From NCBI RefSeq assembly GCF_011393335.1, contig NZ_CP049865.1, forward strand, positions 1,568,722 to 1,632,721: a DNA stretch of 64,000 bases. Reading direction: 5' to 3'. Under the pieces are notes generated by a model that saw nothing but the letters and a program-made list of their open reading frames with translations, had not been told where the DNA came from and did not search any database. A program made the position numbers and the translations under genes. Below, piece by piece: positions 1 to 64,000 of the stretch (the first letter of the stretch is position 1; every line of letters begins with the position of its first letter). The stretch comes from Propioniciclava coleopterorum. Its GTDB lineage: Bacteria > Actinomycetota > Actinomycetes > Propionibacteriales > Propionibacteriaceae.

Positions 1-165
1 GACGGTGGGCTGCGGTGGGACCGCGCCCGGATCGTGGCAGTCGAGACGACGGACCAGCCCGTCCTGTTCGAGACCGTTCGTTCCTCGCCCTTGGCCGGCT
101 TCCGGGCCGAACAGCGGAACCCGATCCAGCTCGGCGGCCGTCCCGCGCCGGGACCGCGACGGTGA
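1..165 (+). CDS. 3' end of an unidentified gene
   Basis: An open frame enters from the left edge and stops with TGA at 163-165. It encodes about 54 C-terminal residues, ending in a Pro/Arg-rich tail. The stop overlaps the GTG start of the replication protein in a GTGA junction (162-165), which is the coupling style used throughout this window and supports a real, co-transcribed upstream gene. No motif is recognisable in the visible part, so no function is given. Confidence 0.5.
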   Translation, partial: DGGLRWDRARIVAVETTDQPVLFETVRSSPLAGFRAEQRNPIQLGGRPAPGPRR

Positions 166-2261
166 CCCCTGCCATCCCCCCGCCGCGCAGCGACGCTCCG
201 CGCGGGGAGGTCGACGCTTGGGTGTTGACTGGTCGGATCAGCCCGCGACGCGTGGTGCGCTCCGCAGGGGTGGATGGCGATGGTCAGCCGCTCAACAGCT
301 ACCCGCTGGTCCATCCCATCGCAGGGGCACGACCCCGGACGCCGTGGGCCGTGCACCTCGCCGACGCGACCGGTCGCTATCGACTGTTGTGCGTCGATTT
401 GGACGCTAACGGTTCGTCCGAGGCCGCCGCCGCGGACGCCACTCAGTTCGGCGAGCTGGTGTCCGAACTGGGGATCGAGCACCTGGTGTGCGCGTCCGGA
501 CCCACGGGCGGCCGGCACGTGTGGATCGGACTGCGCGACGCACTGGACGCCGAGGCGGTCCGCGCCCTGGCGTACCTGCTGAAGGCCTGGCTGCCCTCCC
601 TCGATGTCGCACCGCTGACCAACCCGACTTCGGGATGCGCGCGCCCCCCGGGTGCACCGCATCGCCTCGGGGGTAACTCGCAAGTGATCGCCGGATCGGT
701 GGCGGTGCTCACCGAACCCACCGTCACCACAGGCCAGATCCACGCGCTGATGAGCCGGGTCGCCGACCACGTCCATGCAGTCGAGCCGGCGACCCAGCCG
801 ACGCGATCCCGTCCCGTTGCGGTGGTGGACGGAATGCCGTTCCTGCCCGGGACCAAGCGGGCCCTCTCAGCGTCCTGCCGAGGGCTGCTGGAGGCGACCC
901 CGACCGGAGACCTGTCAACCGTGCTGTGGCGGGTGCTCTGCGGCGCAGCGGCGGCCCGCTGGCGGTTCAGGGACGTCTTGGCGCTCGCCGACGCGCCAGG
1001 GCTCGAGCACGCCCGCACCCTCCGCGCGGGGGCAACCCGGATGCCACGCCCGACACGCGGGCCAGCGTCCCCAACGGCGATGCTGCGCCGCCAGTGGACC
1101 CGCGCCGTCCAGGCAGTCGCCCAACTCGGCCCCGGCCAAGCCATTGAGGGCACCGATAAGGGCTTCGACACCCGCGCTGAGGTCGTCACAGAACTCGTCC
1201 GCACCGTGCAGCGTCGAGCGGACGCCACTGCCGGTCGGTGGGGCCGCTCCCGAGCGTGCCACGCGCAGCGGCGCGTCCTGGATGCGCTGTGCCTGTTCCA
1301 CCTCCAAGGCGTCCGTCCCGACGAGGTCGAGGCCGACATCCGCCGCCTGGCAATGACCTGCGGCCTCGACCGCGAGACCGCCCGGCGATCCCTGCTCGCG
1401 CTGACGACCGACGGCTGGATCACCCGAACCCAGTCCGCCGCCGGGCGCCGCGGTGCTCGCTGGTCCATCGACCCGGGCGGCGCCGTCCACAGCCGCATCA
1501 GCGAGCTGCTGTCACAAGCGGACCCGCGCCCCGCTGGCACCGGCTCCGCCCTGCGCTCCGCGCTCCTCAACCAGCTCGCGGACCGGCTGAACGACAACGC
1601 ACACGATGCCTTCGCCACCAACGGTGGCCTGGGCCCCGACGCCGGCACCCTCTACGGACGCTTGAGGGAACCGATGGACGCCGCGGAGTGCTCCTACCTT
1701 CTGGGGTGGTCAATCGACAAGACGACCATCATGCTTGATCGGTTGAATTCGGTCGGCCTGGTTGAGTGGCGCGAGCGATGCTGGCGGCGCGTTGACACCG
1801 CGCAGATTGACCAAGTCGCGATCGCCCTGGGAACCAACGGAGTAGGGCAGCGACGAGCCGACCTCTACGCCGTCGAGCGGACCCTGTGGGCTTGGTGGTG
1901 CACCGAAGTCGAGCAGCTGCGCACGGTGCGGTCTCAGCGTGGCTCCCAACGCGTCCGACAAGCGCGTTCATGGCCTCCCCACCCCCGACGTCACAACGGA
2001 CGAGCTGACTTTGCGGCCGCTCGACGGACGCTTCGCCGCCGACCAGAAACGCTAGTGGGACTGGTGTCACTCCGTGGGACGCCCGAAGCCGCACCGATTT
2101 CGCGGCCTACATTCGGGGCACTGTCCCCCAGGACGACGCTCAACAGAACAGGACCAGGGCTCCCTGGCCGAGTCACCCCCGGCTCGAGTGAACGAAGTCG
2201 TTCAAAGAATTTTGCCCCGGGGTGTCCGCCAACGGCCCTCCTCCTTACTTCTGGTAGGTGA
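162..2261 (+). CDS. Primase-like replication protein (AEP superfamily) with winged-helix region
   Basis: This predicted cytoplasmic protein of about 699 residues resembles archaeo-eukaryotic primase (AEP) proteins used as replication initiators by actinobacterial plasmids and integrative elements. Visible motifs are the catalytic DxD (VDLDA, D79 and D81), an SGPTGGRH motif with H119, and a C-A-R-P-P-G-x-P-H-R segment typical of the fold's third motif. A winged-helix-like stretch follows at roughly residues 370-445 (RRVLDALCLFH to ARWSI). The GTG at 162 is chosen because it couples to the preceding stop. The last 120 residues are Arg-rich and low in recognisable structure, so the true C-terminus could be earlier. 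Its position beside a Tad locus suggests a mobile element. The primase assignment is from motif reading only. Confidence 0.7.
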   Translation: MTPAIPPPRSDAPRGEVDAWVLTGRISPRRVVRSAGVDGDGQPLNSYPLVHPIAGARPRTPWAVHLADATGRYRLLCVDLDANGSSEAAAADATQFGELVSELGIEHLVCASGPTGGRHVWIGLRDALDAEAVRALAYLLKAWLPSLDVAPLTNPTSGCARPPGAPHRLGGNSQVIAGSVAVLTEPTVTTGQIHALMSRVADHVHAVEPATQPTRSRPVAVVDGMPFLPGTKRALSASCRGLLEATPTGDLSTVLWRVLCGAAAARWRFRDVLALADAPGLEHARTLRAGATRMPRPTRGPASPTAMLRRQWTRAVQAVAQLGPGQAIEGTDKGFDTRAEVVTELVRTVQRRADATAGRWGRSRACHAQRRVLDALCLFHLQGVRPDEVEADIRRLAMTCGLDRETARRSLLALTTDGWITRTQSAAGRRGARWSIDPGGAVHSRISELLSQADPRPAGTGSALRSALLNQLADRLNDNAHDAFATNGGLGPDAGTLYGRLREPMDAAECSYLLGWSIDKTTIMLDRLNSVGLVEWRERCWRRVDTAQIDQVAIALGTNGVGQRRADLYAVERTLWAWWCTEVEQLRTVRSQRGSQRVRQARSWPPHPRRHNGRADFAAARRTLRRRPETLVGLVSLRGTPEAAPISRPTFGALSPRTTLNRTGPGLPGRVTPGSSERSRSKNFAPGCPPTALLLTSGR

Positions 2262-2273
2262 AGGAGAAACCCC

Positions 2274-2825
2274 ATGGTGAACAAGAACACCCTCGGACGG
2301 GCCCTGCTCGCGCTCGCGCTAGCGCCCGTGATGGCTGCCTGCACGGCTGCGCCAGCATCGAGCCCTTCCGCATCCGTCGCTCCGACGCCGACGCAGACCG
2401 CTCCGACGCTGTCGCCGGCTGAGCAGGACCTCGCCAACGCCAAGCAGGCCGTGACGAACCTCTGGTCAGTCGTTGATCGCTTGACCAATGACCCCCAAGC
2501 ATCACTGCAGGACCTCGACACCGTGGCGTCCGGTGAGGCGTTGGAGTTCTTCCGCAAGAACCTCACCGGTTACCGACTCGAGCAGCTCACCGGGTCGGGC
2601 AGTTCGGTTGTTGAGCTCCAGTCAGCCCAGCCGTCCGGGAACAACAGCCAGGGCGTTCCCACGTGGACCGTCACCGCTTGCGTCGACACGAGTGACACCA
2701 AGCTGGTGGACCCCTCCGGCAAGAACGTCACAGCACCGCCGTACCGCTTCCAGCACCGCTCGGTCGTGGTGGAAAGGTCAGGGGCCCTGCGGGTCGACCA
2801 AGACGAAGTGCTGGGCACATGCTGA
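2274..2825 (+). CDS. Lipoprotein of the Tad/Flp locus
   Basis: A 183-residue predicted lipoprotein. It has a short basic N-terminus, a hydrophobic segment and a lipobox ending in VMAAC (Cys near residue 23), then a Ser/Pro/Thr-rich linker. The remainder resembles small secreted actinobacterial proteins of the NTF2/SnoaL-like shape, but I do not recognise a named family. An AAGGAG ribosome site (2261-2266) precedes the ATG. The stop overlaps the next start (ATGCTGA, 2819-2825), so it is translationally coupled to the PKD-like gene. It probably sits on the outer face of the membrane and serves the pilus or transfer apparatus. That role is inferred from position only. Confidence 0.7.
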   Translation: MVNKNTLGRALLALALAPVMAACTAAPASSPSASVAPTPTQTAPTLSPAEQDLANAKQAVTNLWSVVDRLTNDPQASLQDLDTVASGEALEFFRKNLTGYRLEQLTGSGSSVVELQSAQPSGNNSQGVPTWTVTACVDTSDTKLVDPSGKNVTAPPYRFQHRSVVVERSGALRVDQDEVLGTC

Positions 2826-3726
2826 CCCGCGCGTTCGCGGCGATCGGGTTGGCTGTCGCATCGGTGCTTCTGGGAGCCGTCCCGGCGATCGCGGCCGGGC
2901 CGCCGGTGGACTGCGGCTCCGACGCTCAGTGGGACGGCCGCCAGTGCAAGATCACCGCCACCAACCCCGGTCGGTCTGGCAAGACACCGCTCAGCGGCGG
3001 TGGCGGAAGCGGGGAGTCGGCACCCCGAACCTGCGCCTACGGTTCGATCCCCATGCCTTGCCAAGATGCCGAATTCGGCTGGTGGTCGGATTCCAAGAGC
3101 TGCTACGTCCAGCTCACCAACCCCCAGCCACCGGCCACCGCGCCTGCCTGGGAAGGCCACACCGACGGCGCCATTTACGACTGCTCGCTCCCACGTTCAG
3201 GGGGTTTTGGCGGGCTTCAGTACAGGTTCTGGTCCGCCACCGCCCCGCGGGTCCTGATCCCGTCGTGTTGGCGCAACAGGCGATCGCGAGCATGAACTTG
3301 AGGCCGATCTCGATCGGGATCGTGCCGGAGGACCGACCGGGCTCGGTGGGTCTGGTCGGGATGCCGGTCTGGTTGTGGGCATCCAGCCCGGACGCGCAGT
3401 CGTGGGGCCCGATCACCCGCAGCGCGTCGGCGTCCGGAGTGACCGTGACCGCAACGGCCAAGGTCCAGCGGGTCCGCTGGCAGATGGGCGACGGCGCCGT
3501 GGTGGTCTGCGCCGGGCCGGGCACTGCCTATGAAGACCGGTTCGGCAAGAGCGACTCACCCACCTGCGGCTACACGTACAGCAAGCCGGGCACCTACACC
3601 GTCCAGGCCGAGACGCAGTGGTCGGTGGCATGGTCGGGCATGGGCCAATCCGGGACGATCCCCGTCACCTTGAACCAAGCGACCACGATCACGGTCGGAG
3701 AATTGCAGGTCCTCACGACGGGCTGA
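2819..3726 (+). CDS. Secreted PKD-like protein, frameshifted as read
   Basis: The protein starts with a Sec signal peptide (MLTRAFAAIGLAVASVL, cleavage near AIAAG), followed by a Cys-containing region and then a PKD-like beta domain (motif CGYTYSKPGTYTV near 3565-3605). As read, the first frame stops at 3295. The family-typical continuation (DPVVLAQQAIASM and the PKD domain) lies in the next frame and runs to 3726. Adding one C to the C4 run at 3243-3246 joins both halves without a gap. Such proteins commonly sit between a lipoprotein and SAF/TadA genes in actinobacterial Tad loci. I regard it as one gene with either a sequencing error or a recent deletion. No -1 slippery heptamer is present at the junction. 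Confidence 0.65.
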
Positions 3727-3776
3727 CCGAGCCCTCCCCCTTCCGTGCACGCACCCCCACGAGAGCGAGCCACCCC

Positions 3777-4448
3777 ATGTCAGTGACCACCCGCCCGTCC
3801 ACCACCAAGCCGGCCGCCGCGCCGGCTCAGGAACCGCCGGCGCTGGCCACGCCACCGAAGTTGCGCCGACGACCCGTCGCCCTGCTGGTGTCGGTCGCCA
3901 CCATCGTCCTCGGCTCGCTGGGCGGATTGTGGTTGTGGACCGCCGCCGGCCACACCACCGAAGTCCTCGCGGTTCGCACGCTGGTACATCGCGGTGAGGT
4001 GATCGACCGCGACGACCTGATGACGGTGCGGGTCAGCCTTGACCCGGCAGTCCAGACAGTGGCAGCCACCCAAGCGGACGCCGTCGCCGGCCAACGAGCC
4101 GCGCTCGACCTCGCACCCGGCGGCCTGCTCACCCCCAGCGACTTCGCCACCTCGGTGCTGCCGGCACGAGGAACCTCGGTGGTGGGCGTCGGCCTTGCGC
4201 CGGGCATGTTGCCAGCTGAGCCAATCGCGCCGGGCGACGCGGTGCGCGTCGTGCAGACCCCTGGCGCCCAGGGTGAGGTCGCCGATGCACCGGTGACAGT
4301 CTCGGCGACCGTGGTGGGCGTGCATCCGTCGGAGACGGGCGACCAGACGATCGTCGATGTGGTGGTCCCTGCGGAGGCCGCGGCGGATCTGGCGGCGCGG
4401 GCGGCCACCGGCAAGGTGGCTCTGGTGCTTGATTCCAGGGAGCGGTGA
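3777..4448 (+). CDS. SAF-domain protein, CpaB/RcpC-like pilus assembly factor
   Basis: A 223-residue protein with a Pro/Ala-rich cytoplasmic N-terminus, one membrane anchor (about residues 38-58, ALLVSVATIVLGSLGGLWLW) and an outer SAF-like domain (TEVLAVRTLVHRGEVIDRDDL and onward). SAF domains in CpaB/RcpC proteins act in the periplasm or extracytoplasmic space during Flp pilus assembly. The ATG at 3777 is chosen because it precedes the compositional start of the protein and has a purine-rich GAGAGCGAG upstream. The next gene, CpaE-like, begins 8 bp later. CpaB, CpaE and TadA in this order are the expected Tad arrangement. Confidence 0.75.
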   Translation: MSVTTRPSTTKPAAAPAQEPPALATPPKLRRRPVALLVSVATIVLGSLGGLWLWTAAGHTTEVLAVRTLVHRGEVIDRDDLMTVRVSLDPAVQTVAATQADAVAGQRAALDLAPGGLLTPSDFATSVLPARGTSVVGVGLAPGMLPAEPIAPGDAVRVVQTPGAQGEVADAPVTVSATVVGVHPSETGDQTIVDVVVPAEAAADLAARAATGKVALVLDSRER

Positions 4449-4455
4449 GTCGGCC

Positions 4456-5264
4456 ATGGCGATCATCGCGTTGACGGCAGGCTCCGGCTCCCCGGGGGTG
4501 TCGACCACGACCGTGGGCCTCGCGCTGTGCTGGCCGCGTCCGGTGGTGCTGGTGGAGGCCGACCCGACGGGCGGGTCGGGGATCTTGGCCGGCTACTTCC
4601 AAGGCCAGGTCGCCCACGACGGCGGCCTGATCGAATTGGCGATGGCCCAACGTGAGGACCTGGTTGCCGCCGAGCTGCCGCACCAGCTCCTCGATCTGCC
4701 TGGCTCGCAGGCTCGGCTGCTGCCCGGCAGCCGCTCCCACGCCCAGGCAGGCAGCATGACCACCTTGTGGCCGGTGCTGTTGGATGCGTTACGGGATCTG
4801 GAGGCAACCGGACAGGACGTGTTGGTCGACGCGGGCCGCCTCGGCTTGGTCGGCTCTCCGGCCCCACTGTTGTACGGCGCGGACCTGACGTTGCTGTTGA
4901 CGCGCAGCACCTTGCCCGCGGTGATCGCGGCCACGTCGTGGGCCGAGACCCTCCGCGACCAGACCGAGGCCACCGCCACCCGCGTGGGCGTGGTGGTGAT
5001 TGGTGAGGGCCACCCGTACTCGGCCCGCGAGGTGTCCGACGCGCTGGGTCTGCCTTGGTGGGCACCCTGCCGTGGGACCGCCGCTCGGCCGCGGTCTTGT
5101 CCAGGGCCTGCGGCTCCTTCTCCAGGCGCGCTCCATTGCGCTCGGGGTTGTCGGCCTTGGGAGAGGCGATCCGCGTCCACGCCTCAGCAGGAGTGGGTCG
5201 TCCGGTGTCCCCGCTGGCGTGGTTGGCCCGTTCTGTTCCGCAGACTTTGGGAGGTTCCCGATGA
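4456..5264 (+). CDS. CpaE/MinD-like protein with lysine-less P-loop, frameshifted as read
   Basis: The protein has a ParA/MinD-like fold: an N-terminal loop GSGSPGVSTTT in place of a Lys-containing Walker A, then VVLVEADPTGG. In Tad systems CpaE/TadZ localises the pilus machine at the membrane. Missing P-loop lysines are seen in actinobacterial members, so ATP hydrolysis is doubtful. As read, the frame changes near 5052-5055. The family-like tail (VGTLPWDRRSAAVL to QTLGGSR) lies one base back and ends at TGA 5262-5264, overlapping the tadA ATG at 5261. Without correction the frame runs on to 5277 with nonsense-like residues. The clean ATGA coupling after correction supports a one-base loss here. 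Confidence 0.7.
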
Positions 5265-6796
5265 CGCTGCCCCTTGACGAGAGGCGACCCGACCCGCGGT
5301 CGTTGCCGTTGTTCGCGTCCCGCGCCCGGCGCGCTGACGCCGGTGAGGAGCACGTGGGGCGGCCGGCTCGGCCGCGATCGGCTTCCGGGCTGCATGCCGT
5401 GCCCGCCGGCGAGCCTTCGGGCACGCCCACCCCGCGCCGCGCCACGGGATCTGAGGTGGATTGGGAGTTGGTGGCCGCGTTCCGGTCACAGGCCTCGGAG
5501 TTGTTGACCAAGCAGCTCGGCGGCGATCGGCTGCACCTGGACAAGGCCGCTCAGGAGGCTTTGGGCCGCTCGATCATCGTGGAGCTGCTGGAGGCTGCGG
5601 CAGCGGACGCCGTGACCGCCGGCCGGCCATCGTGGACGCCTGTCCAGCAGGACGAGTTGGCGCAGGCGATCTTCAACGCCTTGTTCCGCATGGGTCGCCT
5701 GCAGCCCTTGATCGAGGATGACAGGATCGAGAACATCTCCATCGTCGGGTTCGACGGGGTGTGGCTTGACCTGGCCGACGGCAGCCGGGTCCCGGGACCG
5801 CCGGTCGCTGACTCGGACCAGGAGTTGACGGACTTCCTGACCTTCCTGGCGTCCCGGTCGGAAATTTCGGCTCGCCCCTTCAGCGAGGCCCAGCCAAAAC
5901 TGCACCTCCAGCTGGATGACGGGTCGAGGCTGGCGGCCACCGCCTGGGTGAGCCCACGGCCGCTCGTGTTGATCCGCCGGCACCGGCTCACCGAGGTCAG
6001 CCTGCAGGACCTGGTTGATCGTCAGGCATTGTCGCCGTTGACCGCGTCGTTCCTGACCGCAGCGGTCCGGGCCAGGTTGTCGGTCGTGGTGGCGGGGGCG
6101 CAGGGGTTCGGGAAGACGACGATGGCCCGCGCCTTGTGTGGCGCATTCGACCCCAAGGAGTCGATCGCCACGCTGGAGTCGGAGTTCGAGCTGGGTCTGC
6201 ACGAGATGCCGGACCGGCACAAGATCGTGTACGCGTGGCAGTCGCGGCCCGGCTCGGGGGAACGCGGCCCGGACGGTCGACAGTCGGGGGAGTTCACGCT
6301 GAATGAGGCCCTGCACGACTCGTTTCGGTTTACGGCGGGGCGCACGATCGTGGGGGAGGTCCGTGGCCCGGAGGCCTGGCTGATGGTCAAGGCGATGGAG
6401 TCCGGGTCGGGGTCGATCTCGACGACCCACAGCGTGAACGCGCGCGGTGCAATGCGAAAGCTCGTCACCTGCGCGATGGAGTTTGGGCCGCAGGTCACCC
6501 ACGAGCTGGCCACCCGCAAGCTCGCCGAAACCATCAACCTGATCGTGCAGCTGGACATGGAGGTCGAGGAGTTGCCGGACGGCACCGAACGGCGCCACCG
6601 GTGGGTGTCCGAGATCGTCGCCATCAGCCCCGGCGAGAAGGACCTCGGCTACGCCACCACCACGGTGTTCGACGCCCATGAGGGCCGGGTCGCGGTCGCG
6701 CACACGCTCCCGGACGAGTTGCGGCGGCTGGAGCGTCACGGGTTCGACCTGGCTGGCTTCCTCACCGAGGCACGCTCGAGCGGTGTGATCGCATGA
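5261..6796 (+). CDS. tadA: TadA/CpaF-family secretion ATPase
   Basis: A 511-residue type II/IV secretion ATPase that powers Flp pilus assembly, or possibly DNA-transfer pili, at the inner face of the membrane. An N-terminal all-helical part (about residues 65-180) is followed by the RecA-like core. Walker A is GAQGFGKTT (about 279-287), where Phe occupies a position usually small. The Walker B region is RTIVGEVRGPEAW, and a His-box-like stretch is STTHSVNARGAMRKL. Length and motif order are normal for CpaF/TadA. The ATG at 5261 overlaps the corrected stop of the CpaE-like gene. The TGA overlaps the tadB start (6793-6796), so the ATPase and both membrane platform proteins are coupled. Confidence 0.92.
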   Translation: MTLPLDERRPDPRSLPLFASRARRADAGEEHVGRPARPRSASGLHAVPAGEPSGTPTPRRATGSEVDWELVAAFRSQASELLTKQLGGDRLHLDKAAQEALGRSIIVELLEAAAADAVTAGRPSWTPVQQDELAQAIFNALFRMGRLQPLIEDDRIENISIVGFDGVWLDLADGSRVPGPPVADSDQELTDFLTFLASRSEISARPFSEAQPKLHLQLDDGSRLAATAWVSPRPLVLIRRHRLTEVSLQDLVDRQALSPLTASFLTAAVRARLSVVVAGAQGFGKTTMARALCGAFDPKESIATLESEFELGLHEMPDRHKIVYAWQSRPGSGERGPDGRQSGEFTLNEALHDSFRFTAGRTIVGEVRGPEAWLMVKAMESGSGSISTTHSVNARGAMRKLVTCAMEFGPQVTHELATRKLAETINLIVQLDMEVEELPDGTERRHRWVSEIVAISPGEKDLGYATTTVFDAHEGRVAVAHTLPDELRRLERHGFDLAGFLTEARSSGVIA

Positions 6797-7698
6797 CCGC
6801 CCTCCTCGCTGCGCTCTCCGGCGCCTTGGTGACCGCTGGCGTCCTGGGTGTCATCGCGTCACTCCGCCCCCGCCCGGTGGCCCCGCCCACCAACCCGCGC
6901 CGAACCGCTGCCCTGCGGCGGCGCGTCCGGAAGATCCCGACCCGCACCCGCGTGTTGGCGCTGGTCGGCTTCGGCGCCGGCGCGTTGGTCGCGGTGCTGT
7001 CGGGCTGGCTGGTCGCGGTGGTGGCGATCCCGCTGGCCGTGGTCGGTCTGCCCAGCCTGTTGCGGTCCCCGGCTGAGACGGCCCAGATCGAACGCCTCGA
7101 GGCGATGGCGGAGTGGACGAGGAACCTCGCCGGCGTCCTCACCGTCGGGGTCGGGTTGGAGCAGGCACTGGTCGCCACCCTGCGCTCCACCCCCGAACCG
7201 ATCAAGCCGGAGGTGTCCAGGCTGGTAGCCCGGCTGCGTGCCCGCTGGTCGACCGAGGACGCCCTGCTGAAGTTCGCTGACGAGCTGGACGACGCGACCG
7301 GGGACCTGGTGGCCGCCTACCTGATCCTGGGTGCCCGGCGACGCGGCGCCGGCCTGGCCAGCGTGCTGCAGGGGTTGGCCGAGTCGGTGGCCGACGACGT
7401 CACCGCCCGCCGCAAGGTCGAAGCTGACCGGGCCAAGCCCCGCGCCACCGCCCGCAACGTCACCTTGATCACTCTGGGGGTGCTCGGGTTCCTCGCCTTC
7501 AACGGCCAGTTCATGGCCCCCTATGGCACCCCGCTGGGCCAAGCACTGCTGGCGGTGTTGCTGGGCGCGTACGCCGGCACATTGGTCTGGCTACGGCGGA
7601 TGTCGGTGGGTGAGCCCCTCCCGCGGTTCCTCGGCGAAAGCCAAGGCTTCGCCGCTGAAGTCGATCTGGTGGCGGACCGTGCGGGGAGGGCGTCATGA
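6793..7698 (+). CDS. tadB: TadB-like type II secretion F-domain membrane protein
   Basis: A 301-residue inner-membrane platform protein of the Tad system. N-terminal membrane segments lie at roughly residues 5-20 and 55-90. A T2SSF domain follows (EWTRNLAGVLTVGVGLEQAL, then DLVAAYLILGARRRGAGLASVLQGLA), and C-terminal membrane segments (VTLITLGVLGFLAF and ALLAVLLGAYAGTLVW). TadB forms the membrane base that couples TadA to pilin extrusion. It overlaps its neighbours by 4 bp on both sides, which supports a single operon and fixes the ATG at 6793. Confidence 0.88.
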   Translation: MTALLAALSGALVTAGVLGVIASLRPRPVAPPTNPRRTAALRRRVRKIPTRTRVLALVGFGAGALVAVLSGWLVAVVAIPLAVVGLPSLLRSPAETAQIERLEAMAEWTRNLAGVLTVGVGLEQALVATLRSTPEPIKPEVSRLVARLRARWSTEDALLKFADELDDATGDLVAAYLILGARRRGAGLASVLQGLAESVADDVTARRKVEADRAKPRATARNVTLITLGVLGFLAFNGQFMAPYGTPLGQALLAVLLGAYAGTLVWLRRMSVGEPLPRFLGESQGFAAEVDLVADRAGRAS

Positions 7699-8596
7699 CT
7701 GGCGCCCAACTCGCCCTTGCCTCCGGCGCACTGATCACCCTCGGGCTGGTACTCGCGGTGTGGCGGCTCGTGCCCGCTGCGCCGGACCTGGGCGACGTCG
7801 TCGAGCGGCTGTCGCCCACCTACGGACGCCGCCGGCGCGGCGCCGTTGACGTGCCGGTCACCGGCGGCAAGGAGCGTGTCGGCCTCTGGGCGATGCGGAA
7901 CCTGCCGGGCGGTGTGTGGGGCAGGGTGCCCAACCGGGAACTAGCGCTGCTGCGCATCAGCCTGCCGCGCTACTACGGTGAGAAGATCACCTTCGCGCTG
8001 CTCGGCTTGGTGTTCCCCAGCGTGCTGGTGTTGGTGGTGGGACTATTCGGCTTCCAGGTACCGGTGGTCGTGCCCGTGGCCGCGAGCCTCGCCCTGGCTG
8101 GGGCGTTGTGGTTCCTACCGAACCTGAACGTCCGTGACGATGCCAAACGGGGCCGGCTGGAGTTCCACCGCGCGCTGGGCGCGTACGTCGACCTGGTCGC
8201 CCTCGAACGCAACTCCGGCTCGGGGCCGAGGCAGGCGATGGAAGCGGCCGCCGGCATCGGCCACAGCTGGGTCTTCCACCGCGTCGGCGAAGAACTCGCC
8301 CGATCCCGCTGGTCCGGCCAAGCACCCTGGGACGCGCTCACCACGCTGGCTGACGAGGTCGGCGTCCCAGAACTGGCCGACCTGGCCGACATCATGCGCC
8401 TGTCCGGGAGGAGGGCGCCCAGGTGTACGCCACCCTCAGGGCTCGCTCCACGGCGCTCCGCACCGCCCTGCTCACCAACGCCCAGGGCAAGGCGAACGAG
8501 TTGTCCGAACGGATGGTGGTGCCCGGCAGCTTGCTCGGAGTCGTCTTCATCGCCCTGCTCGTCACCCCGCCCCTGCTCCGCCTGTTGACCTCCTGA
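7695..8596 (+). CDS. tadC: TadC-like membrane protein, frameshifted as read
   Basis: This is the second T2SSF platform protein of the Tad locus. Residues 1-235 are in frame, with membrane helices near residues 5-20 and 95-140 and the F domain after VDLVALERNSGSGPRQAMEAAA. At the G3 run 8406-8408 the expected SGEEGAQVYATL motif jumps one base. The corrected frame gives the usual C-terminus (ALLTNAQGKANELSERMVVPG plus a final membrane helix) and stops at 8594-8596. Read literally, the frame ends at 8588 in an Arg/Pro/Ser-rich tail. One extra G restores about 300 residues. The ATG at 7695 overlaps the tadB stop. Confidence 0.75.
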
Positions 8597-8634
8597 CCTC
8601 CCGCAACAACCCAACCCAACCGAGAGGAAACCCC

Positions 8635-8823
8635 ATGTTGACCACCCGCCTGATGACCACGTTCCTGCTGATCAAGGCTTGGCTCGACCCGAAGCTCCGC
8701 GACGAGCGCGGCAGTGTCAGCACCGAACAGGCCGTGATCACCGCGGCAGTCGTGCTGCTGGCCATCGCGATCGGCGCCGCGATCACCGCGTACGCCCAGG
8801 GCAAGATCGCCGCCCTCGGCTGA
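8635..8823 (+). CDS. Flp/Tad-type major pilin, small
   Basis: A 62-residue protein with a short basic N-terminus, then DERGSVSTEQAVITAAVVLLAIAIGAAITAYAQGKI: one hydrophobic helix after a Gly-Ser junction. This is the layout of a class of tiny pilins processed at the G/S site. A strong ribosome site (CGAGAGGAAA) lies 5-14 bp before the ATG. Intergenic spacing (38 bp after tadC) is larger than elsewhere in the locus, fitting higher expression of the pilin. No prepilin peptidase gene is visible in the window, so processing must rely on an enzyme encoded elsewhere. The assignment rests on size, sequence layout and position. Confidence 0.8.
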   Translation: MLTTRLMTTFLLIKAWLDPKLRDERGSVSTEQAVITAAVVLLAIAIGAAITAYAQGKIAALG

Positions 8824-8833
8824 ACGCAGCATC

Positions 8834-9223
8834 GTGAAGGGTCCCCGGTCCTTCCGCGCCGACGAGCGCGGTTCCGCGTCGGTCGAGTTGGTCGTCCTGA
8901 TGCCGCTGCTGCTGCTGATCCTCTTCAGCGGCGTCCAAGGAGCGGTGTACTACCACGCCAGCACGCTCGCGTTGGCGGCGGCCCAAGAGGGCGCCCGCGC
9001 AGCCGCGCGCGAGAACGCCACCCTCGCTGCGGGAACCTCCGCAGCGACCGCGTTCGTGACCGACACCGCTGGGGACTCCCTGAGCTCCGTCGCGATCACC
9101 GGATCACGCACGGCCGTTACCGTCACCATCACCGTCCGTGGGTCCAGCCTGAGCCTCGTACCTGGCTGGACCCCCACGGTGGAACGTTCCGCCAGTCTTC
9201 CCGTCGAACGGATCACCCGATAA
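8834..9223 (+). CDS. TadE-like pseudopilin
   Basis: A 129-residue protein with the TadE signature DERGSASVELVVLMPLLLLILFSGVQGAVYYHASTLALAAAQEGARAA. This is a short N-terminus, a Glu in the hydrophobic helix and a conserved Ala-rich helix behind it. TadE/TadF pseudopilins are minor subunits needed for pilus assembly. The start is GTG at 8834, 10 bp after the pilin stop. The TAATG junction (9221-9225) couples it to the next pseudopilin. Confidence 0.82.
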   Translation: MKGPRSFRADERGSASVELVVLMPLLLLILFSGVQGAVYYHASTLALAAAQEGARAAARENATLAAGTSAATAFVTDTAGDSLSSVAITGSRTAVTVTITVRGSSLSLVPGWTPTVERSASLPVERITR

Positions 9224-9650
9224 TGCCCAGAATGAAGCGGGACGAGCGGGGTCAGCCGCGGTCGAAGCCGTCATCGGCGTCCCCGCGCTGCTGCTGCTGG
9301 TCGGCCTGCTCGTCCTCGGTGGCCGCACCGCGATCGCCCAACAAGCCGTTCAGGCCGCCGCCGCGGACGCCGCTCGATCGGCCTCCATCGCCCGGACCCC
9401 GGCCGCAGCACGCAGCAATGCGAGCCATGCTGCCCACAGCAGCTTGGCCAACCAGGACCTCGACTGCGCCACCACTTCGGTGAGTGTCGACACCGCGGCG
9501 TTCGGCACCCCGGTGGGGACGCCGGGACAGGTGTCCACGACCGTGACCTGCGCGCTGCGACTGGACGACATCGGGCTGCCGGGACTCGGCGGCACCAAGA
9601 CCATCACTGCCACCATGTCCAGCCCCTTGGACACCTACCGGGGAAGGTGA
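9223..9650 (+). CDS. Second TadE/TadF-like pseudopilin, frameshifted as read
   Basis: It starts at the overlapping TAATG. The first 9 codons give MPRMKRDER. The expected continuation GSAAVEAVIGVPALLLLVGLLVLGG, a TadE-type N-helix with Glu, lies one base back. Adding one G to the G4 run at 9248-9251 restores the frame, which then stays open to TGA 9648-9650 (about 142 residues, with a Cys pair in DLDCATT and TVTCAL). Read literally, the frame ends at 9483 in a Cys/Ser/Pro-rich shadow. It is a minor pilin-like subunit of the same operon as its neighbours. Confidence 0.68.
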
Positions 9651-9654
9651 CCCC

Positions 9655-10089
9655 ATGACCGTTCGCACTCGACGTTGCCATGACGAGCGCGGCTCGGTGA
9701 GCGTCTGGCTCGCGTTGGCCGCATTGACGATGGTGTTGTGCGTCGGGATCGCCGTCGATCTCGGTGGTCACGTCCATGCCCAGCAGCGGGCCCGCAGTCT
9801 CGCCGCCCAAGCTGCCCGCACCGCCGGGGAGGAAGTCGCGGCCGCCCAAGCCGTCCGCGGCCAGACCCCGACCGTCGACGTCGCGGCCGCCAAGCAAGCT
9901 GCATCGGCCTACCTCGCTCAAGCCGGGGTCACGGGCAGCGTGGGTGTCCGGTCCGGGAACGTCCTGGAGGTCACCGTGACCGACAGCTACACCCCGATGT
10001 TCCTCACCTCGATCGGCGTGCGCTCCCTCACCGTCACCGGCCACTCCACGGCCCGACTGGTCCGCGCTGTGCAAGGCACCGAACGATGA
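9655..10089 (+). CDS. TadG-like pilus-assembly protein, short
   Basis: A 144-residue membrane protein with the N-terminal DERGSVSVWLALAALTMVLCVGIAVDLGG helix of TadG/Rv3655c-like proteins, followed by HAQQRARSLAAQAARTAGEE. It lacks the von Willebrand domain of full-length TadG, which is normal for actinobacterial helicase/TadG-like members. The stop overlaps the start of the LysM-BTAD gene (ATGA, 10086-10089). It is probably a minor pseudopilin or a membrane organiser of the pilus. Confidence 0.75.
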   Translation: MTVRTRRCHDERGSVSVWLALAALTMVLCVGIAVDLGGHVHAQQRARSLAAQAARTAGEEVAAAQAVRGQTPTVDVAAAKQAASAYLAQAGVTGSVGVRSGNVLEVTVTDSYTPMFLTSIGVRSLTVTGHSTARLVRAVQGTER

Positions 10090-13000
10090 TCCGGCAACGA
10101 CTCACCGGACTGGCCGCCACCGTGGGCATTGCCGTCCTGCTTGTCGGCCTGCCCGCCCTCCTGCTCCAAGTTGGCCTCGGCAACCTGCCGACCATCACCG
10201 ACTGGAGCGACGTGGTTGCCCTGCTCCTGCGACGCGATGACGGCACTCTCGCGCTGGTGGTGATCAAGGCCCTCGGCTGGGTCACGTGGGCGATGCTGGC
10301 AGGACTGATCCTCTTGGAGATCGTGACCCGGATCCGCGGCGTCCAACCCCGCGATCTACCCGGCCTCCACCTGCCGCAGGTCGCCGCCCGCCAGCTCGTC
10401 GCGGCCGCGGCGGCCCTGTTCGTTGCCCTGCCAGGCCCCACGCTCGCGTATGCCGATCCCCTCCCGGCGCCCACGTCCATCGTGACCGCGCCTCCCACGC
10501 CGCAGGTCACCGCCTCCCACACGGCGCCTCACACCGTCGAGGACACCGCGCCTCCGGTTCAGACCAGGCAGCACACCGTCAAGCGCGGCGAGTCGCTGTG
10601 GTCGATCGCAGCCGCCGAACTCGGCAACGGACGCCGCTACACCGAGATCGCCGCCCTCAACACCCGCCTCCTCGACGGCAAGGGAGACGACTTCCTTCGT
10701 GCCGGCTGGGTCCTGGCCCTCCCCGTCGGCGGCACCGACTCCACCACCAACCAAGCTCCCACCGAGACCTACACGGTTCGCGAGGGCGACACCCTCAGCG
10801 AGATCGCCCACGACCACCTCGGCGACGCCCAAGCGTTCCCCAAGATCGTCGAGGCGTCCCGGACCATCACGCAACCCGGCGGCCGCCACCTCACCAACCC
10901 TGACGTCATCGACGTCGGCTGGACCTTGGCGATCCCTCAGCCGAGACCCGACACTGGCCAGAATCTGGCACCAGTTGCACCACCCACCCAACCGACGCGC
11001 GACGCGGTGACTCCGGAGCCGGTCGTGGAAGAGCCAGTCACGCACGAGCTCCCCGCGCCAGCTGAACCGGCGGTGATGCCTGCAGCATCGCCCATCCCGT
11101 CCGCCCCCGAACCGGCGCCGGTGCAGACGACCCGAGCCGTCGAGGCGGCCGACACCTCCACCGTGACCGTGGACGAGGCGGCACCCATTCCCGGCTGGCT
11201 GGTGCCCGGGCTGGTCGGTGCGGGCAGCCTCCTGGCCGGATCTCTCTGGGTGGCGTTGGGCCACCGCCGTGCCGCACAACTGCGCGCCCGGCGTCCCGGC
11301 CGGATGATCGCCACCCCGCCCCCCGCACTCGACCCGATCGACAAGACGCTGCGTACCGAAGGTGCCTCGGCCGCGCTGGACGTCGCCTTCCTCGACGAAG
11401 CACTCCGGCGCCTGGCGTCCCGTCGCGGTCGAGCCGGCGAGCCCATGCCTCACCTCGCCGCCGTGGAACAGGCCGACGACGTGATCCGGCTGCATCTCGC
11501 CGACCCGGCCGACCTACGCGAACCCTGGCGGCACGCCCCGGACCGGCTGCGCTGGGAACTCCCTATCCAGAGCGACCTCGTCGAGGTGGGTCCGCTCGAC
11601 GGTGCACTACCCGCGCCCTACCCGCAGCTGGTCACCCTCGGCCTGGACGAGGGCGGCCACCGCTGGCTGTACAACCTCGAAGAGGCCGGCGTCCTTCGTG
11701 TCATCGGCGACCCCGATCGGGCACGCGACTTCGTCCGCCACGCCGCAGCTGAGCTCGCGGTCCACCCCTGGACCCGAGACGTCCACGTCGAATGCGTGGG
11801 CATCGCTGCCGAAGCCGTCGCCTTCAACCGACGACGCGTCCGCCACCACGACACGGCCGACATCACCGCTCACGTCATTGCCGACACCGTCGCCATGATC
11901 GACCGCACTCGCGAAGCCGGTCTGGACATCCACACCGGCCGCGCCACTCTGCTGGACGACCCCCTGTGGGACAGCCGGCTCCTCCTCCTGGACACAGACC
12001 GCACCGACCTCACCGAACAACTGGCCCGTCTCCTCAACGACCAACCCCGCCAGACAGGCACCGCGCTCATGATGATCGACGTCGACGGAGGTCACGAAGA
12101 CATCGACGCTGAGGTGCTCCGGGTCACAGGTGACGGCCGCCTTCAGCTGCCCGGGGTCGGGCTCACGCTGACCGCCGCCGGGCTCACCGCACGGGATACG
12201 GCCGGGTGCGCCGCGATCTTCGCCCAAGCCGACGAGCCCGACGTCGAGTACCCCCAGCACCCCGAACCTGCCGAGGGATGGAGGGCCCACACCAACCAAG
12301 CAGGCCAACTGTTGCCGGAGCACATCGTCGCGCGTGACCAAGTCCCTGACGAGCCTGTCACCAACGTGCTGCCCGAGATCGATGAGGTCTACGTCGACGC
12401 CGCGGCCGTCACTCCTGACGACCTGACCGCCCTCGCCCCCCACATCCCCGAGAGCGTCCGCGAGCTGGTTGAACAAGACGACCCGACCCTCGACGACGAC
12501 GTCAGCACGTGGTTCGATCCGAGCTGCGACCTGCCCAAGCTGATGCTGCTGGGTCCCCTCACCGTCCGGGTCGCCCCCACCGGGACGCCAACCGCAGCCG
12601 TGGACCGCAAACCCTACTTCAGCGAACTGCTCGCGTTCCTGGCCACCCGCCCGCACGGCGCTACCACTGAGGAAGTCGCCGACGCCATGGGCATCCCCTC
12701 CGGACGCGTCCGCAAGGACGTCCTCGCCCTCCGCACCTGGCTGGGCGTCAACCCGCGCACCGGCCGTCCGCACGTGCCCGACAGCCGCCAAACCACAGCA
12801 GCGAGCGTCCGAGGACGAGCTGCTTATCAAGTCGAAGACCTTCTGGTCGACGCGGACCTGTTCCGTCGCCTCCGCGCGCGGGGTGAGGCGCGAGGTTCTG
12901 CCGGCCTGGACGACCTTCGTCGGGCCCTGAGTCTCGTCAGCGGCACGCCATTCGGACAACTCCGCCGGAACGGTGGCACCTGGCTCAGCGAAGGGCAGCG

Positions 13001-13331
13001 GCTCGACCAGGTCCTCCTGTGCTCGATCGTCGACGTTACCCACCTCGTCACGACTGCCAGCCTCGCCCTGGGCGACCACGCCGCGGCCCAAAAAGCTGCC
13101 CAGCTCGCCGTCCGTGTCGCGCCAGCCGAGGAGACCGCCCAGCTGGATCTCGCCGCCGCGCTTGCGTCCCAAGGACACCATCGCGCCGCCGAACAACTGC
13201 TCCGCGAGAACGTCTTCGACCGCAGCGACGACGAAGATGAGGCCCCTACCGAGATCCCCGCCCGCACCGAACAGATCATCGACAACAACCCCAAGTGGCT
13301 CGCCCGTCGAAGCACCAGAGCGTCAGCCTGA
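10086..13331 (+). CDS. LysM-BTAD membrane regulator at the end of the Tad locus
   Basis: A 1081-residue protein. The N-terminus has two or three membrane segments (about residues 8-30, 60-80 and 100-120). Two LysM repeats follow (about 160-210, QHTVKRGESLWSIA; about 228-280, YTVREGDTLSEIA), then a Pro-rich linker and another membrane helix (about 369-390, GWLVPGLVGAGSLLAGSLWVAL). A large cytoplasmic part ends in a winged-helix plus BTAD-like region (about 815-1065). LysM would bind peptidoglycan outside while BTAD domains occur in SARP-type regulators, so it could connect cell-wall or pilus status to a cytoplasmic output. The overlap with the TadG-like gene places it in the operon. Proteins of this architecture accompany Tad loci in actinobacteria; their function is unproven. 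Confidence 0.78.
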   Translation: MIRQRLTGLAATVGIAVLLVGLPALLLQVGLGNLPTITDWSDVVALLLRRDDGTLALVVIKALGWVTWAMLAGLILLEIVTRIRGVQPRDLPGLHLPQVAARQLVAAAAALFVALPGPTLAYADPLPAPTSIVTAPPTPQVTASHTAPHTVEDTAPPVQTRQHTVKRGESLWSIAAAELGNGRRYTEIAALNTRLLDGKGDDFLRAGWVLALPVGGTDSTTNQAPTETYTVREGDTLSEIAHDHLGDAQAFPKIVEASRTITQPGGRHLTNPDVIDVGWTLAIPQPRPDTGQNLAPVAPPTQPTRDAVTPEPVVEEPVTHELPAPAEPAVMPAASPIPSAPEPAPVQTTRAVEAADTSTVTVDEAAPIPGWLVPGLVGAGSLLAGSLWVALGHRRAAQLRARRPGRMIATPPPALDPIDKTLRTEGASAALDVAFLDEALRRLASRRGRAGEPMPHLAAVEQADDVIRLHLADPADLREPWRHAPDRLRWELPIQSDLVEVGPLDGALPAPYPQLVTLGLDEGGHRWLYNLEEAGVLRVIGDPDRARDFVRHAAAELAVHPWTRDVHVECVGIAAEAVAFNRRRVRHHDTADITAHVIADTVAMIDRTREAGLDIHTGRATLLDDPLWDSRLLLLDTDRTDLTEQLARLLNDQPRQTGTALMMIDVDGGHEDIDAEVLRVTGDGRLQLPGVGLTLTAAGLTARDTAGCAAIFAQADEPDVEYPQHPEPAEGWRAHTNQAGQLLPEHIVARDQVPDEPVTNVLPEIDEVYVDAAAVTPDDLTALAPHIPESVRELVEQDDPTLDDDVSTWFDPSCDLPKLMLLGPLTVRVAPTGTPTAAVDRKPYFSELLAFLATRPHGATTEEVADAMGIPSGRVRKDVLALRTWLGVNPRTGRPHVPDSRQTTAASVRGRAAYQVEDLLVDADLFRRLRARGEARGSAGLDDLRRALSLVSGTPFGQLRRNGGTWLSEGQRLDQVLLCSIVDVTHLVTTASLALGDHAAAQKAAQLAVRVAPAEETAQLDLAAALASQGHHRAAEQLLRENVFDRSDDEDEAPTEIPARTEQIIDNNPKWLARRSTRASA

Positions 13332-13707
13332 TGAGCGGGCTGCCATGGATGGGCCCTCCTACCCCTGCATCGGGACGCCGTTAGCGTCATCGCACGCACC
13401 GGCAACGCCCAAATCGGGATCACTGGATGGGCGGCGTGCGAGGTGGCCCAGATGGGGGAACGAGCAGCAGCCAGGAAGCCAGGCGCCCCTCGCGGCCGCG
13501 CTCGAATCCCGACATTCGACGCCCCCGAGCGGGATCGCCTGCCGCGTGTAGTCTCGTGGGGTCAGCGGCGCGCCCTGTGTGTTCTCCTGGGGGTGGGTAG
13601 GACCCGGGGCGCCGTCGCTGGCCACCCACGCTGACCGTCCACCATCTCGGAGAGGTGAGGATGACGTCTCCCCCGCACGGCGTTTCCGTTCGCCACGGCG
13701 AACGACG
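13332..13707 (+). other. Intergenic stretch without a recognisable gene
   Basis: No convincing reading frame, RNA or repeat is visible. A strong ribosome-site-like GGAGAGGTGAGG (13649-13660) precedes an ATG at 13661 that runs for only about 22 codons before TGA. One extra C in the C5 run at 13670-13674 would fuse this ATG to the following large gene, so the start of that gene may lie here. Confidence 0.4.
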
Positions 13708-15114
13708 ATGGCCATGCGCACGGTGATCGGCGCGGACGGCGTCCGACACCCGGTCAGCGCGGAGGTGGAGGAGTTCCTCGCCGGTCTGGATGACCTGTCG
13801 GTGCGCGAGCTTGTGCTGGTGTTGGCGTCCTACAGTCCCGAGGCCATGCGCGCGCTGCAGCTGCTGGCCACCCCCGACAACACCCACGTCGAAACCGAGC
13901 TCGTCAGGATGGTCGACGCCGCCATCTCGGGCGTCGACCTCGATTATGGCGATCCCTTCTCCTATGACGAGGACGATGATGACGGCATCACAGCCGTGGA
14001 CGAGGTCCTCGACGAGTTGGAACGCCACCTCGACCAGGGCGCACACCCCATTGTCGGACAGGTGCTGGAGCACCTCCTCGCCCGGATCGGCGACCTGGGT
14101 CAGTCAAGCGACAACGCTGGCGCACTCGTGGGTGTCGCCGAGCGCGCCTGCGAACTGTATGCCCGCGCAGTGGAGGGACACCCCGACCCCACCGCGCTGG
14201 CCCGCTGGATACTCGGGTTCCGGATGGAGTACGGCTGGCCGTCCTTGACTCTGGCTACCGTCGCCCACGCCCTGGACGACCCGGCCTGGGTGGCCTACCG
14301 CGACAGGGTCGCCGCACTCGCTGGTAACGCGCCGGCGGGTGACCCGTACCGCGATGAGGTGGCGGCCATGCTGCTGGAACTGGCCGACCACGATGGGGAC
14401 ACCGACGCCGCTGTCACCCTGCTGTCGTGTGGACCCACCCCCTATTACGGGGAGATCGTGGGCCGGCTCCAGGCCGCCGGACAGACGGCGTTGGCCCTGC
14501 ACTGGCTCGACCGTGCCGTCGCAGCCCACGCCGTCGGCCACCCATGGCAGGCCTTGCACACCACGGTTTCCGCGCCGGTCGCGACCCGCGCCTACCTGGA
14601 CGCGGGGCGTCCCGACGCAGCCCTCGCGGTGGCCCGAGACCAGTTCGCCGTCGACCTCAGCGAGACCGCCTACCGCCTGTTGTGCGCGGTCGCCGACGAG
14701 TCAGGCGACCTGGCCGAACAACGCACTTGGGCCATCGAGGAGGCCACCAGCCGCGCGGGCGCCGGCGGCCACCATTTGATCTGGCTCCACCTGAGCGACG
14801 GGAACCTCACCGACGCCTGGGCAGCAGCGGACGCCCACGGTGCCGGTCAGGCCTGGCGCGAACTCGTGGACGCCTCCGAGGACGACTACCCCCTCCGCGC
14901 CGCACGGTTGTGCCTGGCCCAAGCAGAGGCGCAACTCACCACTCCGAACTCGAAGCAGTACCCGTCAATCGTCGCTCTGCTGGTGCGGGCGCGCTCCCTG
15001 TACGACAAGGCCGGGCACAACGAGGAAGCAGTCAGCCACCTCATCAGGCTGCGCGAGGCCTACCGGCGCCGACCTGCCCTCATGGCAGAACTCAACCGCG
15101 CCCACCTGCCCTGA
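13708..15114 (+). CDS. Hypothetical helical-repeat protein
   Basis: A soluble protein of about 468 residues, rich in Ala/Leu/Asp helices that look like a TPR-type solenoid (for example RLQAAGQTALALHWLDRAVAAHA and AYLDAGRPDAALAVARDQFAVDL). An acidic patch (SYDEDDDDG) lies near residue 90. I do not recognise a characterised family. Similar proteins occur beside SWIM-zinc-finger genes, but none is visible here. The ATG at 13708 is the first clear start in frame. A better ribosome site serves ATG 13661 in another frame, and a one-base loss would make that the true start. It ends in a normal stop at 15114 with no partner gene on the same strand. Confidence 0.6.
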   Translation: MAMRTVIGADGVRHPVSAEVEEFLAGLDDLSVRELVLVLASYSPEAMRALQLLATPDNTHVETELVRMVDAAISGVDLDYGDPFSYDEDDDDGITAVDEVLDELERHLDQGAHPIVGQVLEHLLARIGDLGQSSDNAGALVGVAERACELYARAVEGHPDPTALARWILGFRMEYGWPSLTLATVAHALDDPAWVAYRDRVAALAGNAPAGDPYRDEVAAMLLELADHDGDTDAAVTLLSCGPTPYYGEIVGRLQAAGQTALALHWLDRAVAAHAVGHPWQALHTTVSAPVATRAYLDAGRPDAALAVARDQFAVDLSETAYRLLCAVADESGDLAEQRTWAIEEATSRAGAGGHHLIWLHLSDGNLTDAWAAADAHGAGQAWRELVDASEDDYPLRAARLCLAQAEAQLTTPNSKQYPSIVALLVRARSLYDKAGHNEEAVSHLIRLREAYRRRPALMAELNRAHLP

Positions 15115-15234
15115 TGACCCCCCGCGCCACACCCACCAGGCTGTATTCCCGCACCAGGATCCGCGGCGTGTGTGACTCTCCCACGCGCGGCGCGGCGCGG
15201 CGCTGCGGATGCGAGTGGTCGCTGTCGTGCTCCG

Positions 15235-15612
15235 CTATCGCCGGCGGGCCACCTCGGCCCGGAGCGCGCGCGGCCCGAGAGTCGTCACGCCGAGGGGATC
15301 GAGCCGTGACAACAGGCCACGGTCGGCCGATGCCACCGTGACTGCGTCGCCGCTTGCCGTGTGGTCGCGGCACTGTGCGACGACTTCGTCGTCCCCCACA
15401 CCTGGCGCGTGCACGGTGGTGACACCCGCAACCTCGCCCTCCGGCACGCCAGCTCCAGCGCTCCCCTCAAGCACCAGGACGACCCAGTCGAACGACAGGT
15501 CCGCGTTCTGGAGCCCAGCATGGAGCCTCGCAGCCGCCCCCGCCCGGTCACGCCACCAACCGTCGGGGACAGAACCAACGACATTCGCCCCGTCAACCAC
15601 CAAGACCTTCAC
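15235..15612 (-). CDS. NYN-domain (PIN-like) putative ribonuclease, YacP-like
   Basis: A protein of about 125 residues beginning with GTG, VKVLVVDGANVVGSVPDGWWRDR, and ending near VTVASADRGLLSRLDPLGVTTLG. The early VDGANV aspartate and the late SADRGLL aspartate are the two landmark motifs of NYN/PIN-like nucleases, which use acidic residues to bind metal and cut RNA. A GGAAGG ribosome site lies just upstream on the minus strand. The reading frame stays open far upstream of this start, but the upstream residues look non-coding, so GTG at 15612 is preferred. It is a single gene, convergent to the solenoid protein and divergent from the DoxX gene. Confidence 0.72.
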   Translation of the reverse strand: MKVLVVDGANVVGSVPDGWWRDRAGAAARLHAGLQNADLSFDWVVLVLEGSAGAGVPEGEVAGVTTVHAPGVGDDEVVAQCRDHTASGDAVTVASADRGLLSRLDPLGVTTLGPRALRAEVARRR

Positions 15613-15786
15613 CGGACGATCCTTCCACCTGATCCTCCACACCAGGAGCGGCTGATCAGGTCGTTGGCCGTCACCGTGAGATCCCGCTGATCTGGCGCCT
15701 CCGAGGTCCCACAGACGGTACGTCAGGGCCCCGCCAGGCGAGTGCGGATCCATGCCGAAAGTGCCAACCACCGCGATACTTCGGGG

Positions 15787-16248
15787 ATGGACTCCAAGTC
15801 GCCGCGCTCGGCCGAATCGCTCCAAGGCCGGTCCTCCCCGCTCAGGACCGGGGGTCGCTTTCTGCTCGGCGGGTTCTTGGCGACTGCCGGGATCGGTCAC
15901 CTCACCAGCCTGCGGCAGGAGTTCCAGGCTCAGGTGCCGCCGTGGATCCCGCTGGACCCCGACTTCGTCGTCGTTGCCTCTGGCGTGGTCGAGGTCGGAC
16001 TCGGGGCCGTGCTTCTCTTGGCGCCGCGTGCCCTGCGTCCGGCGCTCGGCTGGGCGACGGCGGCGTTCTTCGTGGCTGTCTTCCCGGGCAACGTCGCGCA
16101 GTACCTGACCCGTCGAGACGCCTTCGGGCTCAACAGTGACGAGGCACGACTGGTGAGGCTCTTCTTCCAGCCGGTCCTCGTGGCTTGGGCATTGTGGGCG
16201 ACCGGAGCTTGGAACGCATGGCGGACCTCTCTCCGTGCGAACCGCTGA
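15787..16248 (+). CDS. DoxX-like small membrane protein
   Basis: A protein of about 153 residues with four predicted membrane helices (GGRFLLGGFLATAGIGHLT, FVVVASGVVEVGLGAVLLLAP, LGWATAAFFVAVFPGNVAQYL and LFFQPVLVAWALWATGAW). The R-F-x-x-G-x-x-x-x-x-G-I-x-H pattern and the PGN motif are typical of the DoxX/YphA-like group, whose members have poorly defined redox-linked roles. The ATG at 15787 gives the compact family length; a GTG at 15742 would add 15 residues. No operon partner is evident. Confidence 0.72.
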   Translation: MDSKSPRSAESLQGRSSPLRTGGRFLLGGFLATAGIGHLTSLRQEFQAQVPPWIPLDPDFVVVASGVVEVGLGAVLLLAPRALRPALGWATAAFFVAVFPGNVAQYLTRRDAFGLNSDEARLVRLFFQPVLVAWALWATGAWNAWRTSLRANR

Positions 16249-16422
16249 CACCAACGAACGCTGCGCCCGTCGGGCAGGACCAGCCCACCAGACCCCGATC
16301 GAGTGAGGAACCGCGCGCCCGCAGCGGCAGAAGCGGTCGTTCGGAGCGGGCAAGTGGCCGTCGCTGTGACTTGGATGCCTCCGGAGGAGCTGCCGATAGA
16401 GTGCGGTCGAGAGGGAGGCCCG

Positions 16423-17549
16423 ATGCCGCGTCGTGTGTTGGTAACGCGCTCTGAGCAGTCGTTCGACCTGATTGAAGCGCCCGCGCCGAGCGAGCACCAC
16501 CTCCAGGAGGTAGTGAAGACGAGCCCCCAATTGATTCCGGCTGACGACCTCGGGCTCGACGGGGATCTCTTGGTGGTGGGCAGGGAGACGAGTCTCGCCT
16601 CGGGCTATATCGATCTGCTTTGTTTGGCGAGGTCAGGTGACCTGGTGCTTGTCGAATTCAAGACCGGCCCGCAGAACCCTGATTTCCGCCATGCCTTGGC
16701 GCAGGCGATCGACTATGGCTCGGATCTATGGCGTCTCAGCGTCGAGGACTTCGACCGCGGCGTGGTTCAACGGTATCTCGCCGGCGGGAGAGTGGACGCG
16801 GCCTTCCGCGGTGCACGAACGTTGTCCGAGGCGATCGAGCGGACCTCATGGGACCTGACCAGTGATGATCGAACGGCGCTCTTCGAACGGCTCACCGAGG
16901 TGCTCCAAACAGGCGATTTCGCCTTTGTTATCGCCGCGCAGCGATTCACCGACTCGATGAAGAACAGCCTCGACTACCTTAACGCCACCATGCGACGCGG
17001 GCGCTTCACCTCGTGGAGGTGATCCAGCTGACCGGCGCAGAGCTCATCGCACACGCCACCCAGGTCGTTGCAGCACCAGCACGCTGGAACGCTGCCCGAT
17101 CAACAACAGAAGGCGCAAGGAAGGATGTCGAGGAGGCCGAGTACCTCTCCAGCATCGGAGATCCCGCATACCGCGACGCGGTTCGCAGCATCATCGCACG
17201 GTGCGAGACCCTCGGCATTGAGGTGAAGTGGCGCTCACGCGGAGCGGCGCTGCGCATCGACACACCTGATCGCCGCCAACCACTCGCGATCGGGTGGGTG
17301 CTTTCCGAAGGGAGCCATTGGCAAGCGGCGCGGTACGTCACCCTCGGCGTAGACCCGACGTCGCTGGCACAGACCCCGTCCGTCGCCAACGCCGTCCTCG
17401 CGTACGCCGAGCGTGTGAAGTCGATCCCAGGAGGGGTAGCGCCAAAGAGCGCACTCAACGCAGCAACGTTCCCTCCGGCAGTCCTGCCGGGAGTGCTTGG
17501 CGAAGTGGACGGCGCACTCACAGCGCTCGTCGAACAGCTCGGCGCCTAG
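16423..17549 (+). CDS. NucS/DUF91-like PDDEXK protein, frameshifted as read
   Basis: The N-terminal half carries a PDDEXK-type nuclease core (SGYIDLLCLARSGDLVLVEFKTG, with the Asp and E-x-K pair near residues 65-82), as in NucS-type and DUF91 endonucleases. Read literally, it ends at 17022 just after YLNATMRRGRF. The next frame, from 17013, continues with LVEVIQLTGAELIAHATQVV to 17549. Family members usually read through this point as N-x(6-9)-F-x-L-V-E-V, so one missing base near 17002-17006 is likely and the two halves form one protein of about 375 residues. A GAGGGAGG site precedes ATG 16423. Base composition is slightly less GC-rich than its neighbours. Function may be DNA repair or defence; there is no clear partner. 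Confidence 0.62.
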
Positions 17550-17733
17550 CGGCAGCACCCAAGCTCCGGAGTGCGTCTGGCGCCCGTGGCGCCGGGCCGC
17601 GGTGGTGCGGGTGCGGCCAATCTCAGAAGCGGCCATGACTGGCTCCAAGCTCTCCAGGGCGGAATCTTGTACGGGAAGACTAAGCATGGATCTTGGGGAT
17701 TTCGAGCCCCATCCCTTCCGAACGTTACCACAT

Positions 17734-17754
17734 CTACACCGTTTAGCGGTATAG
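17734..17754. promoter_or_regulatory. Imperfect inverted repeat before a winged-helix regulator
   Basis: CTACACCG (17734-17741), a 5-bp spacer and CGGTATAG (17747-17754) form arms matching at 7 of 8 positions, 55-75 bp before the regulator start. A TATAGAT stretch at its right arm could be a -10 element. An autoregulatory operator is inferred. Confidence 0.4.
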
Positions 17755-17808
17755 ATTGCTGATCGTGTCTCGTCTCCCCTTGCCGCGGACCACTGAAACA
17801 ATGGGCGC

Positions 17809-18156
17809 GTGCCTGCCTACTCCGACGCCCCGCTCCCTGTCGGGTTGGACGCGTTGGTCGGCATGGGCATGAACCGCGTCAAGCTCGCCATCGCCGTCGC
17901 GCTGGCTGAGCACGGCGGCACCCTGAGTACCCCCGGCCTGGTCGCTGCGCTGGAGGGAACCGTCGCCGGCACCACGATCGTTCGCAATCTCCATGAACTC
18001 GAAGACCACGGCTACGTCAGCGGCGACCCTCCCCTCAGGGACCGCCGACGGCGCCTCACGCGCTGGACGCTCAACAACGCCAAGCTCCACGCGGACCTAC
18101 GGGCGCTCATCCAGGCCACCACACCTTCCGCCCAATCCCCGACTGCGGCAGGTTGA
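17809..18156 (+). CDS. Winged-helix DNA-binding protein, MarR/PadR-like
   Basis: A 115-residue protein beginning with GTG. The segment VKLAIAVALAEHGGTLSTPGLVAALEGTVAGTTIVRNLHELEDHGYVSGDPPLRDRRRRLTRWTLN reads as helix-helix-recognition helix-wing. The basic RDRRRR wing is typical of MarR-type regulators. No ligand-binding or metal-binding Cys/His cluster is visible. An imperfect palindrome lies 55-75 bp upstream and may be its own operator. It stands alone between the NucS-like gene and the excisionase-like gene. It may be a small regulator of the mobile region; the target is unknown. Confidence 0.7.
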   Translation: MPAYSDAPLPVGLDALVGMGMNRVKLAIAVALAEHGGTLSTPGLVAALEGTVAGTTIVRNLHELEDHGYVSGDPPLRDRRRRLTRWTLNNAKLHADLRALIQATTPSAQSPTAAG

Positions 18157-18504
18157 CGGGCGGCCGGGTGCAGTTCCAATCACCGAACGGGAACCGGTGC
18201 GTGCGAGTTGGGCTACGGACGCCGCCTGCCCCCCGACGCAAACGGCCTAACTCCTTCTTCACAAGGCGTGACGTTCGCGTGAGGCCGTGCCCAGCGACAG
18301 GGCGGTTGTTGGGCACGGTCACCGGGCCAGCCGTCCGGCACAAGAACGGCCTGGCCTTGACCTTGGTGCCGTTAAGGCCTCGCGGTGCGCGCAACCCCGC
18401 TCCCACAAGGGATGACTGCTCGTCGCTCGCCCAGGAAGCGACCTGGGGAGTCATCGGAGACCGAGCCGGGGCTGCGGCCAGGAGTTCGTCGAGCTGGTCT
18501 TGTG
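18157..18504. other. Intergenic stretch, nothing recognised
   Basis: Both strands were read and no frame with protein-like composition, tRNA or tandem repeat was found. The only structured element is the long inverted repeat that follows at 18505. Confidence 0.4.
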
Positions 18505-18538
18505 TCCCTAGAGGCCCACGTGGGCCCAGAAAGGGACA
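18505..18538. repeat. Long nested palindrome just before the excisionase-like gene
   Basis: Outer arms GTCCCT (18505-18510) and AGGGAC (18533-18538) flank a perfect 14-bp palindrome GGCCCACGTGGGCC (18514-18527). The element ends 5 bp before the ATG at 18544. It could be an operator for the HTH protein or an mRNA hairpin masking its ribosome site (AAAGGGAC lies within the right arm). Confidence 0.6.
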
Positions 18539-18543
18539 GCGCC

Positions 18544-18771
18544 ATGACCATGCGAACCTACGAGTCGTTGCCCACGGCCGCTGCGCGCATCGGGGTCAGC
18601 GTGAAGACCATCCGCCGCCGGATCGCCGAGGGCGTCCTCCCCGTGTACCGCTGCGGCCGCATCCTCAGGCTGGACCCAGACGACGTCGATGCCATGTTCA
18701 GCCGGTATCCCCAATGGTCGACAGCGCCGCAGGCCTCAGCGAGGGCCCGGACCGCTCAACGGGCCTCATAG
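18544..18771 (+). CDS. Excisionase-like HTH protein (MerR/HTH_17 type)
   Basis: A 75-residue protein. YESLPTAAARIGVSVKTIRRRIAEGVLPVYRCGRILRLDPDDVDAMF is the typical winged HTH of excisionases and MerR-like directionality factors (recognition helix KTIRRRI, wing GRILRLD). Such proteins bend DNA for phage or ICE excision, or act as small regulators. No integrase gene or att repeat is visible in this window. Its location, between the Tad/replication region and the metal-resistance cluster, is compatible with an element border or an internal control module. The ATG at 18544 follows an AAAGGGAC site. Confidence 0.72.
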   Translation: MTMRTYESLPTAAARIGVSVKTIRRRIAEGVLPVYRCGRILRLDPDDVDAMFSRYPQWSTAPQASARARTAQRAS

Positions 18772-18837
18772 CCTGGCTCGACGGAACGGGCAGCCAGTCC
18801 CGCTTGAGCACCACGCGACACTAACGATGCATGACGC

Positions 18838-18858
18838 TACTATCGTCACATGACGATA
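18838..18858 (+). promoter_or_regulatory. Leaderless promoter and operator of cmtR
   Basis: TATCGTCA (18841-18848) and TGACGATA (18851-18858) form a perfect 8-2-8 inverted repeat that covers the ATG at 18850. TACTAT (18838-18843) is a -10-like hexamer ending 6 bp before that ATG, so transcription probably begins at the start codon. A repressor bound here would block the start site directly. Confidence 0.65.
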
Positions 18859-19266
18859 CCGACTGGCGCTGAGAGTGCGCCCGATGGTGGCGACCTGCAG
18901 GTCGCGGCTGCCTTGTTCCACAGCCTGTCCGACCCGTCTCGGCTGGCCATCTTGCAGCACTTGATCTTCGGAGAACATCGAGTCCGCGATTTGACCGAGC
19001 ACCTGGGGTTGGCGCAATCGACGGTGAGTGCCCACCTGGCGTGCTTGCGGGAGTGCGGGCTCGTGGCGTCGCGTCCACAAGGGCGGGCATCGGTCTTCTC
19101 GCTGGTGAGCGCACCGGAGTTGCTGGCGGCATTGGCTGCAGCGGAGCGACTGCTGGCTACCACCGGCCAGGGGGTGGCGTTGTGTCCGAACTACGGGGTG
19201 GGCACCACGACGAACCCCACACCGGAAGAGCTGAAGGTACATGCCACGGTCGGGGCGGACCGGTGA
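18850..19266 (+). CDS. cmtR: CmtR-like Cd(II)/Pb(II)-sensing ArsR-family repressor
   Basis: A 138-residue ArsR/SmtB winged-helix repressor. LSDPSRLAILQHL starts the fold and AQSTVSAHLACLRECGLV is the recognition region. Cys65 and Cys69 within it, plus Cys112 in the C-terminal LCPNYG, reproduce the three-Cys arrangement known for Mycobacterium CmtR, which releases DNA on Cd or Pb binding. The gene starts at the ATG inside its own palindrome, so it is probably autoregulated and leaderless. It overlaps the downstream ATPase gene (GTGA, 19263-19266), as in the cmtR-cmtA arrangement. Metal specificity is inferred from these Cys positions. Confidence 0.85.
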   Translation: MTIPTGAESAPDGGDLQVAAALFHSLSDPSRLAILQHLIFGEHRVRDLTEHLGLAQSTVSAHLACLRECGLVASRPQGRASVFSLVSAPELLAALAAAERLLATTGQGVALCPNYGVGTTTNPTPEELKVHATVGADR

Positions 19267-21260
19267 GCGGGCAGGAGGATCCGCACGGCGACGAGCGCGA
19301 GGAAGGCATGTCGGCGTGCGGGTGTGACGCCCCCATTGCCAAGGCGCCTAGCGACGACGACGACGCGGTGGAGCACCTGTGGCAGGTGCGCGACATCCAG
19401 TTCGGGTTGGCATCGGGCGCCCTGCTGCTGGCCGGTTTCCTGACCGGCCTGGCCGGATGGGAGACGGTCAGGCTCGTCCTCAGCTGGGTGGCGTTGCTGG
19501 TCGGCGGGTCGACGTTCGTACCGGGTGCGTTGAAGAAACTTGCCAAGGGCAAGCTGGGGGTTGGTCTACTGATGACCATCGGCGCCGTGGGCGCGACTCT
19601 CCTGGGCCAGGTCGAGGAAGCAGCGACCCTGGCGTTCCTGTTCTCCCTCAGCGAAGGCCTGGAGGACTACTCGCTGGCCAAGACCCGGCACAGCCTGCGC
19701 GCCCTGCTCGACCTGGTCCCGCGTCAGGCCACCGTGCTGCGCGACGGTGTGGAGGTCGTCGTCGATCCCGACGAGCTCGTCGTGGGCGACCTGATGGTGG
19801 TCAAGCCGGGCGAACGGCTCGCCACCGACGGCGTCATCCGCACCGGACGGACAGCCTTGGACACCTCGGCGATCACCGGCGAATCCATGCCGATCGAGGT
19901 CGGCCCCTCCGACGAGGTGTACGCCGGTGCGATCAACGGCACCGGCATCCTCGAGGTGGAGGTGACCTCGACCGCGGACAACAACTCGCTGGCCCGAATC
20001 GTGCACATCGTCGAGGCCGAGTCGTCCCGGCGCGGGACCACCCAACGGCTCGCCGACAGGATCGCGAAACCGTTGGTACCGGGGATCCTGCTTGCAGCGG
20101 CCTTGACTGTGGTCGCCGGCTTCGCCGTGGGCGACCCCGGCCTGTGGCTGCAACGAGCATTGGTCATGGTGGTCGCCGCGTCCCCCTGCGCCCTGGCCAT
20201 TTCGGTGCCGGTCACCGTCGTGGCATCCATCGGGGCGGCCAGCCGGCGCGGCATCCTCGTCAAGGGTGGCGCCGCGATGGAGGTCCTCGGCAAGGTCCGC
20301 ACCGTCGCCCTGGACAAGACCGGAACCCTCACCCGCAACCAACCCGTCGTCATCGAGGTGACAACCACCGGCCCGCACACCCGCGAGCAGGTGCTCGCCT
20401 GGGCCGCCGCGCTTGAGGCACGCAGCGAGCACCCCCTCGCCAAGGCCATCCTCGCCGCCACCGAAACCACCACGACCGCCGACGACGTGCAGGCGGCCGT
20501 CGGCGCCGGACTGACCGGCACCCTGGACGGGCACAGCCTAAGGTTGGGGCGTCCCGGCTGGATCGAGGCAGGCCCACTCGCCGGCGACATCGACCGGATG
20601 CAACAAGCCGGGGCCACCGCCGTCCTCGTCGAGGTCGACGGGCAGACCACCGGCGCGATCGCGGTCCGCGACGAACTCCGCCCCGAAGCCGCCCATGTCG
20701 TCGCCCACTTCCGCTCCCACGGCTACGCCGTCGCGATGCTCACCGGGGACAACACGGCCACCGCCCAGGCGCTCGCCGCCGAGGCCGGGATTACTGACGT
20801 GTACGCCGACCTGCGGCCCGAGGATAAGTCGACCATCATCCACAGGCTGCGGGAAAGGGGCCAGGTCACGGCGATGGTCGGCGATGGCGTCAACGACGCC
20901 CCCGCGCTGGCCAGCGCCGACTTGGGCGTGGCCATGGGCGCCATGGGCACCGACGTCGCCATCGAAACCGCCGACGTCGCCCTGATGGGCGACGACCTGC
21001 GCCTCCTGCCGCACGCGTTCGATCACGCCCGCTACACGCGCCGGATCATGCTGCAGAACGTGGTCCTGTCGATCGCGTTGCTCGCGGTCCTGATCCCGCT
21101 CGCCCTTTTCGGCGTCCTGGGGTTGGCGGCCGTGGTGCTGGTTCACGAGGTGGCCGAGGTGTTCGTGATCGCCAACGGTGTCCGCGCGGGCCGCACCACC
21201 CACCTGCCCACCCTCACCGCATTGGCCGACAGGCCCGCCCTGCAAGGAGCGACAGCGTGA
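19263..21260 (+). CDS. P1B-type heavy-metal efflux ATPase with SPC motif (CtpG/CmtA-like)
   Basis: A 665-residue membrane ATPase exporting divalent metals. A short Cys motif (SACGCD, Cys19 and Cys21) lies at the N-terminus, with no full HMA domain. The transport motif is SPC (about residues 306-308, AASPCALAIS) rather than CPC, a feature of P1B-4-like Co/Zn/Cd pumps. The last helices carry HEVAEVFVIANG. Catalytic motifs are intact: TGES, DKTGT (Asp near 351), SEHPL, MLTGDN and [10 protein letters not shown]. The GTG at 19263 overlaps the cmtR stop; ATG 19308 is an alternative. The stop overlaps the CDF start (21257-21260). Regulation by CmtR is expected. Likely substrates are Cd, Pb, Co or Zn. 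Confidence 0.87.
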   Translation: MSGQEDPHGDEREEGMSACGCDAPIAKAPSDDDDAVEHLWQVRDIQFGLASGALLLAGFLTGLAGWETVRLVLSWVALLVGGSTFVPGALKKLAKGKLGVGLLMTIGAVGATLLGQVEEAATLAFLFSLSEGLEDYSLAKTRHSLRALLDLVPRQATVLRDGVEVVVDPDELVVGDLMVVKPGERLATDGVIRTGRTALDTSAITGESMPIEVGPSDEVYAGAINGTGILEVEVTSTADNNSLARIVHIVEAESSRRGTTQRLADRIAKPLVPGILLAAALTVVAGFAVGDPGLWLQRALVMVVAASPCALAISVPVTVVASIGAASRRGILVKGGAAMEVLGKVRTVALDKTGTLTRNQPVVIEVTTTGPHTREQVLAWAAALEARSEHPLAKAILAATETTTTADDVQAAVGAGLTGTLDGHSLRLGRPGWIEAGPLAGDIDRMQQAGATAVLVEVDGQTTGAIAVRDELRPEAAHVVAHFRSHGYAVAMLTGDNTATAQALAAEAGITDVYADLRPEDKSTIIHRLRERGQVTAMVGDGVNDAPALASADLGVAMGAMGTDVAIETADVALMGDDLRLLPHAFDHARYTRRIMLQNVVLSIALLAVLIPLALFGVLGLAAVVLVHEVAEVFVIANGVRAGRTTHLPTLTALADRPALQGATA

Positions 21261-22171
21261 GCACGGGCCACGACCACGCGCCGCAGGGCACCCATCGGGG
21301 CAAGTTGGCGATCGCGTTCGGGATCACTGCCACCATCCTGGTCGCCGAGCTCATCGGCGCGTGGTGGACCAACAGCCTGGCGCTGTTGGTCGACGCCGGC
21401 CACATGCTCACCGACGCCTCGGGCCTGCTGATGGCGCTCATCGCCGCAAACCTCGCCCTTCGTCCACCCACCCCCGAACGCACCTGGGGTTGGCGGCGCT
21501 CCGAAGTGCTGGCCGCTGGAGCCCAAGCCGCGGTCCTGCTCGGGGTCGGGGTGTACGCGTTCGTCGAGGGTGTTCGGCGCCTGTGGACGCCCCCGGAGGT
21601 CACCGCCGGCGGGCTGCTGGTGTTCGGCGTCGTCGGTCTGGTCGGCAACATCGTCTCGATGCTGGTACTCAGCTCGGGCCGCGGTGCGAACCTCAACATG
21701 CGCGCCGCCTTCCTTGAGGTCGTCAACGACGCCCTCGGGTCGGTGGCGGTGATCGTGAGCGCGGTCGTCATTGCGCTGACAGGGTGGACCCGGATCGACG
21801 CCCTCGCAGGCATGCTGATCGCGACCCTGATCGTGCCGCGGGCGATCACCATCCTGCGGGAGGCGGGGAGCATCCTGCTGGAGTCCACTCCTCCGGGGTT
21901 GAACCTCGAAGAGGTCCGTCGTCACATCCTGGAGGTGCCGCACGTGGTGGGGGTGCACGACCTGCACGCTTCCACCATCGCCACCGGTCTGCCGGTCCTC
22001 ACCGCCCACGTTGTGGTCGAGGAGGCCTGCTTCGCCGACGGCCACGCCGCCCAGATGCTGACCGATCTCCAAGCGTGTGTGGCCGACCACTTCGACGTGA
22101 GCGTCGAGCACTCCACCTTCCAACTCGAATCACCCGACCACGCGCAACGCGAACACACCACACACAGCTAG
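21257..22171 (+). CDS. Cation diffusion facilitator (CzcD/ZitB-like)
   Basis: A 304-residue metal/H+ antiporter of the inner membrane. It has a His-containing N-terminus (GHDHAPQGTHRG), six membrane helices and a C-terminal cytoplasmic domain ending in a His-rich tail. The helix-2 metal site is intact (DAGHMLTD). In helix 5 the usual H-x3-D is replaced by E-x3-D (FLEVVNDALGS), a variant that may alter substrate choice among Zn, Cd and Co. It is coupled by GTGA to the upstream ATPase gene and is probably co-transcribed with cmtR. A decayed, close homologue lies between the two IS copies at 45 kb. Confidence 0.88.
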   Translation: MSTGHDHAPQGTHRGKLAIAFGITATILVAELIGAWWTNSLALLVDAGHMLTDASGLLMALIAANLALRPPTPERTWGWRRSEVLAAGAQAAVLLGVGVYAFVEGVRRLWTPPEVTAGGLLVFGVVGLVGNIVSMLVLSSGRGANLNMRAAFLEVVNDALGSVAVIVSAVVIALTGWTRIDALAGMLIATLIVPRAITILREAGSILLESTPPGLNLEEVRRHILEVPHVVGVHDLHASTIATGLPVLTAHVVVEEACFADGHAAQMLTDLQACVADHFDVSVEHSTFQLESPDHAQREHTTHS

Positions 22172-22251
22172 TTCGATCCCTCAGTCCCGACCAGCGCCAG
22201 GAGCGCAATCGTGCTCCCGCCCCGCGGCATGAGAGTGCACGACTGTAACCA

Positions 22252-22557
22252 CTACCAATCGGTCGCGAGTTCGTGGAGAAGCGTGTCCCATACGCCCGGG
22301 CGAACGGATCGTGGCGGGGTCTCGCTCAACTCTTTCGCAACCTCTTGGAACACGAACTGCGTGAGCCCGACAACTGCTGGGTGGGTAGACAGGCTGCCGG
22401 CCCCTCCCACGCGCAGCTGTTCGGTGTCCAACGGGGTGTACCTGACCACCCGATCGCTTGACCCCACCGGCCACGGAAAGGCACGCTGGGTCGTCAGGTG
22501 GAAGCCCGCCCTGAACGCCTTCGCGATCACCTTCGCAGGCAGGTTCGAGAGAGCCAC
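22252..22557 (-). CDS. Small conserved-looking hypothetical protein
   Basis: A 101-residue frame starting with GTG on the minus strand: ALSNLPAKVIAKAFRAGFHLTTQRAFPWPVGSSDRVVRYTPLDTEQL and onward to LLHELATDW. Residue composition is protein-like (balanced aromatics, Gln, Val), unlike the Arg/Pro-rich shadows elsewhere, and no competing frame exists on the other strand. No family is recognised and no strong ribosome site is visible. It is divergent from the DUF305 gene. It may be a stray accessory gene within the metal region. Confidence 0.5.
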   Translation of the reverse strand: MALSNLPAKVIAKAFRAGFHLTTQRAFPWPVGSSDRVVRYTPLDTEQLRVGGAGSLSTHPAVVGLTQFVFQEVAKELSETPPRSVRPGVWDTLLHELATDW

Positions 22558-22624
22558 TCACTAGAAACCGCCGGGCCTCACACACCGTTTATCTGACAGA
22601 CCCTAGTGATCCGAAGGAGATGCC

Positions 22625-23164
22625 ATGAGTAGCGAAGACGATCGATCCTCAGAGCGGGCGTCGCATCAGGGGACAGGCCACACTTCACACGATCGTTCGG
22701 GGAAGGCCAGTGACCCCGGCCTGGGTACTTACGTGCGTTTCGGTCTGATGATCTTGACCTCTTCAGTGGTGATGTACATCGTCATGTACCTGAACACTTA
22801 CTCGATCGACCACGTCTTCTGGAGTTGGACGCGGTTCTTCATGACGATGATGTCCGCGGCGACCATGACTGTCGTCATGTTGACCTTCATGCTGGGGATG
22901 TACCGCAACCGGATGGTGAACGCGGTGATCGTGGTGGGAGCTGTCGTGGTGTTCGGTGCGGGCCTTGCCCTGGTCCGCACCCAGGCCACCGTCGGCGACG
23001 TCGCGTGGATGCGGGCGATGATCCCGCACCACTCGATCGCGATCCTCACCAGCGAGCGCGCCCACCTCGAGGATCCGCGGGTCCGTGAGTTGGCGGACTC
23101 GATCATTGAGGCGCAGCGCAAGGAAATCGAGGAGATGAAGGCCTACATCAAGGAGTTGGAGTAG
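22625..23164 (+). CDS. Membrane-anchored DUF305 protein
   Basis: A 179-residue protein with a polar N-terminus (about 35 residues), three membrane helices (YVRFGLMILTSSVVMYIVMY, FFMTMMSAATMTVVMLTFM and NAVIVVGAVVVFGAGLALV) and a C-terminal DUF305 segment with MRAMIPHHSIAILTSERA and IIEAQRKEIEEMKAYI. DUF305 domains are short four-helix units with HH and Met residues, common in copper and heavy-metal clusters, where metal binding is suspected. A GAAGGAG site precedes the ATG. The gene has lower GC than its neighbours, suggesting separate acquisition. No CTTGA-type operator is seen in front of this one. Confidence 0.82.
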   Translation: MSSEDDRSSERASHQGTGHTSHDRSGKASDPGLGTYVRFGLMILTSSVVMYIVMYLNTYSIDHVFWSWTRFFMTMMSAATMTVVMLTFMLGMYRNRMVNAVIVVGAVVVFGAGLALVRTQATVGDVAWMRAMIPHHSIAILTSERAHLEDPRVRELADSIIEAQRKEIEEMKAYIKELE

Positions 23165-23489
23165 GGGAACGGGCTCCCGGTGCAGGCGGCCGAGGCGACG
23201 CGCGATGCTCGGCGACGTCCCGTGCACCAGCCCGCGTGGTGATCGTGGAGGGCGATTCCGTGCACGGGCCGCAACCCGAACGCGTGGTCAGCGAGGCCGA
23301 TCTGCTGGTGGGGCGCGAGTGGAGGGCTTGGAGGCCGCCAGTTGACCAGCTCTGTGAGGTGCGATCGGTGGCGGCATGGAGGGAGCTGAGGAACGCCGAC
23401 AGATAGTTGGCGTGGGTCTTGCCACTGACCGGAGCGCGCGTCGGCGATTTGTGCGTTGGACCGGCCTCTCGGCGACGGGGCCGAGCACC
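23165..23489. other. Non-coding or decayed stretch before a CDF remnant
   Basis: No intact gene is visible. The right part may contain the eroded 5' portion of the CDF remnant that begins near 23490, but I cannot align it with confidence. Confidence 0.35.
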
Positions 23490-23745
23490 TCCGCCGTGAT
23501 CGAAGGCATCATGATATTGGTCGCTGTGGCGTTCATCCTGTGGACCTCGGTGGTGCTTTCCTCAACCCGCTCCAGTTGGAGAACGTGGGCGTCGGGCTGG
23601 CATTCGGTGGTCGCGTCCGCCGTCAACGGCGCCGTCGCCGTCGCCGTGGTCCTCATGCGAGCCGCATGCGCCGCTTGATCAGGCTGACTGCTGACGGAAA
23701 TACCTGATGACCGACCTGTGGACCTCGGCCCGGAGTCGTGCCGGG
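23490..23745 (+). pseudogene. Remnant of a second-type cation diffusion facilitator gene
   Basis: Protein-like pieces lie in shifting frames and together read like the middle of a CDF transporter: SAVIEGIMILVAVAFILWTSVV, then FLNPLQLENVGVGLAFGG, then ASAVNGAVAVAVVLMRA, then RLTADGN and LMTDLWTSA. In intact CDFs these form helices 3-5 and the start of the helix-5 metal site (A-D-G/H-x-L-x-T-D). At least three frame changes are needed, both ends are missing and the metal-site His is absent. It is a decayed fragment, distinct from the intact CDF at 21.3 kb. Confidence 0.6.
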
Positions 23746-23903
23746 TGTCATATGGAAGCGGACGTTCTGCCTACTGTCTCTTGGACGACGCGGACGGCTT
23801 GGCGTCAGCTCGCAGGCCACCCGGACGAGGGCGTGACGCCGGCGCAATGAGCGGCTGTCCGGTCAGCGTCCACAGCGGAGGAGCGGGTGTCACGGTCTTG
23901 CCC

Positions 23904-25027
23904 TCACCGCCCCGATTGGTGCGTTTCCCTGGGGAGGGTGAGTCGCAGGGTGGCGCCGGTGCCCTCCCCGTCGCTGGTGGCGGTGAGGCTGCCCCCGTGG
24001 GCTTCGGCGAGTGCTTTGGCGATGGTGAGCCCGATGCCGGATCCGCCCTTGTCGGCCTCCCTGGCGGCGTCGCCGCGGTAGAAGCGCTCGAAGATGTGCG
24101 CGAGTTGTTCGGCGGTCATGCCTTGGCCTGTGTCGGCGACGCTGATGGTCACGGCGTCCGGGGTCGAGGTTGACGTCACGTCGACTCGTCTCCCCTGGGG
24201 GGTGTGTCGGAGGGCGTTGGTGAGCAGGTTGCCGAGGATCTGGGCGACGCGCTGGGGGTCGGCTCGGACCGGCACGTCGTCGACTCGGACGGTGAGGGTG
24301 ACGCCTTTGGTGTCGTAGGCGTGCCTGGCCTGACGGATCGCCGGCTCGACCAGATCGGTGAGCGGTTGCACGCTGGTCTGGAGTTCGATGCGTCCTTCTT
24401 CGGCTCGGGACACCTCGTCGAGGTCGCGGGCGAGCCGAGTGAGGCGTTGGGCTTGTTGCTCGACGACGGCTTGGGTGTTGTCGTCCCAGGTGAGGACACC
24501 GTCGGCGATCCCTTCGAGGTGGGCGTTGAGGGTGGCGATGGGGGTACGCATTTCGTGGGCCAGGTCGGACAGGAGGCGCCGGCGGGTGTTCTCGACGTCG
24601 CCGAGGCGGTCGGCCATGGTGTTGAACGTGTCGCCCATGGTGCTCAACTCGGGGCCGCCGCCCGTGACGGTGACCCGGGCGTCGTAGTCGCCACGGCTGA
24701 GCCGGCCGGCCGCCTGGGTCAGGAGCTCGACGGGATGGCCGATGCGGCGGGTCAGGTACCACGAGATCCCGAGGGAGGCGGCGAGCGCGACCAGCAGCCC
24801 GACGGTGAGGGAGATCATGCTGGCGTCGGCGAAGGCGCGTTCGATGTGGACGATCTCGGGAGAGTCGGGCGGGTGGCCCGTGTCCAGGAGGTGGGCGTGG
24901 AACAGCGGTGGCCCGATGATCGCGGCGGTCAGGCCGGCGCTGGCCACGATGGCGAACAGGACGATGGCCTGGGCGACGAACAGCCTGGTGCCGAGCCGCC
25001 AGGCGCCCACAGCGTGGAACGGGCGGG

Positions 25028-25031
<4 letters not shown>
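23904..25031 (-). CDS. Sensor histidine kinase of the copper two-component system
   Basis: A 375-residue membrane kinase. The first membrane helix is around residues 14-38; the second (about 75-97) follows a short extracytoplasmic loop of roughly 30-35 residues that contains two His (FHAHLLDTGH). HAMP-like and H-box regions follow (SDLAHEMRTPIATLNAH), then N-box GNLLTNALRHTP and G-boxes DTGQGMT and GSGIGLTI. The sensor loop is very small for this class. It starts with GTG overlapping the regulator stop (GTGA, 25028-25031), so the pair is one unit. The surrounding copper genes and shared operators suggest copper sensing, but the ligand is inferred. Confidence 0.88.
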
Positions 25032-25741
<710 letters not shown>

Positions 25742-25802
25742 GTCAGCCAGTATGGCCGCGACCCGCTGAGCACTGGTGAGCTGGGTCGGGCTCCCGGGCG
25801 GG

Positions 25803-25819
25803 TCTTGATGCGATCTTGA
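25803..25819 (+). promoter_or_regulatory. CTTGA direct-repeat operator between the two-component system and M23 gene
   Basis: TCTTGA (25803-25808) and TCTTGA (25814-25819) repeat with an 11-bp period. The site lies between the divergent response-regulator and peptidase genes and could serve both, giving autoregulation. Confidence 0.7.
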
Positions 25820-25964
25820 GACGATCCCGGTCGAACGGTGAGGCAACGCCGGGATGCTGAGTCAAGCCCGTGTTCGACCCGAGGCCGGCGTGCTGCCTTC
25901 GGTCTCTAGCCGGGGCCTCGTCGTGGGGCCGCACGGGGTCTTCCACAACGAGGAGTCAATTCGC

Positions 25965-26921
25965 GTGACGTCGTACCGTGCTGTCCGTGCCGTAGCCATG
26001 ACACCCAGCCGATCCGCAGGTGAGCGCCCGCGAGGTCCTTTGCCGGGAGCTGGCCCTCGGCGTGCGGCGCCTGCTGCGCAGCGCCGTCCGACGGTGGTTG
26101 CGCTGTCCAGCCTGGGGTTGGCGGCGGCCGTGGTCGCTAGCGTGGCGGTGGTCGGTCTGGGTGCGGCCACCTCGGTGGCCGCGGTGCCGCGTCCGGACGC
26201 CGTGGGCGCCCCGCTGCCCGTGGCGGAACTGCGCGGCGTGCAGACCAGCCGCGGCGAGACTCGCGTGACCAGGCAGGGGGATGCAATGCTGCCGGAAGGC
26301 CCAGCGGTGGGCGACGCCCGCGCTGCACGCAAGGCGGTGGCGGAGCGGCAGGCTGAACTGGAAGCCACGGCGGAGGCGATCGACCGGGAGACGCAGCGGC
26401 TCTCCGATGTCGCTGCGCAGCAACGGCAGCTGGCTGCGCGGGAGGCTGAGCGGGAGGCTGAGCGGGAGGCTGAGCGGGAGGCTGAGCGGGCGAAGGCGGC
26501 CGAGGCTGCTTCGAAGGCCTTCGTGTGGCCCACCGCGGGTGGGGTGTCCAGCGGGTTCGGGTACCGCGTCCACCCGATCCTGAAGAAGCGCAAGCTGCAC
26601 AACGGCGCCGACATCGGCGGGGCCTGCGGGCAGCCGATCGTGGCGGTCCGCGCCGGCGTCGTCACACGGGCGGAGCGATCAGGGTCGAATGGTGGGGCCG
26701 GCCACAATGTCCGGATCGACCACGGCCCGGTCGGCGGCGCCGAACTGGAGACGGCCTACCTGCACATGGACGACGTGGCGGTGAAGGTCGGCCAGCGGGT
26801 CGAGACCGGGCAACGGTTGGGCACGGTGGGCTCGACGGGTCTGTCGACGGCCTGCCACCTCCATCTCAGCCTCTACAAGGACGGCGCGGGCAGCGACCCG
26901 CTCGCCTACCTCACGAAGTAG
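25965..26921 (+). CDS. Secreted M23 (LytM-type) peptidase
   Basis: A protein of about 318 residues with a basic N-terminus, one hydrophobic export segment (ALSSLGLAAAVVASVAVVGLGAATSVAAV), an Ala/Glu/Arg coiled coil (about residues 115-185), and a C-terminal M23 metallopeptidase domain. Zinc ligands are visible in HNGAD (near 212-216) and HLHLS (near 299-303). Such enzymes cut or remodel peptidoglycan, or activate amidases. The GTG at 25965 is chosen for its GAGGAG site; ATG 25998 is possible. It is divergent from the two-component system with a CTTGA operator between them, so it may be metal-induced to remodel the wall. A 12-bp tandem repeat lies in the coiled coil. Confidence 0.85.
   Translation: MTSYRAVRAVAMTPSRSAGERPRGPLPGAGPRRAAPAAQRRPTVVALSSLGLAAAVVASVAVVGLGAATSVAAVPRPDAVGAPLPVAELRGVQTSRGETRVTRQGDAMLPEGPAVGDARAARKAVAERQAELEATAEAIDRETQRLSDVAAQQRQLAAREAEREAEREAEREAERAKAAEAASKAFVWPTAGGVSSGFGYRVHPILKKRKLHNGADIGGACGQPIVAVRAGVVTRAERSGSNGGAGHNVRIDHGPVGGAELETAYLHMDDVAVKVGQRVETGQRLGTVGSTGLSTACHLHLSLYKDGAGSDPLAYLTK
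26441..26488 (+). repeat. Four copies of a 12-bp tandem repeat in the M23 gene
   Basis: The unit GGAGGCTGAGCG repeats four times in frame and encodes (R)EAE blocks of the coiled coil. Because the unit is a multiple of three, copy-number slippage would lengthen or shorten the coil by four residues per unit without breaking the frame. Confidence 0.85.
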
Positions 26922-26927
26922 TCGCGA

Positions 26928-26944
26928 TCTTGACCGAACCTGAA
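26928..26944 (+). promoter_or_regulatory. Weak CTTGA-type operator before the multicopper oxidase unit
   Basis: A good half-site TCTTGA (26928-26933) is followed by a degraded second half, CTGAA, at 26940-26944. Position (67 bp before the next start) and the first half-site fit the series; the second half is poor. Confidence 0.45.
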
Positions 26945-27010
26945 CCCGCGCCACACGGCGACTCCACAGCAGGCGGCCACAGTGGCAGGACGTCAGGAGA
27001 GGGGATTGCT

Positions 27011-27250
27011 ATGGGCTGGGAGATGTGGGTCCTCATGCTCGTCGGCATGGCCGGCTTCTGGGCAGTGGTCCTGTTGGGCATCCGCGCGCTGTTCCTGGCG
27101 GGCGGAAAAACGCCTGAGCCGCGATTCCGCGATGCACCCGAGAACGACGCCACCGCCGGGCGCTCGCAGCCTCGGGCTTCGGCCGAGCCGCCGGCCCGGA
27201 CCGACTCCTCCTCAACGTCTCGAATAGCACCCATCGAAAGGCACCCATGA
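27011..27250 (+). CDS. Small single-helix membrane protein upstream of the oxidase
   Basis: A 79-residue protein with one N-terminal membrane helix (MGWEMWVLMLVGMAGFWAVVLLGIRALFLAGG) and a polar Pro/Ser/Arg tail. It is rich in Met and Trp near the membrane, as in many small copper-cluster proteins. GGAGAGGGG precedes the ATG and its stop overlaps the oxidase start (ATGA, 27247-27250), so the two are coupled. No domain is recognised in the tail; it resembles the membrane part of SHOCT proteins but the SHOCT motif is absent. It may help tether or mature the oxidase. Confidence 0.68.
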   Translation: MGWEMWVLMLVGMAGFWAVVLLGIRALFLAGGKTPEPRFRDAPENDATAGRSQPRASAEPPARTDSSSTSRIAPIERHP

Positions 27251-28752
27251 CTGGCATGTCCCGACGCACGCTCCTGCTCGGCGGACTCGGCCTCGGCGCC
27301 GCCGCCCTGACGGGCTGCACCTCCGCGCCGGCCGCCGGCCCCGTCCCCTCCGCGTCTGGCCCGATGCCGACGCTCCCGCCGGCCACCCCGAGACCCGGGC
27401 AACGGATCGTCGAGCAGGTCTTGACCGCCAAGCCTGTGACCCTCGACCTCGGCGGACCCACCGTCCCTACCTGGGCCTACGGCGACACCGCGCCCGGTCC
27501 GCTCGTGAGGGCTACCGCGGGTGACTTCCTCCGGATACGTCTTGACAACCAGTTGCCCGCGGACACCACCATCCACTGGCACGGGATCCGGCTGCACAAC
27601 AAGGCCGACGGGGTGCCCGGCATGACGCAGGACCCGGTCCCGGCCGGCGGGTCGTTCACCTACGAGTTCACCGCTCCGGATCCCGGCACGTACTTCTTCC
27701 ACCCGCACGTCGGCGTCCAACTCGACCGCGGCCTGTACGCCCCCCTGATCGTCGACGACCCGAACGAGCCGGGAGCCTACGACGCCGAGTGGGTGGTCGT
27801 GCTGGACGACTGGGTCGACGGCACCGGCCGCACCCCCGACGACGTCCTCGCGAAGCTGATCGCCGACGGGGGCCCTGCCCCCAGCGGCGGCATGGGCGGC
27901 ATGGGTGGGATGGGGGGCATGGACCACGGCGGTCACGGTGGCGGCAACGCTCCGCAACCGTGGGGGGATGCCGGCGACGTCACCTACCCCTACTTCCTGA
28001 TCAACGGACGCGTCCCCACCGCACCCGCCACGTTCGAGGCCAAGCCGGGCCAGCGCGTCAGGATCCGGCTCATCAATGCGGCGTCCGACACGATCTTCAC
28101 GGTCGCGCTCGGCGGCCACCGCCTGACGGTCACCCACAGCGACGGCTTCCCCGTGGAACCGCAGGAGGTCGACGCCCTCTACCTCGGCATGGGCGAGCGC
28201 TACGACGCCCTCGTCACCCTCGACGACGGCGTGTTCCCCCTGGTGGCTCGTCCGTTCGGCAAGACCGAGGGCGGCCAGGGCTTGGCCCTGGTCAGGACCG
28301 GTTCGGGTCAGGCCCCCGGCCCCGACGTGTCGCCCGCCGAACTGGCCGGGCGCATCCTGCTGGCCACCGACCTGCGTCCCCACGAGTCGGTGAGGCTGCC
28401 TTCACGATCGCCGGACGCCACCGCGCACATGTCGTTGGAGGGGTCGATGAGCCCGTACCGGTGGGGCATCAACGGGGCCCCGTTCGGGCAGAACCAGCCG
28501 CTCACCGTGCGTGAGGGGCAACGGCTACGGCTCAACGTGATGAACATGACGATGATGACCCACCCCCTGCATCTGCACGGGCACACGTTCGCGCTGCCGT
28601 CGGGGCTACGGAAGGACACGGTGCTGTTGGCGCCCATGCAGTCGATGGCGCTCGAGCTGGACGCCGACAACGTCGGTGACTGGATGGTCCACTGCCACAA
28701 CATCTATCACGCCGAGGCCGGGATGATGATCGGCCTGCTCTACCGCGGCTGA
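27247..28752 (+). CDS. Multicopper oxidase, Tat-exported lipoprotein (MmcO-like)
   Basis: A 501-residue oxidase that likely converts Cu(I) to Cu(II) on the outer membrane face. The N-terminus MSRRTLLLGGLGLGAAALTGC combines a twin-Arg motif with a lipobox Cys, as in folded, copper-loaded lipoproteins. All four copper-ligand motifs are present: HWHG (about residue 113), HPHVG (about 152), HPLHLHGH (about 439) and HCHNIYHAEAGM (about 482). A Met/Gly/His insert (GGMGGMGGMGGMDHGGHGG, about 217-236) may be a copper-collecting loop. It is coupled to the small membrane gene upstream. Being a lipoprotein, it is a natural client for the Lgt-Lnt pair encoded in the same island. Confidence 0.93.
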   Translation: MTGMSRRTLLLGGLGLGAAALTGCTSAPAAGPVPSASGPMPTLPPATPRPGQRIVEQVLTAKPVTLDLGGPTVPTWAYGDTAPGPLVRATAGDFLRIRLDNQLPADTTIHWHGIRLHNKADGVPGMTQDPVPAGGSFTYEFTAPDPGTYFFHPHVGVQLDRGLYAPLIVDDPNEPGAYDAEWVVVLDDWVDGTGRTPDDVLAKLIADGGPAPSGGMGGMGGMGGMDHGGHGGGNAPQPWGDAGDVTYPYFLINGRVPTAPATFEAKPGQRVRIRLINAASDTIFTVALGGHRLTVTHSDGFPVEPQEVDALYLGMGERYDALVTLDDGVFPLVARPFGKTEGGQGLALVRTGSGQAPGPDVSPAELAGRILLATDLRPHESVRLPSRSPDATAHMSLEGSMSPYRWGINGAPFGQNQPLTVREGQRLRLNVMNMTMMTHPLHLHGHTFALPSGLRKDTVLLAPMQSMALELDADNVGDWMVHCHNIYHAEAGMMIGLLYRG

Positions 28753-28760
28753 GCGGGAAC

Positions 28761-28776
28761 GTTGACGCGACCTTGA
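28761..28776 (+). promoter_or_regulatory. CTTGA direct-repeat operator
   Basis: GTTGA (28761-28765) and CTTGA (28772-28776) have an 11-bp period and lie 81 bp before the next start. Confidence 0.65.
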
Positions 28777-28856
28777 CGGTTCCCACAACCAGACCCGACC
28801 TTCGTCGACCAGCCTCGTTGGTGTAACGATCCGACCAACGTCAAGGAGTCCCTGCC

Positions 28857-29174
28857 ATGAATCACGACCACACCGACCATCGCACCGCCCCGCCGGCCGG
28901 CAGCGACCCGTACGACCGGTTCGCCGCCGACCCGTTCGCGCCGACCACCCCGGCACCGCCCGTTGGGCAGCCGGCCCCCACGGCCCAGCCCGTGCGGCAC
29001 CGGTGGTGGATGCACCTGCTGATGTGCGCCCCGATGCTGGCCGTCGTCGGATTCCTCGTCGCCACCGGGGCGGCCGGGTTCGGCGCCATCGGCTACGCCG
29101 TACTGTGCATGGCGATGATGGGCGCGATGATGCTGTTCATGAACCAGGGCTCCGCTGGCGGCCACAAGCATTGA
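28857..29174 (+). CDS. Small His-rich membrane protein (DUF2933-like)
   Basis: A 105-residue protein with a His/Asp N-terminus (MNHDHTDHRT), a Pro-rich linker and two membrane helices (HLLMCAPMLAVVGFLVATGA and IGYAVLCMAMMGAMMLFM), ending in GGHKH. The WWMHLLMCAPM block with Met, His and Cys is the type seen in small DUF2933-like proteins of copper clusters. It lies 42 bp before the CPD-type ATPase with an operator in front, so it opens that transcription unit. A copper-handling role is inferred from residues and context. Confidence 0.68.
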   Translation: MNHDHTDHRTAPPAGSDPYDRFAADPFAPTTPAPPVGQPAPTAQPVRHRWWMHLLMCAPMLAVVGFLVATGAAGFGAIGYAVLCMAMMGAMMLFMNQGSAGGHKH

Positions 29175-29216
29175 CCCCGGCACCCCCACGCCCGTCCGCC
29201 CTGACAGGAGAATGTG

Positions 29217-31661
29217 ATGAACCTGAACTCCACCGCCGAGTCGGTCGTGCTGCACGTGGGTGGCCTGCACTGGGCCACCACCGCCCACGGCGTCGAACAG
29301 ACCCTCCTGACCCGGCCAGGCGTGCTGGCGGTCGACGCGAACGCGATCTCGCAGACGGCGACCGTCACGTTCGACCCGACGCGGACCGACGTCGCCGAAC
29401 TTCAGGGCTGGGTGCGCGAGTGTGGCTACCACTGTGCCGGCGAGTCACAGCCCACCCACGTGTGCGTTCCCCGCATCGAACCGGCAGGTCATCCCGGCGG
29501 GCACGCAGCCCCGGACGCCCACGCGCGGCACGGCGGCCCCGGAACCACGGTGCCGCACGGTCATGGGGGGCACGACCAGGCGGCGAGCCACGCCGCGGGG
29601 GTGGTGATCTCGCCGCATGACGCGATGGGTCATGGCGGTCATGGGGGGATGTCGATGGACGCCATGGTCGCCGACATGCGCAACCGGTTCCTGGTCGCGG
29701 CGGTGCTGTCGGTGCCGATCACGTTGTTCTCCCCGATGGGACGCGACATGCTCGGCTTCGGGCTGCCGGCGCCGTTCGGGTTGCGGGACGAGGTGTTCGC
29801 CCTGGTGTTGTCGCTGCCGGTGGTGTTCTACGCGGGCTGGATCTTCTTCGACGGGGCTTTCCGCGCCCTGCGGAACCGGACGCTGGACATGATGGTGCTG
29901 GTCGCGATCGCGATCGGCGCCGGGTGGCTGTACAGCCTGTACGTCACGCTCACCGGTGGTGGCGAGGTGTTCTTCGAGGCGGCCGCGGTGCTGACCACGT
30001 TCGTCTTGTTGGGGCACTGGTTCGAGATGCGGGCCCGCGGCGGCGCGAACGACGCCATCCGGGCGTTGCTGGACCTGGCGCCGCCGATGGCGACGGTGAT
30101 TCGTGACGGGGTCGAGGCCGACGTGCCCACCAGCGAGGTGCTGGTCGGCGACCTGGTGCTGGTCCGTCCCGGCGCGAAGGTGCCCGTCGACGGCGTCGTC
30201 CGGGAGGGCCGTTCCGAGGTGGACGAGTCGATGGTGACCGGGGAGTCCTTGCCGGTCGACAAGACGGTCGGTTCAGCGGTGGTGGGGGCGTCGATCAACA
30301 CCACGGGGACGCTGCGGGTGGAGGCCACCAAGGTGGGCGCGGACAGCGCCCTGGCGCAGATCGTCGCGCTGGTGCAGCAGGCGCAGAACTCGAAGGCCCC
30401 CGGCCAGCGGCTCGCGGACCGGGCGGCGTTCTGGCTGGTGCTGGTGGCCATCATCGGAGGAGGGCTCACGTTCGGGGCCTGGCTGCTGGCCGGCGCGTCG
30501 GTCCAGACGGCGATGCTGTTCGCGATCACGGTGGTGGTCATCACCTGCCCCGACGCCCTCGGACTGGCGACGCCGACCGCGAGCATGGTCGGCACCGGTC
30601 TGGGCGCCAAGCGAGGAGTGTTGTTCAAGAACGCCACCGCCCTGGAGACCTCCGCGAAGGTCAACACGGTGGTGATGGACAAGACCGGCACGCTCACCCG
30701 CGGCGAACCCGAGGTGACCCAGGTCATCGCCGTCGGGGGCGACCCCCACCTCGACCTGGTCGCGGCGGTGGAGCGCGAATCCGAACACCCGCTCGCGGCC
30801 GCCGTGGTCACCCATGCCGACGCCCTCGGCGTCGCGACCCGTAAGGCTGCCGAGTTTCGCAACGTGCCCGGCCACGGGGCCACCGCCGTCGTCGACGGAC
30901 TGGACGTTGCGGTCGGAAACCGGCGGCTCATGGAGTCCCTCGGTGTCGACCTGTCGGCGGCGGGGCCGATCCGCGAGCGGGTCGCCGCCCAGGGCCAGAC
31001 CGCCGTGTTCGGAGCGGTGGACGGCCGCATCGTGGCGGTCATCGGGTTGGCGGACGCCCCCCGCGAGACCTCCGCCCGGGCGGTCGCGGCGTTGCACGAC
31101 CAGGGAGTGCAGGTGGTGATGCTGACCGGGGACAATCAGGCGACCGCACAGCGGATCGCCGCCCAGCTGAGGATCGACACGGTGATCGCGGACGTGCTGC
31201 CCGGCGACAAGGCCGCCCATGTGGCCGATCTACAACGCCAGGGGCGGGTGGTGGCGATGGTCGGTGATGGTGTCAACGACGCCCCTGCTCTGGCCCAGGC
31301 TGACGTGGGGGTCGCGATCGGGGCGGGCACCGATGTGGCGATCGAGACGGCCGACCTGGTCCTCATGCGGTCGGACCCCCTCGACGTGCCGACCGCCCTG
31401 ACCATCGGCCGTGGCACGCTGCGGAAGATGCGGCAGAACCTGGGCTGGGCGGTCGGTTACAACGTGGTCGCCCTGCCGATCGCGGCCGGCGTGTTTGCCG
31501 GCGTCGGGCTGACCCTACGGCCAGAGATCGCTGCGCTGTCGATGTCCGGTTCCAGCCTGATCGTCGCTGTCAACGCCCTGCTGCTGAAGCGGTTGCGGCT
31601 TCCTGACGAGCACCACCGCCGACCAGGCACCCCGGCCGCGCAGGCTGCGTCGGGATCTTGA
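29217..31661 (+). CDS. P1B-type ATPase with CPD motif and Cys-free HMA-like N-terminus
   Basis: An 814-residue metal pump. Residues 1-75 fold like an HMA domain ([23 protein letters not shown]), but the CxxC is absent (GLHWAT instead). A His/Gly-rich stretch follows (about 85-140). The membrane metal site is CPD (about residues 443-445, [11 protein letters not shown]) where most copper pumps have CPC or CPH. Catalytic motifs are complete: TGES, DKTGT (about 488), SEHPL, MLTGDN and [15 protein letters not shown] precedes ATG 29217. The final TCT-TGA (Ser-stop) sits inside the next operator. It is probably a Cu(II)-, silver- or other soft-metal exporter; substrate is uncertain because of the CPD site. 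Confidence 0.86.
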
Positions 31662-31672
31662 CGCGACCTTGA
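31657..31672 (+). promoter_or_regulatory. CTTGA direct-repeat operator before the cupredoxin-CopA gene
   Basis: CTTGA (31657-31661, containing the stop codon of the previous gene) and CTTGA (31668-31672) have an 11-bp period. Confidence 0.75.
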
Positions 31673-31723
31673 TCCGATCCTGCCGATCCGGACACGAGAC
31701 CCACCTAACCTGACACCAGAAGC

Positions 31724-31742
31724 GGTACCCCTGGGGGGTATC
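31724..31742. promoter_or_regulatory. CsoR-type operator
   Basis: TACCCC (31726-31731) and GGGGTA (31735-31740) form a G/C-tract palindrome of the kind bound by Cu(I)-sensing CsoR repressors. It ends 22 bp before the ATG of the cupredoxin-CopA gene, and a csoR gene lies at the end of that unit. Confidence 0.7.
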
Positions 31743-31764
31743 AGGACAGGGTGAGGTGGTTGTG

Positions 31765-34410
31765 ATGAGTTGGCTCGTCATCGGCGGCGCGGTGGTCGTC
31801 ACCGGGTTGTTGTGGTGGTTCTTCTTCGGTCCGAAGCGGGCCGGACAGGTGAGCCTGGAGGACGGCGTCCAGGTGGTGCGGGTCACCGTGGACGGTGGCT
31901 ACAGCCCGGACGTGATCGAGGGCGTCCGCCCGGGCGTACCGGTCAGGCTCCTGTTCGACCGGCAGGAGAGCGGTGAGTGCACCTCGCGGGTGGTCATGCC
32001 CGACTTCAAGGTCAACGCAGCGCTGCCGGCGTTCCGGACCACGGCGGTGGAGTTCCTTCCCACCGAAACGGGGGAGTACCGCTTTGCGTGCGGGATGAAC
32101 ATGGTGTCCGGGGTGGTCCGGGTCAGCGGGAGCCCCCCGGCCGATACCCAAGGCGGCGGCACCGTGGTGGAGCAGGCCTCCCGGCCGGTGGACGGAACGA
32201 CCGCGGCCGGCGGCACCGCCCCCGACGCGGAGGCGGAGGAGGCTGAGCGTGCCGCCGAGATCCGCGACTTGACCCGCCGCCTGCTGGTGGGTGCGGTGCT
32301 GTCGGCGCCGGTGCTGGTCGCGGTGATGGCGGTGGAGTTGTTCCAGGCGATGTGGGTTCCCGAGTTCCTGATGAACCCGTGGCTACAGCTGGCGTTGATC
32401 GCTCCGGTGATGTTCTATACCGGCTGGCCGATCCACCGGACCGGCTGGAAGGCGCTGTCGCACCGGACCGCCGACATGAACTCGCTGATCACCTTGGGCA
32501 CGTTTGCCGCCTTCGGCTACAGCCTGGTGGTCACGTTCCTGCCCTGGCTGCTGCCCGACGCGCTGCGGCACGTGTACTACGAGGCCGTCGGGGTGATCAT
32601 CACCCTCATCCTGCTCGGGCGGCTGCTCGAGACGAAAGCGAAGGCCGGCACCGGTGAGGCAATCCGAGCTCTGATCGGGCTGCAGCCCCGCACCGCGCGC
32701 GTCGCACGCGACGGTGCCGAACTCGAGGTCGGCGTTGATGAGGTGCGGGTCGGCGACATCGTGCTGATCCGGCCCGGGGAGAAGCTCCCGGTCGACGGCG
32801 AGGTGACCAGCGGCTCCTCCTCGATCGATGAGTCGATGGTGACCGGCGAGTCCATGCCGGTGACCAAGTCCGTCGGTGACACCGTGATCGGCGCCACCAT
32901 CAACACCACCGGCGCCCTGCGCTACCGCGCCACCAAGGTCGGCGCCGACACGATGCTGGCCCAGATCATCAAGCTGGTCCGCGAAGCCCAGGGCTCCAAG
33001 GCGCCCATCCAGCGGCTCGCCGACCAGGTGTCCAGCTACTTCGTGCCCGCGGTGATCGTGATCGCGGTGTGGACCTTCGTCGCGTGGGTGCTGGTCGGCC
33101 CGCCGCCGGTGTTCATCTTCGCGCTCGTGGCGGCCGTGTCGGTGCTGATCATCGCCTGCCCGTGCGCCCTGGGGCTGGCCACTCCCATGTCGATCACCGT
33201 CGGCACGGGCAAGGGCGCCTCGCACGGCATCCTGATCCGCTCCGCCGAAGCCTTGGAGACCGCGCACAAGCTGCAGACGATCATCCTCGACAAGACCGGC
33301 ACCCTGACCCGCGGCGTCCCGGCCCTCACCGACGTCATCCCCGTGACCGACGGGGGTGAGGACCGCCTCCTGGCCGCTGTCGCCGGGGTCGAGCGGGCCT
33401 CCGAGCACCCGCTGGCGGCCGCGATCGTGGCCGGGGCGACCGAGCGCGGGCTCGCTGTGCCCGAGGTCGACGGGTTCGAGTCCGTCACCGGCCAAGGGGT
33501 GATGGCGCGGGTCGACGGGCGGCGCGTGCTGGTCGGCAATCGCCGGCTGCTGGACGCGTTCGGGGTGGACGCGGCCGTCCTGCTCGCCGCCCACGACCGG
33601 CTGGCCGCCGAAGGCAAGACCGCGATGCTGGTCGCGGTCGACGGACGCCCCGCCGGCGTGGTGGCCGTGGCCGACACCCTCAAGGAAGGCGCCCCGGCGG
33701 CGGTCGCAGCCCTCCAGGCCCGCGGCATCGAGGTCGTGATGATGACCGGTGACAACCGGCACACCGCCGCCGCGATCGCCCGCCAGGTCGGCATCACCCG
33801 CGTCGTCGCCGAGGTGATGCCCGACCACAAGGCCGCCGAGGTCCGGCGCCTGCAGGCCGACGGCAAGGTGGTCGGCATGGTCGGCGACGGCATCAACGAC
33901 GCCCCCGCCCTCGCCCAGGCCGACGTCGGGTCGGCGATCGGGACCGGCACCGACGTCGCGATCGAGTCCTCCGACATCACGTTGGTCTCGGGGGCACTGG
34001 TGGGCATAGTGACCGCCGTCGACCTGTCCCGGGCCACCATGCGCAACATCAAGCAGAACCTGGTGTTCGCGTTCCTGTACAACATCCTGGGCATCCCGAT
34101 CGCCGCCGGCGTGCTCTATCCGGCGTTCGGGATCACCCTCAGCCCGATCATCGCCGCCGCCGCGATGGCACTGTCGTCGCTGTCGGTGGTCGCCAACGCG
34201 AACCGGCTCCGCCGGTTCACCCCCCGTCCACTGGCTGCCACCACCCAGGTGGCCGGCGTCGACCCGCTCGTCGAGGTGGGCGGCAGCGTCGAAGCCTCAC
34301 CACACCCAACGAAAGGAAACCACCATGTTCGGCCTGTTCGGCAAGAAGAAGGACACCACCACCGCCAAGGTCGTCGACCCGGTCTGCGGTATGAAGATCA
34401 ACCCCGCTGA
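31765..34410 (+). CDS. copA: Copper-exporting P-type ATPase with fused N-terminal cupredoxin-like domain
   Basis: An 881-residue pump. The N-terminus has one membrane helix (about residues 3-20) and then a cupredoxin-like domain (about 30-120) with Cys in SGECTSR, Met/Pro in VVMPDF and Cys/Met in FACGMNM: candidate copper ligands that would sit outside the cell. The CopA core follows with CPC (about 464-466), TGES, DKTGT (about 509), SEHPL, MMTGDN and [10 protein letters not shown]. There is no cytoplasmic HMA domain. GTG 31756 is an alternative start. The last 29 codons overlap the YHS gene and read poorly, so a frame error near the end is possible. Both a CTTGA site and a CsoR-type box precede it. 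Confidence 0.9.
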
Positions 34411-34534
34411 CGCGGCCGCCACCCGCGACCACGACGGCACCACGATCTACTTCTGCTCCAAGGGCTGCGCCGAAACCTTCGACGCGGACCCGCACCGTTA
34501 CGCGCATGGACCCTCCGGCGCCGGCCACCACTGA
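34325..34534 (+). CDS. YHS-domain protein
   Basis: A 69-residue protein. [44 protein letters not shown] is a full YHS domain (Cys in DPVCGM, Cys pair in FCSKGC). YHS domains occur at the N-terminus of, or beside, heavy-metal ATPases and are thought to bind copper. The N-terminal [10 protein letters not shown] is a short amphipathic lead. AAAGGAAA precedes the ATG. It overlaps the ATPase tail by 86 bp and csoR by 29 bp, making a tightly packed ATPase-YHS-csoR unit. It may pass copper to the pump or to CsoR. Confidence 0.85.
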
Positions 34535-34850
34535 CCCGGGCGCTGCAACACCCGCAGCCCAGCGGAGCGCGTCGGGCCCACGGACCCGACGTGCCCTGCT
34601 GGGCCGGCTGCGGCGCATCGAGGGGCAGGTCCGCGGGATCGCCCGGATGGTCGACGGCGACGCCGACTGCATCGAGATCCTCACCCAGGTGGCCGCAGTC
34701 ACCCACGCCCTCGAAGCCGCAGCCCTGATGCTGGTCGACCAACACCTCCGCGACTGCCTGCAGCGGGGGGCAGCCACCACCCTGGCCGACGAGCAGACAA
34801 AACAGGTGGAGCAGGCCCTCCGGGCCGTCGAACGGCTGCTCCGCACTTGA
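34506..34850 (+). CDS. csoR: Cu(I)-sensing repressor CsoR
   Basis: A 114-residue all-helical DUF156/CsoR-family repressor (ALLGRLRRIEGQVRGIARMVDGDADCIEILTQ). The Cu(I) ligand set is complete: Cys55, then His80 and Cys84 in DQHLRDC. On Cu(I) binding CsoR leaves its G/C-tract operator; such a box sits at 31724-31742 in front of the same unit, so the operon is probably self-limiting. The start overlaps the YHS gene by 29 bp. The N-terminal 25 residues are a Pro/Ala extension not needed for the fold, so a later start is possible. Confidence 0.92.
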   Translation: MDPPAPATTDPGAATPAAQRSASGPRTRRALLGRLRRIEGQVRGIARMVDGDADCIEILTQVAAVTHALEAAALMLVDQHLRDCLQRGAATTLADEQTKQVEQALRAVERLLRT

Positions 34851-34869
34851 AGCTGGTCCTGCGTGTGAA

Positions 34870-34906
34870 AAGGGCGGGTGGGTCGCGAACGCGACCCCCC
34901 GCCCTT
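34870..34906. terminator. Strong hairpin between convergent csoR and DUF305 genes
   Basis: AAGGGCGGGTGGGTCGCG (34870-34887) pairs with CGCGACCCCCCGCCCTT (34890-34906) with one bulged base and a 2-nt loop. It sits between two convergent genes and probably works in both directions. Confidence 0.8.
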
Positions 34907-34951
34907 GCGCGTCACGCCTCCGTCGGGCCGCCCGCGGGGGCAGGGCCTCGA

Positions 34952-35554
34952 TCAGGCTGTGCCGACCGGTCGGCCGCCCGGCAGGTCATACCACTCCTGC
35001 AGCCAGTCCTGCATCTGGGCGATCTCTGCCAGTTGGGCGTCTCGGATGTCGCTGCACAGGGTCAGCAGTTCGTCGTGCTCGGCGTTCGCCAGGCACTTCT
35101 CGGCCTCCCGGATCGCACCCCGGTGGTGGCGGATCATCGACCGCAGGAACGCGACCTCGAACTCCTCGCCGTCCAGGTCGTGGAACCGGTGCATCGACTG
35201 CATCCCAGTCATGTCCGGCTCGTGGGAGATGCCGTACCAGTCCTCCAGCCACTGCTGCATGGTCGCGATCTCGGCCGACTGGGTGGCCACGATCGACTCA
35301 CACGTCGCTGCGAGCTCGTCGTGGACCGCCTTCTCGACGCACATCTCGGCCATCATCACGGCCATGTGGTGGTGGTCGATCATCCCGGTCAGGAAGTCGA
35401 CCTCGAACCGGGCCGCCTGATCGGACGCCGCCGGTGCGCTCGCCTGTGCCGGTGGTGCGGCCGCCACCGCCACCCCGGTCAGGGCGCCGGTCGCCAGCAG
35501 GGCCGCAGTCAAGCCGGACGCCACCCGTCGGGTCAGGTTCGTGTGTTCCATCAT
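34952..35554 (-). CDS. Secreted protein with two DUF305 domains
   Basis: A 200-residue protein with a Sec signal (MEHTNLTRRVASGLTAALLATGALTGVAVAAA, cleavage near AQASA) and two DUF305 units: DFLTGMIDHHHMAVMMAEM (about residues 55-110) and AFLRSMIRHHRGAIREAEKC (about 130-185). The HHH/HH and Met residues are plausible copper ligands. GGGAGG lies directly before tandem ATGs (35554 or 35551). It is divergent from lgt with two CTTGA-type sites between them, and ends at a shared hairpin with csoR. It is probably an extracytoplasmic copper-binding protein. Confidence 0.83.
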   Translation of the reverse strand: MMEHTNLTRRVASGLTAALLATGALTGVAVAAAPPAQASAPAASDQAARFEVDFLTGMIDHHHMAVMMAEMCVEKAVHDELAATCESIVATQSAEIATMQQWLEDWYGISHEPDMTGMQSMHRFHDLDGEEFEVAFLRSMIRHHRGAIREAEKCLANAEHDELLTLCSDIRDAQLAEIAQMQDWLQEWYDLPGGRPVGTA

Positions 35555-35642
35555 GCCTCCCTTGGTTGTTCGCCTCAGGTGTGAGGATGGGCATCGACGC
35601 TACCCACCGGGGTTTCGCGGCGTCGAGCCCCGGATCGGGGTT

Positions 35643-35658
35643 CTTGGCCGAATCTTGA
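35643..35658 (+). promoter_or_regulatory. CTTGG/CTTGA operator, first of two before lgt
   Basis: CTTGG (35643-35647) and CTTGA (35654-35658) have an 11-bp period and lie in the divergent DUF305-lgt intergenic region. Confidence 0.6.
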
Positions 35659-35696
35659 GGTTTTCGCCAGGCACCCCCGCCCAGTTTCATCGGCTT

Positions 35697-35712
35697 CTTG
35701 ACGTGATCTTGG
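35697..35712 (+). promoter_or_regulatory. CTTGA/CTTGG operator, second of two before lgt
   Basis: CTTGA (35697-35701) and CTTGG (35708-35712) have an 11-bp period, 89 bp before the lgt start. Two paired sites in one region suggest control of both divergent genes. Confidence 0.6.
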
Positions 35713-35800
35713 CTGCCGCTCAGGGGGCCCTTGACCCCGGCCCGCGACAGTGGGAGCCGGCGTGCCACGCGGGTGCGTCGCTTGATGGAGGAGTCTCCCC

Positions 35801-36574
35801 GTGTGGCCGGTGTTGTTCTCAGTGTTCGGAATCCAGATCCAGTCGTACGGGGTGAGCAAGGCCCTCGCGGCGCTGGTCGCCGCGTGGCTGCTCGGCCGCG
35901 CCTTCCGCAAGCTCGGCTTCCCGGTCGACCAGGCGCACTCGCTGGTCCTGTGGGCGGCGGTGTGGGGGTTCGTGGCCGCCAAGGTGTACTTCCTGATCGA
36001 CAACCGCGCCCAGTTCAGCTGGCACCTGCTCGGTAGCTCCGGGTTCGTCTGGTACGGCGGACTGATCGGCGGCATCCTCACCGTCGTCGTCCTGACCCGC
36101 CGCTACCAGCTGCCTCTGGCCACCGTGGCCGGCGCGACCGCGCTCCCGCTGTCGGTGGCGTACGGGATCGGCAGGATCGGCTGCTTCCTGGCGGGCGATG
36201 GCACCTACGGCACGCCGACCGACCTGCCCTGGGGGATGGCCTTCCCGAACGGCGTCGTGCCCGTGACCGTCCCGGTTCACCCCGCCCAGTTGTACGAGGC
36301 TGCCGGCGCGTTCGCGATCGCCGCCGTGCTCTGGCTGCTGGCCCGCCGCTGGCTGCCGCTGTCGGTGTTCGGCGGCTACCTCGCCCTCAGCGGGGCCGCG
36401 CGACTGCTGGTCGAGATCGTCCGGGTCAACGACCGCGTCCTGCTCGGCCTCACCGAAGCGCAACTGTTCGGCGTGCTCAGCATCATCGCCGGCGTCATGC
36501 TGATCGCGGTCGACCGCCGGCAGCGGACCCCCGAGCCCGCCGCCGCACACCCGGTCGAGCCGGCGCGCGTGTGA
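35801..36574 (+). CDS. lgt: Prolipoprotein diacylglyceryl transferase
   Basis: A 257-residue membrane enzyme that adds diacylglycerol to the lipobox Cys of preprolipoproteins. It has about seven membrane helices. Family landmarks are GFVWYGGLIGG, the signature GRIGCFLAGDGTYG (about residue 124 onward) and HPAQLYEA. It starts with GTG after GGAGGAG. It is shorter than many chromosomal actinobacterial Lgt proteins, which often carry long C-terminal tails, so I regard it as an accessory copy. It is followed 28 bp later by lnt and preceded by two CTTGA-type operators, implying copper-responsive expression. Clients may be the oxidase and DUF305 lipoproteins of the island. Confidence 0.9.
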   Translation: MWPVLFSVFGIQIQSYGVSKALAALVAAWLLGRAFRKLGFPVDQAHSLVLWAAVWGFVAAKVYFLIDNRAQFSWHLLGSSGFVWYGGLIGGILTVVVLTRRYQLPLATVAGATALPLSVAYGIGRIGCFLAGDGTYGTPTDLPWGMAFPNGVVPVTVPVHPAQLYEAAGAFAIAAVLWLLARRWLPLSVFGGYLALSGAARLLVEIVRVNDRVLLGLTEAQLFGVLSIIAGVMLIAVDRRQRTPEPAAAHPVEPARV

Positions 36575-36602
36575 TTCGCTCGGTGGACTGGCCTCGCCGG
36601 CG

Positions 36603-38186
36603 ATGACGACCCTGCGGACCGCACGGGACGCGTCATGGGCCCGGCAGCGGTGGCCGCGTCACTGGGCACCGCTGGTCGCGGCGGGGGCGGCGGGTGCGGC
36701 GGGGTTGGTGACGGGCACGGGTGTCGCACCGCTGGGCTGGTGGCTCGCCCCACCGGTTGGCGTCATGGTGCTCACCGTCGCCGTGCACCGGAGCACGTCG
36801 CTCCGGGCTGCGGCTGCCGTGGGGCTGGCCTACGGCCTTGGCCTGTCCGGACCAACCCTGGGCTGGATGGCCGCCATCCACCCGGCCGCCCTGGTAGGGC
36901 TGCTGTTGCTCTCCTCCAGCTGGTCTGCGGTCACGGCCGTGCTGGTCCGCGCCGCCGGCCGGAGCCGCGGCTGGCCCGTACTGGCAGCCCTGGCCTGGTT
37001 GGGCGTGGAGTTCCTCGCCGCCCGCGTCCCGTTCGGCGGCTTCGGCTGGCTGCGGCTCGGCTACACCCAGATCGACTCGCCCCTGGCCGGGCTGTACCCC
37101 TTCATCGGGGTGGCCGGCGTCAGCTTCTCCGTGGTCCTCACGGGACAGCTGGGCGCCTGGATCCTGCTGGGGCCCTCCAGGCGGCGCCTGGCCTGGTCCG
37201 CGGCGTGGCTGGTCGTCGTCACCGGCGCCGCCACCGCCGGTACCGTGACCCCGACCCCGCCCCCTGACGGCGTCGTCACCGCGGGCTGGGTCCAGGGTGG
37301 CGCACCCGGCGGCGGCGTCTACGGCCTCGGCCCGCCTCGTACCATCACCACCAACCAAGCACGGGCCACCCGCGAACTGGCCGCCGCGATCGACGCCGGC
37401 CGCCTGCCGGCCCCCGACTTCGTCGTGTGGCCCGAGAACGCCACCGACCTCGACCCCGACACCGACCAGCGCACCGGCCAGCTCGTCGAGCAGTCCGTCG
37501 CGGCCGTGGGGCGTCCCGTGCTGGTCGGCGCCATCCTCGACGGTCCCGGACCCCGCCAGCGGCGAACCGCCGCCCAATGGCGCGAACCCGACGGCCGGAT
37601 CGGGCCCACCTATCAGAAACGCTCGATCGTCCCGTTCGGCGAATGGATCCCGTTCCGAGACGTGCTGCTGCCGCTGATCCCTGCCCTGCGCTACGTCGGC
37701 GCCCAGTCCGTGGCCGGCACTGATCCGGGTCTTCTCGACGTACAGCTCCCCGACGGACGCTCGATCACCCTCGGCGTGCTGGCCTGCTTCGACGTCGCCT
37801 TCGACCCCGTCGTGCACGACCTCGCCACCGCGCAGGCCGTCATCGTGCAAAGCAACAACGCCATGTACCAGGGCACCGCCCAGATCGAGCAACAGTTCGC
37901 CATCACCCGGGCCCGGGCAGCGGAACTGCGCCGCGACACCCTCGTCGTCACCACCAGCGGCATCACCGGACTCATCGATCCCACCGGGCGGGTCACCATG
38001 AAGGTCACCGAACCGGGTCCCGCCGTTGGAGTGGTGCAACTCGGCCTGCGCACCGGGACCACCACCGCCAGCTGGCTCGCCACCCCCCTGGAGGTCACCG
38101 CGACCGTGGCCGCCGCGCTCTGGATCACGGCGCTCACGCTGACGCCTTCGCCGCGCAGGCGCTTTCATCCCTTGGTCGGATCTTGA
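36603..38186 (+). CDS. lnt: Apolipoprotein N-acyltransferase
   Basis: A 527-residue protein with six or seven N-terminal membrane helices and a nitrilase-type domain. The catalytic triad is visible: Glu in WPENATD (about residue 277), Lys in YQKRSIVPFGEW (about 339) and Cys in LACFDVAFD (about 395). Lnt adds the third acyl chain to lipoproteins. With lgt directly upstream the island encodes both the first and last acylation steps. The signal peptidase gene is not present here. The stop codon (GGATCT-TGA) lies inside the next operator. The start at ATG 36603 gives the family length. Confidence 0.9.
   Translation: MTTLRTARDASWARQRWPRHWAPLVAAGAAGAAGLVTGTGVAPLGWWLAPPVGVMVLTVAVHRSTSLRAAAAVGLAYGLGLSGPTLGWMAAIHPAALVGLLLLSSSWSAVTAVLVRAAGRSRGWPVLAALAWLGVEFLAARVPFGGFGWLRLGYTQIDSPLAGLYPFIGVAGVSFSVVLTGQLGAWILLGPSRRRLAWSAAWLVVVTGAATAGTVTPTPPPDGVVTAGWVQGGAPGGGVYGLGPPRTITTNQARATRELAAAIDAGRLPAPDFVVWPENATDLDPDTDQRTGQLVEQSVAAVGRPVLVGAILDGPGPRQRRTAAQWREPDGRIGPTYQKRSIVPFGEWIPFRDVLLPLIPALRYVGAQSVAGTDPGLLDVQLPDGRSITLGVLACFDVAFDPVVHDLATAQAVIVQSNNAMYQGTAQIEQQFAITRARAAELRRDTLVVTTSGITGLIDPTGRVTMKVTEPGPAVGVVQLGLRTGTTTASWLATPLEVTATVAAALWITALTLTPSPRRRFHPLVGS
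38171..38186 (+). promoter_or_regulatory. CTTGG/CTTGA operator overlapping the lnt stop
   Basis: CTTGG (38171-38175) and CTTGA (38182-38186) have an 11-bp period; the second half-site contains the lnt TGA stop. It lies 47 bp before the next start. Confidence 0.65.
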
Positions 38187-38232
38187 CCAGAGCCGGGCCG
38201 ACACCACACCGACGTCACGCACCCTCGACGGT

Positions 38233-38694
38233 ATGGACACCAGCCTGACCGACCCCCCGGCATCTACTCTGGCCGCCGACAGCGTCACCGCGGCCACCCC
38301 GTGGCGGGCCCGCGCCGCCGGGGCGTGGGCGGCCACCCGAGCCACGTTCGGGGCCCTGCTCGGGCTCGCACCGCATGTCCTGCACCACGTCGGATTCCTC
38401 GCCGGCGCCGCCCTCCTGACCGGCGTCGTGGGCAACACGGTGCTCTACGCAGCCGGGATGCTGCTCAGCATCCCGATGCTCAACCGCCTCCGGAAACGGT
38501 TCGGCACCTGGAAGGCGCCAGCGCTGGGGGCGATCGCCTTCACCAGCCTGTTCACACTGTCCGCGTTCGTGATCGGGCCCGCCCTCAACCCGACACCCGT
38601 CGCACCCCAGCCCGCGGCGACCACTGGCCCCACCGGCCAGCCGCTGGAGGAACACGACGGGCACCACCCAGACACGAACCAGACCAGATCTTGA
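38233..38694 (+). CDS. Small membrane protein of the copper island
   Basis: A 153-residue protein with two or three membrane helices: LGLAPHVLHHVGFLAGAALLTGVVGNTVLYAAGMLLSIP and APALGAIAFTSLFTLSAFVIGP. The APHVLHH motif puts two His at a membrane edge, and the C-terminus is EEHDGHHPD, so metal contact on either side is plausible. I do not recognise a named family; similar proteins accompany metal ATPases in actinobacteria. It has its own CTTGA operator in front and its Ser-stop is embedded in the next operator. Confidence 0.7.
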   Translation: MDTSLTDPPASTLAADSVTAATPWRARAAGAWAATRATFGALLGLAPHVLHHVGFLAGAALLTGVVGNTVLYAAGMLLSIPMLNRLRKRFGTWKAPALGAIAFTSLFTLSAFVIGPALNPTPVAPQPAATTGPTGQPLEEHDGHHPDTNQTRS

Positions 38695-38705
38695 CCCGGC
38701 CTTGA
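38690..38705 (+). promoter_or_regulatory. CTTGA direct-repeat operator before the YibE/F gene
   Basis: CTTGA (38690-38694, including the previous stop codon) and CTTGA (38701-38705) have an 11-bp period. This is one of the best matches in the set. Confidence 0.75.
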
Positions 38706-38780
38706 CCTCCGGCTCATGCGCTGGCTGCCACGCTGGACGATCGTGACCACACCTCGCCTCGTCCCTCCGGTGGCCACCCC

Positions 38781-40054
38781 ATGAGCGGGGATCACCATCA
38801 CCACGGGCATGATGGGGGGGACGCCGACGTGCGCGTCTCCCGGACGGCCCGCTCGCGACACTAGTGCTGTTGGCCGTCGTGGCGGCGATCACCATGGCGG
38901 GCTTGGTGTGGTTGTGGCCCACGGAACGGGTGTTGCCGGAGGGTTCGGTGCTGACGGCCGAGGGGATCGTGCCCGTGCGCGGGCAGGTCACCGCGATCGA
39001 GCCGGGCCCGGCGGCCCCGGACGCCCCGCCGACCGGGGCGGACGCCGGCGTCCAGCACGCCTGCCTCGTCGCCCAGGTCGAACTCGACCGCCGTGCGGGC
39101 GAACTCGTGGACGTGGAGCTGGTGGGAGTGACCGCGTGGAGCGGCCTGCAGCCCGGCGACGGCGTCCACGTGGCCGAGGTCGGCGCCACCGAGGGGGTGC
39201 CCGGGGGATGGTCGTTGATCACGGTTGACCGGATCCCGGTCCTGGCGATCTTCACGATCTTGTTCGTGGTGGCGGTGCTGGTCGTCGCCGGCCGCAAGGG
39301 CTTCTTCGGGCTGCTGGGGCTGGTGGTGTCCGGGGTGGTGCTGTTCGGGTTCATGATCCCGGCCCTCACGTCGGGACAGCCGGCTGTGTGGGTGGCGATC
39401 GTGGGGTCGACCGCCATCATGTTCGTGGTGCTCTATCTGGCCCATGGGGTGTCGTGGCGGACCACGTCAGCGTTCGTCGGCACCTGGTTGAGCCTGTTGG
39501 TGACCACCGGCCTCGGCGCGCTGGGCGTCTCGATGGCCCGGCTGAGCGGCATCTCCAGTGAGGAGACCCTCGCGCTGACCAACCTGCTCGGTGACCTCGA
39601 CTTCCCTGACATCCTCACCTGTGGTCTGGTGATCGCGGGCCTGGGCGTGCTGAACGACGTGACGATCACGCAGGCGTCGTCGGTGTGGGAGGTCCGGGCC
39701 GCCGGGCCGCACCTGAGCCGGGGGCAGTTGTTCGCCTCGGGCATGCGGATCGGGCGTGACCACATCGCTTCGACGATCTACACCATCGTGTTCGCGTACG
39801 CCGGCGCCGCGTTGTCGCTGTTGCTCCTGCTGTCGTTGTACGAGCAGCCGCTGAACCTGCTGCTGTCGACCGAGCAGTTCTCCGAGGAGATCATCCGCAC
39901 CCTGGGCAGCGGCATCGGGCTGGTGTTGAGCGTGCCCCTGACCACCGGGGTGGCCGCTCTCACCGTCGCCGGCGCGGCTGGGGCGGCTCGCCGATCGGGT
40001 AGAGGAGCCGACGACCCCGAGCGGGCCGCCCCGGGCCCCCGGCGAGCGATCTAG
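38781..40054 (+). CDS. YibE/F-like membrane protein with His-rich N-terminus, frameshifted as read
   Basis: A multi-pass protein of the YibE/F family (about 424 residues after correction). The ATG at 38781 starts MSGDHHHHGHDGGDADVRVSRT. As read, this frame stops at 38862-38864. The first membrane helix (PLATLVLLAVVAAITMAGLVWLW) lies one base back. One extra C in the C3 run at 38848-38850 joins them. The remainder has an extracytoplasmic loop (about residues 50-140) and seven or more helices with the family motifs NLLGDLDFPDILTCGLVIAGLGVLNDVTITQASSVWE and SGMRIGRDHIASTIYTIVFAYAGA. Function is unknown; a transporter role is suspected. The His-rich lead and CTTGA operator support a copper link. 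Confidence 0.75.
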
Positions 40055-40055
40055 G

Positions 40056-40071
40056 TCAAGGTATGGCCAAG
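40056..40071 (-). promoter_or_regulatory. CTTGG/CTTGA operator in reverse orientation
   Basis: Read on the minus strand, CTTGG (40067-40071) and CTTGA (40056-40060) have an 11-bp period. It lies 84-99 bp before the DUF305 lipoprotein gene and is the only member of the set pointing against its downstream gene. Confidence 0.55.
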
Positions 40072-40154
40072 CTTCGTTGCGCAGCCTTGAAAGACGGCGG
40101 GTGCCCCGCTTCCCTCGGGGGTGCGGCCGATTGTCTGCGAGAAACAGGAGAACC

Positions 40155-40775
40155 ATGAGCGCAACACCGAAGTGGGTCACGATCGTGATGGGCGCCGCGG
40201 TAGCGGCGACCATGCTGGGGGCGTGCTCGGCCACGCCGGCGGCCACTCCCAGCCCAGCCTTGACGACAGCAGGGTCAGCGAACCCGAGCAATGCGGCCGC
40301 CCACAACGAGGCAGACACGGCGTTCGCGCAGATGATGATCGTGCACCACCAGGGTGCGATCGAGATGGCCGACCTCGCCGCCCAGCAGGCCCAGAGCGCG
40401 GACGTCCAGGCCCTGGCCGAACGCATCTCGGCGGCTCAGGGCCCCGAGATCGAGACCATGAGCGGCTGGCTTTCGGCGTGGGGCGAGGATCCGATGCCGG
40501 CCGACAGCGACATGGCCGGGATGGACCACTCGGGCATGGACATGGACGGCAGAAGCCAGGAAGAGGTGATGGCCGAGCTGCGAGGCTTATCGGGCGCCGA
40601 CTTCGACCGGCAGTTTCTCACCTCGATGATCGCCCACCATCAAGGAGCGATCGAGATGGCCCAGACCCAACTCGCCGACGGCCGGGACCCGCAAGCCATC
40701 GAGCTGGCGCAGAAGATCATCGCCGACCAGGAAGCAGAGATCGAGGAGATGCAGGGATTGCTCGCATCAGCGTAG
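40155..40775 (+). CDS. DUF305 lipoprotein with two domains
   Basis: A 206-residue lipoprotein. The signal ends in MLGAC (Cys about 25). It carries two DUF305 units with MMIVHHQGAIEMADLA (about residue 56) and SMIAHHQGAIEMAQTQL (about 156), joined by a Met/His-rich linker (MAGMDHSGMDMDG). HH and Met clusters are likely copper ligands at the outer membrane face. AACAGGAGAACC precedes the ATG. It ends at a perfect 16-bp hairpin. It is a likely client of the Lgt-Lnt pair and a functional relative of the two other DUF305 proteins in the island. Confidence 0.85.
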   Translation: MSATPKWVTIVMGAAVAATMLGACSATPAATPSPALTTAGSANPSNAAAHNEADTAFAQMMIVHHQGAIEMADLAAQQAQSADVQALAERISAAQGPEIETMSGWLSAWGEDPMPADSDMAGMDHSGMDMDGRSQEEVMAELRGLSGADFDRQFLTSMIAHHQGAIEMAQTQLADGRDPQAIELAQKIIADQEAEIEEMQGLLASA

Positions 40776-40787
40776 GAACCCGACCGT

Positions 40788-40822
40788 GGCGAGGGGCCGG
40801 CAGGTGCTGCCGGCCCCTCGCC
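40788..40822. terminator. Perfect 16-bp hairpin terminator
   Basis: GGCGAGGGGCCGGCAG (40788-40803) pairs fully with 40807-40822 across a 3-nt loop. It lies 13 bp after the DUF305 lipoprotein stop. No U-tract follows, as is usual in high-GC actinobacteria. Confidence 0.85.
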
Positions 40823-40862
40823 CTCGGACGACCGCACATGCTGTTCTCAGGCCAGACGAGAT

Positions 40863-40878
40863 CTTGAGGCTGCCTTGA
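40863..40878 (+). promoter_or_regulatory. CTTGA direct-repeat operator before the redox trio
   Basis: CTTGA (40863-40867) and CTTGA (40874-40878) have an 11-bp period, 28 bp before the glutaredoxin-like start. Confidence 0.75.
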
Positions 40879-40905
40879 CCGGTCCCCCCGGTGAGGGGAA
40901 CCACC

Positions 40906-41229
40906 ATGGTCGTCGTGAACACGACGAACAACACTTGGGCCCGGGTCGGCCACCAGACCGACCGGGCTGCGTCGCCCATGGTCACCCTGGTAACCGCAGA
41001 GGCCTGCCACCTCTGTGAGGACGCCCACACGGAACTCCTGAACCGCGCGACCCAAGGGCAGCTACTGCTCGACCAGGTGGACGCCGAATCACCGCAGGGC
41101 CAGAAGCTCCTCCATCAACACCGCCCGGCCATGTTCCCCCTCGTGCTGCTCGACGGCGCGTTCCTCAGCGCCGGACGCCTCCCGCGCCGCAAGCTCGACC
41201 GCGCCCTCGCGGCACGGAAGGCCTCGTGA
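40906..41229 (+). CDS. Glutaredoxin-like thiol protein
   Basis: A 107-residue thioredoxin-fold protein. MVTLVTAEACHLCEDAHTELLNRA holds the CxxC active site (Cys about 34 and 37) of the glutaredoxin/DUF836 type. PLVLLDGAFLSAGRLPRRKL is the usual cis-Pro and C-terminal part. The start is ATG 40906 because AGGGGA lies 6 bp upstream; the N-terminal 25 residues are an extension. Its stop is adjacent to the ccdA-like start (TGATG, 41227-41231). It is predicted to work with the next two genes in thiol exchange under copper stress. Confidence 0.82.
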   Translation: MVVVNTTNNTWARVGHQTDRAASPMVTLVTAEACHLCEDAHTELLNRATQGQLLLDQVDAESPQGQKLLHQHRPAMFPLVLLDGAFLSAGRLPRRKLDRALAARKAS

Positions 41230-42206
41230 TGGGCTCGGAACTCCTGGCAACTGGCAGCATCCTGGCCGCCTTCTTCGCGGGCACGGTGGCACTGTTCGCA
41301 CCCTGCTGCATCGTCTTCCTCGCCCCGTCGTACCTGGCTGCTGCGGTCAAGAACAACCGGTGGCGCCTCCTCCCGCTGACCTTCGTCTTCGCGGCAGGCC
41401 TGGCGCTCGTCCTGGTCCCGATCACGCTCGGGGTGAGTCTGCTGGCCGGTGCGATCGCCAAGTACCACGTGATCCTGTACTGGGCCGGTGGCCTGCTCAT
41501 GATCGGCCTCGGCCTGCTGGCCCTCAGCGGCCGGATGTGGTCGATGCCGTCGATGCTGCGCGCCCCCGACACCACCCGCGGCGACACGGCGACCTTCTTC
41601 AGCCTCGGCGTGTTCTCCGGGATCGCGTCCAGCTGCTGCGCCCCCGTCCTGGCAGGCGTGATGACCCTGTCCGCCCTCTCGGGCAACCCGCTCGGCGGCC
41701 TGGTCCTCGGGCTGGCGTTCGTGTTCGGCATGGTCATCCCGCTGCTCGTCATGGCACTCGTGTGGGACGCCGCCCGCCTCAACGAACGACGCTGGGGCCG
41801 GGCGAAGCCCATCAGGGTGACCGTCGCCGGCCGCACGCTGCACACCAACAGCGTGAACCTGCTCGTCGCGGGCGCGTTCGTCAGCATGGGCGTCTGGGTC
41901 ATCACCCTCGCTGGCACGGCGACGATGACCGGGTCGGGCACCTGGGTGCAGCTCGCCGCCGGCGACTGGGTCACCCAAGCCGCGCAGGCCGTCCTCGGCT
42001 GGCTTGCCCCGGTCCCTGAGCCCGTCCTCGGCCTCGCCTTGTTGGGGCTGGCCGGGGTGTTCGTGTGGACCACGCTCCGCGACCGCCGCCGCGACGCGCG
42101 CCAGGGAGCCGAAGAGCACGCCGACGCCGACCCCACCCTGCCGCACTGCCACAGCACGACCGACGCCGACCACCCGATCGCCGACCACGACACCGCGAGG
42201 AACTGA
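41229..42206 (+). CDS. ccdA: CcdA/DsbD-like transmembrane thiol transporter
   Basis: A membrane protein of about 325 residues. The core helices carry paired Cys motifs FAPCCIVFLAPS (about residues 22-33) and SSCCAPVLAG (about 135-144), which in CcdA/DsbD shuttle electrons across the membrane. The double Cys in each motif is noteworthy. Further helices follow, and the C-terminus is His/Asp-rich (HCHSTTDADHPIADHD), possibly metal-binding. ATG 41229 (or GTG 41226) directly follows the glutaredoxin stop. It would supply reducing power to the TlpA-like protein outside the membrane, where copper oxidises thiols. Confidence 0.83.
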   Translation: MGSELLATGSILAAFFAGTVALFAPCCIVFLAPSYLAAAVKNNRWRLLPLTFVFAAGLALVLVPITLGVSLLAGAIAKYHVILYWAGGLLMIGLGLLALSGRMWSMPSMLRAPDTTRGDTATFFSLGVFSGIASSCCAPVLAGVMTLSALSGNPLGGLVLGLAFVFGMVIPLLVMALVWDAARLNERRWGRAKPIRVTVAGRTLHTNSVNLLVAGAFVSMGVWVITLAGTATMTGSGTWVQLAAGDWVTQAAQAVLGWLAPVPEPVLGLALLGLAGVFVWTTLRDRRRDARQGAEEHADADPTLPHCHSTTDADHPIADHDTARN

Positions 42207-42211
42207 CGACC

Positions 42212-42832
42212 ATGCCCAGCAACCAGCGCACCACCATCAGCCGCCGGCAACAGCTCCGAGACCAACGGGCACGAGAATCAGCCAAGGAGACCAAGCGTCG
42301 CCGCCTGTTCAGAATCGCGACCGGGCTGCTGACCACGCTCATCGTCGCCCTCGTCGGGTTCGGCCTGTGGAGCGCCCGCCCCGTCGAGGGTGGCCCGTCC
42401 GGTCAGGCGCCCGCGTTCACCCTGCCGACGACCGCGGGCACCACCGTGTCCCTGGCCGACTACCGCGGCCAGCCCGTGCTTCTCTACTTCAACGAGGGCG
42501 CCGGCTGCGGCTCCTGCACCCAGCAGATGGCCCTCATCGAGCAGGAGCCGGGCTTCGCCGCAGCCGGCATCACCGTGCTCCCCATCGTGATGAACACCGC
42601 CGCCCAGATCCAGCCCGACCTGGACCGCTTCGGCGTCACCACCCCCTACCTGCTCGACGACGGCACGGTCTCGAAGGCCTACGACACCCTCGACAAGGGC
42701 ATGCACCCAGGCCTGCCCGGGCACGGCTTCGTCCTGATCGACGCCGACGGCAACAAGCTCTGGCACGGCAACTACCCCTCCATGTGGCTCGACCCCGCCG
42801 AACTCCTGCACGAAGCCACCAGCCGCCTGTGA
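42212..42832 (+). CDS. Membrane-anchored TlpA/AhpC-type thioredoxin-fold protein
   Basis: A 206-residue protein with a very basic cytoplasmic N-terminus, one membrane anchor (FRIATGLLTTLIVALVGFGLW, about residues 34-54) and an outer redoxin domain (QAPAFTLPTTAGTTVSLADYRGQPVLLYFNEGAGCGSC). The active site is GCGSC (about residue 101-106). DKGMHPGLPGHGFVLIDADG is the typical later part. It lies 5 bp after the CcdA-like gene. It is predicted to receive electrons from CcdA and keep Cys or copper-site proteins reduced outside the cell. The context makes it part of the copper regulon. Confidence 0.85.
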   Translation: MPSNQRTTISRRQQLRDQRARESAKETKRRRLFRIATGLLTTLIVALVGFGLWSARPVEGGPSGQAPAFTLPTTAGTTVSLADYRGQPVLLYFNEGAGCGSCTQQMALIEQEPGFAAAGITVLPIVMNTAAQIQPDLDRFGVTTPYLLDDGTVSKAYDTLDKGMHPGLPGHGFVLIDADGNKLWHGNYPSMWLDPAELLHEATSRL

Positions 42833-42858
42833 ACGGGCGCGAACGCTGCGCCGCCGAC

Positions 42859-42874
42859 CTTGTAGCGATCTTGA
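42859..42874 (+). promoter_or_regulatory. CTTGT/CTTGA operator before the SHOCT protein
   Basis: CTTGT (42859-42863) and CTTGA (42870-42874) have an 11-bp period, 70 bp before the next start. Confidence 0.6.
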
Positions 42875-42944
42875 CCGACCGCAGACGGGCCGCACGCCGT
42901 CGACGCAGCACCATGGACCTAAGGCCAGCTCAAGAAGGGAACCA

Positions 42945-43190
42945 ATGATGATGTGGGGAGACAACAGCGGCTGGGGGATGTGGTTGGGAATGGGGATCAG
43001 CACGCTCATCCTCGTCGTCCTGATCGCTCTGTTGGTGTGGTCCATCAGCAGGATCGGCCGCGTCGAGGCGCCCAGGCCCCAGCGCGAGCGGCCGACCGCG
43101 TTGGAACTGCTGGACGAACGCCTCGCTCGCGGGGAGATCGAACCCGACGACTACCAGCAGCGCCGACGGATCCTCAACGACCAACGCTGA
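42945..43190 (+). CDS. SHOCT-domain membrane protein
   Basis: An 81-residue protein with one membrane helix (WGMWLGMGISTLILVVLIALLVWSI), Met/Trp-rich at the outer edge (MMMWGDNSGWGMWLGMG), and a C-terminal SHOCT motif (ALELLDERLARGEIEPDDYQQRRRIL). SHOCT modules are short helical oligomerisation elements. AAGAAGGGAACC precedes the ATG. It is the last copper-regulon gene before the IS110 copy, whose border lies 4 bp after its stop, so anything formerly downstream has been displaced. Confidence 0.82.
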   Translation: MMMWGDNSGWGMWLGMGISTLILVVLIALLVWSISRIGRVEAPRPQRERPTALELLDERLARGEIEPDDYQQRRRILNDQR

Positions 43191-43221
43191 ACCCTGCCGG
43201 GGGGTGTCCCTATGTTTCTCG

Positions 43222-44448
43222 TCAAGCTGCGAGGGGTTGTGGCGTCGGGTTGGGGGCCCGGTAGGGCTCGCGGTTTCTGAGCATGGCGAACAGGACATCG
43301 ACTCGGCGCCGGGAGAGGCAGATGAGTGCGGCGTTGTGTTTCTTGCCTTGGGCTCGTTTCCGGTCGTAGTAGGCCCTGCTGACGGGATCGGATCTGAGCG
43401 CGGCGAACGATGACAGGAACAGGGCCCGTTTGAGGTGCTTGTTTCCCGATCTGGCTGGGAACTCGCCCCGGATGCTGGTTCCGGAGCGGTGCGTGACGGG
43501 TGCGAGGCCGGCGTAGGCGGCCAGGTGTCCGGCGGTCGGGAACAAGGAGGCGTCGCCAACGTCGAGCAGGATCCGTGCTGCGGTCCTGACCCCGACGCCT
43601 GGCATCGAGGTCAGGACCTCGGCAAGAGGGTGAGCATCAACGACCTTCTCGACCTGCGCAGCCAACTCGGAGCGCTGGTCCCACGTCTGGGGCAGGGAAG
43701 CGGCGAGCTTCGGCAGAACCTGTTCGGCCGCGGCAGTCCCGGCAACAACAACGGTCTGCTCGGACAGGGTCTGGGTGATGGCGTCGGCGAAGTTCTGGGC
43801 GTGACGCGGGTTGGCTTTGGTGATGACCCGCAGCAGCTTGGACTTCGATGCTGCGGTCATGCCTTGGGGTCCGCCGAGCTGCTCGATCACAGCGAGGCCT
43901 TGCCTGGTGGCCAATCGGGGTCCGACAACGCGTTCCAGCGCGGGATGGATCTGCGTGAGCAGTCCCCGGATCCGGTTCGACAACCGAGTCGCTTCCGCAG
44001 CCAGGTCCTCATCGAACCCGACCAGAACCTTCAACTCCGCCAAGGTCTCTTCGCCCAGGTCGACCCGGCGAAGGGTGTGCGGCATCGTTCGAGCGGCGTC
44101 GGCGATGACGAACGCGTCGCGCGCGTCGGTCTTCGCGTTGCCCGGATAGAGATCGGCGGCCCTTCGCATCGCGAGGCCTGGCAGGTAGGCGACCTGGATG
44201 CCCATCGACCGGGCGACGGCGATGGGCAGCGCGCCGATCGTGTTGGGCTGGTCGACGATCACCAACACCCGACCGTGCTCGGACAGCCTCGTGAACAAGT
44301 CTTCGAGCTTGGACTGGTCCTGCGGCAAGGGCTTGTCGAACACCTTCTTGCCGGCGGCGTCGAGGGCGCAGGCATGGTGGGCTTGCTTGCCCACGTCGAG
44401 CCCGCACCAGATGTCGAAGCCGAGGTCGTTGTGCATGACGGCCACCAT
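43222..44448 (-). CDS. IS110-family transposase (recombinase), copy 1
   Basis: A 408-residue DEDD-type recombinase. The N-terminal RuvC-like domain has GLDVGKQAHH (first Asp), VIVDQPNT and KTDARDAFVIAD (last two Asp). The C-terminal Tnp20 domain has MPGVGVRTAARILLDVGD and a candidate nucleophile Ser in RSGTSIRGEFPARSGNKHLKRAL. IS110 recombinases are guided to target and donor DNA by a structured RNA from the element. It is identical in sequence to the copy at 46274-47500 and intact. The start is the first Met with coding-like residues; a GGAAGG site lies upstream. Confidence 0.93.
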   Translation of the reverse strand: MVAVMHNDLGFDIWCGLDVGKQAHHACALDAAGKKVFDKPLPQDQSKLEDLFTRLSEHGRVLVIVDQPNTIGALPIAVARSMGIQVAYLPGLAMRRAADLYPGNAKTDARDAFVIADAARTMPHTLRRVDLGEETLAELKVLVGFDEDLAAEATRLSNRIRGLLTQIHPALERVVGPRLATRQGLAVIEQLGGPQGMTAASKSKLLRVITKANPRHAQNFADAITQTLSEQTVVVAGTAAAEQVLPKLAASLPQTWDQRSELAAQVEKVVDAHPLAEVLTSMPGVGVRTAARILLDVGDASLFPTAGHLAAYAGLAPVTHRSGTSIRGEFPARSGNKHLKRALFLSSFAALRSDPVSRAYYDRKRAQGKKHNAALICLSRRRVDVLFAMLRNREPYRAPNPTPQPLAA

Positions 44449-44669
44449 CCTTCCATCGAAACGACGGTCGTCGGAGTGGTGATGCGTCAGCTGCCGGCAC
44501 CCACGTTACGAAGAGACCTGTGTTGAGGCCGTGTCCCTATCAGCGGTCATCTGGCGCCACCAGGTTCGGTGACAACACCCCCCGGATCATGCGTGAGACA
44601 GGGGCAGTAAGTCATGCCGGGCCCGGCGACCGTAACCCCGCCCTACGGGGTCACCAGAAAGGTAACGGG
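44449..44669 (-). ncRNA. Predicted bridge (seek) RNA region of IS110 copy 1
   Basis: This is the non-coding left end of the element. It contains stem-forming sequence (for example GTAACCCCG and CGGGGTCAC around 44629-44654). In IS110-group elements the guide RNA is made from this position. The limits are not defined by sequence alone. Confidence 0.45.
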
Positions 44670-44717
44670 GCGCCGACCCGCCCCCCTGCATGCCACGAAC
44701 TACCCAAGGAGCGCACC

Positions 44718-44996
44718 GTGACGAGGACTACGATCAGGAGAGTCAGCACGTTCGGGGTGAGCGGTCTGACCTGCCCGGACTGCCTCGTCCTGCTCATGGA
44801 GCGCGTCCGACACCTGCACGGGGTTCGGGAGGTGACCGTCGACCTTGAGCCTGCGGGTGAATCGTCCCTCACGATCGCCCCCGCGGAAGCCGTGAGCGCC
44901 GAGGAAATCCGAGCCCTGGTCGACGAGATCGGCTTCGACTACATCGCCCGCCGGAGTCACCGCCGGCCCCTCCGGGGACAGGACGTTCGCTCGTGA
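44718..44996 (+). CDS. HMA-domain copper chaperone-like protein (CopZ-like)
   Basis: A 92-residue protein starting with GTG. GVSGLTCPDCLVLLMERVRHLHGVREVTVDL is an HMA-type fold with the CxxC metal site (CPDC, about residues 19-22), using CPDC where CopZ usually has CxxC after GMT. The remainder (ALVDEIGFDYIARRS) matches the last HMA strand/helix, followed by a basic tail. AAGGAG precedes the start. It lies between the two IS110 copies and may be a displaced piece of the metal-resistance cluster. Confidence 0.75.
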   Translation: MTRTTIRRVSTFGVSGLTCPDCLVLLMERVRHLHGVREVTVDLEPAGESSLTIAPAEAVSAEEIRALVDEIGFDYIARRSHRRPLRGQDVRS

Positions 44997-45075
44997 TCTC
45001 CCCTGATCCACAGCAAAGCTGGCGGACCCGAGTTCACGCACCTGCCCTGAGGCCCGCCCTGGACAGAGCACCAGC

Positions 45076-45390
45076 ATGAGCGCCGACCACGCCCACGCGT
45101 CGTAGGGCACCCATCGCAGCAAGCTCACGATCGTGGTCGGGATCACTGCCGCTATCCTGGTCGCCGAGGTCATCGGGGCGTGGTGGACCAACAGCCTCGC
45201 GTTGTTGGTCGACGCCGGTTACATGCTCACGGCGGCGTCGGGGCTGCTGATGGCGCTGATCGCCACCAACCTCGCCCTTCGCCCACCCACCCCCGAACGC
45301 ACCTGGGGCTGGCGGCGTGCCGAAGTGCTGGCCGCTGGCGCCCAGGCCGCGGTCCTGCTAGGGGTGGGGGTGTATGCAGTCGTCGAGGGT
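45076..45390 (+). pseudogene. Truncated, inactivated CDF transporter
   Basis: This is a close copy of the 5' third of the intact CDF at 21257 (ITAAILVAEVIGAWWTNSLALLVDAG, PPTPERTWGWRRAEVLAAGAQAAVLLGVGVYA). It carries a TAG at codon 10 (45103-45105), changes the helix-2 metal site from H-x3-D to Y-x3-A (GYMLTAAS), and loses all similarity after VVEG near 45390. Three independent lesions show it is dead. It probably arose from a duplicated metal operon cut by IS activity. Confidence 0.85.
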
Positions 45391-45490
45391 GGCGTTGCCC
45401 CCCGAGGAGTGGGGGAGCGTGCGTACCGGAAAGCGTCAGCGGCGCCCGCGACAATCGAGACGACCAAACAGGCGAGGAAAGGCGGACGTG

Positions 45491-45720
45491 GTGAGCCAGG
45501 ACTTCGAGTACGTGACCATCGGCCCCAGTGACGAGTTCAGCGTCGGGACGTCTCCCGATGGGGAGCCCGGCATCCTGATCGAGCAGACGGCGTTCGAGGA
45601 ACCGGATCGGTGGCTGTGCTTCGGTGAGGGGTTCGATGACGTGCGGCGTATGCGCGAACTGGCCGCTGCCCTGCACGACCTGGCCGCCCGCGCCGAGCGG
45701 GGGAGTGGCGGACGGCATGA
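45491..45720 (+). CDS. Small hypothetical protein, first of an overlapping pair, frameshifted as read
   Basis: The protein begins VSQDFEYVTIGPSDEFSVGTSPDGEPGILIEQTAFEEPDRWLCFGEGFDDVRRMRELAAALHDLAARAER. Read literally it runs on to 45784 with an Arg-rich tail overlapping the next gene by 68 bp. One extra G in the G5 run at 45699-45703 gives a stop at 45718-45720 that overlaps the next ATG as ATGA. I prefer that version (about 76 residues). GTG 45488 or 45491 follow an AGGAAAGG site. No family is recognised. The partner is an HTH protein. Confidence 0.55.
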
Positions 45721-46013
45721 GCGCCGAGAACGAACCCGCGGCCGACCCGGGCCAGTTCCTGCGCGAGGTCGCCAACGCCGATGAGGGCTGGTCGGAACGC
45801 TACGGCGGTCCGGAAGGGATCGCCCGCTGGACCCTGAACCTGCAGGACGCCCTCAAGGAACAGGCCAGCGACCTGGCAGCGGTCCGAACCGCCGCCATCC
45901 GGGAGATGCTGACCACCCGCTCCCTGGCCGACATCGCCCAAGCCCTCGGCGTCAGCAAGCAAGCCGTGTCCAAGGCCGCCAACAGCCCCACCTGGACCGA
46001 CCCCCGTTGGTGA
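45717..46013 (+). CDS. Small HTH protein, second of an overlapping pair
   Basis: A 98-residue protein: PGQFLREVANADEGWSERYGGPEGIARWTLNLQDALKEQASDLAAVRTAAIREML followed by a helix-turn-helix TRSLADIAQALGVSKQAVSKAA near the C-terminus. The late HTH with a helical N-terminal part resembles antitoxin or small sigma-like regulators, but no toxin-like partner is obvious. It is coupled to the preceding small gene and lies between the two IS110 copies, 39 bp before copy 2. It may be passenger cargo brought with the chaperone and CDF fragment. Confidence 0.65.
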   Translation: MSAENEPAADPGQFLREVANADEGWSERYGGPEGIARWTLNLQDALKEQASDLAAVRTAAIREMLTTRSLADIAQALGVSKQAVSKAANSPTWTDPRW

Positions 46014-46052
46014 CGTGGCTGGCCACTACGAGGCCAGCAACCGAGGCCGACG

Positions 46053-46273
46053 CCCGTTACCTTTCTGGTGACCCCGTAGGGCGGGGTTACGGTCGCCGGG
46101 CCCGGCATGACTTACTGCCCCTGTCTCACGCATGATCCGGGGGGTGTTGTCACCGAACCTGGTGGCGCCAGATGACCGCTGATAGGGACACGGCCTCAAC
46201 ACAGGTCTCTTCGTAACGTGGGTGCCGGCAGCTGACGCATCACCACTCCGACGACCGTCGTTTCGATGGAAGG
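46053..46273 (+). ncRNA. Predicted bridge (seek) RNA region of IS110 copy 2
   Basis: This is the 221-bp non-coding left end, mirror of the one in copy 1, with the same stem-forming GTGACCCCG/CGGGGTTAC pair near 46068-46091. It is identified by position in an IS110 element only. Confidence 0.45.
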
Positions 46274-47500
46274 ATGGTGGCCGTCATGCACAACGACCTC
46301 GGCTTCGACATCTGGTGCGGGCTCGACGTGGGCAAGCAAGCCCACCATGCCTGCGCCCTCGACGCCGCCGGCAAGAAGGTGTTCGACAAGCCCTTGCCGC
46401 AGGACCAGTCCAAGCTCGAAGACTTGTTCACGAGGCTGTCCGAGCACGGTCGGGTGTTGGTGATCGTCGACCAGCCCAACACGATCGGCGCGCTGCCCAT
46501 CGCCGTCGCCCGGTCGATGGGCATCCAGGTCGCCTACCTGCCAGGCCTCGCGATGCGAAGGGCCGCCGATCTCTATCCGGGCAACGCGAAGACCGACGCG
46601 CGCGACGCGTTCGTCATCGCCGACGCCGCTCGAACGATGCCGCACACCCTTCGCCGGGTCGACCTGGGCGAAGAGACCTTGGCGGAGTTGAAGGTTCTGG
46701 TCGGGTTCGATGAGGACCTGGCTGCGGAAGCGACTCGGTTGTCGAACCGGATCCGGGGACTGCTCACGCAGATCCATCCCGCGCTGGAACGCGTTGTCGG
46801 ACCCCGATTGGCCACCAGGCAAGGCCTCGCTGTGATCGAGCAGCTCGGCGGACCCCAAGGCATGACCGCAGCATCGAAGTCCAAGCTGCTGCGGGTCATC
46901 ACCAAAGCCAACCCGCGTCACGCCCAGAACTTCGCCGACGCCATCACCCAGACCCTGTCCGAGCAGACCGTTGTTGTTGCCGGGACTGCCGCGGCCGAAC
47001 AGGTTCTGCCGAAGCTCGCCGCTTCCCTGCCCCAGACGTGGGACCAGCGCTCCGAGTTGGCTGCGCAGGTCGAGAAGGTCGTTGATGCTCACCCTCTTGC
47101 CGAGGTCCTGACCTCGATGCCAGGCGTCGGGGTCAGGACCGCAGCACGGATCCTGCTCGACGTTGGCGACGCCTCCTTGTTCCCGACCGCCGGACACCTG
47201 GCCGCCTACGCCGGCCTCGCACCCGTCACGCACCGCTCCGGAACCAGCATCCGGGGCGAGTTCCCAGCCAGATCGGGAAACAAGCACCTCAAACGGGCCC
47301 TGTTCCTGTCATCGTTCGCCGCGCTCAGATCCGATCCCGTCAGCAGGGCCTACTACGACCGGAAACGAGCCCAAGGCAAGAAACACAACGCCGCACTCAT
47401 CTGCCTCTCCCGGCGCCGAGTCGATGTCCTGTTCGCCATGCTCAGAAACCGCGAGCCCTACCGGGCCCCCAACCCGACGCCACAACCCCTCGCAGCTTGA
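46274..47500 (+). CDS. IS110-family transposase (recombinase), copy 2
   Basis: This 408-residue recombinase is residue-for-residue identical to the copy at 43222-44448, including DVGK, KTDARDAFVIAD and the SGTSIRG serine region. Identity of the two copies indicates very recent transposition or gene conversion. Neither copy shows a frame error, although other genes nearby do; the gene has few long G/C runs, which agrees with run-length errors being the cause elsewhere. Confidence 0.93.
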   Translation: MVAVMHNDLGFDIWCGLDVGKQAHHACALDAAGKKVFDKPLPQDQSKLEDLFTRLSEHGRVLVIVDQPNTIGALPIAVARSMGIQVAYLPGLAMRRAADLYPGNAKTDARDAFVIADAARTMPHTLRRVDLGEETLAELKVLVGFDEDLAAEATRLSNRIRGLLTQIHPALERVVGPRLATRQGLAVIEQLGGPQGMTAASKSKLLRVITKANPRHAQNFADAITQTLSEQTVVVAGTAAAEQVLPKLAASLPQTWDQRSELAAQVEKVVDAHPLAEVLTSMPGVGVRTAARILLDVGDASLFPTAGHLAAYAGLAPVTHRSGTSIRGEFPARSGNKHLKRALFLSSFAALRSDPVSRAYYDRKRAQGKKHNAALICLSRRRVDVLFAMLRNREPYRAPNPTPQPLAA

Positions 47501-47527
47501 CGAGAAACATAGGGACACCCCCCGGCA

Positions 47528-48805
47528 CCGAGCCTCCCGCCGGACATCCCCGCCCGGGGCGGCACCCTCGCGCACGCGTGCGCCGCCGAGCCGTCGCCCC
47601 CGCCCCCACCCCGCGCCACCCGCATCCGGGTCGCCGGGCTCGATCTGGCACGCGCGCTGGCGGTGCTGGGCATGATGACGGTGCATCTGACGCCCCTCGT
47701 ATCGGACGACGGGATGCGCCCCCTGGCGTGGATCGTCGCCTCGGGGAACTCGGCGGCGCTGTTCGCCGTCCTGGCCGGTGTCGGGGTGGGCCTGACCACC
47801 GGACGCAACCACCCCCCGAGCGGGCGGGCCTGGACCGGCGCGGCCCTCAACCTCGTGGTGCGGACCCTGTTCATCGGGACGCTCGGGTTGTTGCTGGGGT
47901 TGCTCGTGGATGCGGACCAGGCCAGCATCATCCTGCCCACCTATGCGGTGCTGTTCGTCATGCTCGTCCCGATCCTGCGGGCGAGCGCACGGTTCGACCT
48001 GGTCCTGGGTCTGCTGGCCGCCGTCGGTGCGCCGCTGGTCAGCCACGTCATCCGGCGAACCTGGGAGCTGCCAGGTTCCGCGGCGCTGGCGTCGAACCCG
48101 AACCTCACCCTGGTGGATCTCGCCGCGGACCCCGCCGGGAGCCTGGTCACCGTGATGCTCACCGGCACCTTCCCGGCGTTGACCTGGTTCGCGTACGCCT
48201 GCGTCGGGCTGGGGATCGGCCGCACCGCCATCGGACGCCGCCACGTCGCCGCCTCGCTCCTCGCGTTGGGGGCGGCCCTCGCCGCGTTCGCCTCCCTGGC
48301 GGGCTGGCTGCTTCTCGACGTGGTCGGTGGTCGCACGCAACTCGCCGCCGTGGCGTCGCGGAGCATGTCCCTGGAGGCCTACACCGACATCCTGGTGTGG
48401 GGGGCGGGCGGCACCTTGCCGACGACGACCCGGTGGTGGAATGCGGTCCTGGCGCCCCACACCGGCACCCCGCTCGATCTGCTGTTCACCCTGGGCATCG
48501 CCTGCGGCGTGCTTGGCGCCTGCCTCATCGTCGGGCGCGTGGTCGCCCGTCCGCTGCGCCCGCTCACCACCCTCGGGTCGATGCCGCTGAGCGCGTACGT
48601 GGGGCACCTCCTCATGCTGCAGGTTCCGGTCCTGGCCGACGCCTCCTGGCTGTCGCTGCTGGTGCAGTTCGCGATCCTGCTGGTGGCGGCGGGGTTGTGG
48701 CGGCTGTGGTTCTCCAGGGGGCCGCTGGAGATGGTCCTGGGGGTCTTCACCTCGACGGTCAAGCGCTGGCTGCCGTCCGAACCACCCGCTCCGGCGCGCG
48801 GGTGA
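47528..48805 (+). pseudogene. 5'-truncated DUF418/HGSNAT-like membrane protein
   Basis: The frame is open from the IS border without a start codon before GTG 47663. Its first residues (RATRIRVAGLDLARALAVLGMMTVHL) are the typical N-terminal motif of the heparan-acetyltransferase-like/DUF418 membrane family, where R-x-x-x-L-D-x-x-R is near the true start. About ten helices follow, with GSMPLSAYVGHLLMLQ near the end. The IS110 copy 2 border removed the upstream part, probably including the promoter. Translation from GTG 47663 would give a 380-residue protein lacking the first helix motif. It is coupled by GTGA to the PPTase gene. Confidence 0.65.
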
Positions 48806-49391
48806 GGGCGCCGCGCTGCGACGTCTGGCTGGTGCGCGGCTCCCTGCGGGGGCGTCGCCTCCTGGACGTCGTCCTGGCCCCCTCGGTCGTCGCTCCCGGC
48901 TGGGAGCTGAGGCGCCGGTGCGGGGTCTGCGGGGGACCGATCACGGCAGGCCCGTGCTGCCGTGGCCGGGGGCGCCCTCGGTCTCCTTGTCGTACACGGA
49001 CGGCTGGGGGGCGGTCGCGCTGGCAGGCGGCCCCGTCGGCGTCGACGTCGAACGCCGGTTCGGGCGGTCCGGACTGGAGGCCCTGGCCGAGTGGGTCTGG
49101 ACTCCTGCGGAGCGCGTCCGGGCACGGGGGGTGCCCGACTGGTCGGGACGGCTCTACCGCGATTGGACGCGCAAGGAGGCCGTGCTCAAGGCGCACGGGG
49201 TCGGACTGAGCGTCCCCATGTCGACGTTCGAGGGTGGTCGTCGCCTCGTCCGGGTCCCCGGGTTCCGGCCCCTGGCGGTGTTCGGGCTGGGCCGGTGGTC
49301 GCCGCCGGGGGTGGTGGCCGCCGTCGCGGTCGCGCCCGGGGTCGAGGTGAGGGTGCGGGTCGTGTCGGGCCCGGTCACACCTCGTCGATGA
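48802..49391 (+). CDS. 4'-phosphopantetheinyl transferase, frameshifted as read
   Basis: A Sfp/AcpT-type enzyme that loads phosphopantetheine on carrier proteins. It starts with GTG (RAPRCDVWLVRGSLRGRRLLDVVL). The CGVCGG-x-x-HGRPVLP motif crosses a frame change at the G5 run 48931-48935. One extra G restores it. The second part holds VSLSYT, GVDVERR (metal-binding Asp/Glu) and DWTRKEAVLKAHGVGL (W-x-x-KE-A-x-x-K). Full length would be about 196 residues. It overlaps the truncated membrane gene upstream (GTGA) and, tail to tail, the minus-strand lipoprotein gene by 17 bp. Confidence 0.78.
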
Positions 49392-50028
49392 CGAGGGATC
49401 CCTGGTAGCTGTCGATCAGGTGGCCGCCTGCAGGCTGGCGGGCGAGCCAGTAGGTGGGCCGGTTCTTCGCGTGGAGCCGCACAGGACGCCCCTGGGCGGA
49501 CATCTGCACGATGGCCCGGTAGCTGAACCGGACGGTGATCTCCTCGGTCGTGGCGTCGTAGTCGACGGCCCCGCGTTCGATGGCCTGGGTCCGCAGCATC
49601 GTGTCCCGGCCCGGTTTGGTGACCTGGGCGCGGGGGCTCCAGCCGCTGAACTGCAGCACGTTGAGGTTGCCTCGAGCTGTCGAGTCGCCCTGGACGACGA
49701 GGGCTGCTTGCTCCGTCAAGTACGGCTTCGCGGTCTCGCTGAGGTCATCGAGCACCGTTCGGGCGAGCTGGTCGGCGGTCGGCGGGTTCGCCGGATCCAT
49801 CAGGTCTTCCTGGAACTGGTGGGTGAGGGCGAAGTCGACGGCGAACCGCCAGGCCGCGGCCGCCTCGTCGGCGCCGACGGCTTCCACGACGGCCGCCGAG
49901 TAGCTGGGGTCGCGTACCCAGCGGACAGGCGTGACCGCATCCGGGTCGTAGACGGTGGCGCAGCCGGTCAGGGTGAGGGCGAGGAGCGCGGCGAGCAGCA
50001 GGCTGCCGAGCAGGCGAAGGCGTGGCAT
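49375..50028 (-). CDS. Lipoprotein, unknown function
   Basis: A 217-residue predicted lipoprotein with signal MPRLRLLGSLLLAALLALTLTGC (lipobox LTGC, Cys about 23). The mature part (DPDAVTPVRWVRDPSYSAAVVEAVGADEAAAAWRFAVDFAL and so on) looks like a secreted alpha/beta domain, but no family is recognised; the second half (TTEEITVRFSYRAIVQM to YQGSLVIDEV) is beta-rich. GGAAACC lies before the ATG. It ends within the PPTase gene on the other strand. No operon partner is evident. Confidence 0.75.
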   Translation of the reverse strand: MPRLRLLGSLLLAALLALTLTGCATVYDPDAVTPVRWVRDPSYSAAVVEAVGADEAAAAWRFAVDFALTHQFQEDLMDPANPPTADQLARTVLDDLSETAKPYLTEQAALVVQGDSTARGNLNVLQFSGWSPRAQVTKPGRDTMLRTQAIERGAVDYDATTEEITVRFSYRAIVQMSAQGRPVRLHAKNRPTYWLARQPAGGHLIDSYQGSLVIDEV

Positions 50029-50076
50029 CGGGGTTTCCTTCAGGGCGGGGGTGTGCCGAGCAGGGCAGTCCTCACT

Positions 50077-51036
50077 CTATCGCTTGAGGGGAGGGTGGGG
50101 CCCGGTGCACCGGGCGAGGTAGCGGAGCCAGCCCAGCCACAGGGCGCCGAGCGCGGCCAGGGCGGCGAGACCCCACCCGAACCAGGTGGTGTCGAACTCG
50201 GGCACGGCGATGCCGGACCAGGCGCCGACCAGCCCGGTGAGCGTCGCGCCGGCCACGAGCACGGCCGAGGTGATGGAGACGATCAGCAGCGCGATGTTGA
50301 GCCGTCGCCGGGCCGAGGTCTCGGCCGCGGTGTAGACCCGCAGCATGACGTGAGCGTTGATCGAGTCGCCGAGGGTCATCGCCGCGGCGAACGCGAGCGG
50401 CAGGCACAGCAGGGCGACCGGGGGGACCCCGGCGAGCGACGCCGACGCGGTGAGCATGAGCAGGGAGATCGTGGACGCCGTGTCGAAACCGAGCCCGAAC
50501 AGCAGTCCGAACGCGTACACGTGCCCCGCGTGGCGCACCCGCGACAGCGGCGTCATGAGCAGGCGGCCCCACCAGCCGGTCGGGGCCAGCGCGTGGGTGT
50601 GCCCCACCGCGTCCGCACCGCGCACGGCCGCCACCAGCAGCGGGGTGTTGGCGGCGGCGACGGCGAGCAGGTAGGCCGCGGAGACTCCCGCACCGATGCT
50701 GCCCAGGACGGTCGCGAGCTGGGTGTCCGGGTCGATCGCCTCCCTCACCCAGGCGGCGCCGAGCACCACGGCGACGCCGGCGGCCAGCACCACCGTCGAG
50801 TGGCCCAGGGAGAACGCCAGCCCGACCCCAGCCGGATTGCGCTGCTCGCCGAGCAGCTTGCGCGTGGAACCGTCGATCATCGCCAGGTGGTCGGCGTCCA
50901 GGGCGTGGAGCAGCCCCCGGCTGTAGGCGAACGCGATCATCGCCAGTCCGGCGGTGCCCAGGAGGTGGCCGCCGAGGAACAGTGCCAGCGCAGCCACGTG
51001 CAGGGCGGCCACGGCGGCGATGTTCCAGCGGACCAC
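50077..51036 (-). CDS. NiCoT-family nickel/cobalt permease
   Basis: A 319-residue transporter with eight helices. The hallmark motif H-A-L-D-A-D-H with AMID after it (LLHALDADHLAMID, about residues 42-55) is present, as are LGHSTVV and GLLFGLGFDTASTISLL. NiCoT proteins import Ni(II) or Co(II) for urease, hydrogenase or B12 enzymes; none of these is in the window. No cobalt or nickel riboswitch was recognised upstream. The start is taken at ATG/GTG 51036, giving a normal family length. Confidence 0.9.
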   Translation of the reverse strand: MVRWNIAAVAALHVAALALFLGGHLLGTAGLAMIAFAYSRGLLHALDADHLAMIDGSTRKLLGEQRNPAGVGLAFSLGHSTVVLAAGVAVVLGAAWVREAIDPDTQLATVLGSIGAGVSAAYLLAVAAANTPLLVAAVRGADAVGHTHALAPTGWWGRLLMTPLSRVRHAGHVYAFGLLFGLGFDTASTISLLMLTASASLAGVPPVALLCLPLAFAAAMTLGDSINAHVMLRVYTAAETSARRRLNIALLIVSITSAVLVAGATLTGLVGAWSGIAVPEFDTTWFGWGLAALAALGALWLGWLRYLARCTGPHPPLKR

Positions 51037-51150
51037 CCGGCGGAGCGCGGGGGTTGCGGGCCTGGCGGGGTGGTCATGGCGGCACCCTAGCCGTGGCGGG
51101 GTTGCGAGCGAGCGGGGGCGTCGCGGAGCGTACCTGGCTCAGTGAACGCG

Positions 51151-51183
51151 TTGACCCAACTGTATATATGCAATATATTCAGT
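51151..51183 (+). promoter_or_regulatory. Leaderless promoter and operator of the GntR-ABC operon
   Basis: TTGACC (51151-51156), a 17-bp spacer and TATATT (51174-51179) form a good promoter whose start would fall on GTG 51186. ACTGTATATA (51159-51168) and TATATTCAGT (51174-51183) are arms of an imperfect palindrome matching 9 of 10 and covering the -10, a likely GntR site. Confidence 0.65.
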
Positions 51184-51185
51184 AC

Positions 51186-51572
51186 GTGCACATCGTCTTG
51201 TCCGCCACATCGGGAACCCCGATGTACGAGCAGATCAAGGACCAGGTCCGCAGCGCCGTCTACGGCGGCGCCCTGGCCCCCGGTCAGCCGCTCCCCTCCC
51301 AACGCGAACTCGCCCGCGACCTGCAGGTGAGCCTGATCACCGTCACCCGCGCCTACAACGACCTGGTGGCCGAAGGGATCATCGGCGCGCGCCAGGGCCG
51401 CGGCACCGTGGTGCTCGACGTCGACCCGCACCGGGTCCGCGCTCACCTCGACGACCGCATCGACCAGGCCCTGCGCGCGGCCATCATCGCCGCCCGGCTG
51501 GGGGGCCGCCCGATCGACGATCTGACTCAACGACTGTCCCGCCTCTGGGACGAGGAGCAACCACACCCATGA
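51186..51572 (+). CDS. GntR-family regulator, YtrA subfamily
   Basis: A 128-residue regulator: HIVLSATSGTPMYEQIKDQVRSAVYGGALAPGQPLPSQRELARDLQVSLITVTRAYNDLVAEGIIGARQGRGTVV is a complete GntR winged helix. The short C-terminal tail without a ligand domain marks the YtrA type, which controls adjacent ABC exporters. GTG 51186 coincides with the predicted transcription start; ATG 51168 is an alternative but lies within the promoter. The stop overlaps the ATPase start (ATGA, 51569-51572). It is probably autorepressed through the palindrome at its promoter. Confidence 0.85.
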   Translation: MHIVLSATSGTPMYEQIKDQVRSAVYGGALAPGQPLPSQRELARDLQVSLITVTRAYNDLVAEGIIGARQGRGTVVLDVDPHRVRAHLDDRIDQALRAAIIAARLGGRPIDDLTQRLSRLWDEEQPHP

Positions 51573-52426
51573 CCACGCCCGTCGCCGCGCAGTTGCGCGG
51601 CCTTGTCAAAGACCGAGGTCGCTTCCGGCTCGGCCCCGTGGATCTCACGCTGCCCTACGGCTACGTCACGGCGCTGCTCGGGGCCAACGGCTCCGGCAAG
51701 ACCACGTTGATCAAGATCCTGCTGGGCCTCATCGCGCCCGCCGGCGGAGGCGTCACGATCCTCGGGGCCGATCCGCGCACCCTGCCCGCAGGCGTCCGCG
51801 CCGTGCTGGACACCTCCTACTTCGTGCCCGACTGGCGGGTCGGGGAGGCCCTGCGCGCGCTGCGCCCCACCGCGGACGCCTGGGACGACGCGCTGGTGCG
51901 CCAGCTCGTGGAGCGCTTCGACCTGCCCCGGGAGGGCCGGATCAAGGAGCTTTCGCGCGGCGAGGCGAGCAAGCTCAAGCTCACGGTCGCGCTGGCCGCC
52001 CGTCCTCAGTTGCTGATCCTCGACGAGCCGACCAGCGGGCTCGACCCGCTGGCCCGCGAGCAGGTGCTCCAGGTCATCCGCGAGTTCATGGTGGACCCCA
52101 CGCACTCGGTGCTGTTCTCCACCCACATCCCCTCCGACATGCCGGGGCTGGCGGACCAGGTCGTGGCCCTGCGGCAAGGGCAGGTCGTGCTCGACCGGCC
52201 GATGGATCAGCTCACCGACGACTTCTTCGCGGTAAGAGGCGTGCGCGAGGAGCTGGATCACCTGCCCGACGTCCTGATCGGCGTGCGCCGCACGGCCACC
52301 AACTTCACCGCCATCGTGGCGGCGGACCAGACGGCAGGCCTCCCGCCGAGCGTGCTCGTCGAAGCGGCCGACGTCGACGACGTCGCGAAAGCCCTCGCGG
52401 TCCCCGTGGAAGGAATCGACCTGTGA
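51569..52426 (+). CDS. ABC transporter ATP-binding protein
   Basis: A 285-residue ABC ATPase with Walker A GANGSGKTT (about residues 39-47), a signature-like LSRGEASKLKL (deviating from LSGGQ), Walker B LLILDEPTSGLDP and switch His in LFSTHI. It pairs with the following membrane protein and the preceding YtrA-type regulator, an arrangement seen in stress-induced or antimicrobial-export ABC systems. The substrate cannot be told from sequence. GTGA overlap (52423-52426) couples it to the permease. Confidence 0.9.
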   Translation: MTTPVAAQLRGLVKDRGRFRLGPVDLTLPYGYVTALLGANGSGKTTLIKILLGLIAPAGGGVTILGADPRTLPAGVRAVLDTSYFVPDWRVGEALRALRPTADAWDDALVRQLVERFDLPREGRIKELSRGEASKLKLTVALAARPQLLILDEPTSGLDPLAREQVLQVIREFMVDPTHSVLFSTHIPSDMPGLADQVVALRQGQVVLDRPMDQLTDDFFAVRGVREELDHLPDVLIGVRRTATNFTAIVAADQTAGLPPSVLVEAADVDDVAKALAVPVEGIDL

Positions 52427-53067
52427 ACACCCTTGGCTTCATGGCGCTGGACGTCCGCTCGGTGCGTCCCTACACCCTCCCCTTGATCGGGGCGGCCGTG
52501 CTCGGCGTGGCCGTCGGGCAACTGGGCAGCACCGGCTACCCCACCGCCACGCTGTCGATCGCCGCGGTCATCGTCACGATGCTGGTCAGCTCGTATCTGT
52601 TCTCTTTGGACGAGCGCTCCGGGCTCGACACGCTCTACGGGCTCGCCCGCCTCACGCGGGCCCAGGTGGTGGTCGGTCGCTACGCGACGCTCCTGACGGC
52701 GGCGCTGGTGAGCACGTTGCTCGGCGTCCTGGCCTACCCGCTGGCCGCGTGGCGCGCGGGGGTCGACGCCTGGGCGGGCCTGCCCGAGGCCGCTCTCGGG
52801 GTCTGGTGCGGCGTCGGATGGATGATCGCCGTCCAGGCGCCGGTGTGCTTCCGAAGCGGCTACACCAAGGCGCGCTTCATCCTGCTGGTGCTCGCCTTGG
52901 CCATGTTCTGCGTCGTCATGGGCGGCGCCTCGATCCTGCAGTTCTCGGTCGCCACGCAGTCCGGTCTGCCGGGCTGGGGACTCCCGGCGCTGGTGCTCAC
53001 CACCGCGGCCGCGCTGGTCGGCTCGGGTGCGCTGTCGATCCGCTGGTACCGGCGCCGCGACCTGTGA
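52423..53067 (+). CDS. ABC-2-type membrane permease
   Basis: A 214-residue membrane protein with six helices (TLPLIGAAVLGVAVGQL, LSIAAVIVTMLVSSYLFSL, YATLLTAALVSTLLGVLAYPLA, GVWCGVGWMIAVQAPV, ARFILLVLALAMFCVVMG and ALVLTTAAALVGSGALSIRWY). SLDERSGLDTLYGLARLTRAQVVVGRY between helices 2 and 3 is the coupling segment typical of ABC2_membrane_5 proteins. It starts with GTG overlapping the ATPase stop. It is the last gene of the GntR-ABC operon and convergent to the racemase gene. Confidence 0.83.
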   Translation: MNTLGFMALDVRSVRPYTLPLIGAAVLGVAVGQLGSTGYPTATLSIAAVIVTMLVSSYLFSLDERSGLDTLYGLARLTRAQVVVGRYATLLTAALVSTLLGVLAYPLAAWRAGVDAWAGLPEAALGVWCGVGWMIAVQAPVCFRSGYTKARFILLVLALAMFCVVMGGASILQFSVATQSGLPGWGLPALVLTTAAALVGSGALSIRWYRRRDL

Positions 53068-53083
53068 GGTGGCGCGGCGCCTG

Positions 53084-53784
53084 TCAGGCGCTGACGGGCT
53101 CCAGGCAGACCTCCGCGGCCGCCAGGGCGTGCGTGGCCATGGAGTCCAGGACGGGCAACGGCGAGTCGGCCGGGGAGATGAGGAGTTCGATCTCCGTGCA
53201 GGCCAAGGCGACGGCTTGGCCCCCCGGGCGGCCAGCTTCTGGATCTCGGCGACGAACATCGCGCGGCTGGCGTCGGTGACGACACCCTGGGTGAGCTCGT
53301 CGAAGATGATCGCGTCGAGCGCGTCGTGCCGTTCCGGGTCCGGGGTGAGGGCCGTGATGCCGAACCCGGCCAGCCGGTCGGCGTAGAAGCTCTCGCCCAT
53401 CACCCACTTGGTGCCCAGCACGGCGAGCCGGTCGTAGCCGTTGCGCCGCGCGGCCGCGCCGACGGCGTCGGCGATGTGCAGCAGCGGGACGTCCAGTGCG
53501 GCCGTCACGGCCGGAGCGACCTTGTGCATCAGGTTGGTGCCGATCAGCACGGTGTCGGCCCCCGCGTCCTGCAGCCGCCGTCCGGACGCCGCCAGCATGG
53601 CCCCCGCAGCCTCCCAGTCCTCGGCGAGCTGGCAGGCGCGCACGGCGTCGAAGTCGAGCGAGTCGATCAGGATGCGGGCGCTGTGGTGGCCGCCCAGCAC
53701 CTCCTGAACCCGGGCGTTGATGATCCGGTAGTAGTTGATCGTCGAGTACCAGCTCATTCCGCCGATGATGCCGATGGTCTGCAT
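53084..53784 (-). CDS. Aspartate/glutamate racemase family protein, frameshifted as read
   Basis: A racemase of about 233 residues (MQTIGIIGGMSWYSTINYYRIIN). The first active-site region reads GTNLMHKVAP, with Thr where many racemases have Cys, as in YgeA-type L-Asp/Glu-specific enzymes. The second, ALACTEIELLI, retains Cys. That second motif lies beyond a frame change at the C6 run 53220-53225 (G run on the coding strand). One more base joins KLAARGG to QAVALACTEIE and gives a stop at 53084. Without correction the C-terminal active site is lost. GGAGAG precedes ATG 53784. It is divergent from a LysR gene. Confidence 0.75.
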
Positions 53785-53864
53785 GGCGTTCTCTCCTCTG
53801 CGTCGCTCGGGAACGATCCTGGTCGCGCTCCTCAGATGCCGGAAGGCCGAGAAACTCACCCGGG

Positions 53865-53881
53865 CATAAGCGACACTTATG
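53865..53881. promoter_or_regulatory. Inverted repeat between racemase and LysR genes
   Basis: CATAAG (53865-53870) and CTTATG (53876-53881) are perfect 6-bp arms with a 5-bp spacer, ending 2 bp before the LysR start. It is a plausible autoregulatory LysR-type site, and also lies in the divergent region of the racemase. Confidence 0.55.
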
Positions 53882-53883
53882 GC

Positions 53884-54765
53884 ATGGACGCACGTCGGCT
53901 GCTGCTGTTCCGGGTGATCGCCCGGGCAGGCTCGTTCTCCGCGGGAGCGCGGGAACTCGGCTGGACCCAGCCCGCGGTGAGCCAGCACATGTCCCGGCTC
54001 GAACGCGAGATCGGCACCCCGGTGTTCCGCCGCACCACCCAGGGCGTCACGCTCACCGACGCCGGTCAGACGCTGCTGAGGCGGGCCGACGAGGTGGCGG
54101 CCCTCCTGACCGCAGCCGAGTCGGAGATGGTCGACTTCCCCCTCGCCGGCGCAGGCCGGGTCCGGCTGGTCGCGTTCCCGTCCGCGCTGGCCACGCTGGT
54201 GCCGCGCGCGCTCGCCGCGCTGGAGCGCAGCCACCCGGGCGTCGCGGTCGAACTCAGCGAGGCGGAGCCTCCCGAGGCGATCGAGGCGCTGCGTGCCGGT
54301 ACCGCGGACCTGGCGCTCACGTTCCGCTACGAGCACGAGGACGCCGCGCCCGGGCTGGTCGGAGTCCCGCTCGCGGTCGAGGCCGTCCGGCTCGTGATGC
54401 CCGCCCGCGGCGACGGCGCGGCGCCGGGAGCCGTCCACGACCTGCGGGATCTGCGGGAGGCCGTGTGGGCGGCGGGCTGCCCCCGCTGCCGCGCCCACCT
54501 GCTGCGGATCTGCGCGTCCGCCGGGTTCACCCCGCGCATCCACCACACCACCGACGACTACGTCGTCGTCCAAGCCCTCGTCGCTCAGGGGCTGGCCGTT
54601 GCGGCCCTGCCCGCCTCCTCTCTGGACGCCCACGCGCACCCCGGCGTCACGGCCGTGGACGTTCCCGGGCTGGGGGCGCGCACCATCGAGGCGGTCGCGC
54701 TTCCGGGCGTCGCCCGGGTCCCTTCCTGCGCGGCCCTGCTGGCGGCGCTGTCGGCCGTGGCCTGA
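53884..54765 (+). CDS. LysR-family regulator
   Basis: A 293-residue LysR protein: the N-terminal winged helix (RLLLFRVIARAGSFSAGARELGWTQPAVSQHMSRLEREIGTPVFRRTTQGVTLTDAG) and a substrate-binding domain from about residue 88 (VRLVAFPSALATLVPRALAALERSHPGVAVEL). WAAGCPRCRAHLLRICASAG contains three Cys in the effector domain, unusual but not diagnostic. It is divergent from the Asp/Glu racemase with a palindrome in the gap, so it probably regulates that gene in response to an amino acid. Confidence 0.9.
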   Translation: MDARRLLLFRVIARAGSFSAGARELGWTQPAVSQHMSRLEREIGTPVFRRTTQGVTLTDAGQTLLRRADEVAALLTAAESEMVDFPLAGAGRVRLVAFPSALATLVPRALAALERSHPGVAVELSEAEPPEAIEALRAGTADLALTFRYEHEDAAPGLVGVPLAVEAVRLVMPARGDGAAPGAVHDLRDLREAVWAAGCPRCRAHLLRICASAGFTPRIHHTTDDYVVVQALVAQGLAVAALPASSLDAHAHPGVTAVDVPGLGARTIEAVALPGVARVPSCAALLAALSAVA

Positions 54766-54957
54766 GGCGTGCCGCGGGCGCTCGCCCGGGCGGTGGACGC
54801 GGGTGCCGGGGGCGCTGACCCGAACGGTGGCCGCGCGTGCCCGACGGCTCCGTGGCGCCCCGTCCGTCAGGCCACCCCCTGTGGGTGATGCCGCGGCACC
54901 GGGGTTGCTTCGACAATGCAGCGTGATGTCCGGCAACCTTCAGGAAGGGACCCCTCG

Positions 54958-56166
54958 GTGAACGCCGTCCTCGCCTTCTCCATCGTCATGGCGGTATGGA
55001 CCGTCAGTGACTTCATCGCCAAGAAGACCAAGTCGCTGCTGTCCTCGCTGTTCGTGGCCTCGATCATCTTCCTGATCGGCTTCCTCAGCGGGATCTTCCC
55101 CGAGGACCTGCTGGCCAGTTCCTCGCTGCTCGGCCTCGGCGGCACCATCGTCGGTTTCATCATCGTGCACCTGGGCACCCTCATCAGCATCGACGACTTC
55201 AAGCGCCAATGGAAGACCCTGGTCGTGGGCATCATGACCGTCGTCGGCATCGGCGTCCTGTTGTGGATCGCGGGCTTCATCTTCGGCGGCGGTCCGCGCG
55301 TGGGCGCCTACGAGGGCGTCGTGCAGGCGATGGACTACGTGGTCGCCGGGATCGGCGCGATCAGCGGCGGCACCATCTCGGTGCTCATCATCCAGGAGGC
55401 CGCGCTCGGCGTCGGGCTCACCAGCGTCGCGATCTTCCCCGTCCTCATCGCCGCCCTGCAGGGCATCATCGGCTTCCCGCTCACGTCCCTGATCCTCCGG
55501 CAGGAGGCGGCGCGGCTCAAGGACGAGTACCGGGCCGGCAACCTGGCGCCGGTCGTCGTCGAGGAGACCGACACCCCGCAGAACACGGGCAAGCTCCCCG
55601 CCTGGCTGTCCACCACTCCCGGCACCCTGCTCGTCGTGGGCGTCGTGGTGCTGCTCTCGACGCTGATCAACGACCTCACCGGCGGCATCCTGAACACTTT
55701 CGTGGTGGCGCTCGTGTTCGGCATCGCGCTGCGGGCCTCGGGCATCTTCAAGCCCGGCATCCTCAACGGCACCGACGCCTACGGCCTCATGATGCTGTCG
55801 ATCATGATCCTGGTCTTCGGCCCGCTCGCGACGGTCGAACCCGCCGACGTGGCCGCCCTGGCGTTCCCGCTGCTCATCGCCTTCGTGTTCGGCATCGGCG
55901 GCATCGCACTGTTCGCCGGTGTCACCGGCAAGCTGCTCGGCTACAGCGTGCCCATGTCGATCGCCATCGGCCTCACGTCGCTGTACGGCTTCCCCGGCAC
56001 CATGATCCTGTCCCAGGAGGCCGCCCGCGGGGCCGGGGAGACCCCCGAGGAGGTCGCCGCGATCGAGGGATCCATCCTGCCGAAGATGATCGTCGCCGGG
56101 TTCTCGACCGTGACCATCACCTCCGTCATCGTCACCGGCCTGATCGCCGGACGCATCGGCGCCTGA
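54958..56166 (+). CDS. Multi-pass membrane protein, possible transporter
   Basis: A protein of about 402 residues with around eleven hydrophobic helices. Two Gly-rich re-entrant-like motifs are visible: GIGAISGGTISVLIIQEAALGVG and GLTSLYGFPGTMILSQEAARGAG. The pairing of similar motifs in two halves, both ending in QEAA, suggests inverted-repeat architecture as in secondary carriers (for example glutamate/citrate-type symporters), but I cannot assign a family. The GTG at 54958 is chosen for the AGGAAGGG site. It is followed by a small DUF6325 gene. The substrate is unknown. Confidence 0.68.
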   Translation: MNAVLAFSIVMAVWTVSDFIAKKTKSLLSSLFVASIIFLIGFLSGIFPEDLLASSSLLGLGGTIVGFIIVHLGTLISIDDFKRQWKTLVVGIMTVVGIGVLLWIAGFIFGGGPRVGAYEGVVQAMDYVVAGIGAISGGTISVLIIQEAALGVGLTSVAIFPVLIAALQGIIGFPLTSLILRQEAARLKDEYRAGNLAPVVVEETDTPQNTGKLPAWLSTTPGTLLVVGVVVLLSTLINDLTGGILNTFVVALVFGIALRASGIFKPGILNGTDAYGLMMLSIMILVFGPLATVEPADVAALAFPLLIAFVFGIGGIALFAGVTGKLLGYSVPMSIAIGLTSLYGFPGTMILSQEAARGAGETPEEVAAIEGSILPKMIVAGFSTVTITSVIVTGLIAGRIGA

Positions 56167-56191
56167 CCCCTCCCGCGAAAGGACACCTCCC

Positions 56192-56623
56192 ATGACCCTG
56201 GCACCTGTCGAGTACGCCGTGATCGAGTTCGGCGACAGCACCGTGACCGGCGACCTCGTGCCCGCCCTCACCGAGCTCGTCGAGACCGGGCTCGTCCACG
56301 TCATCGACCTGGTCTTCCTGAGCAAGGACGCGGACGGCACCGTCACCGTCCTCGAACTCGACGACCTGCCCGAGGGGACGGCCGCGGCCTTCGCCGGGCT
56401 GGAACACGACATCGACGATCTGGTCAACGAGACCGACCTGCAGGTCGAGGCCGAACTTCTCTCCCCGGGAACCTCGGCGGTGGTGATCGTGTGGGAGAAC
56501 CTGTGGGCGCAGCGGTTCAGCGACGCCGTGCTCGCCTCAGGCGGCGTCCTGCTGGACTCGCAGAAGGTTCCCCAGGACGTCGCCGCCGCAGCCCTGGCCG
56601 CGCACCTCGCCTCGCTCGACTGA
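56192..56623 (+). CDS. DUF6325-like small protein
   Basis: A 143-residue soluble protein: PVEYAVIEFGDSTVTGDLVPALTELVETGLVHVIDLVFLSKDADGTVTVLELDDL. The start resembles DUF1269/DUF6325 proteins, which pair with SHOCT proteins in actinobacteria. The acidic second half (EHDIDDLVNETDLQVEAELL) and WENLWAQRFSDAV are also typical. GCGAAAGGAC precedes the ATG. It is followed 24 bp later by a SHOCT gene, the usual partner. The role is unknown; a membrane or stress association is suspected. Confidence 0.78.
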   Translation: MTLAPVEYAVIEFGDSTVTGDLVPALTELVETGLVHVIDLVFLSKDADGTVTVLELDDLPEGTAAAFAGLEHDIDDLVNETDLQVEAELLSPGTSAVVIVWENLWAQRFSDAVLASGGVLLDSQKVPQDVAAAALAAHLASLD

Positions 56624-56647
56624 TCGCCATCACCTAAGGAGACGCCC

Positions 56648-56971
56648 ATGTTCCGTCCACGACGCCGCGGCCCCGGACTCATCGGGACCGCCGCTCGCAC
56701 CGCCGTCATCGCGGGCACGGCCACTCGCGTGTCCGGCAACGTCGCCGCCAAGCAGCAGGCCCAGGCGCAGCAGGCGGCCCTCGCCGACCAGGCGCGGGTC
56801 CAGCAGGCGGCCGCAGCTCAGGTGGCGGCGGCTCAGCCAGCCGCGCCCGTCCCCGCGCCGCAGGGCGGGGACACGCTCGGCGACCTGGAGCGACTTGCGG
56901 CCCTGCACCAGCAAGGCGCCCTCACCGACGGCGAATTCGCCGCAGCCAAAGCGCGCCTGCTGGGGTTGTAA
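56648..56971 (+). CDS. SHOCT-domain protein
   Basis: A 107-residue protein with a basic N-terminus with a weak hydrophobic patch (GLIGTAARTAVIAGTATRVSGN), an Ala/Gln coiled-coil-like middle (AAKQQAQAQQAALADQARVQQAAAAQV) and a C-terminal SHOCT motif (LGDLERLAALHQQGALTDGEFAAAKARLLGL). It lies directly after the DUF6325 gene as commonly seen, and ends in a hairpin shared with the convergent LapA-like gene. Confidence 0.83.
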   Translation: MFRPRRRGPGLIGTAARTAVIAGTATRVSGNVAAKQQAQAQQAALADQARVQQAAAAQVAAAQPAAPVPAPQGGDTLGDLERLAALHQQGALTDGEFAAAKARLLGL

Positions 56972-56990
56972 GCCTGGCCGCGGCCGGGCT
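56971..56990. terminator. Bidirectional hairpin between SHOCT and LapA-like genes
   Basis: AGCCTGGCC and GGCCGGGCT pair with one mismatch across a 2-nt loop, placed exactly at the junction of two convergent genes. Confidence 0.65.
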
Positions 56991-57219
56991 AGCTGCGGCG
57001 TCCGCGCAGCAGCATCCCGGCCGCCAGCCCCGCCACGAACACCACCGTGAGGGTGATCCACAGCGGCGAGGCCACCTGGAACACCAGGAGGTTCACCTGG
57101 GCGCTCTCCCGGTTCTGCAGGATGAAGGCGATGGCCAGCGCCGCGATGATCACCCCGAGCCACGCCCGCGGGTTCTTCGCCAGCTCACGCCAGCGGCTGC
57201 CGCCCGTCGCCTCCGTCAT
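56989..57219 (-). CDS. LapA/DUF1049-domain membrane protein
   Basis: A 76-residue protein with two helices: AWLGVIIAALAIAFILQNRESAQVNLLVF, containing the characteristic F-x-x-QN-x-x-x-x-x-V motif, and ITLTVVFVAGLAAGMLLRGRR. This is the standard LapA (DUF1049) layout of small envelope proteins. ATG 57219 gives the family length. It is a single gene, divergent from the DUF1269 protein. Confidence 0.85.
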   Translation of the reverse strand: MTEATGGSRWRELAKNPRAWLGVIIAALAIAFILQNRESAQVNLLVFQVASPLWITLTVVFVAGLAAGMLLRGRRS

Positions 57220-57390
57220 GCCCGTTCTCCTTCGTGTCGTCGCTCCCGAGCCTCGGCGAGCACGGCCATGGTGCCCATCGGGGATCCCCTGCGGGATCAC
57301 CCGGTGTGGGTGATGTTTGCCCTCACCGCCCCGGGCACCATGGCGCGTGTGCTCCGCGGCGTGCGCCCGCGGCCGACAGAGAGGCAACAC

Positions 57391-57873
57391 ATGTCCGAGC
57401 TCATCATCATCGGCTACGACGACCACGAGGTGGCCGCTCAGGCTCACGACCGCGTCCTGAAGCTGCAGCGCGACCACATCGTGAACCTCGCCGGGCTGGC
57501 GGTCGTCCGCGTCGACGCTGACGGCAAGCAGCACGTCGACACCCCGGCCAAGAGCATCGTCGGGGCCTCCGCGGCGTCCGGTGCGCTGTGGGGCATGATC
57601 TTCGGGCTGTTGTTCCTCGTTCCCGGTGTCGGCCTCCTCGTCGGCGGCCTGTGGGGCGCGCTGATGGGACGCCTGGGCAAGTCGGGCATCAACGCCAGCT
57701 TCCGTGAGCGCGTCGACGGGCTGCTGGAGCCGGGCAAGGCCGCCGTGGTCGTGCTCGCCACCAAGCTCACCGAGGACAAGTTCGCGGCGGGGATGGCCGA
57801 GTTCGGCGGCACCGTCCTGCAGACCTCCCTGTCGGACGAGGACGAGAAGGCCCTCGCCGAGGAACTCGCCTGA
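57391..57873 (+). CDS. DUF1269 (Alb1/YlaF-like) membrane protein
   Basis: A 160-residue protein with an N-terminal ferredoxin-like half (ELIIIGYDDHEVAAQAHDRVLKL), then KSIVGASAASGALWGMIFGLLFLVPGVGLLVGGLWGALMGRLGKSGI (membrane hairpin) and a C-terminal repeat of the first fold (PGKAAVVVLATKLTEDKF). This is the complete DUF1269 architecture; function unknown, probably membrane-associated stress protein. AGAGGCAAC precedes ATG 57391. The glutaminase start is 5 bp after its stop. Confidence 0.85.
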   Translation: MSELIIIGYDDHEVAAQAHDRVLKLQRDHIVNLAGLAVVRVDADGKQHVDTPAKSIVGASAASGALWGMIFGLLFLVPGVGLLVGGLWGALMGRLGKSGINASFRERVDGLLEPGKAAVVVLATKLTEDKFAAGMAEFGGTVLQTSLSDEDEKALAEELA

Positions 57874-57877
57874 CCCC

Positions 57878-58855
57878 ATGACCTCTCACGGCTTCGTCTC
57901 CACCGGCAGCCTTCCGGCCTCCGCCGACGTGGCGGCCGCCGTGCAGGAGGTCCACGCGCGCTACCGGGACACCGCGGACGGCCTGCCGTCGGCGGTGTAC
58001 CCGGCGCTGGCGCGCGCCAACCCGAACCACTACGGCGTATGCCTGGTCGACGTCTACGGCCGCAGCCACAGCGCCGGTGACGTGGACACTCCGTTCACCA
58101 TCATGAGCGTCGCCAAGCCGTTCGTGTTCGCCCTGGCCTGCCGCGCCTGGGGCCCGGACGCCGTCCGTGACCGCATCGGCGTGGATGCCACCGGGCTGCC
58201 GTTCAACTCGCTCACCGCCGTCGAGGCGAGCCCGGACGGCCGCACCAACCCCATGGTCAACTCCGGTGCCATCGCCACGACGGCCCTGGTGCCCGGCGCG
58301 ACCGCCGAGGAACGCTGGGAGGCGCTGCGGGACGGGCTGTCCGCCTTCGCCGGACGCCCCCTCGCCCTGGACGCCGAGGTCTACGCCTCCGCGTCGGCCA
58401 CCAACGACCGCAACCGATCCCTCGCCTGGCTGCTGAACGCGCGCGGCCGCATCGAGGGCGACCCGGACGTGGCGCTCGACCTCTACACGCGGCAGAGCTC
58501 CCTGTCCGTGACGGCTCGCGATCTTGCCGTCATGGGCGCGACGCTCGCCGACGGCGGGGTGAACCCGGTCACCGGCGAGCGGGTCATGCCCGCAGAGTTG
58601 TGCCACCACGTCCTCGCCGTCATGGTCATCGCGGGGCTGTATGAGACCTCCGGCGACTGGCTCTACCGCGTGGGGCTGCCCGCCAAGAGCGGCATCGGCG
58701 GGGGCATCGTGACCGTCTCGCCCGGCAAGGGCGGGCTGGGCACGTACTCGCCGCCGCTGGACGCGGCGGGCAACAGCGTTCGCGGGCAGTTGGCGGCGCG
58801 CCACCTGTCGACGGGCCTGGGCCTCGACCTCCTGGCGTCCGCGCCGGCCACGTAG
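57878..58855 (+). CDS. glsA: Glutaminase
   Basis: A 325-residue enzyme of the serine-dependent glutaminase family that hydrolyses glutamine to glutamate and ammonia. The catalytic S-x-x-K is in MSVAKPF (Ser77, Lys80). Other landmarks are GRTNPMVNSGAIATTAL, EVYASASATNDRNRSLAWLL and LPAKSGIGGGIVTVSPGKGGLGTYSPPLDAAGNSVRG. Length is normal. It is translationally close to the DUF1269 gene upstream and 12 bp before the degenerate ATPase gene, so the three may be one unit. It could feed glutamate-based acid or osmotic tolerance. Confidence 0.93.
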   Translation: MTSHGFVSTGSLPASADVAAAVQEVHARYRDTADGLPSAVYPALARANPNHYGVCLVDVYGRSHSAGDVDTPFTIMSVAKPFVFALACRAWGPDAVRDRIGVDATGLPFNSLTAVEASPDGRTNPMVNSGAIATTALVPGATAEERWEALRDGLSAFAGRPLALDAEVYASASATNDRNRSLAWLLNARGRIEGDPDVALDLYTRQSSLSVTARDLAVMGATLADGGVNPVTGERVMPAELCHHVLAVMVIAGLYETSGDWLYRVGLPAKSGIGGGIVTVSPGKGGLGTYSPPLDAAGNSVRGQLAARHLSTGLGLDLLASAPAT

Positions 58856-58867
58856 AACGGGAACGGG

Positions 58868-61249
58868 ATGGCCGAGGCGTCCGCCGGCCTGACCGAGGCC
58901 GAGGCCCGCGTGCGGCTGGCGGCAGGTCAGGACAACACCACCAACGTGAAGCCGCGGCGCACCCTCCACCAGGCGCGCCGCGAGAGCGTCTTCACCGTGT
59001 TCAACCTGAACATGGTCGGGCTGGTCGTCATCCAGATGCTGCTGTCGGAGTGGATCGGCGCCGGCGTCACCGTGCTCATGTTCGGGGTCTCCCTGGCACT
59101 GCGGACCCTCCAGGAGTCGCTGGCCGACAAGCGCATCGACGCGGTGAGGGATGCCGCCCGGGTCCGCGCGACGGTGATCCGCGACGGCCGGCAGCGCCCG
59201 ATCAGCAGCGACGACGTCGTCCCGGGTGACCTGCTCGTGGTGACCGCCGGGGACCAGTTCCAGGTGGACGGCGTCGTGACCGGCACGGGCGTCATGATCG
59301 TGGACAGCTCACCGATCACCGGTCGGCGAGGCTGGACCCGCGTCACCGCCGGGGACGAGGTGCTCGCCGGGAGCATCTGCCTGTCGGGTCGGGGCCGCTA
59401 CGTGGCCACCCGCGTCGGCGACGAACGCCTCATCCACGCGCGGCTGGCGCTGCGCAGCGAGGCCGCGTCCCGGCCCACCCCGTTGGAACGCGTCGTGGCG
59501 AAGATCCTCACGGCGTTGCTGGTCGTCGTGGTGGTCTACGCCGGCATCCTGCTGGCCAAGTACTTCAAGCTGGACGTGGGGGAGCCGGGCGACGCGTTCA
59601 TCGACGCCGCGCCGGTGATCTTCTCCCTCATTCCTACCGGCCTGTACCTGATGATCATCGTCGCCTACGCCACCGGCACCGCCGACCTGGCACGGCTCGG
59701 AGCGATCGTCCAAAGCGCCCGCTCGGTCGAACTGCTCGCCGAGTCGACGGTGCTCTGCGTCACCGACGTGGGGCTGTTGTCGGGGACGTCCATGCGGGTG
59801 ACGCCGCTGCTGGCGCCGCCGGGGGAGCAGGACTGGCCCGATCCGTCGGATCTGCATCGCACCCTGGGCGACGTCGCGCGCAGCACCTCCCATCCCGGGC
59901 CGGTGTCGGAGGTCATCGCCGGCTCCTTCGACGGGGAGGCCGTCGCCGTCGCGGTGGAGCAGCCGCACCTGGCGACGCTGGGCTGGTCCGCGCTCGCGTT
60001 CGACGACCCCGACGACGCCTACGTCTATGTGCTCGGCGAGCCGCGCCTGTTCGACATCACGCCCGGCAGCGAGGACTCGCTCGTCTTGGCGCGCGGGCCC
60101 CAGGACGCGTCCTTCCGGGACGCCGACGGACGCCCGCAGCTCCCCGCGGGGCTGGTGCCGCTGGGCCTGCTGGAGCGCAGCCCCGTCCTGCACCCCGAAG
60201 CGCTGTCGGTGGTGCGCGGGTTCGTCGAGTCCGGCGTCCGGATCAAGGTGTTCGCCCCCGACGAACCCGGCGACGTCTTGGCGGCGTTGCGCCAGGCCGG
60301 GCTGTCGGAGGCCGACGAGCGCCACCTGCTTCCTGAGGGCGGGCTCTCCCGCGCCCAACTCGAAGCGCTGCCCCGGGACCAATGGGCCCAGGCCGCCCGG
60401 GATCACCGGCTCTTCGGCGGGCTCACCCCCGATCAGGTCGGCGACCTGGTGAGCGAACTGCGCGTCGGCGGCGCTCAGGTGACGGTCGTCGGCGACAGCC
60501 TCAGCGACCTGCCCGCCATGCAGGCCGCGCACCTGTCCGTGGCCCAGCGGGCGAGCTCCCAGGCGGCCCTCGGGCTGGCCGACATCGTCTTGCTGAACGA
60601 CACCACGGATGTGCTGCTGTCGGTGCTGCGGCGCGGCCAGGCCATCGTGCGGGGGCTGCTCGATGTGATCAAGCTCAACCTGTCCATCGTCGTGTGCTCG
60701 GCGCTCCTGATCGGCTTCGTCCGGCTGTTCGGGGTCGGGTTCCCGTACGTGTCCGGCCAGGGGTCGATCATCTCGATCCTGGCCGTCACCGTGCCCTCCG
60801 TGCTGCTGCCGCTGTGGGCTCGGCCCGCACCGGTCTCCAGCGGGCGCTACCTGCCGTTGCTGGCCCGTTTCGTGCTGCCTTCCGGTGTCCTGCTGAGCCT
60901 GGCCACGTTCGGCGTCTACCTGACCTTCATGGCCCGCACCGGGGATGTCCGGCTGGCCCAGTTCGCCGTCACCTACACGCTGCTGTACGCCGGGCTGGCG
61001 CTGTCGGTGCTGATCCAGCCGCCGCTGCCCGGTCCAGGAAACGCGCACACCTGGCGCACGGCGGCCCTGGCGGCGGGACTGGCGTTGGTGGGCACGCTCG
61101 TGCCGCTCGTGCCCCTGGGGCGTCGTCAGTTCCGGATCGAGTTCCTGCCGCACCTGAGCGACTATCTCGTCGTCGGGGCGGCGGTCGCGTGCTGGGCGTT
61201 GCTCCTGCACCTGGTCTGGCGGGCGATCCCGCGCGCCGACCTCGCCTAG
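58868..61249 (+). CDS. P-type ATPase-like protein with lost catalytic motifs
   Basis: A 793-residue protein with the overall layout of a P-type ATPase: N-terminal helices, actuator domain, helices 3-4, large cytoplasmic domain and C-terminal helices. But every catalytic motif has diverged. TGES reads ITGRRGW (about residues 154-160), the phosphorylation motif DKTGT reads TDVGLLSGT (about 300), and [10 protein letters not shown] reads GDSLSDLPAM. The PEGL-like helix-4 segment reads FSLIPTGLYLMI. It remains a long, intact frame with no stop, so it is a maintained pseudoenzyme rather than a pseudogene. It is probably descended from cation pumps of the MgtA/P5-like kind. A regulatory or scaffolding role is possible. 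Confidence 0.82.
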   Translation: MAEASAGLTEAEARVRLAAGQDNTTNVKPRRTLHQARRESVFTVFNLNMVGLVVIQMLLSEWIGAGVTVLMFGVSLALRTLQESLADKRIDAVRDAARVRATVIRDGRQRPISSDDVVPGDLLVVTAGDQFQVDGVVTGTGVMIVDSSPITGRRGWTRVTAGDEVLAGSICLSGRGRYVATRVGDERLIHARLALRSEAASRPTPLERVVAKILTALLVVVVVYAGILLAKYFKLDVGEPGDAFIDAAPVIFSLIPTGLYLMIIVAYATGTADLARLGAIVQSARSVELLAESTVLCVTDVGLLSGTSMRVTPLLAPPGEQDWPDPSDLHRTLGDVARSTSHPGPVSEVIAGSFDGEAVAVAVEQPHLATLGWSALAFDDPDDAYVYVLGEPRLFDITPGSEDSLVLARGPQDASFRDADGRPQLPAGLVPLGLLERSPVLHPEALSVVRGFVESGVRIKVFAPDEPGDVLAALRQAGLSEADERHLLPEGGLSRAQLEALPRDQWAQAARDHRLFGGLTPDQVGDLVSELRVGGAQVTVVGDSLSDLPAMQAAHLSVAQRASSQAALGLADIVLLNDTTDVLLSVLRRGQAIVRGLLDVIKLNLSIVVCSALLIGFVRLFGVGFPYVSGQGSIISILAVTVPSVLLPLWARPAPVSSGRYLPLLARFVLPSGVLLSLATFGVYLTFMARTGDVRLAQFAVTYTLLYAGLALSVLIQPPLPGPGNAHTWRTAALAAGLALVGTLVPLVPLGRRQFRIEFLPHLSDYLVVGAAVACWALLLHLVWRAIPRADLA

Positions 61250-61251
61250 GC

Positions 61252-61278
61252 CGGGCACCCGCTGCGGGCACCCGGCCA
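61252..61278. terminator. Hairpin between convergent genes
   Basis: GCCGGGCACCCGC (61252-61264) pairs with GCGGGCACCCGGC (61266-61278) with a 2-bp internal mismatch. It is placed between two convergent genes. Confidence 0.55.
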
Positions 61279-61285
61279 CCGAAGC

Positions 61286-62088
61286 TCAGCCTCGCGAGGC
61301 CGTGACGGCGAGCGCGCCGTCGGCGCGGCGCAGCGTGAGGACGTCACCTTCGACGACGAACGTGGTCGCCGACTCCAGGGCGGCCGTGAACGCGACCTCC
61401 TGCTCCAGGACGCCGGGCATGGTGCAAGCCATCTGGGTGGTCGCGACGGGACCGACGTCGATGCCGGCGCCGTCGACGCTGTAGCTGCCGAGGATGCGGT
61501 TGCAGCCAGCCTTGCCACCCAGCGTGCCGTCGGTGAACGTCACGGTCGGGGACCACCCGACGACGGGGCTGACGATCGCGGAGGCGCCATTGTGATAGCC
61601 GGTGACCTCCCAGGAACCGGCCAGCGACTGTGATTGCGCCGCGAACGTGATCACGGCCGTGCCCGCCTCGTTGGTCAACGTGAGCCGGTCGCCGGTCACC
61701 GAGAAGCTGCGGGCGGCGGCCAGGGATGCCAGGAACGTCGACTCCTGGGCCATGACGTCGCTGGCGCAGGCCATCATCGTCGACCCGATGGCCTCGTCGA
61801 CGCGGATCTCGGTGCCGGTGACGGTGTAGCGGGTCGTGAAACGGTTGCACCCGCCCGACCCGGTGAGCGTGCCGTCCGCGCCGAACGCGGCCGTGGGCAC
61901 GGCGGCGGCCAGGGCGGCCGTCCCGGCGATCTCCTCGGCGGTCCAGCGGGTGTCCGCCAGCCCGGCGGTGGCACCGGGTGCCGCGGGGAGGGGCTCCCGG
62001 GGGTGGCGGCCGTCCCGGAGGCGCACCCCGCCGTCGCCAGGGTCAGCAGGAGCATCAGCGCGCCTGTGCGTCGGTGTCGTGCGGTCAT
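61286..62088 (-). CDS. Lipoprotein with two META (HslJ) domains, frameshifted as read
   Basis: The N-terminus MTARHRRTGALMLLLTLATAGC is a lipoprotein signal (lipobox ATAGC). After about 30 codons the frame changes at the G5 run 61999-62003 (C run on the coding strand). One extra base joins GTAATP to EPLPAAPGATAGLADTRWT. Two META domains follow: DTRWTAEEIAG to GGCNRFTTRYTVTG with MACASDVMAQE, and SWEVTGYHNGA to GGKAGCNRILGSYSV with MACTMPGVLEQE. META/HslJ domains occur in envelope and stress proteins. Read literally, the signal peptide is lost. Full length is about 267 residues. Confidence 0.78.
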
Positions 62089-62149
62089 GGCTGTGCCTCT
62101 CCGTGGTCGGTGCCCTGCCGGGCGCTTCTACGATGCCCGATCGGGCGCG

Positions 62150-63190
62150 TCACGGTGCCTCACGAAGCACGACGGTGACGCTGGAACGCTCCCCGTCACG
62201 CAGCAGGTCGACGGCGACGTCGTCGCCCACCGATGCCGTCGCCAGTAGCCGACCCAGGGTGAAGGCGTCGGCCTGCTGCCCGTTGAGGCCCACGATCAGG
62301 TCGCCGCCGCGGATGCCCGCCGTGGCGGCGGGGCCGCCCGCGGCGACCGCCTGCACGAACAGCGCGGAGGGGACGCCGACGCTCTGGGCAGCGCTGGTCG
62401 GGAGGACGGCGTGCGAGAAGCCGAACCACGGGTGGGTGGCCCGGCCGTCCGCGACGAGCTGGTCGGTGATCCGCTGCACGGTCGCTGCCGGCACGGCGAA
62501 CCCGAGCCCGACGCTGCCGCCGCCTGCGACGCCCGAGGCGTCCGGCACGGTGGAGATCACGGTGTTGATGCCCACGATCCGGCCCGAGCAGTCCACCAGG
62601 GGGCCACCGGAGTTGCCGGGGTTGATGGAGGCGTCAGTCTGGATGGTGTCGACCAGCACCGTCGTGCCGCCGTCGGCCACGGGGGCGACCACGTCACGCT
62701 GCAGGGCGCTCACGACGCCGGACGTCACCGTTCCCGACAGCCCCAGAGGGGCACCCACGGCGATCACCTGCTCGCCGACGCGGGGCACTTCGCCGAGGGC
62801 GAGCGTGGGCAGGCCGGAGGCCTCGATCTGCAGGACCGCCAGGTCGGTCTTCGGGTCGGTGCCCACCAGCGTGGCGGGCTGCTGCTCGCCGGTGGCCAGC
62901 AGGACGCTCAGCCGGGACGCCCCGGCGATGACGTGATCGTTGGTGACGATGCGTCCCCCCGGGGTGAGGATGGCGCCGCTGCCCGAGCCGCCACCGCCGG
63001 TGGCGTTCTCGGCGAACACGGTCACCACCGCTGGGAGCGCACCGTTGGCGACCGCGACGGTGGTGCAGGCGCCGCTCACCGGGGTGGTGCGGGCCACCAG
63101 GAAACCGGCCGTGCCGCCGGCCAGCAAGCCGGCGGCGAGTCCGATCGCCACCAGGCCCGCCACCGGATGCCGAGGTTGCCGCTGCGCCAC
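62150..63190 (-). CDS. HtrA/DegP-type serine protease with PDZ domain
   Basis: A 346-residue protease with one N-terminal membrane anchor (AGLVAIGLAAGLLAGGTAGFLVA). The trypsin-like domain has a full triad: His86 (VTNDHV), Asp116 (KTDLAVL) and Ser194 (NPGNSGGPL). A C-terminal PDZ domain follows (AVAAGGPAATAGIRGGDLIVGLNGQQADAFTLGRLL). It resembles the chaperone-proteases that act on misfolded envelope proteins. It starts at 63190, 3 bp after the AbgT stop, so it probably shares that transcript. Confidence 0.92.
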   Translation of the reverse strand: MAQRQPRHPVAGLVAIGLAAGLLAGGTAGFLVARTTPVSGACTTVAVANGALPAVVTVFAENATGGGGSGSGAILTPGGRIVTNDHVIAGASRLSVLLATGEQQPATLVGTDPKTDLAVLQIEASGLPTLALGEVPRVGEQVIAVGAPLGLSGTVTSGVVSALQRDVVAPVADGGTTVLVDTIQTDASINPGNSGGPLVDCSGRIVGINTVISTVPDASGVAGGGSVGLGFAVPAATVQRITDQLVADGRATHPWFGFSHAVLPTSAAQSVGVPSALFVQAVAAGGPAATAGIRGGDLIVGLNGQQADAFTLGRLLATASVGDDVAVDLLRDGERSSVTVVLREAP

Positions 63191-63193
63191 GGG

Positions 63194-64000
63194 TCAGCCC
63201 ACGACCGGGAGGTACCCGGGCCCGAGGGGGATCCCCAGCAGGAACCACACGAGGAAGACGACCGTGCCGGCCACGAAGATCGCCAGCGAGTAGGGCAGCA
63301 TGAGCGCCACCACCGTGCCGATGCCGGCCTTCTTCTGGTAGCGGGCCGCGATCGACGCGATGAACGGCAGGTACACCATGAGCGGCGTCAACGCGTTGAC
63401 CGGCGAATCGGCGACCCGGTAGGCCGCCAGCAAGGTCTGCGGGGCGACGCCCAGCCGCATGAACAACGGCACGAAGATGGGGGCGAAGATCGCCCACTTC
63501 GGCAGAGCCCCCGGCATGATGAAGTCGAGCAGCACGATCACGACGATGAATCCCAGGAGCAGCGGCACCGCCCCGATGTTGGCCTGTTCCAGCAACTCCG
63601 CCAGGGAGCCTGCCAGGACGCGCGGCAGGTTCGTCCAGTTGAAGAAGGCGATGAACTGGCTGATCATCAGCAGCATCAACACCATGCCGCCCAGACCGGA
63701 GAAGGTCTTGGTGATGGCCTTGATGACGTCGCCACTGCCCTTCATGGTGCCCGCGCCCACCCCGTAGCAGACGCCCGAGATGAGGAAGAGCAGCATGATG
63801 ATGAACAGCAGGCTGTCCATGAACGGTGTGTTGCCGATGATGTTGCCCGTCTCCGGGTCGCGCAACGGGGCGCCAGGCGGGAAGGTCGCCAGGGCGACCA
63901 CGGCCACCATGATGCCGAACCCGATCAGCGCGAAGCGGGAGCCGCGACGGTCCGCCTCGGGCGAGATCTCCGCGGCATCGACGTGCCCCGCGCTGCCCTC
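63194..64000 (-). CDS. AbgT-family transporter, 5' end beyond the window
   Basis: The visible 268 C-terminal residues carry the AbgT/MtrF landmarks: KTFSGLGGMVLMLLMISQFIAFFNWTNLP, PLLLGFIVVIVLLDFIMPGALPKWAIFAPIFVPLFMRLGV, and AYRVADSPVNALTPLMVYLPF. AbgT proteins were described as p-aminobenzoyl-glutamate importers and later as sulfonamide/drug exporters. The frame is open to the right edge with coding-like residues (FALIGFGIMVAVV), so the start lies outside. The HtrA gene follows at once on the same strand. Confidence 0.88.
   Translation of the reverse strand, partial: EGSAGHVDAAEISPEADRRGSRFALIGFGIMVAVVALATFPPGAPLRDPETGNIIGNTPFMDSLLFIIMLLFLISGVCYGVGAGTMKGSGDVIKAITKTFSGLGGMVLMLLMISQFIAFFNWTNLPRVLAGSLAELLEQANIGAVPLLLGFIVVIVLLDFIMPGALPKWAIFAPIFVPLFMRLGVAPQTLLAAYRVADSPVNALTPLMVYLPFIASIAARYQKKAGIGTVVALMLPYSLAIFVAGTVVFLVWFLLGIPLGPGYLPVVG

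Follow-up and report, generated by a model that had tools for sequence, protein, structure and literature searches.

The copper island of Propioniciclava coleopterorum (GCF_011393335.1, NZ_CP049865.1 1,568,722–1,632,721; a 64 kb stretch, here called the window, of a 3.67 Mb genome) very probably constitutes a mobile copper regulon that is complete in itself and governed by a two-component system of the CopS-CopR type; judging from sequence comparison we would give this reading a probability of about 0.87. The response regulator (25028–25741, − strand) is CopR-like and belongs to the OmpR family, its receiver (PF00072, Response_reg) and winged-helix (PF00486, Trans_reg_C) domains both scoring over the cut-off. 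The CopS-like sensor histidine kinase (23904–25031, − strand), the start of which was inferred from a GTGA overlapping the regulator stop, has HAMP, HisKA and HATPase domains, two membrane-like segments and a conserved two-histidine loop. The kinase presumably senses extracytoplasmic copper, probably through these histidines in the short loop between the membrane segments. The phosphorylated regulator would then bind head-to-tail to two CTTGA half-sites spaced at 11 bp, that is, one helical turn, and recruit RNA polymerase to a promoter having its -10 33–34 bp past the box, or closer by one repeat unit, and no -35.

The CTTGA-N6-CTTGA boxes do exist, and in numbers that chance would hardly produce. 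The earlier note had counted at least eight matching sites beginning at 25803; the eight listed all exist, but only four (25804, the actual position of the first, 31657, 38690 and 40863, all on the + strand) are exact, while 28761, 35643, 35697 and 38171 (+) carry one mismatch. A single altered base was correctly ascribed to 42859 (+) and to the reversed site at 40056–40071 (−, between YibE/F and DUF305b), the membership of which is doubtful because its matrix score is lower and no -10 lies in register; we do not regard that membership as established. Dinucleotide shuffles of the window gave an expectation of 0.01 exact sites and 1.15 with at most one mismatch, as against 4 and 13 observed. 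Three of the 13 (9918, 20091 and 40640) were not in the original list, and 40640, lying inside a DUF305 gene, was set aside. The ten top window sites of a matrix built from relatives only, the window being left out, are the ten + strand sites first listed. These include the one said to have one good half at 26928; it lies at 26929 and its first half is perfect and its second CTGAA, yet it ranks ninth and has a -10 in place.

Within the whole 3.67 Mb genome there are four exact matches, every one inside the island (backwards control 2+4). Allowing one mismatch yields 37 sites, fewer than the 54 of the backwards control, and 13 of the 37 fall in the 64 kb window. An equal density of sites at unrelated genes, which the earlier note had named as evidence against a regulon, was thus not seen among exact matches, and a composite model (R1) gave the same picture in a filtered genome scan: its five top matches are island boxes, and no convincing site outside the island was found among the 150 of 2902 candidates scored. 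Since only this fraction was scored and seven of the ten island boxes were listed, weak sites elsewhere could be missed. Among the outside matches to R1 (L171–L173, L175–L185 and L187–L192) none combines two halves having at most two mismatches in total with a -10 at position 50/51; in L191 both halves are present with a single mismatch, but there is no -10, and L176 has the -10 but three mismatches. As far as these scans reach, the boxes would move with the island and are not common to the rest of the genome.

The + strand units are predicted to possess a promoter of this kind. Box 1 (CTTGATGCGATCTTGA, 25804–25819, +) is exact, has the top matrix score and, with a -10-like GATGCT at 25853, would serve the M23 peptidase (PF01551; long-form ORF 25854–26921, +; likely start GTG 25965). 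Box 2 (CTTGACCGAACCTGAA, 26929–26944, +), recognized by both the matrix and model R1, is followed by CACAGT at 26978 and by a unit of ORF 27011–27250 and the multicopper oxidase (27247–28752, +; Cu-oxidase domains). Box 3 (GTTGACGCGACCTTGA, 28761–28776, +; one mismatch, matrix; CAGCCT at 28810) precedes orf28857, and through it the HMA copper ATPase, CopA (29214–31661), would be served. Box 4 (CTTGACGCGACCTTGA, 31657–31672, +; exact; TAACCT at 31706) stands before the cupredoxin-ATPase (31756–34410), a YHS-like ORF and a CsoR-family repressor (34506–34850, +; PF02583). The divergent DUF305a/Lgt gap holds two boxes with one mismatch, 5a (CTTGGCCGAATCTTGA, 35643–35658, +), which has no -10 in register, and 5b (CTTGACGTGATCTTGG, 35697–35712, +; matrix; GACAGT at 35746), which would control Lgt (35801–36574) and Lnt (36603–38186). 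Box 6 (CTTGGTCGGATCTTGA, 38171–38186, +), the top R1 match among the 150 of 2902 candidates scored, has CACCCT at 38220 and, 7 nt further, the ATG of orf38233 at 38233. Box 7 (CTTGACCCGGCCTTGA, 38690–38705, +; exact), with a degenerate copy upstream, might use either CACGCT at 38729 or GATCGT at 38739 for YibE/F (38864–40054) and perhaps DUF305b. Box 8 (CTTGAGGCTGCCTTGA, 40863–40878, +; exact; CACCAT at 40902, then 7 nt to GTG 40915) belongs to the putative redox trio of glutaredoxin-like, CcdA-like and redoxin genes (40891–42832), and box 9 (CTTGTAGCGATCTTGA, 42859–42874, +; one mismatch, matrix; CACCAT at 42909) to a SHOCT protein (42945–43190). The boxes had also been assigned to DUF305 proteins; in the window neither of the two DUF305 genes can claim a clear forward box for itself, and DUF305a (−) lacks one in clear register. 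In relatives, boxes do occur before DUF305 genes. The stop codon of the preceding gene lies inside three of the window boxes, and outer inverted repeats are visible by eye at three.

Among relatives the boxes stand at a fixed distance from a -10-like element. NANNNT was counted at position 50/51 for 43 of the 61 boxes, the mean at other position pairs being 3.6, and the mirror direction peaked at 9/61, at 51. A second set gave 32/41, or 27/35 once look-alike flanks were removed (elsewhere a mean of 2.0 and a maximum of 10), and the pooled sets stand at 76 of 103. At position 27, the expected beginning of a -35, TTG was found in 1 of the 103. A fixed -10 without a -35 suggests an activator-dependent promoter. 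One might propose instead that the repeats are themselves core promoter elements, an extended -35 or the signature of an ECF sigma factor, since the TTGA within CTTGA resembles that of a -35 and the distance from box to -10-like element is fixed. This is very improbable: the second half-site ends 33–34 bp ahead of the -10, far past a 16–18 bp spacer, the TTG is all but absent from its expected place, and a pair of half-sites spaced strictly at 11 bp suits an activator bound in tandem. In the second set eight CTTCA boxes lack a -10 at the expected position, and some of these are likely to be chance occurrences. The promoter rule fails for the Corynebacterium-type CopR boxes, because 1 of 18 has the -10 at 50/51.

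The 11-bp tandem period proposed earlier was recovered around orthologues of the regulator. In 40 such loci a gap of 6 gave 43 exact matches, in 27 loci, as against 0–4 at each of 16 other gaps; with five near copies of the window removed there remained 35 in 22 of 35 loci (other gaps 0–4), counts which kinship between loci inflates. Half-sites at gap 6 were direct in 62 cases, inverted in 10 and everted in none. The second set of 30 loci, partly overlapping the first, contained 26 CTTCA, 7 CTTGA and 8 mixed pairs at gap 6 (0–6 per class at other gaps). Mixed pairs in the family set were not enriched at gap 6 (4 vs up to 6 at another gap), and an exact CTTSA box is absent from 10 of the 30 second-set loci, including that of Janibacter (L005), the regulator of which is 66% identical. 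Boxes precede the orthologues of orf28857 in 5 loci and the Lgt orthologue of Cellulomonas (p110066), 12 lie in front of Grx orthologues, and the box 4 arrangement is repeated in L126, L128, L135 and L138. A test for a third half-site gave a weak result. In 80 loci from a scan of genome contigs CTTGA was not enriched, because most contain distant regulators only and the half-site of some closer ones is CTTCA. A de novo search for 5-mer repeats with a period of 11, covering 14 of these loci, revealed no copper box. CutRS of Streptomyces was discarded as a text match only, the CTTGA there belonging to primers.

OmpR-family regulators are numerous in each genome (36 first-look candidates in G000), and a number of them might recognise CTTGA repeats, so that another of them might bind the boxes and the neighbouring regulator be a bystander. 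We consider this unlikely. The boxes cluster at loci of the island-type regulator in many genera; where they lie within 400 bp of it they point away in 20 of 21 loci, and in 19 of 21 they are 54–115 bp from its start. They furthermore covary with its recognition helix, and no exact box exists outside the island. The earlier suggestion of one OmpR-type regulator over the island is well supported by this comparison, the repeat accompanying the orthologues at the same genes, with a fixed -10 and with the half-site base (CTTGA or CTTCA) tracking the helix, exceptions aside. A simple two-residue code (A or N vs GH/LH) was rejected; it fails in Corynebacterium-type regulators, in which GN is paired with CTTCA.

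The boxes are a variant of the proven CopR box of C. glutamicum, TGAAGATTTnnTGAAGATTT, which on the opposite strand reads CTTCA-N6-CTTCA and whose CTTCA half-sites were shown by experiment to be bound (PMC3140484, in extract). The characterised CopR regulon of an actinobacterium that we came upon in the literature comprises one site in a single species (PMC3140484, in extract). The island system resembles CopRS in its OmpR-type regulator, 11-bp direct repeat and kinase sensor loop, in a box within ~115 bp of the regulator start that points away from it, and in having a copper ATPase and a multicopper oxidase among its predicted targets. Unlike CopRS as described in that extract, it has about ten boxes instead of one and a wider gene set, with Lgt-Lnt, M23, YibE/F and the redox trio. 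The -10 position is fixed in the island, whereas the Corynebacterium-type box mostly lacks it. Because CTTGA replaces CTTCA and the spacer is freer, the island is a CopR variant rather than an identical member, and TGAAGATTTnnTGAAGATTT itself is absent. The island regulator shares 57–58% identity with the regulators that adjoin the CopR box in 19 genomes, all from one genus, which we infer to be Corynebacterium. The two loop histidines are retained in 62 and 63 of 65 kinases, and beside the Corynebacterium-type box in 17 of 19 loci, those where the alignment covers the loop. New here are the -10-like element at a fixed place, the covariation of helix and base, with its exceptions, the two-histidine loop of the kinase, and a CsoR-type box at one promoter.

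Somewhat short of even odds, we would venture that the variable base (G or C) in each half-site is recognised by two or three amino acids in the recognition helix of CopR, that regulator and boxes switched together between CTTGA and CTTCA, and that CTTSA-N6-CTTSA placed 33–34 bp before a -10, without -35, is a transplantable module common to copper islands of the Actinomycetota, one which has captured genes for lipoprotein acylation and cell-wall hydrolysis into the defence against copper. Such joint switching would insulate islands from each other, and the CTTGA/CTTCA variants would provide a natural series in which to study a protein-DNA recognition code. A horizontally moving island carrying its own activator and promoters would explain immediate function in new hosts. 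The box rule would allow the copper regulon to be read from many actinobacterial genomes, predicts transcript starts, and would make lipoprotein acylation by Lgt-Lnt, cell-wall hydrolysis and the DUF305 proteins part of the response to copper. Listeria copper operons similarly carry a copper-inducible lipoprotein transacylase, Lit2, on mobile DNA (PMC7387801, in extract), which resembles the predicted copper control of a lipoprotein-modifying enzyme in the island. Unlike Lit2 of the Firmicutes, as the extract presents it, the actinobacterial island has Lgt and Lnt, under two-component control by prediction.

The island is probably not under one regulator alone, because the cupredoxin-ATPase unit also has a CsoR-type operator; of the claim of a single regulator for all, the OmpR-type reading is supported and the exclusivity is probably wrong. 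The consensus CsoR operator is a TACCC...GGGTA palindrome, and by this consensus we take the candidate at 31726–31740 (TACCCCTGGGGGGTA, strand not assigned), directly past the predicted box 4 transcript start, to be of the CsoR type. As in CsoR systems, a copper ATPase would here be under copper-responsive control; unlike the two-component regulator, CsoR is a cytoplasmic repressor with a palindromic box, and one island unit only has such a box. CsoR may additionally keep this promoter repressed as long as cytoplasmic Cu(I) stays low. The presence of a csoR gene, with the stop codons and outer inverted repeats mentioned above, might suggest that the CTTGA sites are themselves CsoR operators, or else operon-end hairpins, an idea that is barely credible given that their half-sites are direct, not inverted, that the outer repeats are not striking by eye in relatives, and that CsoR-type boxes are a separate sequence, the expression having its sole window match at 31726. 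At other cupredoxin-ATPase boxes a CsoR-type element accompanies three of four by regular expression, the fourth being imperfect by eye.

The CTTGA-N6-CTTGA direct repeats (11-bp period) that the earlier note had described between 25.8 and 42.9 kb are confirmed over the island, although by pattern match only four are exact: 25804, 31657, 38690 and 40863 (+ strand; boxes are named by start position). Five others carry one mismatch (28761, 35643, 35697, 38171 and 42859, +), as does a reversed site at 40056 (−), and the box at 26929 (+) has a good first half followed by CTGAA. The source genome is a single contig of 3,671,901 bases in which these four are the only exact matches, a backwards-read control pattern giving 2+4; allowing one mismatch raises the genome count to 37, below the 54 of the control, 13 of the 37 lying inside the window.

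Pfam searches with 20 proteins placed the kinase (23904–25031) and the OmpR-type regulator (25028–25741) on the − strand, together with a DUF305 gene. The + strand encodes an M23 peptidase, a multicopper oxidase, an HMA-type P-type ATPase, a cupredoxin-fused P-type ATPase, CsoR, Lgt, Lnt, YibE/F, another DUF305 protein, and glutaredoxin-like, CcdA-like, redoxin and SHOCT proteins, the glutaredoxin-like and SHOCT matches falling just below the Pfam cut-off. Among the 20 proteins, those of 28857–29174 and 38233–38694 matched no Pfam family. In three half-sites the TGA of CTTGA doubles as the upstream stop codon: 31657–31661 (CopA), 38182–38186 (Lnt) and 38690–38694 (orf38233). A His-rich 27-codon ORF (38781–38863; MSGDHHHHGHDGG...), whose stop overlaps the YibE/F GTG, may be a leader peptide or a frameshifted N-terminus. 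Between the cupredoxin-ATPase and CsoR a small ORF (34325–34534) displays, by eye, a YHS-like CGM...C...C pattern.

Around regulator orthologues at 40 loci of the window's family (first set, 746 kb), exact CTTGA pairs with a gap of 6 occur 43 times in 27 loci, and those with 16 other gaps (1 to 17) 0–4 times each. CTTCA pairs number 12 at gap 6 and 0–2 elsewhere; mixed CTTGA/CTTCA pairs (4 at gap 6) show no excess over other gaps (0–6). Five of these loci (L121–L125) are near copies of the window, and after their removal 22 of the 35 loci left still hold 35 CTTGA pairs at gap 6, against 0–4 at the other gaps. A second set overlaps the first in part: its 30 loci comprise 17 found by searching the phylum, 10 plasmid records and 3 contigs, of which L225 is the same contig as L008, while L227 and L231 have long stretches in common with L087 and L089. 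This set holds 7 CTTGA, 26 CTTCA and 8 mixed pairs at gap 6, and 0–6 per class at the remaining gaps within 0–14. Ten of its 30 loci contain no exact box.

Target genes were counted in 42 loci (L121, L126–L160 and six others) with 64 boxes. Every box preceding an orthologue of the redox trio (12), the cupredoxin-ATPase (5) or orf28857 (5) runs in the same direction, as do 8 of 10 before DUF305 genes, 4 of 5 before multicopper oxidase genes and the single boxes before Lgt and M23; L121 supplies the M23 box and one of the five ATPase boxes. The opposite direction is taken by the three boxes before CopA, by one each before SHOCT and orf38233, and by 9 of the 10 before the regulator itself, while 19 of the 64 have no island-type gene in reach. 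Lgt, Lnt or cell-wall enzymes (RipA/B/C, L,D-transpeptidase, M23) are also encoded close to CopR-like regulators on copper plasmids from Tsukamurella, Mycolicibacterium, Rhodococcus and Corynebacterium (L230, L232, L233, L234 and L236); the exact boxes found on these plasmids do not flank Lgt or Lnt genes.

With positions numbered from the first C of each box, 43 of 61 boxes (one look-alike among the 62 with full flanks was dropped) have a −10-like element (NANNNT) starting at 50 or 51, against a mean of 3.6 at other pairs of adjacent positions. In another five it sits at 39/40, closer by one repeat unit, and in the mirror direction it reaches at most 9/61. With 50/51 fixed in advance, 32 of 41 second-set boxes possess it (27/35 without six boxes with look-alike flanks; other pairs mean 2.0, maximum 10). 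The pooled sets give 76/103, and TTG stands at the expected −35 start in only one of these 103 boxes. Seven window boxes have the element at 50 (25804, 26929, 28761, 31657, 35697, 38171 and 38690) and 42859 has it at 51; 40863 has it at 40, or at 51 when the numbering starts from the degenerate copy upstream (40852), and 35643 and the reversed 40056 lack it at 50/51. In boxes 38171 and 40863 the −10 is followed after 7 nt by ATG 38233 and GTG 40915, a spacing which would be as in leaderless messages.

A matrix built from the 61 boxes of relatives returned as the window's top ten the ten + strand sites of the earlier note, and scores of ≥14 numbered 13 in the window, against 0 when it was reversed and 0.3 per Markov window. 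The same ten are the best matches of an unfiltered window search with R1, a sequence model trained on 39 of 43 boxes. The earlier note had proposed a genome-wide weight-matrix scan; with R1, which scored 150 of 2902 first-look candidates, the best five matches are all island boxes (E 0.0006 to 0.12). Seven of the 27 genome matches listed are island boxes and none of the remaining 20 combines two good halves with a −10; since the scan was filtered and missed three island boxes, weak sites may exist elsewhere.

CopR of Corynebacterium glutamicum binds TGAAGATTTgaTGAAGATTT, as gel shifts with mutated fragments demonstrated (PMC3140484); its other strand, AAATCTTCAtcAAATCTTCA, reads CTTCA-N6-CTTCA, so that the window repeat has G where the CopR box has C. 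Both forms and hybrids accompany orthologous regulators on plasmids of Cellulomonas (p110066, with a nearly complete island gene set), Rhodococcus (pRHL3), Corynebacterium faecale and Kocuria rosea. The proven CopR box, one mismatch being allowed, occurs in 20 of the 401 genomes of one family (control matches, 0), 19 of them in a single genus, where it adjoins a regulator 57–58% identical to the window's. The kinases beside the CopR box retain the loop GPxLFHDHM...HAEQAY, slightly altered, in all 17 loci whose alignment extends that far; among 65 kinases of the two locus sets together, one of its histidines is conserved in 62 and the other in 63. Twenty-one of 68 loci, among them that of the window, have a box <400 bp from the regulator, and in 20 of the 21 it points away from the regulator, as Corynebacterium-type boxes likewise do. 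Unlike window-type boxes, 17 of 18 Corynebacterium-type boxes lack NANNNT at 50/51.

The kind of system is already known, namely a CopR regulon. The CTTGA variant, promoter rule, covariation (described below) and gene set are new within the literature searchable, where, mostly outside subscription journals, we found no account of CTTGA boxes of this kind, of the promoter rule or of CopR control over Lgt-Lnt. In Listeria, copper-induced lipoprotein remodelling via Lit2 has been described (PMC7387801). That one OmpR-type regulator drives the island through these repeats is supported by the sequence comparisons; we put this explanation at about 0.87, lowered from 0.88 because the second set partly overlaps and the genome scan was filtered. 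We infer that a kinase signal would lead to binding and binding to transcription.

In the recognition helix of the regulator, VDVHV (or VDVHI) is followed by two residues that in CTTGA loci are mostly A-N, A-H or G-N, and in CTTCA loci G-H or L-H. When each locus is scored by its commoner base, using only boxes whose −10 lies at 50/51 or 39/40, the former helices go with 21 G and 1 C and the latter with 0 G and 6 C in the first set (41 loci, 12 set aside with box absent, tied or of other type, and one without regulator; post hoc Fisher 2e-5, uncorrected for kinship). Corresponding second-set figures are 5 G and 1 C, and 0 G and 9 C (15 of 30 loci set aside; Fisher 0.002, or 0.005 minus the repeated contig L225, likewise uncorrected). 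Contrary to a simple code, the 19 Corynebacterium-type genomes combine G-N regulators with a CTTCA box; their helix starts with DER, not DEH or DDH, as does that of L088.

The only CsoR-type TACCC...GGGTA box of the window (31726) lies directly 3' of the site where the cupredoxin-ATPase message is predicted to start. It recurs at the matching promoters of L128, L135 and L138 (imperfectly, by eye, in L126). No other box among the pooled 103 is followed by one inside 150 bp, and the 1.39 Mb hold 34 such CsoR-type boxes in total. At this predicted operator extracytoplasmic and cytoplasmic copper signals therefore probably converge.

Five genomes contain stretches of the block (about 24.7–43.2 kb) at 92–99% identity; G034, G052 and G093 belong to the same genus as the source genome, G024 and G087 to other genera. 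The island therefore seems to be mobile together with its regulator and boxes. The G087 contig stops at window 35.1 kb, and its copy may be stray given a genome 89% complete with 5% contamination. G034 and G024 have no matching DNA across most of the M23 gene, within which a short in-frame repeat (EREAEREAEREA) occupies 26420–26490; the G093 alignment breaks there. At the island's end an IS110-family element (43204–44667) is missing from G034, G024 and G093, which are continuous from 43204 to 44667; a second, inverted copy with identical transposase lies nearby at 46274–47500.
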